36,593 bases of DNA, taken from contig JAFXVN010000023.1 of the NCBI GenBank assembly GCA_017524545.1, positions 1 to 36,593 of the forward strand, read 5' to 3'. Of this stretch, positions 1 to 36,593 are shown one piece after another; the first letter of the stretch is position 1; each line of letters begins with the position of its first letter. Source of the stretch: Bacteroidaceae bacterium. GTDB taxonomy: Bacteria; Bacteroidota; Bacteroidia; Bacteroidales; Bacteroidaceae. The translations under genes were made by a program, and so were the position numbers. The notes beneath the pieces are model-generated. The model was not told where the DNA came from. It ran no database searches and saw nothing but the letters and a program-made list of their open reading frames with translations.

Positions 1-39
1 GGTTTACCTCCTCGACAGACCGATTCTTCCTTCATACAG

Positions 40-127
40 CAAAGGTAAGAAACTGTCTTGAGTTGTCTGTCATCTTTCTTATTTTTTTTATTTTTATGCG
101 ACTTCGTCGCAATCCTCCGCAAAGTTA
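40..127 (-). promoter_or_regulatory. Leftward promoter boxes at the left edge
   Basis: Two minus-strand matches to the Bacteroidetes -7 consensus TAnnTTTG are visible: TAACTTTG (complement of 120-127) and TACCTTTG (complement of 40-47). Both point out of the left edge, so a leftward gene probably begins outside the window. A small hairpin, TGCGAC-TTC-GTCGCA, lies at about 97-111 between them. No -33 element was verified. Confidence 0.4.
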
Positions 128-248
128 GAGTGCTTTCTGTGTGAGGTTAAATGCTTGGGTGGCACGCTTGCCGTGCCTGGTTCGTCTGCGAGCCGTGCCT
201 AATTGCGCACTTAGGCGTGGCTTGTGTCCTCCCATTACAGGGAGGGGG

Positions 249-406
249 CTGCAACACTTGCAACAGTTGCAACATGTTGTTTCGGGGCGAGGGGCTTCCC
301 TATATATTATATATCAGTCATTACATAATTGTATTAATTATATAATAATATATAGCACCTTCTTTTTTCTCGATTTTGCGTGTTGCAACTGTTGCAAGTG
401 TTGCAG
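249..406. repeat. 26-bp perfect inverted repeat of TTGCAAC units around an A+T-rich core
   Basis: Positions 249-274 and 381-406 are exact reverse complements over 26 bp. The left arm is itself three 9-bp steps of the pattern TGCAACAnT. The roughly 106 bp between the arms contain a long run of A and T (about 299-358). The arrangement resembles iterons beside an unwinding region, or a large operator or attachment site. No replication or integrase gene is in view, so the role is open. The two short overlapping frames in this stretch are artefacts of the repeat. Confidence 0.75.
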
Positions 407-448
407 AGAATAAAATCTTGTGCAACCCGAAATAATTTGGCATTTCGC

Positions 449-479
449 TTTGTTCTTAAAGAAAAAAATGTTAACTTTG
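449..479 (+). promoter_or_regulatory. Promoter for the large GLUG-like gene
   Basis: TTTG at 449-452 and TAACTTTG at 472-479 are separated by 19 bp. This matches the Bacteroidetes -33/-7 arrangement (TTTG, 19-21 bp, TAnnTTTG). Transcription would begin just downstream, giving a leader of about 55 nt before the ATG at 543. Confidence 0.65.
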
Positions 480-542
480 CAAGGTATAAGATGAAAATCG
501 AGACAAGATAAACAATCTTTTATCAATTAAAACCTAACAGCT

Positions 543-3500
543 ATGAAAAAAAGACTACTTTTTACGCTCCTGTCCTTCGTGATGTGGATGGCAGGAAGCT
601 GCGTGACGGCAGTGGCTCAGACTCCCGGACAGAACGATGTGATGGAGATTGCCACAGCAGAGGACTTCCATTCTTTTGCAGAGCTGATTGAGAACGGTGT
701 GCAGCTGGATGGCCTGCTGACAGCCGACATTGACCTGAGCGAGAGCGACTATCCCGACCAGATGATAGGCTCTGAATCAGGCCCCTTCACCGGCACGTTC
801 GATGGTCAGGGACACACCATTACCTACCATTATGAAATGGTCACCGAGAAGTGGAAAGGCCTATTTGCCTACATCGACGGTGCCACCATCCGCAACCTCA
901 TCGTTGAGGGAAGTGCCGTTACGACGAACATCCACTACGGCGCGCTCATCGGCGTGGCATACGGCACAGTCCTCGTGGAGAACGTGGTGACGAATGTGGA
1001 TGTTACCGGCCAGCGCAGCAGCGTGACGGGCGACGCAGGCATGTTGGGCGCAAACTACGCCGACATCACCTTCAACAACTGCGCCGTGCTCGGTCCGTTG
1101 GGCTATCCCGGCAGCTCTATGTACAGCCCCTTCTCCGGCTGGTCGAACGGCAGCAGCCATACGACGCTGAACAACTGCTATGCTGCCTGCTACTTCAAGG
1201 AAGGCACAAAAATCGACGGCAACAGTGCCACTCTGTCGCATGGGGGCGGCCCCAACGAATTCAACAACTGCTACTACCTCAACTACATTGACAAGCAGCA
1301 GGGCACACAGGTCACAATGGAACAGATAGAAAGCGGTGCGCTCTGCTACAAGCTGAACGGCGACCAGAGCACCATCGTCTGGACGCAGTCCATCGGCAAC
1401 GACCCCTTCCCCATGCCCAACCCCGACGGCCAGCGTGTCTATGCATCGGGCACTTGCCGTTGCGACGGCGCGGAATTGGAGGATAGCCCTTTGACATACA
1501 CCAATACCGAAAGCTATCCCGTAATCCCCGCCCACCAGTTCGACACGGACGGCATCTGCATCGTTTGCGGCATGACAGACCCCAATGCCGTGACACAGAA
1601 TGCGGACGGCTTCTATCTCATCGGCAATGCCGAGCAGATGTACTGGCTCAGCCTGAAGGTTCAGGAGGGCGGCGAAGAGCTGAAAGTGCTCCTGACAGAC
1701 GACATCGACCTCAGCAACGGCATCGACCCTGACCTGATGATTGGTACGGAGAACAGACCGTTCACTGGCATCTTCGACGGTGCAGGACATACCATTGCAT
1801 ACGATTATGCCGCTGTGACAGAGAAATGGCGCGGTCTCTTCGCCTTCGTCAAGGATGCTACCATCCGCAACCTCCGTGTAGAAGGAAGTGCCTACGTGAC
1901 AAACATCCACTACGGCGCCCTCATCGGAAAAGGCGAAGGTACGATACTTGTGGAGAACGTCGTGACGAATGTTGACATCACGGGAGCACGCTCCGGCGTG
2001 ACCGGCGACGCAGGCATGATAGGTGCCAACTATGCCAACATCACCTTCAACAACTGCGCTACGCTCGGCGAGATGGGCTACGAGGGCAGCTCGATGTACA
2101 GCCCCTTCTCCGGCTGGTCGCACGCCGACTCCTATACCATCCTCAACAACTGCTTCACGACCAGCAAGCTCAAGGAAGGTACTGACACCGGCAACTGCTT
2201 CACCATGACGCACCGCAACGGCCACGTCACCATCAACAACAGCTACTATCTCAACCTCGTGGGAACGTATGTCGGCGGCACACAGATAACCGAGGAGCAG
2301 CTGGAAAGCGGCGAGCTCTGCTACCTGCTGAATGGCGACCAGAGCACGATTGGCTGGTACCAGACCCTCGGCGAGGACGAGATGCCCGTTCCCGACACCA
2401 CTCACCAGAGAGTCTATGGCGCAGGCACGGCCTTTATGAACATCACCGACGCTGCAAGCTACAGGGATTTCGCCTCCCTCGTCATAGATGAGGAGAAAAA
2501 CCTCTATGAGGAAACCATCGCCCAGAAGAGCCTCATTGAAACTTATCTCGAAGCTCTCGAAGCCTTGCTGAATCTTCCCGACATCGACGCTTTCATGGCA
2601 GGCTACGACGAACTCGCCGGCCAGCGCCAGAGCATCCAGAGCTGTGCCGCAGCATACGCAGCATATCTGGCCAAGGTGGGAGAAGTAAAGAAGTATTTGG
2701 ACGAGAATCCCGACCTGACGAACGAAAAGGCCGAGCTTCTGAGGTCCTATGTTTCGGAGTACAATGAACCCAGCGCAGACTATCCTCACGGCTCTGCCGA
2801 GTACATCATTGAGAACCTTGAACTCAGCGAAGAGGAAATCGTCGCCGAAACAGCCTTCATAGAGGATAAGCTGGTTGAGGCCATCACCTACACCACTTCT
2901 GTCGGGACAGAGATAACCATGCTCTTCACCAATGCCGACCTGAAGGACGAGTTCAACGGATGGGAAGGACAGCTTCCTACAGGCTGGGGCGGTTCGGAAA
3001 CCAGTCCGCTGTATGCCGCTGAATGCCTTGTCGCCAAAATGGACATGTACCAGACAATCACGGGCTTGCAGAATGGCATCTATGAGCTGCGGGTCAACGG
3101 CGCTTTCCGCCCGACTCCCCACGACGACTACGACAACACCAACTATGCAGCCACGCTCTATGCCAACGGCATACACAACTACTTCCAGACCAACATCGAA
3201 GACATGATTGGCGTGGACGATGCCATCGACGGCGTGAACTGCAACATCACCGGCCCTGTCTCCGATTTCGCTATTAAGGATGAGGACGGCAACGTGATTG
3301 GCTACACGATGCAGGGTATCGTCAGCTGCTGCAACGCTTTCCAGGCAGACCGCTATCCCAACAGCGTGCTCTGCAAAGTGACCGACGGCACCCTGACCAT
3401 CGGCATCCGTCAGCCCGGCACGGGACTCACGCGCGACTGGCTCGGCTTTGGCAACATCAAGGTGTACTACTACGGAGAGGTGGATGAGGCTGCCGAAAGC

Positions 3501-4904
3501 CTCGACCGCGTTCTGGCCTCGCAATCGGCTCGCGCAAACACAATCCTCAACGTCTATGAAAATGACATTGCCATCGATGATGATTATCCCAAGTATCCTA
3601 ACTTCAGCCAGGCTCTCAAGGACGAGCTTCAGCAGACACTCGATGCTGTAGCCACCACCACGGAGCCGGAAGCCAAGTACCAGCTCATTGAGAAGTTCTC
3701 CAGCCTCTTCCTGCAAATCTATGAGTGCAAGCAGGCTTACATCACCCTCATGGACAAGGCAGAGGAACTGAGCGGACTGATAGATGCATTCTCCGACATC
3801 CTTACTACGGAAGAGTTCTATCGTCTGGAAGACCTCTACGCTCTGCTTACCGATGGCTACATGGACGGCACCTTGTCGGCAGAAGAAGCTCTGGCTATCG
3901 ACATCAAGGAGGGACTCACCTTCTTCCCCGAAGAAAAGGACGGCTACTATCTCCTCCGCACCCCGAAAGACTATTTCGTATTCTCATGTCTGGTGAATGG
4001 CGGTCAATCCCAAGTCAATGCCAAGCTCCTTGCAGACATCGACCTGCGCGAGAGCGAGTTCTCCAACACAATGATTGGCAACAAGAACGACGAAAAACCA
4101 TTCGCAGGTGTCTTCGACGGAGAGGGACACACCATCACTTATAGCTATGACTTCCAAGACAACTATTGCGGTCTCTTCAGCTATATAAGCGGTGCCACAA
4201 TCCGCAACCTCCGCGTGGAGGGCGACGTCGTGACAAGAGGCATCCACTACGGCGCGCTCATTGGCTATGGCGACGGAACGATGCTCGTGGAGAACGTGAT
4301 AACCAATGTCAACATTACGGGCGAGCGCGGCGGCGTGACAGGCAACGGCGGCATGATTGGCGCACTCTACGGCAACATCACCTACAACAACTGCGCTACG
4401 ATGGGCGAGATGGGCTACGAGGGCAGCTCAATGTATTGCGGCTTCACGGCGTTTGCCACCAGTGGCGTTAGCTCCACACTCAACAACTGCTACACCACCT
4501 GCTCCCTGACCGAAGGCACAGTTACTGACTACTGCTTCACCTTCTGTCGCGGCGACATGAAACTCAACAACTGCTACTATCTCAATGCAATAGGTGAGAA
4601 ACAGGGCAAACAGATGACCCTTGAGCAGTTCCAGAACGGCGAGGTTTGCTACAAGCTCAACGAAAAGCAGCCCGACATCACCTGGTATCAGACCATTGGC
4701 GAGGATGCATTTCCTGTGCTCGACAACAGCCACGGCATTGTCGTTCGCGACGACGACGGCAACTACACCGGCATCCAGGAAATGAAGGATGAAGAATCAA
4801 GGAAGAAGAATGAAGGTGCCGCAATCTACAATCTTGCAGGCCAGCGTCTTAACAAGATGCAGAAGGGCATCAACATCGTCAACGGCAAAAAGGTTCTCTA
4901 CTAA
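543..4904 (+). CDS. Very large secreted GLUG-like repeat protein with sorting tail
   Basis: A 1453-residue exported protein of unknown function. A signal peptide ends near residue 26 (TAVAQ). Three homologous beta-helix modules of about 230-270 residues (near 33-290, 350-610 and 1130-1400) share the pattern FDGxGHTITY...GLFxYIxGATIRNLxVEG...HYGALIG...NCATLG, related to GLUG-motif repeats. Between modules two and three lie a helical region (about 636-785), a beta-sandwich probably of galactose-binding type (about 790-977) and a second helical stretch. A CxxC motif (GICIVCG) sits between modules one and two. The end has IYNLAGQ...GKKVLY, like a type IX sorting tail, preceded by a Lys/Glu-rich linker from short DNA repeats. 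A glycan-binding or adhesive surface role is inferred. The truncated gene at 28761 is a paralog. Confidence 0.8.
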   Translation: MKKRLLFTLLSFVMWMAGSCVTAVAQTPGQNDVMEIATAEDFHSFAELIENGVQLDGLLTADIDLSESDYPDQMIGSESGPFTGTFDGQGHTITYHYEMVTEKWKGLFAYIDGATIRNLIVEGSAVTTNIHYGALIGVAYGTVLVENVVTNVDVTGQRSSVTGDAGMLGANYADITFNNCAVLGPLGYPGSSMYSPFSGWSNGSSHTTLNNCYAACYFKEGTKIDGNSATLSHGGGPNEFNNCYYLNYIDKQQGTQVTMEQIESGALCYKLNGDQSTIVWTQSIGNDPFPMPNPDGQRVYASGTCRCDGAELEDSPLTYTNTESYPVIPAHQFDTDGICIVCGMTDPNAVTQNADGFYLIGNAEQMYWLSLKVQEGGEELKVLLTDDIDLSNGIDPDLMIGTENRPFTGIFDGAGHTIAYDYAAVTEKWRGLFAFVKDATIRNLRVEGSAYVTNIHYGALIGKGEGTILVENVVTNVDITGARSGVTGDAGMIGANYANITFNNCATLGEMGYEGSSMYSPFSGWSHADSYTILNNCFTTSKLKEGTDTGNCFTMTHRNGHVTINNSYYLNLVGTYVGGTQITEEQLESGELCYLLNGDQSTIGWYQTLGEDEMPVPDTTHQRVYGAGTAFMNITDAASYRDFASLVIDEEKNLYEETIAQKSLIETYLEALEALLNLPDIDAFMAGYDELAGQRQSIQSCAAAYAAYLAKVGEVKKYLDENPDLTNEKAELLRSYVSEYNEPSADYPHGSAEYIIENLELSEEEIVAETAFIEDKLVEAITYTTSVGTEITMLFTNADLKDEFNGWEGQLPTGWGGSETSPLYAAECLVAKMDMYQTITGLQNGIYELRVNGAFRPTPHDDYDNTNYAATLYANGIHNYFQTNIEDMIGVDDAIDGVNCNITGPVSDFAIKDEDGNVIGYTMQGIVSCCNAFQADRYPNSVLCKVTDGTLTIGIRQPGTGLTRDWLGFGNIKVYYYGEVDEAAESLDRVLASQSARANTILNVYENDIAIDDDYPKYPNFSQALKDELQQTLDAVATTTEPEAKYQLIEKFSSLFLQIYECKQAYITLMDKAEELSGLIDAFSDILTTEEFYRLEDLYALLTDGYMDGTLSAEEALAIDIKEGLTFFPEEKDGYYLLRTPKDYFVFSCLVNGGQSQVNAKLLADIDLRESEFSNTMIGNKNDEKPFAGVFDGEGHTITYSYDFQDNYCGLFSYISGATIRNLRVEGDVVTRGIHYGALIGYGDGTMLVENVITNVNITGERGGVTGNGGMIGALYGNITYNNCATMGEMGYEGSSMYCGFTAFATSGVSSTLNNCYTTCSLTEGTVTDYCFTFCRGDMKLNNCYYLNAIGEKQGKQMTLEQFQNGEVCYKLNEKQPDITWYQTIGEDAFPVLDNSHGIVVRDDDGNYTGIQEMKDEESRKKNEGAAIYNLAGQRLNKMQKGINIVNGKKVLY

Positions 4905-4945
4905 ATCTTAATTCTTCTTTTTTAATTCTTAATTTGATTGTAGCA

Positions 4946-5743
4946 ATGAAAAAGAAAGCATATTTAACTGTCATTCTCTGTGCCATAGCCTCTGTTGCTA
5001 TGGCGCAGAGCTTCACCGTTTATGAAGGGTCAAAGACCCACGGATACAATAATGAGAGTGTGGACAGCATCGTGTTCAGTCCCGAAAAGGCGGCAGCATC
5101 AAGTGCGGAGCCTCGCCAGGTAAAGGGACGCTGGTGCTCGCTTGGCACTTCCATCTCGTGGCTCAACGAGAACACGGCTTCGTGCCCTCTCACCAAAGGC
5201 TATCAGACACGTGTCATGGAAAAGCTCGCCTTTGCGAACTTCACCAACAAGGCCGTCAACGGCGGCACCCTCTCGTCGGCTGTCTCGTCGGTCGTCTTTG
5301 CCGACTACTATACCATCGAGCATGGCATCAACGACTGGGGACACTCCACCCCTGTCGGCACTATCGACGACTACATCAACAACACGAAGAACGGCACCTT
5401 TGCCGCCATCTATAGGCAGGTCATCGACCGCATCTTCGCACGCAACAAGAAGGCTCGCGTCATCCTCTGCACCCCTCGCAAGGCATACGGGTATGGCGGC
5501 TATCTGCCCGACCATTGGTACGACCCCTTGAACGGCATCTACCTTCAGGAATATGCCGACATTGTGCGCCAGATAGCAGCATACGAGTCGTTCCCCGTGG
5601 CCGACTTCTTTGCCGAATGCGGCGGCCAGCGCCAGTTGGACAACTGGAGCTATGACACAGCCTTGCATCCCAACGACGATGGAATGCAGATAATGGCTAA
5701 CGTCCTGATACAAGCCTTCGAGAAGATTCTGGCAGAAGAATAG
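4946..5743 (+). CDS. Secreted SGNH/GDSL-type esterase
   Basis: A 265-residue protein. The ATG at 4946 is chosen over an in-frame TTG at 4934 because it begins a clean signal peptide (MKKKAYLTVILCAIASVAMA). The motifs match the SGNH hydrolase order: GTS with the likely nucleophile Ser69, then GxND at 127-130 (EHGIND), and a late DTALHP (237-242) supplying Asp and His. SGNH enzymes commonly remove acetyl or other acyl groups from polysaccharides, so a periplasmic or surface carbohydrate esterase is likely. Residues 22-60 resemble the short leader found in other Bacteroidales esterases. It lies 41 bp after the GLUG-like gene and is probably co-transcribed. The exact substrate cannot be told. Confidence 0.75.
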   Translation: MKKKAYLTVILCAIASVAMAQSFTVYEGSKTHGYNNESVDSIVFSPEKAAASSAEPRQVKGRWCSLGTSISWLNENTASCPLTKGYQTRVMEKLAFANFTNKAVNGGTLSSAVSSVVFADYYTIEHGINDWGHSTPVGTIDDYINNTKNGTFAAIYRQVIDRIFARNKKARVILCTPRKAYGYGGYLPDHWYDPLNGIYLQEYADIVRQIAAYESFPVADFFAECGGQRQLDNWSYDTALHPNDDGMQIMANVLIQAFEKILAEE

Positions 5744-5748
5744 TTTAA

Positions 5749-5832
5749 TTTGACAATTGGACAATTTAGCAATTGGACAATTGTGAGTTAGAAGAAATCG
5801 TGAAATTGTCAAATCGTGAAATTGTCAAATTA
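5749..5832 (+). repeat. Simple dispersed repeat (AATTGTCAAATTGTGA type) over the pyrC start
   Basis: Several imperfect copies of AATTGTCAAAT and its complement-like form ATTGGACAATT occur in tandem. The same wording recurs at 30661-30691 before the MaoC gene. The repeat covers the whole region where the pyrC start codon must be, so the repeat itself may supply the start. Confidence 0.7.
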
Positions 5833-7191
5833 GAAGGTGTGGTCGTTGTCAATGAGGGCAAATGCTACCAAGCGAATGTCGTTGTTGAGGATGGCAGGAT
5901 AAAGACCCTCTCTAACTCTCCCTTAAAGGGCGAGAAGCAATCGCTCGACGAAGTCAACTCCCTCCCTTTAAGTGAGGGTTGGGGTGGGTCTTTTTTATTG
6001 CCCGGCATCATCGACGGCCATGTCCACATGCGCGAGCCGGGGCTGACCCACAAGGCAACGATGGAGAGCGAAACGCGCGCGGCTGCCCGTGGCGGTGTGA
6101 CGACGGTGCTCGACATGCCTAACGTCGTGCCGCAGACCACCACCCTCCAGCTTCTTCAGGAACGCTATGACCTTGCCGAGCACCAATGCCATGTGAACTA
6201 TGGTTTCTATCTTGGTGCCACGAACGATAATTTAGAGGAAATCAAGCGGCTCGACACGACATTCTGCCCTGGCGTGAAGCTCTTCATGGGCAGCAGTACG
6301 GGGAATATGCTCGTTGACAGAGAGGAAGCGCTTCGCGGCATTTTCAGGGAATCGCCTGCGCTCATTATGGCGCATTGCGAAGACACGGCACGCATCAATA
6401 GCCTCACCCAATCCCTCTCCAAAGGAGAGGGCATCTTCCGCGACTTGGCTCCCTCTCTTTTGGAGAGAGATGGGGTGAGGCTTCACCCTCTCATCCGCGA
6501 CCATGAGGCTTGCTATCGGAGCACAGAGCTTGCCGTCCGTCTGGCTAAGGAAACAGGTGCGCGGCTGCATGTGGCGCACATCACGACGGCACAGGAGCTG
6601 GACTTTTTCCATCCCGACGATGACCAAATCACGGCAGAGGCTTGTGTGCCGCATCTGCTCTTCACGGATGACGACTACGAGACGCTGGGCGCGCGCATCA
6701 AGTGCAACCCTGCCATCAAGACAAAGGCAGACAGGGACGCAATCCGTAAGGCTCTGACCGACGGCCGCATCCGCACCATTGCCACCGACCACGCGCCGCA
6801 TCTGCTTAGCGAAAAGGAGGGGGGCTTGAAGGCCATGAGCGGAATGCCTATGGTGCAGTTCTCCCTGCCAGCGGTGCTCTCGCTCGTCGATGAGGGCGTG
6901 CTCAGCATCGAGCGTGCCGTAGAGCTGATGTGCCACAACCCAGCCCGCCTCTACCATATCAAGGAGCGCGGCTTCATCCGTGAAGGCTACCATGCAGACC
7001 TCGTCTTGGTGCGCAGAAAACCCTGGACGGTAACGAAAGACTGCATCGAGAGTCGTTGCGGCTGGAGTCCCTTGGAGGGACGCACGTTGGGCTGGCAGGT
7101 GGAGAAGACTTGGGTGAACGGCCAGCTTGTCTGGGACGGCCAGCACGTCAATACTGAAGTCTTGGGGCAAGCGGTTACTTTTAGTTCATAG
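5773..7191 (+). CDS. pyrC: Dihydroorotase (class I type)
   Basis: Catalyses ring closure of N-carbamoyl-aspartate to dihydroorotate in pyrimidine synthesis (cytoplasm). Visible hallmarks: HVH metal ligands in GIIDGHVHMREPGLTHK; the probable carboxylated lysine in GVKLFMGSSTGNM; the metal His motifs MAHCED and HVAHIT; and the catalytic-Asp motif TDHAPH. Allantoinase is the nearest alternative but the REPG/STGNM wording favours dihydroorotase. Two palindromic repeat elements are translated in frame, near residues 44-74 (between the N-terminal strand region and the HVH motif) and near 211-236 (before HPLIRDHEAC); both fall in probable surface loops. The start is uncertain: there is no ATG, only TTG at 5773, GTG at 5800 or TTG at 5806, all within a simple repeat. 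Confidence 0.85.
   Translation: MDNCELEEIVKLSNREIVKLEGVVVVNEGKCYQANVVVEDGRIKTLSNSPLKGEKQSLDEVNSLPLSEGWGGSFLLPGIIDGHVHMREPGLTHKATMESETRAAARGGVTTVLDMPNVVPQTTTLQLLQERYDLAEHQCHVNYGFYLGATNDNLEEIKRLDTTFCPGVKLFMGSSTGNMLVDREEALRGIFRESPALIMAHCEDTARINSLTQSLSKGEGIFRDLAPSLLERDGVRLHPLIRDHEACYRSTELAVRLAKETGARLHVAHITTAQELDFFHPDDDQITAEACVPHLLFTDDDYETLGARIKCNPAIKTKADRDAIRKALTDGRIRTIATDHAPHLLSEKEGGLKAMSGMPMVQFSLPAVLSLVDEGVLSIERAVELMCHNPARLYHIKERGFIREGYHADLVLVRRKPWTVTKDCIESRCGWSPLEGRTLGWQVEKTWVNGQLVWDGQHVNTEVLGQAVTFSS
5902..5993 (+). repeat. Intragenic palindromic element, copy 1 (in pyrC)
   Basis: Outer inverted ends AAGACCC/GGGTCTT enclose two hairpins (CTCCCTTAAAGGG and CCCTTTAAGTGAGGG). Translated in frame it gives KTLSNSPLKGEK at its start, identical to the copy at 18308. 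Confidence 0.85.
6402..6480 (+). repeat. Intragenic palindromic element, copy 2 (in pyrC)
   Basis: Outer ends CCTCACCC and GGGGTGAGG are inverted; inner hairpins are CCCTCTCCAAAGGAGAGGG and CTCTCTTTTGGAGAGAG. It is read through as SLTQSLSKGEG...LLERDGVR. This is a diverged variant of the same architecture. Confidence 0.8.
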
Positions 7192-7230
7192 TCCAGAATT
7201 AAACCTTTTTGCGCCTATGTTGTCTATTAA

Positions 7231-7261
7231 GTAGTCAAATCAAAAATCGTAAATAGTAAAT
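7231..7261 (+). repeat. Simple repeat (AAATCGTAAATAGTAAAT type)
   Basis: Short A+T-rich tandem units directly before the start codon of the barrel gene. The same family recurs at 33140-33186, also directly before a start codon. Confidence 0.6.
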
Positions 7262-10200
7262 GAATCGGCTCTTCTTCATCTTTTCGCTTTTTTCTCTTTT
7301 CACCTTTTCACCTTTTACTACGGCTGTAGCACAGAAAGTGACACTTAGCGGTGTTGTTATGGACGGCGCAATGAACGAGCCTCTTCCCGGAGCGGCTGTC
7401 GTATTGCTCCAGCCTAAGGACAGCTCACTGGTCGCAGGTGTCTCTTCCGATGTCGAGGGCAAGTTCAAGCTTCCTTCCCTCAAGGCGGGCAACTACATCT
7501 TCCGCATCAGCTACATTGGCTTCCAGACACATACCCGCAACCTGAGCCTAACGAAGAAGACCAAGGATGTCAACTTGGGCACCATCACCCTGCAAGAGAA
7601 CAGCAAGCTGCTGAAGGAGGCAGAGGTGACGGCCAGGCTTGCACAGGTGGAGATGAAGGCCGACACATTCGTCTATAATGCCGAGGCGTACCGTATGCCC
7701 GAAGGCTCTATGCTGGAAGAGCTTGTCAAGAAGCTCCCCGGTGCGGAGATTGACGACGAGGGCAACATCAAAATCAACGGCAAGAGCGTCTCAAAGATTA
7801 TGGTCGATGGCAAGGAGTACTTCCAGAACGACACGAAGATGGCGATGAAGAACCTGCCATCGAAGCTCATCAAAAAGCTCAAAGCCTACGACAAGAAGAG
7901 CGACTACACGCGCATCACCGGCATCGACGACGGCGAGGAAGAAACCGTCCTCGACCTTTCTGTCAAGAAGGGCATGAAGGAAGGCTGGGTTGGCAACTTC
8001 GACGGTGCCTACGGTACGGAGGACCGCTATTCGGGCAAGGTCAATGTGAACCGTTTCCTCGACCACAGCTATCTGTCCGTCATTGGCAGCCGCAACAACG
8101 TGAACGACTTCAGCGGCCGATGGGGTGGGGGAGGCAACGGCATCACCACCAGCACGATGGGCGGCGTGACCTTTGCCTGGGAGAACGGCAAGCCCGACTA
8201 TTCCGCTGGCCTTCTGAAGCTGGGCGGCAACGTGCGCTACAACAGCAGTGACAGCGAATCGGAGTCGCGCACCAATAGCGAGATGTTCCTGCCATCGGGT
8301 GCAAGCCAGTTCTCGAATTCCAAGAACCAAGGCACCAGCTGGAACCAGAACGTCAACGCTAACTTCCAGATAGAGTGGTTCCCCGACAGTATGACCAACA
8401 TCATGTTCCGTCCGAACTTCAGCCACTCGAATGGCGACAGCTTCTCCGACAGCCGTAGCGTCACCTTCAACGAAAGCCCCTTCGAAAACGGCCTGACCGA
8501 CCCCGTGGAAGAGTATAAGACGATGGACGACTCCAAGGGCATACGGGTGAACGGTAATGAGCGTGTCAATAGCGGCAACAATTATAATAACAACGTAAAT
8601 GGAAGGTTCCAGATAAACCGTCGCCTCGTCGTTCCCGGGCGCAATCTCACCTTTAACCTCGACGGTTCCTATAGCGAAAGCAATAGCGAGTCCTATAGTC
8701 GCTCGATGATTACTTACTATCAGCGCAGAGACATCAATGCCGACTACCAGAACACAATGTCGCCCTCCAAGAACTACAGCGTTCAAGGCCGTGTCAGCTA
8801 CACCGAACCCATCCTGAAAGGGACGGTTGTACAGTTGAGCTATCAGGCGCAATACCGCTTCCAGGACAATAAACGCAAGATAGATATCTATGAAGAATTG
8901 GAAGATTCTTTGAGGAAATACCTTCCTTATGATTATAATTATGTGACGGCAACGAATCTGTTTGACGGCACTTACAGAGGCAGGTACTTTACTGATTATG
9001 GTGTTGACCTTACGGATTTGATAGAGGATAAGGAGAACAGCCAGTATGCCAAGTACAAGGAGTTCAACCAGAACGTCAACCTTATGCTGCGCTACAACAA
9101 CAAGATGGAGAACGGGCAGGAACTCTTCTTCAATCTTGGTGTCAACTGGCAGCCGCAACGAACAGAGATGGACTACAGGAAGCGGGATGTTGACACTTCT
9201 GTCGTTCGCCACATCCAGAACTGGGCTCCGCGCTTCAACATGCGTTGGAAGATATCCAATACCAGCCAGCTGCGTGTCCGCTACTTCGGCAGCATGTCGC
9301 AACCCTCGATGACCAACCTCATTGAGGTCATGGACAACAGCAACCCCCTCTATATCTCTACGGGTAATGCAGGACTGAAGAGCTCGTGGAACGACCGCTT
9401 CAACCTCGACTACAACGACTACATCACCGAGAAGCAGATGGGCTGGAACTTCAACGGCTGGGCTAACATCAACCGCCGCTCCATTTCGAACGCCACCATC
9501 TACGACACCAGGTCGGGCATCAGCTACAGCCGCCCCATGAACATCAACGGCAACTGGAATGCCGGTGCCTGGATGGGCTTCAACACAGCCCTCGACAAGG
9601 GGAAGCACATCAACCTCAATTGGAACCAGAACATCAACCATTCCAACAGCGTCGGCTACATCAGCAGCGAACTACAGACCCCCTCTGGCTCCTCCTTGGG
9701 GGAGGAATCCAGTTCGCAAGTCTCCCCTTTAAGGGGAGATATAGAGGGGTCTTTGTCTGACCTCTTCAACTACATGGAGCAGAACGGTCTGCTCAAGAAA
9801 TCCACCACCCGCAGCACCAACCTCGGTGAAAACCTCCGCATCAACTACCGCAACGACCTGATTGAGGTTGGCGTCAACGGCGGCATGAACTATCAGCACG
9901 CCCGCAACGACATGCAGGAGAAAGGCAACCGCGACACATGGTTCTTCAACTATGGCGGTAACGTGGTTATCAATTTGCCTTGGAACATGCAGTTCAGCAG
10001 CGACATCTCGCAGCAAAGCCGTCGCGGTTACGACGATGCCTCGATGAACACCAACGAGCTTATCTGGAACGCACAAATCAGCCAGAACTTCCTTAAGCAG
10101 AAGAATGCGACGTTGAGCATTCAGTGGTACGACATCCTGCGCCAGCGTTCCAGCATCAGCCGTAACTACAGCGCCACGAACCGCAGCGACACTTGGACCA

Positions 10201-10376
10201 ATGCCATCCACAGCTATGTCATGGTGCACCTCATCTACCGCTTCAACCTCATTGGCAACAAGGAGGCTCGTGCCGCTGGCTTCAACGGCGGTCAAGGCGG
10301 CCAAGGTGGTGGTCGCGGCGGCTGGGGCGGCGGCGGTGGCGGCTGGGGTGGTCGCGGCGGCGGCGGTCGCTTCTGA
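7260..10376 (+). CDS. TonB-linked outer-membrane beta-barrel protein
   Basis: A 1038-residue outer-membrane protein. Signal peptide 1-25 (ending TAVAQ); carboxypeptidase-regulatory-like beta domain at about 26-115 (SGVVMDGAMNEPLPGAAVVL); a plug-like segment at about 130-235 (EELVKKLPGAEID...INGKSVSKIMVDGKEYF); then a long barrel rich in alternating aromatic strands. It resembles the TonB-receptor-like barrel family lacking a SusD partner rather than a true SusC. After the last strand (HLIYRFNL) there is an unusual tail of about 40 residues made largely of Gly, Trp and Arg. The hydrophobic core of the signal peptide is written in CTTTTCACC-type repeats, and a palindromic element is translated near residues 806-831 (SPLRGDIEGS). 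The substrate is unknown. Confidence 0.8.
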   Translation: MNRLFFIFSLFSLFTFSPFTTAVAQKVTLSGVVMDGAMNEPLPGAAVVLLQPKDSSLVAGVSSDVEGKFKLPSLKAGNYIFRISYIGFQTHTRNLSLTKKTKDVNLGTITLQENSKLLKEAEVTARLAQVEMKADTFVYNAEAYRMPEGSMLEELVKKLPGAEIDDEGNIKINGKSVSKIMVDGKEYFQNDTKMAMKNLPSKLIKKLKAYDKKSDYTRITGIDDGEEETVLDLSVKKGMKEGWVGNFDGAYGTEDRYSGKVNVNRFLDHSYLSVIGSRNNVNDFSGRWGGGGNGITTSTMGGVTFAWENGKPDYSAGLLKLGGNVRYNSSDSESESRTNSEMFLPSGASQFSNSKNQGTSWNQNVNANFQIEWFPDSMTNIMFRPNFSHSNGDSFSDSRSVTFNESPFENGLTDPVEEYKTMDDSKGIRVNGNERVNSGNNYNNNVNGRFQINRRLVVPGRNLTFNLDGSYSESNSESYSRSMITYYQRRDINADYQNTMSPSKNYSVQGRVSYTEPILKGTVVQLSYQAQYRFQDNKRKIDIYEELEDSLRKYLPYDYNYVTATNLFDGTYRGRYFTDYGVDLTDLIEDKENSQYAKYKEFNQNVNLMLRYNNKMENGQELFFNLGVNWQPQRTEMDYRKRDVDTSVVRHIQNWAPRFNMRWKISNTSQLRVRYFGSMSQPSMTNLIEVMDNSNPLYISTGNAGLKSSWNDRFNLDYNDYITEKQMGWNFNGWANINRRSISNATIYDTRSGISYSRPMNINGNWNAGAWMGFNTALDKGKHINLNWNQNINHSNSVGYISSELQTPSGSSLGEESSSQVSPLRGDIEGSLSDLFNYMEQNGLLKKSTTRSTNLGENLRINYRNDLIEVGVNGGMNYQHARNDMQEKGNRDTWFFNYGGNVVINLPWNMQFSSDISQQSRRGYDDASMNTNELIWNAQISQNFLKQKNATLSIQWYDILRQRSSISRNYSATNRSDTWTNAIHSYVMVHLIYRFNLIGNKEARAAGFNGGQGGQGGGRGGWGGGGGGWGGRGGGGRF
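7281..7319 (+). repeat. CTTTTCACC-type tandem repeat coding a signal peptide
   Basis: Repeated CTTTTCACC/CTTTTTTCT units encode the FSLFSLFTFSPF core of the barrel protein's signal peptide. It is the reverse complement of the GTGAAAAGT family at 19061, 25748 and 25815. Confidence 0.6.
9676..9753 (+). repeat. Intragenic palindromic element, copy 3 (in barrel gene)
   Basis: Begins AGACCCCCTCTGGCTCC and ends with AGAGGGGTCTTT; the right hairpin TCTCCCCTTTAAGGGGAGA is perfect. Read in frame as SPLRGDIEGS, the same frame and strand as the copy at 18308. Confidence 0.85.
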
Positions 10377-10514
10377 TACCCAATCCCCTATTCAGATACT
10401 CATCATCAATCTCAAGGATTTCTCGTCCACGAGTTGCTTTAGATTGTCGCCAGTTCGTGAGAGTGATGGTGCGCTTTCGCTTATCTTCCAGTTTTTTCCA
10501 AAAACAAGGCTGTG

Positions 10515-10854
10515 TTATAACAAAAGAGCACCCGCAGGTTGCTGATGCTGCTCTAGATGAAACACACGATTAAACAATATCGCATTGCTTTCCATTATCT
10601 GTTGGCTGGCGGTAAAGGCACGCATGATACGGATATTCATGGCAACAGCCGTTTCAGAGCCTAACACACTACTTAGCATTCCTATGCCGTTTCGCGTGAA
10701 TGCGTATGGAAGCGTTCTTATCTTTGATAAGTTCTTTGTGGTCGCAAATTTCGACCGCAAAAATGCAATTGCCTTATCCTCTGGTGTGTTTGCAGTCGCA
10801 ATTTGCGACCACCTTTTTAGTTTCGTCCTCTTTTTGCTTGCTTTTCTTCGCCAT
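10515..10854 (-). pseudogene. Decayed ORF6N-domain gene
   Basis: The minus-strand frame at 10760-10515 reads LPYAFTRNGIGMLSSVL...NIRIMRAF, matching the core of ORF6N domains (phage-type DNA-binding/antirepressor proteins). An ATG at 10854 begins MAKKSKQKEDETKKVVANCD but stops after 26 codons in a different frame. The continuation FLRSKFATTK is in another frame, and the usual N-terminal half of the domain is missing. The copy is therefore deleted and frameshifted. Positions 10377-10514 downstream show no gene I can recognise. Confidence 0.55.
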
Positions 10855-10941
10855 AGATTATTTTGCTATTCCGTCTGAAAATATAAACAAAATTATCGAA
10901 TTACAAACCAGTAGAGACAAAATAAAAAGAAAAATGATTTG

Positions 10942-10972
10942 CAGCTCCTTCGTCGTGATGATGCAGGAGCTG
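10942..10972 (-). terminator. Hairpin after the AraC gene
   Basis: CAGCTCCT (10942-10949) pairs with AGGAGCTG (10965-10972). It lies 6 bp past the AraC stop codon. A T-rich run follows on the plus strand (TTTTCTTT) and a looser one on the minus strand, so it may act in both directions. Confidence 0.5.
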
Positions 10973-10978
10973 TTTTCT

Positions 10979-11875
10979 TTATTCACTTTTCACTTTTGAA
11001 GTTCCGCAGTTTGTCGTGCGGAACTCTATGGGTGTGATGCCTTGGAAGTGGCGGAACATTTTGTTGAAGTAGGAGGCGGAGTCGAAGCCGAGGCGATAGG
11101 AGATTTCCTTGCACGATAGGTTGGTGCTGAGCAGATAGTCCTTGGCACGCTCCATCTTTAGCCTGAGGAAATACTGTGCAGGCGCAAAGCCCGTATAGTC
11201 TCGGAACACCTTTCGGAATTTGGAGTAGCTCATGCCCGAATGAGTCGCAATGTCTTCCATCCGAAGATTGCTATGCAGATTCTGCCTCATGTGTTTCATC
11301 GCAAGGTTGATGCCGTTGGCATCCGGACTGTCCATGTATGGGAGCTGCTTGCTCCGTGCATAGACGGTACTGGCAATAAGCGCAATGTAGCCCGCCAACT
11401 GCTGCTGGTAGGCAGGCAACTGGTCCTGAGCTATCTGGCTGGCTTTCTCGAAGGCGACGGACAGAGAGTCGGACAAGCCGACGTGGTGGATGGGGTGAGA
11501 ACGGTCGGGCAGAAACTTCTCCAGCAGCAGGTCGGCGAAAGGCCCTGTGAAGCCAATCCAAGCCTCCGACCACCCCGTCTCCTTGTCGGGAGCGTAGTTG
11601 TGCCATTCCCCCGGATAGAGCACGATGGCGTCGCCTGCCCGAAGGGAAGTCCGAGGCTGATGGGCAGAGACAAACCAGCCGCTTCCTCTCGTGATGTAGA
11701 TGATTTGTGCTTCACGCAGCACACGGCCTTTGCTCACGAAGAAGAGGTAGTCGTCGGGGTGCTCACCGATGGGGTAGTTGCTACCCGCAGGAACATCCTG
11801 CTGTCCCACAGTTCGCGTAATGATGCCCCACTCATAGTCCGACTTTTGAGGAAGCAAGTATTTGACAGATGCCAT
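10979..11875 (-). CDS. AraC-family transcription regulator of the rhamnosidase locus
   Basis: 298 residues from the ATG at 11875; an in-frame TTG at 11884 is less likely. The N-terminal half is a cupin-like sugar-binding domain (IIYITRGSGWFVSAHQP...DAIVLYPGEWHNY). The C-terminal ~100 residues hold two helix-turn-helix motifs (MEDIATHSGMSYSKFRKVFRDYTG and CKEISYRLGFDSASYFNKMFRHFQGITP). It is divergent from the GH78 gene with 172 bp between the starts, the usual arrangement for a local activator, so it probably senses rhamnose or a rhamnoside (inference). The last residues, SKVKSE, are written by a GTGAAAAGT-type repeat ending at the stop, suggesting the original C-terminus was replaced or extended. 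Confidence 0.85.
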   Translation of the reverse strand: MASVKYLLPQKSDYEWGIITRTVGQQDVPAGSNYPIGEHPDDYLFFVSKGRVLREAQIIYITRGSGWFVSAHQPRTSLRAGDAIVLYPGEWHNYAPDKETGWSEAWIGFTGPFADLLLEKFLPDRSHPIHHVGLSDSLSVAFEKASQIAQDQLPAYQQQLAGYIALIASTVYARSKQLPYMDSPDANGINLAMKHMRQNLHSNLRMEDIATHSGMSYSKFRKVFRDYTGFAPAQYFLRLKMERAKDYLLSTNLSCKEISYRLGFDSASYFNKMFRHFQGITPIEFRTTNCGTSKVKSE

Positions 11876-11903
11876 AAACAGCAATTCTTAGCGTTTCACA
11901 ATG

Positions 11904-11934
11904 CAAAGATAGGATTTTAACTGCAAATGTCAAA
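11904..11934 (-). promoter_or_regulatory. Promoter of the AraC gene
   Basis: On the minus strand TTTG (complement of 11931-11934) and TATCTTTG (complement of 11904-11911) are 19 bp apart, a good Bacteroidetes promoter. The leader to the ATG is about 25 nt. On the other strand a weaker box, GAACTTTG (11985-11992), could serve the GH78 gene. Confidence 0.6.
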
Positions 11935-12047
11935 ATGTTACATCAAAAAATCATTTCTTTCTCCTTAATATAATTAGAAACAACGAACTTTGCGCAATAA
12001 ATGTTCAAATCTACGCCAAAATATAACATTAAAAACAAACAAATAAC

Positions 12048-15000
12048 ATGAAAAGTCTGTTTCTCTCTTTCTTGATGTGCATGACCGCCACGGTGGCTTT
12101 TGCACTCGACGTCACAGGTCTGCGCACCGAAGATTATCATAATCCCGTCGGTCTGGACAAGGGTGTCGTTCATTTCTCCTGGCAGCTTCAGAGCGAACAC
12201 CGCAGCGTGCTCCAGACGAGCTACAATGTCCAGATTGCTACAGATGCCGTGTTCGGAAATGTCGTCTGGGAATCGGGCAGCGTCAGCTCCGATGAAAGTG
12301 TGTTCGTAGAAGCCAAAGGCTTCAAACCAGCTGCCGAGACACGCTACTACTGGCGCGTCACCGTCACCGACAACAAAGGCGAGACGGCTACAAGCACCGA
12401 GAAAGCATACTTCGAGACTGGTCTGATGAGGGCTGATGCATGGAACGGTACGCAATGGATTAAAGCCTCCACCAATGCCTCCGAGGATGGAGAGAACGCT
12501 GTGCCTACGGACTATGAAGTGGAAGTAAAGTTCACCGTCAAGCAACTTGCAGCAGGTCTCATCTTCGCAGCCTCCGACCACAGCAACTACTATATGTGGC
12601 AGGTCAACACCAACGGCAGCGTCCGCTTCCGTCCCCATCGCTGGAGCGGCGGCAACCCCTCTCTCCTCTCCGAAGCTGCCATCACACGCGTCAGCATCAA
12701 GAACGGCGAACAGCACAAGCTCACGGTAAAGGTCACAGGAGCCAACACAGCCCGCACCTATATCGACGATGTGCTGATAGACACCCGTACCGGCGACTTC
12801 GCTTACGGCGACTTCGGCTTCCGTGAGGACTACGACAACGGCAATCAGCCAGAGCAGGCTCTCTTCGACGACTTCAAAGTGACAGCCGACGGAAAGGTGC
12901 TCCTCGAGGAGAACTTCGACGCAAGCACCTGCATGTTCCAGAGCGGTACGCTCCAGAGCGGCCAGTTCTACGTCACCGGTCCCGCTACCTACGCCTGGCA
13001 GCAAAGGGTGGGAAAGCCCGTCCGCTTCGACGTGGAGTATGACTTCACACTCGTCAACGACAATGCCAGCATCTGCTTCAGCGCCACCTCCGGCGATACC
13101 TACATGATGTGGGCCATCAACACGCTCGACGTCGCTCAGCCCGTCGTGCGCCGCCATGTGTATCAGAACGGCAACCTCAACTACAGCGATACGCCCATCA
13201 CCGCCTTCTCGAAGGCCGACCTCCTGGGCAAGCAGCATCATGTCGTCCTGGAATGTGAGACCCCGTACGTGCGTACATATATAGATGATGTATTGGTCGA
13301 TACCTATCAGGACACCCAAGGCGTGCTCGCCATCGGTGACCTCGGTATGCGCGTCAGTGCCACCGGCAACGAGCGCGAAAGGGCTTACTTCGACAACATC
13401 ACGCAGATTGTCTATGACGAGGAAGGTAACGGCAAGGTGACCTTCAGCGAGGACTTTGAGGGCGCAGGCAATGCCTTCAACGCCACCGACATACGCGACT
13501 ACGGCGGCAGCCGCCAGTGTTACATGGAAGCAGCCGTGGGCGGCAGCAAGCGACTCATGCAGCAGGACGGCAGCATAGCGGCTGGCGTGCCGATGTTCCG
13601 CAAGGCCTTCGAGCTGGGACAGGCAGTTCGCCGCGCACGTCTCTATGCCACGGGATTGGGCGTCTATAACGTCTTCATCAACGGCGAGCGCGTCGGCCAG
13701 ACCGACGAGGACGGCAAGACGCTCTACGATGAGCTCAAGCCAGGAGCAACCGAGATGAAGAAGACCGTCTTCTACACCACGCACGACGTGACGGCTCTGC
13801 TGCGCGAAGGTAAGAACGCCATCGGCGCTGAGGTGTCGAGCGGCTGGTGGAACGGCGCCATCGTCCACGGCATGTATGGCAACAAGCCCAACGCCTTCCG
13901 CGCTCTCCTCAAGGTGGAACTGGAGGACGGCTCCATCGTCACCATCCCCACCGACCTCTCATGGCGCAGCAATTCCAATGGTCCTCTGCGCAAAGGCGAC
14001 ATCTATAACGGCGAGACCTACGATGCCCGACTCGAGGCAGGCCAGTTCACTCCCGACTTCGACGACAGCGAATGGTTCGGCGTAGCCATTTCAAATGACT
14101 TCAAGGGCGAGATTCGTGCCTTCGAGGGACCAGCCATCTTGGCCGTCGAAGCCCTGCGTCGCTTCCCCAAGACTATCCAGATATACGAAGGTACGAAGCC
14201 CAACGGCAAGACCTTCGGCGAGATAAACATCGTGGAGGAGATAACGGGCAATGGTCAATCGTCAATGGCCAATGGTTTTACGCTCAAAGCAGGCCAGACT
14301 GCCGTCATCGACCTCGGCCAGAACGCCTCGGGCTGGGTCAGCTTCACGGCAAAGGGTGAACGCGGCACGAAACTTCGTTTCCGCTTCGGCGAGATGCCTA
14401 ACACGACGGGCGACCGTGGCCGTGGCGACGATGGTCCTGCCGGTTCCATCTACACCGAGAACCTCCGTTCCGCAGAAGCTACACTCTACTACACCCTCAA
14501 GGGCTCGGAAGAGGGCGAGAGCTTCCACCCCACGACCACCTACTTCGGCTTCCGCTACATCGAGGTGACCACCTCGGCAGATGTCGAGCTGACCGACGTC
14601 ATCGGCGAGACCGTCACCAGTGCCGTCGATGAGAAGTCATCCTTCCGCACCAGCCACAAGGACGTCAACCAACTCTACAGCAACGTCATCTGGGGGCAAC
14701 GCTCCAACTTCGTCAGCGTGCCCACCGACTGCCCGCAGCGCGACGAGCGCATGGGCTGGACTGCCGACACACAAGTCTTCTCTCTGACGGGTCTCTACAA
14801 CGCCGACACCCGCAACTTCTACAAGAAGTGGCTGCGCGATGTACGCGACTCCCAGCGTTCCGACGGTGCCTACTCAGTAATCGCTCCTTACCATTGGGGC
14901 GTGGAATACGCTTCGACGGGATGGAGCGAAGCAGCCATCATTGTTCCCTGGAACGTTTATATGATGACCGGCGACAAGGACATCCTGCGCGACAACTTCG

Positions 15001-16178
15001 AAGCCAACGAGCACTACATGCAGTTCCTCACAACCAAGGCAGGTGATGGCTATCAGTACAACGGCTCCGACCCCATTCACGGCGACTGGGTGGCCTACGT
15101 CAATACCGACGGTCGCTACATTAGCGTCAGCTACTATGCCTATACTGCCGACCTCATGGCCCGCACCTGTCGGGCCCTCTCTGAGCAGGAAGGCGACACC
15201 TACAGCCAGAAGGCAGAGCAGTACGAACAGCTCTTCCAGAACATCAGGGCTGAGTGGCAGAGTCGATTCCTCAACAACTCCAAGGTGCCTACCCAAGCTA
15301 CTCAATGCGGCTACCTCATGGCGCTTCGCTACAACCTCCTGCCCGACGAGCAATCCATCAGCCGCACCCGCACCTATCTCCATCGGGCTATCCAGAGCAA
15401 TAGCTTCAAACTCAATACAGGATTCCTCGGTACAGCCATCCTCAACCAGACACTCACAGAGAACGGGTTCATTGATGATGCCTACACCCTCCTCCTGCAG
15501 CGCAACGACCCCTCTTGGCTCTACAGCATCGACCAGGGCGCAACGACCATCTGGGAGCGCTGGAACTCTTATACGAAAGCCAGCGGCTATGGTCCTGTCA
15601 GCATGAACTCCTTCAACCATTATGCTTACGGTGTCGTGGCCGAATGGATGTTCCACCACATGGCAGGCATCGTTCCCGACGAGGCACATGCCGGCTTCAA
15701 GCACTTCTTCCTGCAACCTTATCCCGACACCCGCTCCACGCTTCGCTACAGTCAGCAGCGCATCACCGATGTGGATGCAGACTTCGCTTCGGACTATGGT
15801 CTGATAAAGGCTGAATGGCAGTGCGACGGCACGAAGGAGATGACCTACCGCGTGACAGTTCCTGCCAACACGACTGCCACATTGCGTCTGCCCATAGCCG
15901 ATGGCCTCTATGTCTATGAAAGCGGCGAGGTGGCTGATGAGGCAGAAGGTGTGGAGTACACCGGCACAGCCGACGGCTATGCAACCTTCGAGGTTGGCTC
16001 CGGCTCCTATCTCTTCTCTGTCAGCAGCAAGGTTCCCGACAACATCGGGGAAGTCAAAAGTGAAGAGTCAAAGGTAAATAATGAGGAAACTGCCTATAAC
16101 CTTGCAGGTCAGATGGTCAACGCCGGCAGACATCATGGCATCGTGATTACTGGCGGCAAGAAAGAATTGAAAAGATGA
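12048..16178 (+). CDS. Alpha-L-rhamnosidase, GH78, with two LamG-like inserts
   Basis: Removes terminal alpha-L-rhamnose from plant glycans or flavonoid glycosides; secreted. Order: signal peptide 1-19; Fn3-like domain ~20-130; two LamG-like modules ~150-480 (YYMWQVNTNGSVRFRPHRW; TYIDDVL); rhamnosidase jelly-roll ~510-690 (VYNVFINGERVG, SGWWNGAIVHG); beta domain ~745-850; (alpha/alpha)6 barrel ~870-1230; C-terminal beta domain; tail YNLAGQ...GGKKELKR. The catalytic signature DCPQRDERMGWTAD is complete, with probable general acid Glu900 (plus Asp894, Asp907). WERW at 1169-1172 gives probable base Glu1170. At 1376 residues it is longer than ordinary GH78 enzymes because of the LamG pair. It overlaps the next gene by 4 bp (ATGA), so they are translationally coupled. 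The linker before the tail comes from a GTGAAAAGT-type repeat. Confidence 0.92.
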   Translation: MKSLFLSFLMCMTATVAFALDVTGLRTEDYHNPVGLDKGVVHFSWQLQSEHRSVLQTSYNVQIATDAVFGNVVWESGSVSSDESVFVEAKGFKPAAETRYYWRVTVTDNKGETATSTEKAYFETGLMRADAWNGTQWIKASTNASEDGENAVPTDYEVEVKFTVKQLAAGLIFAASDHSNYYMWQVNTNGSVRFRPHRWSGGNPSLLSEAAITRVSIKNGEQHKLTVKVTGANTARTYIDDVLIDTRTGDFAYGDFGFREDYDNGNQPEQALFDDFKVTADGKVLLEENFDASTCMFQSGTLQSGQFYVTGPATYAWQQRVGKPVRFDVEYDFTLVNDNASICFSATSGDTYMMWAINTLDVAQPVVRRHVYQNGNLNYSDTPITAFSKADLLGKQHHVVLECETPYVRTYIDDVLVDTYQDTQGVLAIGDLGMRVSATGNERERAYFDNITQIVYDEEGNGKVTFSEDFEGAGNAFNATDIRDYGGSRQCYMEAAVGGSKRLMQQDGSIAAGVPMFRKAFELGQAVRRARLYATGLGVYNVFINGERVGQTDEDGKTLYDELKPGATEMKKTVFYTTHDVTALLREGKNAIGAEVSSGWWNGAIVHGMYGNKPNAFRALLKVELEDGSIVTIPTDLSWRSNSNGPLRKGDIYNGETYDARLEAGQFTPDFDDSEWFGVAISNDFKGEIRAFEGPAILAVEALRRFPKTIQIYEGTKPNGKTFGEINIVEEITGNGQSSMANGFTLKAGQTAVIDLGQNASGWVSFTAKGERGTKLRFRFGEMPNTTGDRGRGDDGPAGSIYTENLRSAEATLYYTLKGSEEGESFHPTTTYFGFRYIEVTTSADVELTDVIGETVTSAVDEKSSFRTSHKDVNQLYSNVIWGQRSNFVSVPTDCPQRDERMGWTADTQVFSLTGLYNADTRNFYKKWLRDVRDSQRSDGAYSVIAPYHWGVEYASTGWSEAAIIVPWNVYMMTGDKDILRDNFEANEHYMQFLTTKAGDGYQYNGSDPIHGDWVAYVNTDGRYISVSYYAYTADLMARTCRALSEQEGDTYSQKAEQYEQLFQNIRAEWQSRFLNNSKVPTQATQCGYLMALRYNLLPDEQSISRTRTYLHRAIQSNSFKLNTGFLGTAILNQTLTENGFIDDAYTLLLQRNDPSWLYSIDQGATTIWERWNSYTKASGYGPVSMNSFNHYAYGVVAEWMFHHMAGIVPDEAHAGFKHFFLQPYPDTRSTLRYSQQRITDVDADFASDYGLIKAEWQCDGTKEMTYRVTVPANTTATLRLPIADGLYVYESGEVADEAEGVEYTGTADGYATFEVGSGSYLFSVSSKVPDNIGEVKSEESKVNNEETAYNLAGQMVNAGRHHGIVITGGKKELKR
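14250..14277 (+). repeat. Simple repeat (CAATGGTCAATCGTCAATGG type) inside GH78
   Basis: Tandem CAATGG/TCAATCG units read as GNGQSSMANG between two domains of the rhamnosidase. It looks like another class of simple repeat accepted in a loop. Confidence 0.55.
16050..16088 (+). repeat. GTGAAAAGT-type repeat before the GH78 sorting tail
   Basis: Degenerate AAGTCAAAAGTGAAGAGTCA units encode GEVKSEESKVNNEE immediately before YNLAGQ. The same linker, GEVKSEKSKVKDDE, is found at 19061 in the next gene. Confidence 0.65.
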
Positions 16179-19100
16179 AAGGACAAGCCTCTTCCTCCCT
16201 CAAAGGTGGCAAAGGGGGTCGTTTTAAGCGCGTGGCCCTCTTGCTTTGCTGCTTGTGGTGCATGAGCTGCCAGACCTGGAGCGAGGAGTCACCTCTGCTC
16301 GAGACGAGGGAGTTTGCCAAGCCCTCAATGTCTTGGCGACCCATACCCCTATGGTTCTGGAACAATACGCAGATTTCGGCATCGCCACTCGTTCAGCAGA
16401 TAGGGCAGATGGTCGAGACCGATGGCTATGGCGGCTGCGCTATCCTTCCTTTCGGAGGAGCCTTCCGTCCCGAATATCTCTCCGAGGAATATTTCACCCT
16501 CTACGGCAAAGCCGTCAGCAAAGCCCGTTCCCTCGGAGCCCACATGTCCATCTACGACGAGTACGGCTTTCCCAGCGGCAGCATGGGCGCCATCAACGGG
16601 TCGGGCGTGACGACCTTTATGAACAACCACCCCGACCATACCGTCAAACGTCTCGACAAGACGGAGTACCGCGTCTCCAGCGGTGCTACATTCAATCGCC
16701 AGATAACCCTTCAGGGCAAGCTCATGTCGATAGTGGCCTACAACCTGAACACCAAAGAGGTTGTCCCGCTGCGCGACTATTATGACGAGGCAACCGGTCA
16801 GGTGACCTGGACAGCTCCCAAGCAATCCGGTTGGCGTGTAATGGTTTGCCAATGCGTCAAGGACGGCGACCCGAATGTCGATTACCTCTCTCCCGAGGCA
16901 GTCAGCCTGTTCATTCAGGACACCCACGAAGCTTACTACCAGCACTTTGCCGACGACTTCGGGAAGACCATCGTCTCCACCTTCTTCGACGAGCCCACGA
17001 TGTACAGAGCACAGGGACGCATGTGGACGGGCGACTTCAACGAGAAGTTCGAACAACGTTACGGCTTCTCACCCGATGCACTCTATCCTGCTCTTTGGTA
17101 CGACATTGGCGAGAAGACGGCATGGGCCAGAAACCTGCTCTTCGGTCTGCACTCCACGCTCTACAGCGAAGGCTTTATGAAGACCATCTGCGACTGGGCA
17201 ACGGCGCACGGCATCCTTGCCACTGGCCATCAAGACCAGGAGGAGATAGTCAACCCTACCAGTGTGGCGGGCGACTTGATGCTCGTCGGGAAGCACCTCA
17301 CCATGCCTGGCATCGACAAGATAGGGAATGGCCGCAATACCGAGGACTTCTACAAGGTTGTCTCCTCATCGGCCAACAACTGGGACAAGACCTACGTCAT
17401 GTCCGAGACGTTTGGCGCTATGGGAAACATTGCGGTGGAAAAGCTCTACGAGGTAGCGATTGAGCAATATACGAAGGGCATCAACCACCTCATCCCCCAT
17501 GCCGTTTGGTACAACGACGGCGACGTGACCTTCCTGCCCGAACTCTCGTGGCGCAACCCGCTCTACAAGGCAGAGCTGCCTCGCTTCAATGCCTTCCTTT
17601 CCCGCCTGAACTACATCTTGGCCCGCGAGGGAAGACATGTGGCAGACGTGGCGGTGCTCTATCCCATTCAGACGCTATATGCCGGGCACAGGCTCGACGG
17701 GCCAAAGGGTTACTACGAAGGTGGCGTCGATGTGGAGGGTACGGATTATCCGCAGATTTCGCACTACTTGACCGACGACCTCGGCATTGACTTCACCTAT
17801 CTGCATCCAGAGGTGCTCGACGACCGCTGCAGCGCATCCGACGGCAAGCTCAATATGAACAATGATGTCAACCATGAGCACTTCTCTGTCATCCTGCTTC
17901 CTGGCGTGAAGGTCATCTCGCTGAGTAACCTGAAGAAGATTGAGCAGGCATGGGAGCAGGGCGTGAAGGTCATCTTCACGACTCAGTACCCTCAGCAGTC
18001 TGCCGACGGTAGCGAGGGCGACGAGGAAGTGAAGAGCATCGTCGCACGGATGCTTGCTTCGGAAGAGAACAAGGCTTATTTCCTCTCCGTTCCCTCTGCC
18101 GAGACCTTGGGCGAGGTGATGGATGAATGCCTTCCCCAAAGGGATGTCGTCTTTTCGGACGCTTCCCATCCCTTCAACTATATACATAAGGTGATAGACG
18201 GGAAGGATGTCTGGTTCTTCGGCAACATCGATGCCACGTCTGCTACGAATACGATAACAGTTAAGACTACAGCCTCGAAGCTCACGTTGCTCAATCCGCA
18301 TACGGGCAAGACCCTCTCTAACTCCCCCTTAAAGGGGGAGAAAGCAGGCGAGCTTTCCGCGAAGGAAGTCTCCCCTTTAAGGGGAGATTTAGAGGGGTCT
18401 TCTTCTTCTTCTTTTAGTCTTACCCTGCATCCCAACCAGTCAGTCTTCCTCGTCGATGACGCTTTGCTGCTGAAGAATGGTTCGTCTATTGACCCATCGG
18501 ACGAGAAGCTTTCTTATACCATAGAGATGATGGCAGAGGTGGAGCAGCTCTCGGCTGGCATCTGCTTCTCCATAACCGGCCAGCAGGACTACTACATGTG
18601 GCAGTTCAATGCCTCTGACCCTCAGCATCCCCGCTTGCGTCCCCATCGCTGGCTGGGTGGCAATGCATCCCTGCTGGGCGAAGTGGATTTGCCCGCAGAG
18701 GCCAGCATTCAGGTGGGCCGTCCCTTCAAGGTGAGACTCGAGATAGAGGATGAGGCTTACGTCAAGACCTACATCGACGATGTCCTGGTAGATGAGCGCG
18801 GCGGCAGTTTCGCCTTTGGCAAGATAGGGTTCCGTCAAGCTCACGACGATGCCTACGGCAAGACTGAGATAGCTTGGTTCGACGATGTGAGCATTCGCGT
18901 GAAGAGCGGCAGCGGTCCGGGCGATGTGGTCTTCTCCGAGGACTTCTCCGCTTCCAATCCCTTCTCCGACGGCAGCATCATATCGGGCAGGCTGAAGGTG
19001 ACGGGGCAGATGTCGCACGACATCCTGGCTTGGCTTCGTGAAGTGCCGGACGGCCTCGGTGAAGTGAAAAGCGAAAAGTCTAAAGTGAAAGATGATGAGA

Positions 19101-19192
19101 CCGTCTATAACCTCGGCGGTCAGAAGATAAACGGCAGGGTAGCCAATGGCATAGTCGTCCATGGCGGGAAGAAGTATTTAACGCGTCAGTAA
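16175..19192 (+). CDS. Putative GH106-like glycoside hydrolase with LamG-like domain
   Basis: A 1005-residue exported protein. The start overlaps the GH78 stop (ATGA). Residues 1-31 look like a lipoprotein signal (LLLCCLWCMSC), although the first 16 residues are written by a partial palindromic element. Residues ~45-700 resemble the GH106-type barrel: PLWFWNN near the start, SIYDEYGFPSGSMG, STFFDEPTMY, ATGHQDQEE and VMSETFGAMGN. I cannot assign catalytic residues with certainty; the Glu of FFDEP and of MSETFG are candidates. Residues ~713-744 are a full palindromic element (KTLSNSPLKGEK...SPLRGDLEGSS). A LamG-like module (~770-945; YYMWQFN, LRPHRWLGG, TYIDDVLVDE) and the tail YNLGGQ...GGKKYL follow. 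It probably cuts a sugar released or exposed by its GH78 partner. Confidence 0.65.
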   Translation: MKGQASSSLKGGKGGRFKRVALLLCCLWCMSCQTWSEESPLLETREFAKPSMSWRPIPLWFWNNTQISASPLVQQIGQMVETDGYGGCAILPFGGAFRPEYLSEEYFTLYGKAVSKARSLGAHMSIYDEYGFPSGSMGAINGSGVTTFMNNHPDHTVKRLDKTEYRVSSGATFNRQITLQGKLMSIVAYNLNTKEVVPLRDYYDEATGQVTWTAPKQSGWRVMVCQCVKDGDPNVDYLSPEAVSLFIQDTHEAYYQHFADDFGKTIVSTFFDEPTMYRAQGRMWTGDFNEKFEQRYGFSPDALYPALWYDIGEKTAWARNLLFGLHSTLYSEGFMKTICDWATAHGILATGHQDQEEIVNPTSVAGDLMLVGKHLTMPGIDKIGNGRNTEDFYKVVSSSANNWDKTYVMSETFGAMGNIAVEKLYEVAIEQYTKGINHLIPHAVWYNDGDVTFLPELSWRNPLYKAELPRFNAFLSRLNYILAREGRHVADVAVLYPIQTLYAGHRLDGPKGYYEGGVDVEGTDYPQISHYLTDDLGIDFTYLHPEVLDDRCSASDGKLNMNNDVNHEHFSVILLPGVKVISLSNLKKIEQAWEQGVKVIFTTQYPQQSADGSEGDEEVKSIVARMLASEENKAYFLSVPSAETLGEVMDECLPQRDVVFSDASHPFNYIHKVIDGKDVWFFGNIDATSATNTITVKTTASKLTLLNPHTGKTLSNSPLKGEKAGELSAKEVSPLRGDLEGSSSSSFSLTLHPNQSVFLVDDALLLKNGSSIDPSDEKLSYTIEMMAEVEQLSAGICFSITGQQDYYMWQFNASDPQHPRLRPHRWLGGNASLLGEVDLPAEASIQVGRPFKVRLEIEDEAYVKTYIDDVLVDERGGSFAFGKIGFRQAHDDAYGKTEIAWFDDVSIRVKSGSGPGDVVFSEDFSASNPFSDGSIISGRLKVTGQMSHDILAWLREVPDGLGEVKSEKSKVKDDETVYNLGGQKINGRVANGIVVHGGKKYLTRQ
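16188..16221 (+). repeat. Partial palindromic element at a gene start
   Basis: CCTCTTCCTCCCTCAAAGG followed by GGCAAAGGGGGTC looks like one half of the palindromic element. It encodes SSSLKGGKGGR at the N-terminus of the GH106-like protein, directly after the overlapping ATG. Confidence 0.55.
18308..18402 (+). repeat. Intragenic palindromic element, copy 5 (best-preserved copy)
   Basis: Outer ends AAGACCCTCTCTAA and TTTAGAGGGGTCTT are inverted. The inner hairpins CTCCCCCTTAAAGGGGGAG and TCTCCCCTTTAAGGGGAGA are perfect. It is read in frame as KTLSNSPLKGEK...SPLRGDLEGS between the catalytic and LamG-like domains. Confidence 0.9.
19061..19099 (+). repeat. GTGAAAAGT-type repeat before a sorting tail
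   Basis: GAAGTGAAAAGCGAAAAGTC-type tandem units encode GEVKSEKSKVKDDE just before YNLGGQ in the GH106-like protein. Confidence 0.65.
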
Positions 19193-19247
19193 TACATACA
19201 TTATTATATTATATAACCAACGTATTAATTCTTAACAGTCAAGCAAA

Positions 19248-21764
19248 ATGAAAAGAATGAGAATTGCAGCAATGCTTCTGGCCTTTATGGTCTGTGGCAT
19301 TCAGGCGTGGAGTTACAGGATTACTGATAACTACACCATCGAGAGTAAGTTCAAGATTAACGCCCTTGGCGCAGGTATTGCCTTCCGTGCATACGAAGGC
19401 TTCGGTGGCAGCATCTGCATGTGGCAGTTCAATGTGGGCCTCGACGGCTCGAAGTCGCTGTTCCGTCCTCACGACTGGAAGGTGGGTGGCATTCTCCTTG
19501 CTGAGATTAACACAGCCGAGAAGGGCGTGACGCTGAACACTACTGACTGGTTCGTCACCAAGATTGTTGTCAGCGGCGACGGCACTCATGCCGACACCTA
19601 TCTGCGCCGTGCAGACAGCCCAGAGTTTGTGCTCATCGACCAGCGCGACGGCAACTTCCGCTTCGGTATGGTCGGCACACGTCAGGACCACGACGGACAA
19701 GTCAATGAGTCGGCCACCTACGACTACTTCCGCGTGACGGCCAACGATACCGAAGAGGACCTCTACTTCGAGGACTTCGAGGCTACGAATGGCAACTGGA
19801 AGAATGACCCCATTTGGGCCGACGGCGCCATCACCACCGAAGGCCGCAACCTTAGCGAAGTGAAGTACTTCCCCAACAACATGTTCAAGGATGCTGTCAA
19901 GATGCACTACACCGTTGAGGCAGACGTGCAAATCGAGAGCGGCTACGTCTCCTTCGTCTTCGGCATGAACGAGAGCGGCAGCAACTACATGTGGCAGATT
20001 TCACCCAACTACAGGAACAACGGGGGCGTCTGCAACTACTATCACCTCGACAACGGCAACGAGTCGTGGAAGGCTCATGCTGCAGGTCCCGACTATCCCG
20101 ACTTCTATCAGGCCGACTTCTGGAAGAAGCGTCACGTGATGATTGAGGTGGATGGCAACGTGGTCTATACTTACATCGACGACAAGCTGGAGGACACCTT
20201 CACACAGTGCGACATGACGGACCTCGCCCTGCTCAACACTGGCAAGGTAGGCATCCGCGTCGATGCCGGCAACAGTGTGAACCACGAAGTTTACGTTGAC
20301 AACGTGAAGCTGACAGAGTACGACTCAGAAGGCAATCCCACAGTCAAGATGGAGGAGAACTTCAACGGCGGCGTGGCTCGCTACTTCGAGCTGAGCGGCA
20401 AGAACGCCACCTACGCCAAGGTTGAGGAGCTGGATGGCGACTATGCCCTCCACATCACTTGCGACGGCACTCAGGACAAGAACGCCAAGGTTCGCCTCAT
20501 CCAGACCGACGAGGCTGTATGCCCCCACATCTACGAGAACGGCATCTGCAAGGTTTGCGGCGAATTACAGGAGCCTGGCTACGACATCGACCTCTCTGCC
20601 TACACCATCGGCAACCTCGGTCAGCTCATTCGCTTCGCCCAGATTGTCAATGGCGGCGAACAGGGTGCCAACGGCTCTCTGACGGCTGACATCGACATGG
20701 AGTACAGCAATAAGTTCCAGCCCATCGGCCTGAACAACGATGCCAATTGGCAACGTCCCTTCCAGGGAACCTTCTACGGCAACAACCACGTCATCAGCAA
20801 CCTCTTCGTCAGCACAGAGTGCGAGGGCGGCCTCTTCTCCCGTCTGCGTGGCGGCAAGATCTACAACCTCGGCCTCGTGAACGCATACGTCGAGAGCACA
20901 GCCAACCTTCGTTGCGGCGCTATGGCTGGCGAGCACCACGACAATGCCATCATGGAGAACTGCTATGCTCGTGGCGACATCCAGTTCGTCACCACCCATT
21001 CCCAGACGAACGCTATGGCCGGCGAGACGGCTGGCGGTCACTTCATCAACTGCTACACCACGCTGCCTCAGCTCTCCTGCTCATATCCCATGGGCGGCGA
21101 CCAGACAAACAGCTACGAGGGCGTAACCGCAGAACAGGCTGCTACGGGTGAGCTTTGCTACAAGCTTGGCGGCACATTCCGTCAGACGCTTGGCACAGAC
21201 ACTTATCCCGAACTCGACCAGACACGCGCCGAGGTTTCATACGTTGGCGAGGCAGGCTGGGCAACCTTCTACGACGATGTTGCTGGCTATGAACTCAGCG
21301 GTGATGTGAAGGCTTACGTTGCTGTCCTCAACAAAACATGGCTCGAGCTTACGGAGATTGAAAATGTTCCTGCCAACACTCCCGTTATCCTGAAAGGCAC
21401 CTATTATAATAAGACGGATAAGGACTTGCCCGCCATAAACATTGCAAACGAGCTTCAGGGTACTGGCTTTGCCACCGAAGCCGACGGCACAATGTACATC
21501 CTCGCAAATGGCAGCGAAGGTGTTGGCTTCTACTGGGCAACCGCAGGCACAACCATTCCTGCAGGCAAGGCTTACTATCAGAGCACCAGCGGCGTGAAGG
21601 CATTCTTCTTCGCCGAGGATGATGCAACTGGCTTATCCGACATGTCCGACCAGTCTGACTTGTCCGACCAGTCCGAGACCATCTATAATCTTGCTGGCCA
21701 AATGGTAAATGGGAAATCGTCTCGTGGCATATATATAGTTAGTGGTAAAAAGATGTTTAAGTGA
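19248..21764 (+). CDS. Secreted LamG-like/GLUG-like surface protein with sorting tail
   Basis: An 838-residue exported protein with no catalytic domain that I recognise. Signal peptide ~1-20; two LamG-like modules (~21-190, CMWQFN...LFRPHDW; ~200-370, NYMWQISPN...YTYIDDKLEDT) of the same kind as in the two preceding enzymes; a CPHIYENGICKVCG motif at ~424-437; a GLUG-like beta-helix module (~450-640, TFYGNNHVISNLF...GGLFSRL...NCYARGD); a beta-sandwich (~663-790, GEAGWATFYDD...PANTPVILKG); and the tail IYNLAGQ...SGKKMFK. It follows the GH106-like gene by 55 bp, so it probably belongs to the same operon and helps bind the glycan at the cell surface. The linker before the tail, DMSDQSDLSDQSE, is a DNA tandem repeat. 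Confidence 0.75.
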   Translation: MKRMRIAAMLLAFMVCGIQAWSYRITDNYTIESKFKINALGAGIAFRAYEGFGGSICMWQFNVGLDGSKSLFRPHDWKVGGILLAEINTAEKGVTLNTTDWFVTKIVVSGDGTHADTYLRRADSPEFVLIDQRDGNFRFGMVGTRQDHDGQVNESATYDYFRVTANDTEEDLYFEDFEATNGNWKNDPIWADGAITTEGRNLSEVKYFPNNMFKDAVKMHYTVEADVQIESGYVSFVFGMNESGSNYMWQISPNYRNNGGVCNYYHLDNGNESWKAHAAGPDYPDFYQADFWKKRHVMIEVDGNVVYTYIDDKLEDTFTQCDMTDLALLNTGKVGIRVDAGNSVNHEVYVDNVKLTEYDSEGNPTVKMEENFNGGVARYFELSGKNATYAKVEELDGDYALHITCDGTQDKNAKVRLIQTDEAVCPHIYENGICKVCGELQEPGYDIDLSAYTIGNLGQLIRFAQIVNGGEQGANGSLTADIDMEYSNKFQPIGLNNDANWQRPFQGTFYGNNHVISNLFVSTECEGGLFSRLRGGKIYNLGLVNAYVESTANLRCGAMAGEHHDNAIMENCYARGDIQFVTTHSQTNAMAGETAGGHFINCYTTLPQLSCSYPMGGDQTNSYEGVTAEQAATGELCYKLGGTFRQTLGTDTYPELDQTRAEVSYVGEAGWATFYDDVAGYELSGDVKAYVAVLNKTWLELTEIENVPANTPVILKGTYYNKTDKDLPAINIANELQGTGFATEADGTMYILANGSEGVGFYWATAGTTIPAGKAYYQSTSGVKAFFFAEDDATGLSDMSDQSDLSDQSETIYNLAGQMVNGKSSRGIYIVSGKKMFK
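21634..21680 (+). repeat. TGTCCGACCAGTCTGACT-type tandem repeat in a linker
   Basis: Repeats of about 9 and 18 bp (GACTTGTCCGACCAGTC) encode LSDMSDQSDLSDQSE directly before the sorting tail. This is a different repeat family at the same protein position as in the sister genes. Confidence 0.7.
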
Positions 21765-21823
21765 TGATAGAACCTCCTTCCACTCCCTTCCCCCTTGTGG
21801 GGCCGTGACGACCTCCCACACCA

Positions 21824-21862
21824 CCGAACAAGCAATTCATAAAATCGCTTGTTCGGTTTTTT
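21824..21862 (+). terminator. Rho-independent terminator of the rhamnosidase operon
   Basis: CCGAACAAGC (21824-21833) pairs perfectly with GCTTGTTCGG (21847-21856), followed by TTTTTT. It ends the GH78/GH106-like/LamG operon 60 bp after the last stop codon. Confidence 0.85.
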
Positions 21863-21943
21863 GTTTTATTCCCAATCGCTCATAAGATGTTTTACAAGCT
21901 ATGATGTGGCTGGAAACCAACACAGCAGAGTAATCGGGGACAG

Positions 21944-21987
21944 CGTGCTGTAAAACCTCGCAGAGCGTGCCACAAAACTTCGCAGAG
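21944..21987 (+). repeat. 22-bp direct repeat, two copies
   Basis: 21944-21965 and 21966-21987 match at most positions (CGTGCxxxAAAACxTCGCAGAG), with a partial third copy after them. It lies in the non-coding stretch between the terminator and the DUF4062 gene, at the left edge of the accessory island. Confidence 0.6.
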
Positions 21988-22001
21988 CGAGCTTACAAAT
22001 T

Positions 22002-22085
22002 ATTTTCAAGGCTTGATAATTTATTTTCAAACCATGAAAATATATTTTCAAAGCTTGATAATATATTTTCACGCCTTGAAAATAA
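22002..22085 (+). repeat. 21-bp tandem repeat, four copies
   Basis: Four head-to-tail units start at 22002, 22023, 22044 and 22065, each beginning ATTTTCA and most containing CTTGATAAT or CTTGAAAAT. Because 21 is divisible by 3, the stretch also reads as a 7-residue repeat (LFSRLDN, IFSKLDN) in a frame open into the DUF4062 gene. A promoter box lies downstream at 22285, so it is more likely non-coding. Confidence 0.8.
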
Positions 22086-22284
22086 TTATATAACGAGCCT
22101 AAAAGACTTTTATGCCGCGTTATGGGGAGGTTTATATCGTGTTCTTCGAGAGTTTGTTCCCTGTTGGAGAGCGTTTTACTTTGGTTTGTGTTGTTGCGAA
22201 GCTTGCTCGTGCAGGCCAGGCGAGGCTTTTCTCTTGGAAATAGATGTTTTTTGTAAAAACACGATTATTCTCGCTATTTATTCG

Positions 22285-22292
22285 TATCTTTG
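22285..22292 (+). promoter_or_regulatory. -7 box before the DUF4062 gene
   Basis: TATCTTTG matches TAnnTTTG and lies 22 bp before the ATG at 22315. This supports that ATG rather than the upstream open frame beginning at 21967. No convincing -33 TTTG is at the standard distance. Confidence 0.55.
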
Positions 22293-22314
22293 CAGACGGA
22301 AAGGCAAAGAAACT

Positions 22315-23787
22315 ATGGCAGAAATCAGAGTATTCATCAGTAGCGTGCAGGCCGAGTTCGTCGATGAACGCCAGCGACTCTGCAACTATATCCGACAGGA
22401 TGCCTTGTTGGGTCGTTTCTTCATTCCCTTCATTTTCGAGGAGCTTCCTGCCATCAACACTTCGGCACAAGAAGCCTATCTCGCTGAGGCTGGACAGTGT
22501 GACATATACTTGGGACTATATGGCGAGCATTATGGCTACGAAGACGAAGAAGGCATATCGCCCACAGAACGCGAATACGATGTGGCAACCCAGCAACATA
22601 AGCATCGGCTTATTTATCTGAAAAATGTGGCTGCGCGCCATCCCAAGGAAGAACGTTTCATCCACAAGGTGGAACAGGATGTCGTACGTAAGTCTTTTAG
22701 CGGCTACGAAGAACTGCGTACAGCTGTCTATACTTCGCTGGTTCGCTATCTGGAGGAGAAGGAGTATCTGAGACTTCTGCCTTTTGATGCCACGTTCCAT
22801 CGCACGGCCACCCTTAGCGACATTGATCCTGCAAAAGTAGAGTTGTTTGTCAGTCTGGCTCACGATCGTCGTAATTTCCCCATACCGTTCAGTGCTGGTA
22901 TCCCTAAGATTCTAACGCATCTGAATCTGATGGCAGAGGACGGCAGACTGACCAATTCCGCCCTGCTGCTGTTTGCCAAAGACCCACAGAAATTCTTCTT
23001 GACATCGGAAGTGAAATGCGCTCAGTTTTACGGCACTAAGGTCGAAAAGCCAATCCCCTTCTATCAGGTGTTCCGTGGCAGCATCTTCGAACTGGTAGAT
23101 CAAGCCGTCGGCTTTGTGATGGGGCATATTGATGCAAGGGTGGGCGACAGGTCTAAATCGACTTCGGTTAATGTTGACTATGAGTTTCCTGTAAAAGCTG
23201 TCACCGAGGCTATTGTAAATGCGGTGGCTCATCGCGACTACACCAGCAATGCCAGTGTGCAGGTGATGTTGTTCCGTGACCGTCTGGAAATCTTGAATCC
23301 AGGCACGCTGCCATACGGAATGACTATACCACAACTGTCTCAACTTCATTCCTCTGTTCCAACCAATCCTGTATTGGCTCACCCCATTTATTTGGCTGGC
23401 TATATAGAGCGCATGGGAACTGGAACCACCGACATTATAGAACAATGTGAGGCTATGGGATTGCCCACTCCTACGTTCATGCAAGATAGTTTCTTCCAAG
23501 TGACGCTGTATAGGAAACAACAAGACAACAAACGAGATCAGAAAGTTTTAGAAGAATCGAAAGCTGCTAAACCTGCTGCGCCATTCGAACTAAACACCAG
23601 GCAAAGATTAGTATGTGTTTACTGTCGTCTGCCAAGAACAAGTCGCCAAATTCTGAATCATATAGGTGTAAGCTATCATTCTACAAATATTAAGAAGTAT
23701 ATTAACGATTTGGTGGATGTCAAATTGTTAAGAGTTGTAAATGGAGGCAGCAGGAACAGTAAAGATGTTATGTATGTAAAATGCTAA
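22315..23787 (+). CDS. DUF4062 domain fused to a RecG-like HATPase regulator
   Basis: 490 residues from MAEIRVFISSVQ. N-terminal ~150 residues are a DUF4062 domain (VFISSVQAEFVDERQRL...AEAGQCDIYLGLYGEHYG), a TIR-like fold known from signalling and defence proteins. The middle and C-terminal part follow the HATPase_c_4/RecG-like family (FPVKAVTEAIVNAVAHRDY, DRLEILNPGTLPYG, GYIERMGTGTTDII). A winged-helix-like end follows (~435-490). In most relatives an AlbA-like domain occupies the N-terminus; here DUF4062 takes that place. It sits upstream of hsdM, fic and hsdS remnants, a setting in which such ATP-binding proteins are often found in Bacteroidetes. The frame is open for 348 bp upstream, but the promoter box argues for the later start. 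Role in defence or regulation is inferred. Confidence 0.7.
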   Translation: MAEIRVFISSVQAEFVDERQRLCNYIRQDALLGRFFIPFIFEELPAINTSAQEAYLAEAGQCDIYLGLYGEHYGYEDEEGISPTEREYDVATQQHKHRLIYLKNVAARHPKEERFIHKVEQDVVRKSFSGYEELRTAVYTSLVRYLEEKEYLRLLPFDATFHRTATLSDIDPAKVELFVSLAHDRRNFPIPFSAGIPKILTHLNLMAEDGRLTNSALLLFAKDPQKFFLTSEVKCAQFYGTKVEKPIPFYQVFRGSIFELVDQAVGFVMGHIDARVGDRSKSTSVNVDYEFPVKAVTEAIVNAVAHRDYTSNASVQVMLFRDRLEILNPGTLPYGMTIPQLSQLHSSVPTNPVLAHPIYLAGYIERMGTGTTDIIEQCEAMGLPTPTFMQDSFFQVTLYRKQQDNKRDQKVLEESKAAKPAAPFELNTRQRLVCVYCRLPRTSRQILNHIGVSYHSTNIKKYINDLVDVKLLRVVNGGSRNSKDVMYVKC

Positions 23788-23813
23788 TTATAAGTTAATT
23801 TTGAATAGTTGAC

Positions 23814-23861
23814 TGTCAGAGATAGTGTCAGAGATAGTGTCAGAGTAACTGTCAGAGATGT
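23814..23861 (+). repeat. 12-bp tandem repeat, four copies
   Basis: Units begin TGTCAGAG at 23814, 23826, 23838 and 23850; the first two are identical. It reads VRDSVRDSVRVTVRDV in one frame, which is like the short tetrapeptide linkers of RecG-like or Fic proteins, but a stop lies just before it. It may be debris of a longer upstream C-terminus. Confidence 0.7.
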
Positions 23862-23936
23862 AACATGGAAAAGTTTGGACAAAAGCAGGTGGGAGTATAA
23901 TCCTAAACGACTATAAAAAGAAATAGGTAACACGAT

Positions 23937-24042
23937 ATGATAACAGGAGAAATAAAAAACCGCATTGATGCGAAATAGGATACCTTACCTCTTTTTCTTG
24001 AAGCTGCTGGATGACGTGGACGGCAGCCGTCAGAGAGTTTAA
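23937..24042 (+). pseudogene. hsdM: hsdM remnant (type I DNA methyltransferase, N-terminus only)
   Basis: The ATG at 23937 reads MITGEIKNRID, the typical opening of Bacteroidetes HsdM proteins, and stops two codons later. In the next frame, from 23980, IPYLFFLKLLDDVDGSRQ matches the downstream HsdM wording (ITYLLFLKLLDD). The roughly 20-25 residues normally between these two segments are missing. The frame then stops at 24040, so the methyltransferase body is lost entirely. The fic gene begins 22 bp later. Confidence 0.65.
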
Positions 24043-24064
24043 GGAGAAATTCTTGTAGTGACCT

Positions 24065-25216
24065 ATGGACGAGAAGGAACAATATATCAATTTCGACGAA
24101 TACATCCGTCAGGGCGAGCCGCAACAGAGTGAACGGGCGGAGGCTTGGCGTGTGGCTATTGGTTTGCAAGCTGTAGATGGGCTGAAGACCTCAGAATATC
24201 TGCAAGAAACTGCACGCCGAAATATCGAAGGCGAAATCACCATCGACGAAGCACGCGAATTGGTGAAGGAATACTACACCAAAAAGACTGCTCACGATAA
24301 CGACGATGCAGACAAGGAAGAGGCAGACCGTGTGTCGAGTAACATCTCGAAACTTATGCAGACGGATGCCTTTACTTTTAGTGTGGCAGGTTTTGCTGCC
24401 ATTCATCGCGCTATCTTCGAAGGCGTGTTCAAACATGCTGGACGCTTCCGCGATTATGATATTTCGAAGAAAGAATGGGTTTTGCGAAACGATACAGTGC
24501 TCTATGGACGCTGGCAGGACCTTCGTATGACTGTGGAATACGACCTGGAACAAGAGCGACAGTTCGACTATACGGCCTTAAACAAGGAACAGATGATAGA
24601 GCATCTGGCAAAATTTGTGGCTGGATTGTGGCAGATTCATCCCTTTGGTGAGGGCAACACTCGAACCACAGCTGTTTTTACCATCAAGTATCTTCGTTCC
24701 CTGGGTTTTAGTGTAAATAATGATATGTTTGAGCGCTATTCCAGGTATTTCCGTAATGCGTTGGTGCGTGCAAACTATCGCAATGTGCAGAAAGGCATCA
24801 ATGCAGAACCGTTATTCCTGGTACGCTTCTTCCGTAATCTGTTGCTTGGCGAGACGAATGAGCTAAAGAACAGGTATATGATAGTCAATCCATCTGAAGA
24901 ATGGAAGACCCGAACAAGTACCCGAACAAGTACAGGACAAGTACCCGAGCAAGTTCAAGATTTATTGCATACATCCAATCCGCTAATCATTAAACTTATA
25001 CAGGTTATCGGGAATGAAGAGCTGTCTGTCTCTCAGTTAATGGAGAGAACAGGATTAAAACACAGACCTAACTTCATTGAATATCACTTAAATCCAGCTA
25101 TCGCAGAGGGCTACGTCCGTCTGCTTTATCCCCAGTCGCCTCGTCATCCACGACAGAAATATCTGTTGACGGTGAAGGGCTTGGCGTTGTATAAAGAGAA
25201 GGAGATAGAGGCATGA
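24065..25216 (+). CDS. fic: Fic-domain protein (AMP transferase family)
   Basis: 383 residues. Fic enzymes transfer AMP or other groups to target hydroxyls. The core motif HPFGEGNTR is at residues 192-200; the canonical second Arg after it is replaced by Thr-Ala context (TRTTAVF). The N-terminal region (AIGLQAVDGLKTSEYL...NIEGEITIDEAREL) resembles the inhibitory helix region of VbhA-type antitoxins, but the S/TxxxE(G/N) motif is not clear. A Thr/Arg/Gln repeat (RTSTRTSTGQVPEQVQ) links to a C-terminal winged helix (~305-375). It is preceded by an hsdM remnant and overlaps an hsdS remnant by 4 bp, i.e. it was the accessory gene between hsdM and hsdS in a type I system. It appears intact; whether it is still expressed is unknown. 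Confidence 0.85.
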   Translation: MDEKEQYINFDEYIRQGEPQQSERAEAWRVAIGLQAVDGLKTSEYLQETARRNIEGEITIDEARELVKEYYTKKTAHDNDDADKEEADRVSSNISKLMQTDAFTFSVAGFAAIHRAIFEGVFKHAGRFRDYDISKKEWVLRNDTVLYGRWQDLRMTVEYDLEQERQFDYTALNKEQMIEHLAKFVAGLWQIHPFGEGNTRTTAVFTIKYLRSLGFSVNNDMFERYSRYFRNALVRANYRNVQKGINAEPLFLVRFFRNLLLGETNELKNRYMIVNPSEEWKTRTSTRTSTGQVPEQVQDLLHTSNPLIIKLIQVIGNEELSVSQLMERTGLKHRPNFIEYHLNPAIAEGYVRLLYPQSPRHPRQKYLLTVKGLALYKEKEIEA

Positions 25217-25257
25217 AGGAAGGTTGGGAATATAAGAAGTTAGGTGGGGTCTGCGTT
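25213..25257 (+). pseudogene. hsdS: hsdS remnant (first 15 codons)
   Basis: An ATG overlapping the fic stop reads MKEGWEYKKLGGVC, the common opening of type I specificity subunits (EGWEYKKLGEVC). The similarity ends at about 25257. The next bases are the 3' end of the opposite-strand GH106 gene, whose stop lies at 25263-25265. This marks a deletion or insertion breakpoint. Confidence 0.65.
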
Positions 25258-25262
25258 TTGTG

Positions 25263-25817
25263 TTATTTCCGCTCTATCAATTTGACAGGGCCGAGGAGTC
25301 CATAGGGTAGAAGCTCGGCTTTGTCCGAAGGGCCGTTGATGACCCAGGTCTTGCGCTCTTCCCGAGGCAGGCGGGCATCATAGACAAGGCGGTTGTGCCA
25401 GGTGCTGGTGACTTGCACGATGAGGCTGTTGCGCCCCTTCTTGGCGTAGCGCGTGATGTCGGTCTCGTAAGGCTCTGCCCAAAGGGTGTCGGCAACGTGC
25501 CCGTTCACGCTGACCACGGCAATCTCCTCCACCTTACCCAGATTCAGGAGCAGTCTGTCCTTTGGCTTGTGGTCGAGCTGGAAGGTGGTCTCGTAGGTGG
25601 CGGTGCCGGAGAAAGCCTTGCCCTCGTCGCTTAGAGGAAGGTCTTTCCAAGGCTTCAACCCATTGAGGGCAAGGGGTGCCTCGATGCCCCAGCCCTGCGG
25701 GAAGGTAAGAGTAAAGAGTGCTCCGCCTGCGCCTGACCGGAGGGAAGAAGAGTGAAAAGTGAAAAGTGAAAAATCAGGGTTACTTTCATTCTCCAAGTGG
25801 TTACTATTATTCTTCAC
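25263..25817 (-). pseudogene. C-terminal beta-sandwich of the split GH106 rhamnosidase
   Basis: This is the same reading frame as the gene ending at 25827, separated by a single TAA (25829-25827) and four codons. Residues ~35-184 form the sugar-binding-like domain expected at the end of GH106 enzymes (ATYETTFQLDHK...LLLNLGKVEEIAVVSVNGH...WHNRLVYDARLP). The apparent start is a GTG within the GTGAAAAGT repeat. There is no signal peptide and no promoter that I can see, so on its own it is probably not exported. It would be made only by readthrough or reinitiation. Confidence 0.75.
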
Positions 25818-25846
25818 TTTTAACTTTTAACTTTTCACTTTATCGT
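25748..25846. repeat. Inverted pair of GTGAAAAGT-type repeats splitting GH106
   Basis: Plus strand 25748-25773 carries GTGAAAAGTGAAAAGTG; 25811-25846 carries the opposite orientation (CTTTTAACTTTTAACTTTTCAC). The two arms can pair as a long A/T-rich hairpin with about 37 bp between them. Read on the minus strand, the first arm contains the TAA that stops the GH106 frame. Confidence 0.8.
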
Positions 25847-28550
25847 GATGAAACACGACAAACACCATTTCTCCACGACAGAGGTTGAGGTCGAGGCTGG
25901 CATACTCGCCGTCCTGACGTGTAGCGACGGGGGTGATGCTGCCGTTCATGGGGTTCCACAGCTCGGCGCGTCCCGTCTGGCGGAACAGGACGGTGCCGCA
26001 GAAAGCCTCTTCTTGCTTCGGGCAGACCATGTACCAGTCCGCTCCCTCGTCTTGGCGGTGGAGCCAAGAGCCTACCCCCGACCCCTCCCAAGAGGAGGGG
26101 AGTTCCGCCTGCGCCTGAGCTTTGGGGAGAAATTTCACGTCGGGCTTCAGGCCTAATTCCTTTATGGTAGCCTCCAGATTCCCTTCCCTTTGGGAGGAGT
26201 TAGGGGTAGGCTCCAACACAAGATGTCCGCCTTGTGCCACAAGCTGGCGGAGGCGTTCCTGCGTCTCGGGCAGGAACCGTCCGCGCTTGGGAATCCACAG
26301 CAGGTCGTAGCTGATGCCTTCGGGAGTCACCCATTTGCCGTCGCGCACGCTGATGCGATGGAGCAAGGCGTCGGTGTTGCAGTAGTCGTACTTGTAGCCC
26401 TCGGGGAACGGGGTGTACTGGTCGGGCTTCTGCTCCGTCTCGTCGCCCAAGTACCAGAGAACGCTGCTCACGGGTCGTCCGCGCTCGAGCATGAAAGCAC
26501 AGCGGGCAAGATAGGTGTTGAAGTGCCGCATGTAGGGCCACCAGGTCTGCGACCTCAGGAAAGGCGTGCCGATACCGCTGCCGAAGGACGTTCCGGGGAA
26601 GTAGCGGTCGGGGTCGGGATTATGCGTATAGGTGTGGAAGACGGTATGCGTGACGCCCTCGACCATGTTCTGGTTGGCGACCTCGCGCAGCATGGATAGG
26701 TGTTCGTCCCAAGTCAGGACGAAGGATGTGAACGACTCGGCGCTGACCCTCGGCTTGCCATACATGCGTGCTGCCGAAGCCGTCGGGCGGATGGGCTTGT
26801 AGTTGTGGTTGGCGAGGAAGTTGCTGAAGGGCTGCCAGTACTCGGCCATCGGCACGTCGGCATACTTGTAGTACTCCATCGGGTCGGCAGGGAAGATGTC
26901 GCCAGCCGCCGTCTCGTAGCTTGCCGTCATTCCCTTCTCATGCGCCAGGCGGGTCATGTGTCCGTAGAAGTTCTGGGTGAAGAGTTCATGGATGGTGCGC
27001 CGCCAGTCGGCAAGGAACTGGCTGGTCTGCTCGCGGTCGTCCAAGACCCACCCGAAGACGGCAGGCAGCCAGGTGGTGAGGTCGTAGTGGCGGCGCGACA
27101 GGAACTCTTCTCTCATGTGTCGCGTCCAAGTCTGCGAGGCACATTCCCAACTGTCCATCAGCATGTTGTCGAGCAAGCCCTTCAGCGGGCCGTCTGCCAG
27201 ACGGCCTATGTAGCTGTTGAACTGGTAGGTGACGAAGGCCGTGTCGAGCTTGTTGACTTCCCATCCCGTCGCCTCTTTTGGTGCAGGCCCGTTCTTCCTG
27301 CCAGTGTTGACGTGCCCAATGCGGAGGACAGTCCATTGCCCTTGCGGAGCTTCCCAGTGCAGCTGGCCGTCGGCATCCATCTTGTCCGAGATGTCGAAGA
27401 TGTCGGCGCGATGGATAAAGCCTCCCCCGTCCCCTCCCAAGGAGGGGGGAATGGCGGGGAGGCAGGATGATACACCCCTCCTTTGGAGGGGATGGGGGAG
27501 GCTTTGTCGCGATGTCCATCCTGCCTCCATCTCCCAGTTATGGCCACGGGCAGCAGACAGGAAGCGCATGTAGCGGATGTGCATGTTGTGCAGATTGGTG
27601 ATTTCCACATGATAAGTCGTGGAGGATTTGCCCATGAGGGCAAACGTCATGCTCTTCTCCGAGTCCTGCCAGTTGCCGGCGGGGAAGTCCGAGTCTAATA
27701 CCACTTGGTCGTCGGCAAGGATGCGGACGTGTATGTCTGGCTGGACGCAGAAGTCGTGGTTGAAGTTGTCGATGGGGTTGAACTCCACTGAGCGAGCCTC
27801 CTCGTCGCCTTTAATTTTCAGGCTGAAACGGTAGGGCTTGCCGGGCTGTGTGGCAGGCATCACGAAGTCCTTCCCCTCCTTCAGCAGTCGTTCCCATTCC
27901 TGCTGGTGGTCGTCGGCTCTCACCTCTTCCACCTCCAAGTAGCGGTTGGTGTCGCCCAAGGGCGTAGGGAAAGCCAGCACATAGACATCCCGCCAGTCGC
28001 GCCATTCCTCCTTGGCATCTATGGGCAGAGAAATGTCCACCTCCCCGCCTCCCTGCACGTCTGTCCGCGTATAGGCAAGGTGCCGCATGGCCTGTTCGGG
28101 CTTAATCCACGGCCCGCCGCTCATGGCCCAGCCGGGACAAGTCTGCAGGCTGAACCGCATCCCTAACCGGTGTGCCTCGGTAGCTGTGTGGCGCACCAAA
28201 TCCTCCCATTTGGGTGTCAGGCACTCGATAGGCTCTTCCGTGCCAGGCCAAACGTCGTCGCTCATGCGTCCGTGGAAGAGCTGGATGCCCTGAATACCCG
28301 ATTGGGCTATGGCTTCCACGTCGCGCGTGATACCTTCGCGGCTCACGTTTCCGTTGACGAAGTGGAACCACGTCTCGGGGTAGAAGATGCGGTCCGGGTT
28401 ACGGAACATCTTCTCGTCGGCTTTGTTGAAAGGATGGTGCAGCAGCGCGCTGTCGGGTACGGCAGGGAACTTCTTGGGTTCGTCGGCAGCCCAGGCAAGC
28501 CGGGGAAGGGTCAGCCCAGCCAAAAGAAACAGGAACAAAAATCTTCTCAT
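25827..28550 (-). CDS. Alpha-L-rhamnosidase, GH106, catalytic part ended by an in-frame stop
   Basis: 907 residues from MRRFLFLFLLAGLTLPRLAWA (signal peptide). An upstream in-frame start at 28601 is rejected because a -7 box lies between the two. GH106 enzymes remove alpha-L-rhamnose, for example from rhamnogalacturonan side chains. Family features: ETWFHFVNGNVS near the start, FSLQTCPGWAMSGGPWI, MLMDSWECASQTWT with a likely catalytic or Ca-linked Glu, ASYETAAGDIFPADP, and RVSAESFTSF. It ends in HHDKVKS at a TAA created inside a GTGAAAAGT repeat. The missing C-terminal domain continues in frame at 25263-25817. Two palindromic elements are translated within it (26069-26212; 27418-27505). It may be a damaged gene or a shortened but active enzyme. 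Confidence 0.85.
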   Translation of the reverse strand: MRRFLFLFLLAGLTLPRLAWAADEPKKFPAVPDSALLHHPFNKADEKMFRNPDRIFYPETWFHFVNGNVSREGITRDVEAIAQSGIQGIQLFHGRMSDDVWPGTEEPIECLTPKWEDLVRHTATEAHRLGMRFSLQTCPGWAMSGGPWIKPEQAMRHLAYTRTDVQGGGEVDISLPIDAKEEWRDWRDVYVLAFPTPLGDTNRYLEVEEVRADDHQQEWERLLKEGKDFVMPATQPGKPYRFSLKIKGDEEARSVEFNPIDNFNHDFCVQPDIHVRILADDQVVLDSDFPAGNWQDSEKSMTFALMGKSSTTYHVEITNLHNMHIRYMRFLSAARGHNWEMEAGWTSRQSLPHPLQRRGVSSCLPAIPPSLGGDGGGFIHRADIFDISDKMDADGQLHWEAPQGQWTVLRIGHVNTGRKNGPAPKEATGWEVNKLDTAFVTYQFNSYIGRLADGPLKGLLDNMLMDSWECASQTWTRHMREEFLSRRHYDLTTWLPAVFGWVLDDREQTSQFLADWRRTIHELFTQNFYGHMTRLAHEKGMTASYETAAGDIFPADPMEYYKYADVPMAEYWQPFSNFLANHNYKPIRPTASAARMYGKPRVSAESFTSFVLTWDEHLSMLREVANQNMVEGVTHTVFHTYTHNPDPDRYFPGTSFGSGIGTPFLRSQTWWPYMRHFNTYLARCAFMLERGRPVSSVLWYLGDETEQKPDQYTPFPEGYKYDYCNTDALLHRISVRDGKWVTPEGISYDLLWIPKRGRFLPETQERLRQLVAQGGHLVLEPTPNSSQREGNLEATIKELGLKPDVKFLPKAQAQAELPSSWEGSGVGSWLHRQDEGADWYMVCPKQEEAFCGTVLFRQTGRAELWNPMNGSITPVATRQDGEYASLDLNLCRGEMVFVVFHHDKVKS
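26069..26212 (-). repeat. Intragenic palindromic element, copy 6 (composite)
   Basis: Outer ends AGCCTACCCCCGA and TAGGGGTAGGCT are inverted. The two hairpin halves (CCCCTCCCAAGAGGAGGGG; TCCCTTCCCTTTGGGAGGA) are about 75 bp apart, with apparently native codons (LEATIKELGLKPD) between. Encodes TPNSSQREGN and ELPSSWEGSGVGSW. Confidence 0.7.
27418..27505 (-). repeat. Intragenic palindromic element, copy 7 (in GH106)
   Basis: Outer ends AAAGCCTCCCCC and GGGGGAGGCTTT are exact inverses. Inner hairpins are CCCCTCCCAAGGAGGGG and CCCCTCCTTTGGAGGGG. Translated in frame as SLPHPLQRRGVSS...IPPSLGGDGGGF. Confidence 0.85.
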
Positions 28551-28588
28551 AGGTTTTATAAAGATGTATGCACACGTGAGTATCGGTA

Positions 28589-28596
28589 CAAAGATA
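28589..28596 (-). promoter_or_regulatory. -7 box of the GH106 gene
   Basis: Minus strand TATCTTTG, 38 bp before the ATG at 28550. It lies after the longer possible start at 28601, so the shorter protein is preferred. Confidence 0.55.
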
Positions 28597-28760
28597 CACA
28601 TTATTTATATTATTATGATGATGCCTGGCAGTTTTTAGCATAAAAAAAAGGCATTTCTTTTGCTTTTGTCCTGCGGAAATCGTATATTTTCGGAGCCATA
28701 CATGAAAAACAATGAATACTTTACCTTAATTTATATTATTAACCTTAACACATTTGTACT

Positions 28761-29354
28761 ATGAAAAGAAGATTTCTTCCGATGCTTCTGCTTGCAGTCC
28801 TTGGGCTTGCGGGGGGAGCGAGTGCGAACGCACAGACGCAGATTGCCACAGCTGACGACTTCGTGGCCTTCGCAGCAGCTGTGAACGGCGGTCAGACAGA
28901 CCTTGATGCCCAGCTGACAGCCGACATCGTGCTGACCGACAATACAATGGTCGGCACAAGCTCCAATAAGTATGCTGGCACCTTCGACGGCAAGGGACAT
29001 TCCATTACCTATAACTATACGGTCGGCTTCGACTATGGCGGTCTCTTCAGCTATACAGACGGTGCCACCATCAAGAACCTGCGCGTAGAAGGCACGGCTG
29101 TGGTGACGAAGATTCACTTCGGTGCGCTCATCGGTCATGCCGAAGGCACAGTACTCGTTGAGAATGTCATTACAAATGTAGATATTACAGGTACTTCCGG
29201 CACAGGTGTTCAGGGCGACGGCGGTATGCTGGGTGCCAACTATGCGGACAACATCACCTTCAACAATTGCGCTACGCTCGGCAAGATGGGTCACGAGGGT
29301 TTTGACACATCCCCTTGTCTTTGTCTGTTTATAAGAACCGCTTGGCGATGGTGA
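28761..29354 (+). pseudogene. Truncated GLUG-like gene, paralog of the gene at 543
   Basis: A signal peptide (ending SANAQ) and about 155 residues of one GLUG-like module closely follow the modules of the large gene at 543: ATADDFVAF, GTFDGKGHSITYNY, GGLFSYTDGATIKNLRVEG, GALIGHAEGTVLVENVITNV and NNCATLGKMGHEG. Identity stops at about 29299, where the relatives continue SSMYSPFSG. Here FDTSPCLCLFIRTAWRW follows, to a stop at 29354. The last 26 bp overlap the 3' end of the opposite PLD gene, so the tail is read from unrelated DNA. A 3' deletion removed the rest. Expression of a short exported fragment is possible. Confidence 0.75.
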
Positions 29355-30555
29355 AGATGCGGGAGCGGATGCGGCGGCGCAGGGGGAAGCGTTCCTTGAA
29401 GACTTCGGGGGTGAGCAGGGTGCTGTGCTTCTCGATGTCTTCGGTATAGATTTGTTGCAGCTCCTGCGTTGTGGCGCGGTCGAAGATGAAGGCGTTCACT
29501 TCGTAGTCGAAGCAGAGGGAACGCGCATCAAGGTTTGTGGTGCCAACGGTGCAGAAGAGGCTGTCCACCATCATCACCTTGCTGTGGTGGAACCCGTCGT
29601 TGTAGTAATAGACCTCCGCACCGCGCTTCATAAGCTTGCGCATCTCCAGCCCTACGACATCGTCGTTCACCATGCCGTCGCTCTTGGTGGAGACCATGAA
29701 CTGCACCCTGACGCCACGCTCCAGTGCCCTGCGCAATGCCGCCCTTACCTCTCCGAAGAGACCTGCATAGGGGTTGACAATCTGCACCAGATGCTCGGCA
29801 TTGTCGATGGCGATGCGGTAAGTCTGTCGCATGATGCGCGGCGACTCCTTGGGCCAGCGGGAAGCGAAAGCAATAGAAGACCCTTCCAAACCTCCCCTTA
29901 AAGGGGAGGCTTTATGTTTCTCCCCCTTTAAAGGGGAGTTAGAGAGGGTCTTCCAGAACAGCTCCTCGTATGCCTCTACGATGGGGCCTTCCATACGGAT
30001 GTGCATGTCGCGCCACTTGCCCACCTTCGGTTTGCCGTGCAGGTAGTAGTCCGCCACGTTCATGCCGCCAGTATAAACCACCTTGCCATCGATGACGGCT
30101 ATCTTATGGTGGTCGCGGTGCATGAGATGGTTTATCCACGGGAAGCGCACAGGGTCGAAGCCTACAATCTGTATGCCCGACTCGCGGATGCGTGCCTGCA
30201 GAGTGTCGGAGAGCGGCAGGTCGCTGCTTTTGTTGCCGAAGCTGTCGAAGATGATGCGTACGTCCACACCTTCGCGAGCCTTGCGCTGCAGCTTCTCCAA
30301 GAGCACGCCGCAGATGCTGTCCTGCTGGAACTTGAAGTAGTCCATCAGAATGTATTTCTCGGCTCGCTCCACAGCCTCGAAGAGGTCGCGGAACTTGATT
30401 TCCCCCGTGGGGAGGATGGTCACACGGTTGCCTTCATAAAGCGTCAGCCCTATCCGCACGAAGTCGCGTTTGGTGCGCTCGGCAGAGTTATCGCCCATAG
30501 CAAACAGGCAGCAGAACAAGGCGAGGACAAAAAGAGAATGGCACTTGCAGTACAT
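29329..30555 (-). CDS. Phospholipase D family / cardiolipin synthase-like protein
   Basis: A 408-residue protein with an N-terminal hydrophobic segment (signal or anchor, residues ~6-20). Two HKD motifs are complete: HHKIAVID with GG following (near 147-160) and HSKVMMVD with GTTNLDARS (near 320-340). Proteins with this pair condense phosphatidyl groups, as in cardiolipin synthesis, or hydrolyse phosphodiesters. Cardiolipin synthase is the likelier role from the ILMDYFKF and DMHIRMEGP contexts. Between the two halves, near residues 201-226, a palindromic element is translated (KTLSNSPLKGEK then SPLRGGLEGSS), probably lengthening a surface loop. It is convergent with and overlaps the truncated GLUG gene. 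Confidence 0.8.
   Translation of the reverse strand: MYCKCHSLFVLALFCCLFAMGDNSAERTKRDFVRIGLTLYEGNRVTILPTGEIKFRDLFEAVERAEKYILMDYFKFQQDSICGVLLEKLQRKAREGVDVRIIFDSFGNKSSDLPLSDTLQARIRESGIQIVGFDPVRFPWINHLMHRDHHKIAVIDGKVVYTGGMNVADYYLHGKPKVGKWRDMHIRMEGPIVEAYEELFWKTLSNSPLKGEKHKASPLRGGLEGSSIAFASRWPKESPRIMRQTYRIAIDNAEHLVQIVNPYAGLFGEVRAALRRALERGVRVQFMVSTKSDGMVNDDVVGLEMRKLMKRGAEVYYYNDGFHHSKVMMVDSLFCTVGTTNLDARSLCFDYEVNAFIFDRATTQELQQIYTEDIEKHSTLLTPEVFKERFPLRRRIRSRIFTIAKRFL
29877..29952 (-). repeat. Intragenic palindromic element, copy 8 (in PLD gene)
   Basis: Outer ends AGACCCTTCC and AGAGAGGGTCTT; inner hairpins CTCCCCTTAAAGGGGAG and CTCCCCCTTTAAAGGGGAG. It is read on the minus strand with the same KTLSNSPLKGEK start as copies 1 and 5. 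Confidence 0.9.
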
Positions 30556-30574
30556 TGGCGTATGCTTTTCGGTG

Positions 30575-30582
30575 CAAAGTTA
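30575..30582 (-). promoter_or_regulatory. -7 box of the PLD gene
   Basis: Minus strand TAACTTTG, 19 bp before the ATG at 30555. Confidence 0.5.
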
Positions 30583-30636
30583 AGACTTTTCCCGAATATT
30601 TTTCTACTTTCAACTCCCAACTTTCAACTTTTTTCG

Positions 30637-30644
30637 TACTTTTG
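30637..30644 (+). promoter_or_regulatory. -7 box of the MaoC gene
   Basis: TACTTTTG fits TAnnTTTG and is 47 bp before the ATG. It lies just after a CTTTCAACTTT repeat (about 30607-30632). Confidence 0.5.
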
Positions 30645-30660
30645 CACAAGAAATCGTTAA

Positions 30661-30691
30661 AATGTAAATTGTCAAATTGTGAAATTGTCAG
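30661..30691 (+). repeat. Simple repeat (AAATTGTCAAATTGTG type) before MaoC
   Basis: Same family as 5749-5832, ending directly at the ATG of the MaoC gene. Confidence 0.65.
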
Positions 30692-31159
30692 ATGAGTAAA
30701 GTAGTTATCAATTCCTATGAGGACTTCCAGCAGTATGTGGGACAGGAACTGGGCGTAAGTGATTATGTGGAGCTAAGCCAGGAGCGCATCAACATGTTTG
30801 CCGATGCAACGCTCGACCATCAGTGGATTCATGTCGATACCGAGAAGGCGAAGCAGGAAAGCCCCTTCGGTCAGACCATCGCACACGGCTACCTGACCCT
30901 GAGCATGTTGCCCCATTTGTGGAATCAGATTATCGAGGTCAACAACCTGGAGCGCATGATGAACTACGGCATGGACCGCATGAAGTTCGCCATGCCTGTC
31001 CTGAGCGGTCAGCACATCCGCATGAAGACCAAGCTGGAGGAACTTGCCAATCTGCGCGGTGCCATCAAAACCACCATCAAGTTCACCATCGAGATTCAGG
31101 AGACAGGAAAGAAAGCCCTCGAGGGACTGGCAACATTCATCTACTACTTCAAAAGTTGA
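30692..31159 (+). CDS. MaoC-like (R)-enoyl-CoA hydratase
   Basis: A 155-residue single hot-dog-fold protein. The hydratase motif FADATLDHQWIHVD contains the catalytic pair Asp42 and His47, followed by PFGQTIAHGYLTLSM, as in MaoC/PhaJ hydratases that add water to trans-2-enoyl-CoA. The length is normal for the one-domain type. The 3' end overlaps the convergent gene at 31149 by 11 bp. The pathway (fatty acid or polyester metabolism) is not shown by its neighbours. Confidence 0.88.
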   Translation: MSKVVINSYEDFQQYVGQELGVSDYVELSQERINMFADATLDHQWIHVDTEKAKQESPFGQTIAHGYLTLSMLPHLWNQIIEVNNLERMMNYGMDRMKFAMPVLSGQHIRMKTKLEELANLRGAIKTTIKFTIEIQETGKKALEGLATFIYYFKS

Positions 31160-31502
31160 ACAGTTCCAACTGAACGTGGTGAGGGTTGGGCACGGGCTTT
31201 GCCTGTTCCTTGCGTATTTCACTGCGGATGGCATTGTCCAGGAAGAGGTCGAGCTGGATGGCAAAGTCCGGTTTCATGGCGTAGGTGCCGTAGCGTGTGC
31301 GGCAAAAAGGCGACTCGTTGCGTCGGCTCTGCTCCCACAGGTAACGCCCCACGCTATTGCGTATCTCCTCATAGTTGATATCCGAGACAAAGAGATCGAC
31401 ATGCCGGTTGTAGATGCGGCGTGCTATGTTCTTGACGCGGTGACCTTCCCTGCCGCATTCAAGCAGAATCTCGACGATGTCCCTATGGTAGATGTTTTTC
31501 AC
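31149..31502 (-). CDS. Small conserved protein, possible winged-helix DNA-binding type
   Basis: 117 residues, not firmly recognised. The order of helices and short strands (DIVEILLECGREGHRVKNIARRIYN...NYEEIRNSVGRYLWEQSR...RYGTYAM) suggests a winged-helix or HARE-like fold. No membrane or signal segment is seen. It has its own promoter (TAAATTTG, complement of 31535-31542) and tail-to-tail overlap with the MaoC gene. Function unknown. Confidence 0.65.
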   Translation of the reverse strand: MKNIYHRDIVEILLECGREGHRVKNIARRIYNRHVDLFVSDINYEEIRNSVGRYLWEQSRRNESPFCRTRYGTYAMKPDFAIQLDLFLDNAIRSEIRKEQAKPVPNPHHVQLELFNF

Positions 31503-31534
31503 TTTAGTTCAAGCCCAAACGATGCTTCATTCTG

Positions 31535-31566
31535 CAAATTTACACATTTATATGCAAAGATGCAAA
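31535..31566 (-). promoter_or_regulatory. Promoter of the small conserved gene
   Basis: Minus strand TTTG (complement of 31563-31566), 20 bp, TAAATTTG (complement of 31535-31542). Fits the Bacteroidetes promoter, 33 bp before the ATG at 31502. Confidence 0.6.
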
Positions 31567-31660
31567 GAAATAGGCAATAAATAATAGACAATAAACAGTA
31601 AAAATGCCTTTAGCTTCCATATTATTATATATTATGCATTGTGTATTACCTGTTTTTTTG

Positions 31661-31668
31661 TAACTTTG
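31661..31668 (+). promoter_or_regulatory. -7 box of the BACON lipoprotein gene
   Basis: TAACTTTG, 23 bp before the ATG at 31692. Confidence 0.6.
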
Positions 31669-31691
31669 CCCATAGAATAGAAGAATAATGT

Positions 31692-32408
31692 ATGATGAAT
31701 AAGATTAAGATAGTATTGCTTGCATGTGCAGTGCCAGCCCTTGTGATTTCATGCAGTAACGAGATTGAAACGCATGAGCTCACACCCGTAGATAAACCGT
31801 ATGTCCTTTATGCCGACCATACGTTAGACTCGTTGCTCTTCTACTCCTTCGACAGTTGGACAGCAACGCCCCAGGTTGATTGGTTGAGCATATATGGAGA
31901 CTCGCATACAGAGATTAAAAACGACAACACGAAATACTTCTGGACGATACATGTGTCGGTGAAACCCAATGCCACGGGGCAGACACGCAAAGGGTCGGTG
32001 CTTGTCCAGTCGTACGACTACTCCTATTCGTCGCCTGTCATCCAGCTTGGTTTGCTTAATCTGTCGCATCCTGACTATATAGTCGATTCTTGGCTCGACG
32101 AAAAAGCCCGCATACCAGAAGTGGCCCATTATGAGTTGATAGACAGTGCCCATTGGACCAGCGACTCCATCTGCTTCACCGTAGAGAACAACTGGGAGCT
32201 TGCGTTCGAGGGCGAGGCTCCCAACTGGCTTAGTTATGACAGAATGTTCGGCTCCTCGGATGAGCATTATCGGGTGAACCTCACCCTTGAAAGGAACACC
32301 GACCGCGAGAACGAGCGTCGGGCGACGCTCCGCCTCACCAGCGGCGAGGTTTCCAATATCATCACCGTTCGCCAGCTTCCTGCGGGGAAAAGGAAAAGCA
32401 ACAATTAA
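31692..32408 (+). CDS. Lipoprotein with two BACON-like domains
   Basis: 238 residues. The signal ends in the lipobox VISC, with the lipidated Cys near residue 21. Two Ig-like repeats of about 100 residues carry BACON-type wording: TPQVDWLSIYGD...GSVLVQS, then WELAFEGEAPNWLSYD...RRATLRLTSGEVSNIITVRQ. BACON domains are common in Bacteroidetes glycan-binding surface proteins. The start may be either of two adjacent ATGs. The next gene begins 6 bp later, so the two are co-transcribed. Confidence 0.75.
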   Translation: MMNKIKIVLLACAVPALVISCSNEIETHELTPVDKPYVLYADHTLDSLLFYSFDSWTATPQVDWLSIYGDSHTEIKNDNTKYFWTIHVSVKPNATGQTRKGSVLVQSYDYSYSSPVIQLGLLNLSHPDYIVDSWLDEKARIPEVAHYELIDSAHWTSDSICFTVENNWELAFEGEAPNWLSYDRMFGSSDEHYRVNLTLERNTDRENERRATLRLTSGEVSNIITVRQLPAGKRKSNN

Positions 32409-32414
32409 AGCGCT

Positions 32415-33098
32415 ATGCAGTACGAACTCTTCAGCGATACAGACTTCCAGCAGGAGACACCCTTCACAGGCCGCTCTGTCTGTCTGCTTGGCAGTTTCCG
32501 CACCGCATCAAAGTCTTTGCAGAAAAAGCTTCAGGCTCTTGGTGCCGACGTGAAGCAGGGACTGAGCCGCACTCTCCATTATGCAGTGCTGGGCAGCGAT
32601 GTGCCTGCCGATGCCCTCGACCACTTGCAGCAGCTGGCTTATCATGGCTATCAGCCCAGGATTCTGAGCGAGAGAGATCTCGACGACATCTTCCAAGGGC
32701 ATTACGCTCCCTATAAAGTGCCTGCGCAAATCAGTAAGGATTTGCATTTGACGCTTCGGCATTATCTCGGTTCGCAGTTCCGCTATGACGGGAGCCTGAA
32801 CCCGCTCTACATGGAAGAGCTTTATCTGGCTCCAGACACCGAGGCTCCTCAGGCGGACCTTTACCAGATGCTCGGCAACCGGGGTGTCTATGCCAATGCC
32901 TATATAGACGACACCACAGATGTCCTTGTCATCAGCGACCGCTCCTTGCAGCACTTGCGGGATGGCCAGACAGACGAGAGCCTTCGCTACATAGAGCAGC
33001 AGTACAACCAAAGCCGTGCCCAGACCTTCCGCTTCCGCATGACGAGCGAAGGCGAACTGCTGGCGTGGCTAAAAGCCTCCCCTAACAGCCTCCCCTAA
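32415..33098 (+). CDS. BRCT-like domain protein with repeat-derived C-terminus
   Basis: 227 residues, cytoplasmic. Residues ~17-90 follow the BRCT pattern found in DNA ligase and PolIII-epsilon relatives (GRSVCLLGSFRTASKSLQKK...LGADVKQGLSRTLHYAVLGS...DLDDIF). A second, weaker BRCT-like unit is at ~150-222 (TDVLVISDRSLQHL). A DNA-repair or DNA-binding role is inferred. The last seven codons, ASPNSLP, are written by the left half of a palindromic element that also supplies the stop codon, so the protein may have lost or exchanged its original end. It is paired with the BACON lipoprotein gene, an odd operon partner. Confidence 0.6.
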   Translation: MQYELFSDTDFQQETPFTGRSVCLLGSFRTASKSLQKKLQALGADVKQGLSRTLHYAVLGSDVPADALDHLQQLAYHGYQPRILSERDLDDIFQGHYAPYKVPAQISKDLHLTLRHYLGSQFRYDGSLNPLYMEELYLAPDTEAPQADLYQMLGNRGVYANAYIDDTTDVLVISDRSLQHLRDGQTDESLRYIEQQYNQSRAQTFRFRMTSEGELLAWLKASPNSLP

Positions 33099-33120
33099 CC
33101 CCTCCAAAGGAGGGGGAAAC
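33071..33120 (+). repeat. Partial palindromic element, copy 9 (gene end)
   Basis: AAAAGCCTCCCCTAAC, then a second CCTCCCCTAACCCCTCC and CCTCCAAAGGAGGGG hairpin. Only the left half is present. It provides the end of the BRCT-like gene. Confidence 0.7.
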
Positions 33121-33139
33121 AAAGGGTAAGTGGTAAAAT

Positions 33140-33186
33140 AGCAAATGAATAGTAAATCGTAAATAGTCAAATAGTAAATAAAATAG
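33140..33186 (+). repeat. Simple repeat (AATAGTAAATCGTAAATAGTC type)
   Basis: Tandem A+T-rich units as at 7231-7261, ending next to the GTG start of the DUF554 gene. Confidence 0.65.
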
Positions 33187-33187
33187 G

Positions 33188-33922
33188 GTGTTAGGAACAA
33201 TAGTCAATACCTGCACTATCATCATAGGCAGTGCGTTTGGAGCCATGGTGCGCTCTGGCATTGGAGAGAAGTACAAGAAGGTGCTGTTCGACGGGCTTGG
33301 GCTTTGCTGCATCGTGCTCGGAGTGAATGCATCGCTGCCCAATATGGCTAAGAGCGAGTACCCTGTCCTCTTCATCCTGAGCCTCGCTATCGGAGGACTT
33401 ATCGGCACGAAGCTCGACCTCGCAGGTAGGCTCAACAAGCTCACAGACCCACCCCGACCCTCCCTTAAAGGGAGGGAGCTCTCCCCCTTTAAGGGGGAGT
33501 TGGAGGGGGTCTTTACTGGCTGCCTTCTCTATTGCATCGGCACCTTCTCGATTGTCGGCCCAGTACTTTCGGCTCTTTCCCCTACGGGAGGCATGGCTTT
33601 CAATGAGCCGGCGAACACCTATTTATACACCAATGCCACACTCGACCTCGTCACCTCGGCCGTACTTGCCGCCTCGTATGGCAGGATAATGCTTCTTGCC
33701 GCTCCCGTCCTTTTCTGTTGGCAGGGCATGTTCTATGCCATAGGCTATTTTTGCGGCGACGGGATGCCAGAACCCATGCGCGTAGAGTTGAGCATAGTGG
33801 GTGGCGTACTCATCCTCAGCTCAGGGCTTAGCATACTTGGCATCAAGGATTGCAAGACCATCAACCTCCTGCCCAGCCTCCTCGTCCCCGTCGTGTTCTA
33901 TCTCATCAAGATGGCTTTTTGA
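33188..33922 (+). CDS. DUF554 family membrane protein
   Basis: 244 residues, GTG start (VLGTIVNTCTIIIGSAFG). DUF554/YdfK-type protein with about 6-7 hydrophobic helices; function unknown, possibly transport. Diagnostic wording includes LGTIVNTCTIIIGSAFGAMV, the FTGCLLYCIGTFSIVGP block and LDLVTSAVLAASYG. A palindromic element is translated at residues ~87-109 (DPPRPSLKGRELSPFKGELEGV), between the third hydrophobic segment and GCLLYCIG. In family members this loop is normally short, so the insertion lies in a polar loop. The element uses the same frame as the SPLRGDLEG copies. Confidence 0.85.
   Translation: MLGTIVNTCTIIIGSAFGAMVRSGIGEKYKKVLFDGLGLCCIVLGVNASLPNMAKSEYPVLFILSLAIGGLIGTKLDLAGRLNKLTDPPRPSLKGRELSPFKGELEGVFTGCLLYCIGTFSIVGPVLSALSPTGGMAFNEPANTYLYTNATLDLVTSAVLAASYGRIMLLAAPVLFCWQGMFYAIGYFCGDGMPEPMRVELSIVGGVLILSSGLSILGIKDCKTINLLPSLLVPVVFYLIKMAF
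33445..33513 (+). repeat. Intragenic palindromic element, copy 10 (in DUF554)
   Basis: Outer ends AGACCCACCCC and GGAGGGGGTCTTT; inner hairpins CCCTCCCTTAAAGGGAGGG and CTCCCCCTTTAAGGGGGAG. It is the shortest full copy. Confidence 0.9.
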
Positions 33923-33969
33923 GGAGAAAAAGGAGCGGAAAAGATAAAAACTGAGGGAAAAGCAAATAA

Positions 33970-34023
33970 TTTTTCACTTTTCATTCTTTTTAACCTTTTA
34001 ACTTTTTAGTTTTTCAACTTTTC
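33970..34023 (+). repeat. CTTTTCAC/CTTTTTAAC-type simple repeat
   Basis: Degenerate tandem CTTTTAACTTTTT units, the same family as the GTGAAAAGT repeats, between the DUF554 gene and the tRNA promoter. Confidence 0.55.
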
Positions 34024-34027
34024 TTTG

Positions 34028-34035
34028 TACCTTTG
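34028..34035 (+). promoter_or_regulatory. -7 box of the tRNA gene
   Basis: TACCTTTG lies 27 bp before the tRNA 5' end, a good spacing for a short leader. Confidence 0.6.
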
Positions 34036-34062
34036 CACCGCAATTGAGGAAGACCCCTCTTT

Positions 34063-34147
34063 GGAGAGATGGTAGAGTGGTCGATTACACCGGTCTTGAA
34101 AACCGGCGTGCTGAGAGGCACCGGGGGTTCGAATCCCTCTCTCTCCG
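34063..34147 (+). tRNA. tRNA-Ser (anticodon UGA)
   Basis: An 85-nt cloverleaf: acceptor GGAGAGA (34063-34069) pairs with TCTCTCC (34140-34146), discriminator G at 34147. The anticodon stem CCGGT/ACCGG has loop CTTGAAA, giving anticodon TGA. A long variable arm (GTGCTGAGAGGCAC) is typical for serine. T-loop GGTTCGAATCC is present. The 3' CCA is not encoded. Confidence 0.95.
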
Positions 34148-34160
34148 CAAAGGAACTAAC

Positions 34161-34193
34161 AAGAGATACCCAATCAGGTGTCTCTTTTTTTTT
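34161..34193 (+). terminator. Terminator of the tRNA gene
   Basis: AAGAGATACC (34161-34170) pairs with GGTGTCTCTT (34177-34186) with one G-T pair, loop CAATCA, followed by seven T. A second hairpin (CTGACGCCAAT at 34195-34205 with ATTGGTGTCAG at 34220-34230) follows. From 34231 to 34418 I see no gene. Confidence 0.85.
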
Positions 34194-34418
34194 GCTGACG
34201 CCAATCAAAATTGTTTGAAATTGGTGTCAGTAAAAAAGAAAAACAAATAGCATCGCTATTCTCTTGTTATTTCCTTTGCAAGGGCCCCTGCGGCGAGCAG
34301 TGTAGGGATGGACGCAGTCAATCTTTCTTTCTCCAAGGGCGAAATGGCTGTTATACTCTTTTGTAAAAGAATTGTTATTCATCAATTTTAGATGAATGTA
34401 GGACTGAGGTCAATACAC

Positions 34419-35294
34419 TTAACTCACTGTAATTCCCTTTTCAATAAAGGATATTGGAGAAGCTCCATATCGCTGTTTGAAGATTCGGCTGAAATGCGTC
34501 GGATTCTCAAACCCAAGACTGTAGGCGACATCAGCAACGGACATCTGTGAGGCCTGCAGCATCTGTCGGGCTTTCGAGAGGCGCTTCTCACGAATCCACT
34601 TGGCTGGTGTTTCGCCGTAGATGCTTTGGAAGTCGCGCTTGAAACTGGAAAGGGAACGACCTGAAAGATAGGCAAGTTCTTCAAGCGAAATAGGCGATGC
34701 GTAGTTTTCTTCCACCACGCGATGAACGTCCACTTTTACAGGCTGGCGCAACTGGAGCATCTGTCGGAAGATGTTCTTTGAGCAGTCCATCACATTGAAA
34801 AGCAACTCCATCACTTTCAGGCGCAGCAAGCCGGGATTAATCTGAGAAGGGTCGTTGAAGTATGGAGCCAACGACCAGCAATAGGCTACAAGGCGGTCGC
34901 TCATGGGCGAAACCTGTGCACCAAGCTCTTCGGTCATTGGCGGCACGTTAACTTGCTGTGAGGTAAGAAAGTCCTTTAGCAGTTCGTCGTTGATGGCGAA
35001 AAGCTGGCTCTCGAAGAGTCCCGTCTCTGGCGAGCCTTTCTTCTCGTAGCTGACACTATGGGCTTTGCGAAGCAGGATCATCTGGTTCTTGCCCACTGTC
35101 CATGACTGGCGTCCACAAGTAAGTTTCACGCTTCCTCCCAGCACCACGTAGAGCAGATGTTGTTCGAGAAAGAACGTGCCTCTCTCGCCAGCCGTCACGA
35201 TGCACTGGTCGATGATGCTGCCGCCGTCCAGCGTGAGCGATGACGTAGTACAGTCACCGCTAATCAATGCTGATGGGAATTTCGTTATCTTCAT
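34419..35294 (-). CDS. AraC-family transcription regulator
   Basis: 291 residues. An N-terminal ligand-binding domain of cupin type (TFFLEQHLLYVVLGGSVKLTCGRQSWTVGKNQMILLRK) is followed by the AraC double helix-turn-helix (LEELAYLSGRSLSSFKRDFQSIYG and VADVAYSLGFENPTHFSRIFKQRYGASPISF, about 195-285). The effector is not predictable. It is separated from the small membrane-protein gene upstream by 32 bp and could be co-transcribed with it. No clear target gene is adjacent. Confidence 0.85.
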   Translation of the reverse strand: MKITKFPSALISGDCTTSSLTLDGGSIIDQCIVTAGERGTFFLEQHLLYVVLGGSVKLTCGRQSWTVGKNQMILLRKAHSVSYEKKGSPETGLFESQLFAINDELLKDFLTSQQVNVPPMTEELGAQVSPMSDRLVAYCWSLAPYFNDPSQINPGLLRLKVMELLFNVMDCSKNIFRQMLQLRQPVKVDVHRVVEENYASPISLEELAYLSGRSLSSFKRDFQSIYGETPAKWIREKRLSKARQMLQASQMSVADVAYSLGFENPTHFSRIFKQRYGASPISFIEKGITVS

Positions 35295-35326
35295 TTATCA
35301 GATTCGCTAAATTGGAATTAATGTCA

Positions 35327-35731
35327 CTACATGACCAATGGCATGGCAATACGGTCAAACTCATCAATCGGAATTGGTCTGAAACTGCGGACAAGGGCAA
35401 CGACTTCAACTTGCCGGATAAGAAGGTAGGTGCAATCTTCGAGGCGAAAGCTGACGTTACAGAAATCTTCATAACTCCATCTCTGTTCAACGATGGTTCG
35501 TCCTTCTACTAGTCTGTCGTAAATCAGATAATATGAATGAATGCCGACATGCCAGTCTTTGCAAACAACCTTCTCCACATAAAACTTTACTCCGTCTTGA
35601 TAGACTATCTCACTTTTCAGGAGTTTGCCTTCCGGCATGATTCTTTTTGGCTTCTTTTGTTTCTTATTGATGATGATAACAACAACTACGAAAAAAGCCG
35701 AAAGCAACAAAATAAACTCAATTCCATCCAT
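35327..35731 (-). CDS. Small single-pass membrane protein, unknown
   Basis: 134 residues. One N-terminal transmembrane helix (~4-21, IEFILLLSAFFVVVVIII) is followed by a basic stretch (NKKQKKPKR), so the rest is probably cytoplasmic. The remaining ~105 residues look like a beta-rich domain (SEIVYQDGVKFYVEKVV...YYLIYDRL...CTYLLIRQVEVVALV). I do not recognise the family. A possible -7 box (TACCTTTG, complement of 35860-35867) lies 129 bp upstream. Confidence 0.6.
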   Translation of the reverse strand: MDGIEFILLLSAFFVVVVIIINKKQKKPKRIMPEGKLLKSEIVYQDGVKFYVEKVVCKDWHVGIHSYYLIYDRLVEGRTIVEQRWSYEDFCNVSFRLEDCTYLLIRQVEVVALVRSFRPIPIDEFDRIAMPLVM

Positions 35732-35859
35732 ACAAATTAATTATTCAGTAATGTCAGATGCCGCCCACCTATTATTCCCAGATACGGCTGAAAATAAAGT
35801 TCTTCTTTTCGTATAATTGTTGTCATAAATCACGACTTATCTGTTTCGTTTATCGAATG

Positions 35860-35867
35860 CAAAGGTA
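35860..35867 (-). promoter_or_regulatory. -7 box upstream of the small membrane protein gene
   Basis: Minus strand TACCTTTG. The 5' leader would be long (about 125 nt) and I see nothing structured in it. Confidence 0.35.
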
Positions 35868-35906
35868 CACAATTCTCCAGAAATACCGTCAAGTTTTAAC
35901 TATTTT

Positions 35907-35950
35907 AAGGGGCAGACTCGGCTATAAAAGCACAAATCTGCCCCTTTTTT
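35907..35950. terminator. Hairpin terminator after the NTF2-like gene
   Basis: AAGGGGCAGA (35907-35916) pairs perfectly with TCTGCCCCTT (35937-35946), with a T run after it on the plus strand and A/T-rich sequence on the other side. It lies 12 bp past the stop of the minus-strand NTF2-like gene and probably ends that transcript. Confidence 0.75.
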
Positions 35951-35961
35951 AGTGATTGCAA

Positions 35962-36432
35962 TTACTTCACGCTGTAAATCTTGCTGACAATCTTCCACTC
36001 ACCGTCCTGCTCAGCCAGAGTGAACATGTCGTTAAAGGTGGTCAGTTTGCTGAACGATGACGAGATGCGCACGAAGGCTATGTTACCTGCAACAGTCACG
36101 TCTTCGACGGTGTAGGTTACTTCTTCCTCACCCGTCTGCTCCAGCACGTCGAAAAGGGCATTGATGGGTACGGTGGTAATCACACCCTTCTCTACCCACG
36201 ACATGGTGGCTTCCTTCGTAAAAGCCTTCTCACCAAGTTCACGACTTGCCTTGCGGCCTGCTTCAGCATAAAGTTCAATGGCATTCAGGATGCCTTGTAC
36301 GGTTTCATTGTTCTTGTTCATTGTTACATTATTTTTATGGGTTACACATTGATTACATCTCTGAGCCTTGACTGCCGTTGAGCCAATGCACAACAGTAGG
36401 GCAAAGGTCACGATACGACTTAACTGTTTCAT
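35962..36432 (-). CDS. Secreted NTF2-like protein (lumazine-binding-like family)
   Basis: 156 residues with a signal peptide ending near residue 23 (STAVKAQ). The body follows the Lumazine_bd_2/SnoaL-like pattern: ETVQGILNAIELYAEAG at the start, a variable middle, then DVTVAGNIAFVRISSSF and DMFTLAEQDGEWKIVSKIY. Such folds bind small ligands, and no catalytic set is visible. An additional MTMNKNNE-type internal start is possible. It begins 3 bp after the stop of another NTF2-like gene, so the pair forms an operon. Confidence 0.7.
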   Translation of the reverse strand: MKQLSRIVTFALLLCIGSTAVKAQRCNQCVTHKNNVTMNKNNETVQGILNAIELYAEAGRKASRELGEKAFTKEATMSWVEKGVITTVPINALFDVLEQTGEEEVTYTVEDVTVAGNIAFVRISSSFSKLTTFNDMFTLAEQDGEWKIVSKIYSVK

Positions 36433-36435
36433 GAC

Positions 36436-36593
36436 CTATTTCTTAATCGTATTTGAATTTTGATTGTATGCTTTGGCCACGCACTTCCATTCGCCGTCAA
36501 TCTTCAAGAGCAGGAGCACGTCAGTAAAGTCGATGCTGCCGCCCCAGCCCTCTTCAAGCACACGGACAACGGCCAGCGTTTCTTCCAGTTCCA
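36436..36593 (-). CDS. NTF2-like protein, partial (cut by the window edge)
   Basis: 52 C-terminal residues are visible, ending at TAG (36438-36436): LAVVRVLEEGWGGSIDFTD then VLLLLKIDGEWKCVAKAY. The ending matches its downstream neighbour (DGEWKIVSKIY), so the two are probably tandem paralogs. The stop and the next ATG are separated by 3 bp. Confidence 0.65.
   Translation of the reverse strand, partial: ELEETLAVVRVLEEGWGGSIDFTDVLLLLKIDGEWKCVAKAYNQNSNTIKK

Follow-up and report, generated by a model that had tools for sequence, protein, structure and literature searches.

A 36,593-nucleotide stretch of a Bacteroidaceae genome (the window) raises the question of how short palindromic sequences come to lie in the open reading frames of unrelated protein genes. 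Most probably these are dispersed REPIN-shaped repeats whose genic copies keep their frame through selection on the host protein. A preliminary description had listed ten copies of a single family; two models with rough E-values, R1 and R2, resolve instead two families, A and B respectively, each with subtypes, and recover nine of the ten copies as seven pairs, one A half and one B half. These and their principal host genes are as follows.

5773..7191, + strand, dihydroorotase gene, host of two elements
5902..5992, + strand, pair of family A within the dihydroorotase reading frame, read as KTLSNSPLKGEKQSLDEVNSLPLSEGWGGSF (R1 match)
6399..6483, + strand, family B pair, in frame at a second dihydroorotase site, read NSLTQSLSKGEGIFRDLAPSLLERDGVRL (R2 match)
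9675..9753, + strand, element of family A whose left half is decayed, within the frame of a gene for an outer-membrane beta-barrel protein (Pfam)
18308..18401, + strand, pair of family A within the frame of a GH106-like gene, read as KTLSNSPLKGEKAGELSAKEVSPLRGDLEGSS (R1 match and fold)
25827..28601, - strand, GH106 gene, host of two elements
26069..26212, - strand, pair of family B separated by a long spacer, within the frame of the GH106 alpha-L-rhamnosidase gene (R2 match)
27418..27504, - strand, pair of family B, also within the frame of that GH106 gene (R2 match)
29329..30555, - strand, gene of a cardiolipin-synthase-like PLD protein, host gene
29877..29952, - strand, family A pair, in frame in the cardiolipin-synthase-like gene, read KTLSNSPLKGEKHKASPLRGGLEGSS (R1 match)
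33086..33118, + strand, single half of family B that overlaps a gene at its 3' end (R2 match)
33444..33513, + strand, pair of family A within the frame of a DUF554 gene, read as TDPPRPSLKGRELSPFKGELEGVF (R1 match)

The tenth candidate, at 16188, was rejected, having no R1 or R2 match at E ≤ 1 and a fold no better than shuffles (z = +1.11). Within the element at 9675..9753, the half at 9718-9753 was matched by R1 and its partner at 9675-9707 only at E 0.9. All seven window pairs, like the half at 9718, are in frame with the called genes that contain them, as the preliminary description had it. Single-stranded DNA folding of eight window places (the 33086 half excluded) gave z-scores of -2.70 to -7.62 against shuffles, the weakest fold, at 26067-26215, being equalled by 3 of 200 shuffles. 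The copies had also been said to keep one frame in their hosts, which holds for the family A pairs at 5902, 18308 and 29877, all read as KTLSNSPLKGE, but not for that at 33444, read as DPPRPSLKGRE. An Rfam scan of the window at gathering thresholds matched a tRNA only, and phages and plasmids queried with one A element returned zero matches.

Both families are REPIN-shaped: in A (AAGACCC..CTTAAAG) and in B (AAGCCTC..CCAAAGG) two inverted REP-like halves with strong single-strand folds flank a spacer, an arrangement met in 100 pairs, besides 65 single halves. Their outer ends are sharply conserved and their heads read AAG[A/C]CC, lacking the GTAG or CGTC tag that part of PMC3733652 gives for REP ends. 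Pairs of the same subtype are rare in A (7 of 57, against 17.7 expected), a scarcity not seen in B (26 of 43, against 26.9), and in 29 of the 37 genic pairs that mix subtypes the A2 half comes first in reading order. Because R1 and R2 were built mostly from window halves, matches in the window arise by construction and independent support comes from matches elsewhere in the genome. These were plentiful well beyond the window: at E ≤ 1, at least 153 A and at least 149 B matches were found among the best 150 candidates of 976 and 1418, respectively, with E down to 1.4e-9 (A) and 6.6e-8 (B). A and B are best explained as short, non-autonomous palindromic repeats that follow two related designs and are scattered across the genome.

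Forty 20-kb stretches and the window together held 74 elements, 55 genic, 15 intergenic and 4 partial, in DNA of which 82% is coding. The high density noted for the window was borne out (9 elements in 36.6 kb against 65 in 800 kb sampled), the sample density being possibly overstated, as the stretches had round start coordinates but lay on contigs named by match lists. Genic pairs made up 29 of 36 in this less biased sample and 82 of 100 overall (57 A and 43 B pairs), the 82 coming from about a third of the genome, with 54 further regions picked around listed matches or RAYT-like genes. Gene calls were made with a home-made Markov caller, checked by a one-rule control only, in which 51 of 74 A/B elements and 3798 of 5000 random 80-mers were genic; eight further frequent types of repeat were genic at 13 of their 105 places. 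A preference for genes was rejected, since outside the window 47 of 65 elements were genic against a coding share of 0.82 (p = 0.05), so that genes are if anything slightly avoided. The share of A and B elements that lie in genes is close to what random placement would produce. Surviving copies are a biased sample; intergenic copies are not in excess, though purging of gene-breaking insertions predicts that they should be.

The reading frame was examined with an ORF-free test on 150-base flanks, in which 63 of 69 decidable pairs joined their coding flanks in one frame and with no stop (p ~1e-23 against one third); one pair was in frame with a stop, five were in another frame, 28 were undecided and three lay at edges. 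This supports a frame filter on A and B insertions. A stronger claim, that of a consensus tuned for translatability, was unsupported, as each of the six typed half-consensuses leaves between one and three of the three frames open in each direction. Selection on host proteins would keep the reading frame of genic copies, and the filter would consist in the purging of frame-breaking insertions. By prediction, an insert lengthens the host protein by some 16 to 57 residues, and the corresponding peptides are probably made. At the sites examined the inserts fall in variable loops or linkers, that of the cardiolipin synthase (29877..29952) being a low-confidence loop in the predicted fold.

Host proteins are unrelated to one another and include the DNA ligase LigA, which carries two elements. 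Orthologues, which the preliminary description had proposed to compare, mostly proved to be without the element at seven sites in four genes; R1 and R2 were applied to 69 of the orthologue loci. At 5902 the KTLSNSPLKGE-type peptide is absent from all 80 dihydroorotase orthologues fetched, and at 6399 other species have a plain loop or different inserts. Among 29 GH106 orthologues one, from G079, has a similar insert at the 26069 site; at 27418 the same genome has a shrunken form and L348 a B half. Since the 26069 element is shared with G079, and that at LigA site 2 with G027, neither is recent. Nor is insertion always clean: at two sites host residues are gone too, with 29 residues standing where L247 has 19 at one, and a cardiolipin synthase loop of 30 residues in the window against 30 in ten outgroups (31 if the placing of the anchors is taken into account). 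Copies may also decay by in-frame deletion with loss of the native loop, as single sites suggest.

At three loops some species bear other translated palindromes, and the same loop holds different repeat types from one species to another, AT-rich and GGGGCAAGG-type ones included. We tentatively propose, as an idea that may well prove too broad, that inverted-repeat DNA of any kind uses protein loops in this Bacteroidota clade as common points of entry, where A, B and other GC-rich and AT-rich palindrome families, unrelated to one another, repeatedly enter and replace each other and the native loop at the same positions in core enzymes such as LigA, cardiolipin synthase and dihydroorotase, genic translated sites being a main niche for them.

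As to spread, the two most similar full-length copies in the genome share 94% identity and lie ~580 bases apart, and the next best pair is 93% identical (full length meaning a best match, gapped or not, at most 6 bases shorter than the element, as had by 82 of 100 pairs), which does not bear out the active spread first suggested. The 5902 element with its spacer has 82-94% matches in six other genomes, all on contigs other than that with the dihydroorotase match, and occurrence of A and B is patchy across 61 congeners, for each of which the best 113, 116 or 45 candidates were scored. No excess of target duplication was found in 57 A and 43 B pairs: for k = 3-8 at zero offset there was one 4-base match among the A pairs and none among the B pairs, and for k = 2 the A pairs gave 7 against 3.6 expected. 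Computation supports the layout, the division into two families, their dispersal, the in-frame position of genic copies, the lack of the elements in most examined orthologues and the patchy distribution among species. How copies move is a separate matter; a single-strand transposase (Y1/HuH, RAYT-like) may act on A and B in trans, a step to which we give, on its own, less than even credence, and recombination or template switching between palindromes would be its main alternative.

A RAYT-type transposase is the natural suspect, and the elements could be classical REPINs moved by this genome's own RAYT (TnpA-REP) that happen to be tolerated in genes, a possibility that we consider less likely than not. 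The paired inverted REP-like halves and the lack of excess target duplication fit it, TnpA-REP subclasses 2.4 and 2.6 are common in Bacteroidetes, and subclass 2.6 has atypical flanking structures, copies of which also occur at other places in the genome, according to part of PMC6006769. The gene family foreseen as a partner is indeed present: eight RAYT-like places were recognized, their HxH and YxxNP motifs being identified by visual inspection, and the best-scoring A half lies 440 bp from one of these places. The tie to A and B was tested and not established. An A element lies within 700 bp of one of the eight places, and A/B 14-mers were absent within that distance from the other seven, of which that on C21 has only 86 upstream bases. 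Other frequent 14-mers occur near the place on C58. Forty-one loci carrying RAYT-like or Y1 matches were fetched, a subset, as many genomes have further RAYT matches. Apart from the genome's own C43 place (L185), the best A/B match in these loci was a 30.9-bit A half at L187; L193 and L196 gave matches under 24 bits.

For the species profile, cut-offs of 16 and 15 were picked after the data were seen, and counts were taken from the best-scored candidates per genome. RAYT matches occur in 4 of 8 A-rich species against 32 of 53 others, and in 9 of 10 B-rich species against 27 of 51 (p = 0.04). Across species, RAYT matches show a correlation with B matches (rho 0.42, p = 0.0008) and a lesser one with A matches (rho 0.24, p = 0.07). 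Two A-rich genomes, G005 and G020 (the latter 62% complete), gave no RAYT or Y1 match, and the heads of the elements are neither GTAG nor CGTC. A simple RAYT link was not supported, neighbourhood and species profile failing for A and being weak for B; family A is not tied to a RAYT, and the B correlation is weak.

Template switching, microhomology-mediated repair or gene conversion could instead seed and swap palindromes with no dedicated transposase, loops being where the products survive. Differing repeat types at one loop across species, missing host residues, a cardiolipin synthase element that adjoins host AAG and the want of excess target duplication all suit this explanation, which we nevertheless consider unlikely, because the outer ends are sharply conserved and G091 has, on another contig, a copy of the 5902 element that includes the spacer (94% over 93 bp), which looks like movement of a unit. 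It is improbable that the inserts are retained for a function, for example as flexible linkers or translation-pausing mRNA hairpins: strong hairpins do recur at the same loops and the A pairs show a biased order and subtype composition, but B pairs lack the subtype bias, most examined orthologues do without the inserts, the sequence at one site varies by species and the cardiolipin synthase insert is predicted at low confidence. DDE-type MITEs, likewise short, multicopy and with inverted ends, are very improbable given the absence of excess target duplication, the parent-IS search having covered Y1 families. Chance GC-rich loops, an assembly artefact or an ancestral motif are scarcely credible, for although the halves are GC-rich and the assemblies metagenome-type, the E-values are low, the elements occur in many separate species assemblies and the sites are empty in most examined orthologues.

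For the dispersed, frame-filtered repeats that we favour, the nearest precedents are the Rickettsia palindromic elements and intragenic REPs. The former, first reported in 19 reading frames (PMC2229807, in part), are likewise short palindromes in frame inside conserved protein genes (parts of PMC2229807 and PMC6649704), and the likeness seen in the preliminary description was upheld by orthologues that mostly lack A and B, the exceptions being G079 (GH106) and G027 (LigA). A and B differ in belonging to another phylum, in their GC-rich layout of two hairpin halves, in forming two families with 82 genic pairs and in the different palindromes found at one loop across species, by which description they are set apart. 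With REPs, REPINs and their RAYTs they share inverted hairpin halves, multiple copies, no excess of target duplication and the presence of RAYT-like genes; however, REPs are described as mostly intergenic in the cited part of PMC3733652, whereas A and B are mostly genic, with other heads and RAYT-like places flanked by the same repeats in one case of eight. The same source reports intragenic REPs, most in O. terrae (hosts including DNA ligase and uvrA) and R. conorii, and different REPs near the same recB site in two Xanthomonas species. The Correia 107-bp, ERIC and YPAL repeats are also small and fused in frame to protein genes but, in a table of PMC2229807, have target duplications. The coding palindromes of Nematomorpha mitochondria are translated inverted repeats within coding sequence in which both arms encode conserved gene residues (PMC6649704, in part), whereas the A and B palindromes lie in variable loops. 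In searches of the open-licence PMC literature we found no description of coding palindromes of this sort in Bacteroidota.

A and B are thus a version of a known type of repeat, unusual in scale. In-frame coding copies are known from Rickettsia, with fewer from REPs and MITEs of other bacteria; here a gut-type Bacteroidota clade has REPIN-shaped repeats that are mostly genic, high in copy number and placed in core enzymes, with many species to compare. For that reason the clade makes testable the route of such repeats into genes, the enzyme that moves them, the tolerance of proteins for random peptides and the turnover of loops, and annotators are warned that loops of such proteins may derive from repeats.

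The genome that carries the window (3.60 Mb in 85 contigs, 92% complete) contains two designs of palindromic repeat, named here families A and B. A family A half runs from AAGACCC through a pyrimidine-rich stretch to a hairpin around CTTAAAG, a family B half from AAGCCTC through a pyrimidine-rich stretch to a hairpin around CCAAAGG, and a full element consists, as in REPINs, of two inverted halves and a spacer, with outer ends that are sharply conserved starting at base 2. Palindromic folding, proposed in the preliminary description, was recovered, on computed folding as single-stranded DNA, at eight of nine window places (z -2.70 to -7.62) and was not seen at 16188 (z +1.11). In post hoc observations, A pairs of two same-subtype halves were scarce (7/57, against 17.7 expected), the corresponding B pairs numbered 26/43 (26.9 expected), and in 29 of 37 mixed genic pairs the A2 half came first in reading order. 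The closest named records by dihydroorotase were uncultured Bacteroidaceae/Prevotellaceae, many of them ruminant-derived (best 80 of 241 matches).

Genome-wide, the A and B covariance models returned, at E <= 1, at least 153 A matches (best 150 of 976 candidates scored) and at least 149 B matches (best 150 of 1418). A less biased sample of 836,593 bases, comprising the window and forty 20-kb stretches taken from round coordinates on contigs named in the A/B match lists, contained 110 halves, which make up 74 elements (36 of them pairs, 38 single halves). The window was denser than the rest of the sample, with 9 elements in 36.6 kb against 65 in the remaining 800 kb. Elements occurred in twos within about 610 bases at several places in the genome (C58, 51627 and 52205; C64, 24229 and 24471; C79, 9967 and 10573; C51, 57545 and 57848).

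With genes called by a home-made frame-aware caller that ignored element bases, 55 of the 74 elements were genic, 15 intergenic and 4 partial, in DNA with a coding share of 82%; 29 of the 36 pairs were genic, and outside the window 47 of 65 elements (p 0.05 against 0.82). Under one slightly stricter genic rule applied to all classes, 51/74 A/B elements were genic, compared with 3798/5000 random 80-mers and, for eight other frequent repeat types, only 13 of 105 places (with 80 intergenic and 12 partial); the last figure indicates that the caller does not label everything genic. The genic share of A/B elements is thus close to chance placement, unlike that of other repeats in the same genome. 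An extended set, the sample plus 54 regions picked around listed matches or RAYT-like genes (RAYT, the TnpA-REP-type transposase suspected as mobiliser), gave 82 genic, 11 partial and 7 intergenic among 100 non-redundant pairs, and 45 genic, 14 intergenic and 6 partial among 65 single halves. A 2013 survey of GTAG and CGTC REPs places the majority of REPs between genes (PMC3733652).

Other repeats were present in the window:
249-274 and 381-406: perfect 26-base inverted repeat
543-4904: large protein whose internal repeats recur every 975 bases
29040-29299: segment related to 543-4904
5787-5841, 10982-11013, 25813-25844, 30603-30704 and 33984-34015: simple-like repeats AAATTGTCAAATCGTG and TTCACTTTTAACTTTT
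21998-22087: AT-rich inverted repeat with 45-base arms

Relatives of the TATTTTCAAG core of the AT-rich repeat were frequent in the sample, and 14-mers of the AAATTGTCAAATCGTG/TTCACTTTTAACTTTT type, mostly intergenic, were among its most frequent. The most often genic control repeat was ACCATTTACCATTT (7 genic, 6 intergenic, 3 partial).

Because an open frame inside a called gene is partly circular evidence, reading frame was judged from the flanks alone, taking for each 150-base flank the frame with the best coding signal. Among the 100 pairs, 63 had flanks in the same strand and frame with a stop-free element (p ~1e-23 against one third), 1 contained a stop, 5 had flanks in another frame, possibly owing to gene borders, 28 were undecided and 3 lay at edges. 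With 90-base flanks, 39 were in frame, 2 in another frame, 1 had flanks on opposite strands, 56 were undecided and 2 lay at edges. The proposal that the elements sit in coding frames without stops is supported for 63 of the 69 decidable pairs. This result is one of survivorship: it reveals a filter, not an insertion preference.

The hosts were unrelated, as first described. Those in the window are dihydroorotase, an outer-membrane barrel protein, GH106 enzymes, a PLD/cardiolipin-synthase-like protein and DUF554; elsewhere, 20 hosts were drawn at random from 70 of 250-1000 aa, and 17 of the 18 left after removing two in the window had Pfam matches, including M24 peptidase, RsmF, helicase, queuosine synthesis, C1 peptidase, threonine synthase, ABC ATPase, NAD-dependent DNA ligase (LigA), GH32, GH3 and GH84. 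LigA carried one element of each family, A at or near the junction of OB fold and zinc finger (linker 1) and B between the zinc finger and HHH domain (linker 2). In predicted folds, the cardiolipin synthase insert (29877) fell in a low-confidence segment (207-223, pLDDT < 50), the first dihydroorotase insert (site 1, 5902) was partly low-confidence (65-68 below 50), and the second (site 2, 6399) was modelled with helices (block means 81-91).

Most of the examined orthologues of the host genes lacked the inserts, with exceptions at some sites. At dihydroorotase site 1, the KTLSNSPLKGE-type peptide was found in 0 of 80 fetched orthologues; the congener locus L246 had a weak B-model half (26.5 bits), and L260 and L264 other repeats. 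Most orthologues had a plain loop at site 2, e.g. NANMAEVKKQYGEDPDVRFHP; a B pair was present in L251 (44.5 and 23.8 bits) and weak B halves in L245 and L252, and repeats of the KSEELRVKSE/SSLFTLHSSL type occurred in L260 and L264-L266. Among 29 GH106 orthologues, the majority were plain at 27418, the exceptions including a shrunken palindrome in genome G079 (protein 91% identical) and a 37.6-bit B half in L348; at 26069 a similar insert occurred in G079 and in none of the rest. The cardiolipin synthase loop of 19 close relatives contained A-model matches in L318, L319 and L328, mostly weak B-model matches in L315, L321, L323 and L330, and other repeats or nothing recognised in the remainder; ten distant orthologues had a plain loop, judged by alignment and not by model scan. 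In LigA (29 orthologues aligned, 17 model-scanned), linker 1 varied from species to species, and the B element of linker 2 also occurred in G027, weak matches being found in L377 and L385. Fold z < -3 was reached in 9/20 cardiolipin synthase loops in the clade and 0/10 outside, in 4/18 and 0/12 for LigA linker 1, and in 4/29 at dihydroorotase site 2; many in-clade loops had no strong hairpin by this measure, which overlooks the A pairs of L319 and L328 (z -1.9).

AT-rich or GGGGCAAGG-type repeats are likewise predicted to be translated in the same loops in L325, L331, L332 and L333 (cardiolipin synthase) and L264-L266 (dihydroorotase), giving the peptides VKRLKGEKVKRLKG, SSLFTLHSSL and PLPLAPCP. 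The genome sample also held a GC-rich palindrome family, GCACTCCCCCAAAGGGGGAGCGGGGAGGGGGCT, resembling the L320 insert.

The dihydroorotase site-2 loop was 29 residues long in the window against 19 in L247, the element alone measuring 85 bases; the cardiolipin synthase loop had 30 residues in the window, 30 in ten outgroups (31 allowing for anchor placement) and 30-46 in close relatives. From these lengths, host residues were therefore lost too, which would have happened either during insertion or through later in-frame deletion.

There was no excess of target duplications at k = 3-8 and zero offset (one 4-base match in 57 A pairs, 0 in 43 B pairs); at k = 2, A gave 7 (3.6 expected) and B 1 (2.7 expected). 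The 5902 element, spacer included, had matches of 82-94% in G091, G020, G120, G074, G131 and G035, and of 86% at C69 in its own genome, each on a different contig from the dihydroorotase match. Movement as a unit via single-strand transposition would fit better than a DDE element, a fit that does not amount to proof.

Genes of the suggested TnpA-REP type are present in the genome, but no link between them and the repeats could be established. Eight RAYT-like places were present (C17, C21, C32, C43, C54, C58, C60 and C63), an A pair lay near one, and 41 loci with RAYT-like or Y1 matches contained no other strong A/B match. Open frames at most of these places spanned 258-408 aa (192 at C17); E. 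coli TnpA-REP is shorter than those of 258-408 aa. Among 61 congeners, RAYT matches occurred in 4/8 A-rich genomes against 32/53 others (rho 0.24, p 0.07) and in 9/10 B-rich genomes against 27/51 others (p 0.04, rho 0.42), per-genome counts being the best candidates listed, which blunts this test. At E <= 1e-4, A matches were found in at least 13 of a sample of 151 genomes of the family, two of the 13 within the genus (best 45 candidates per genome).

The likeness to Rickettsia palindromic elements put forward in the preliminary description extends to behaviour: the elements act like them and are built like REPINs, but it is not established that they belong to either group. REPs inside genes had been reported before, among them one in a DNA ligase gene, as had differing REPs at a single recB site (PMC3733652). 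As far as searches of the open-licence literature tell, what is new is the scale, the proportion that is genic and the range of palindromes that occupy the same core-enzyme loops.
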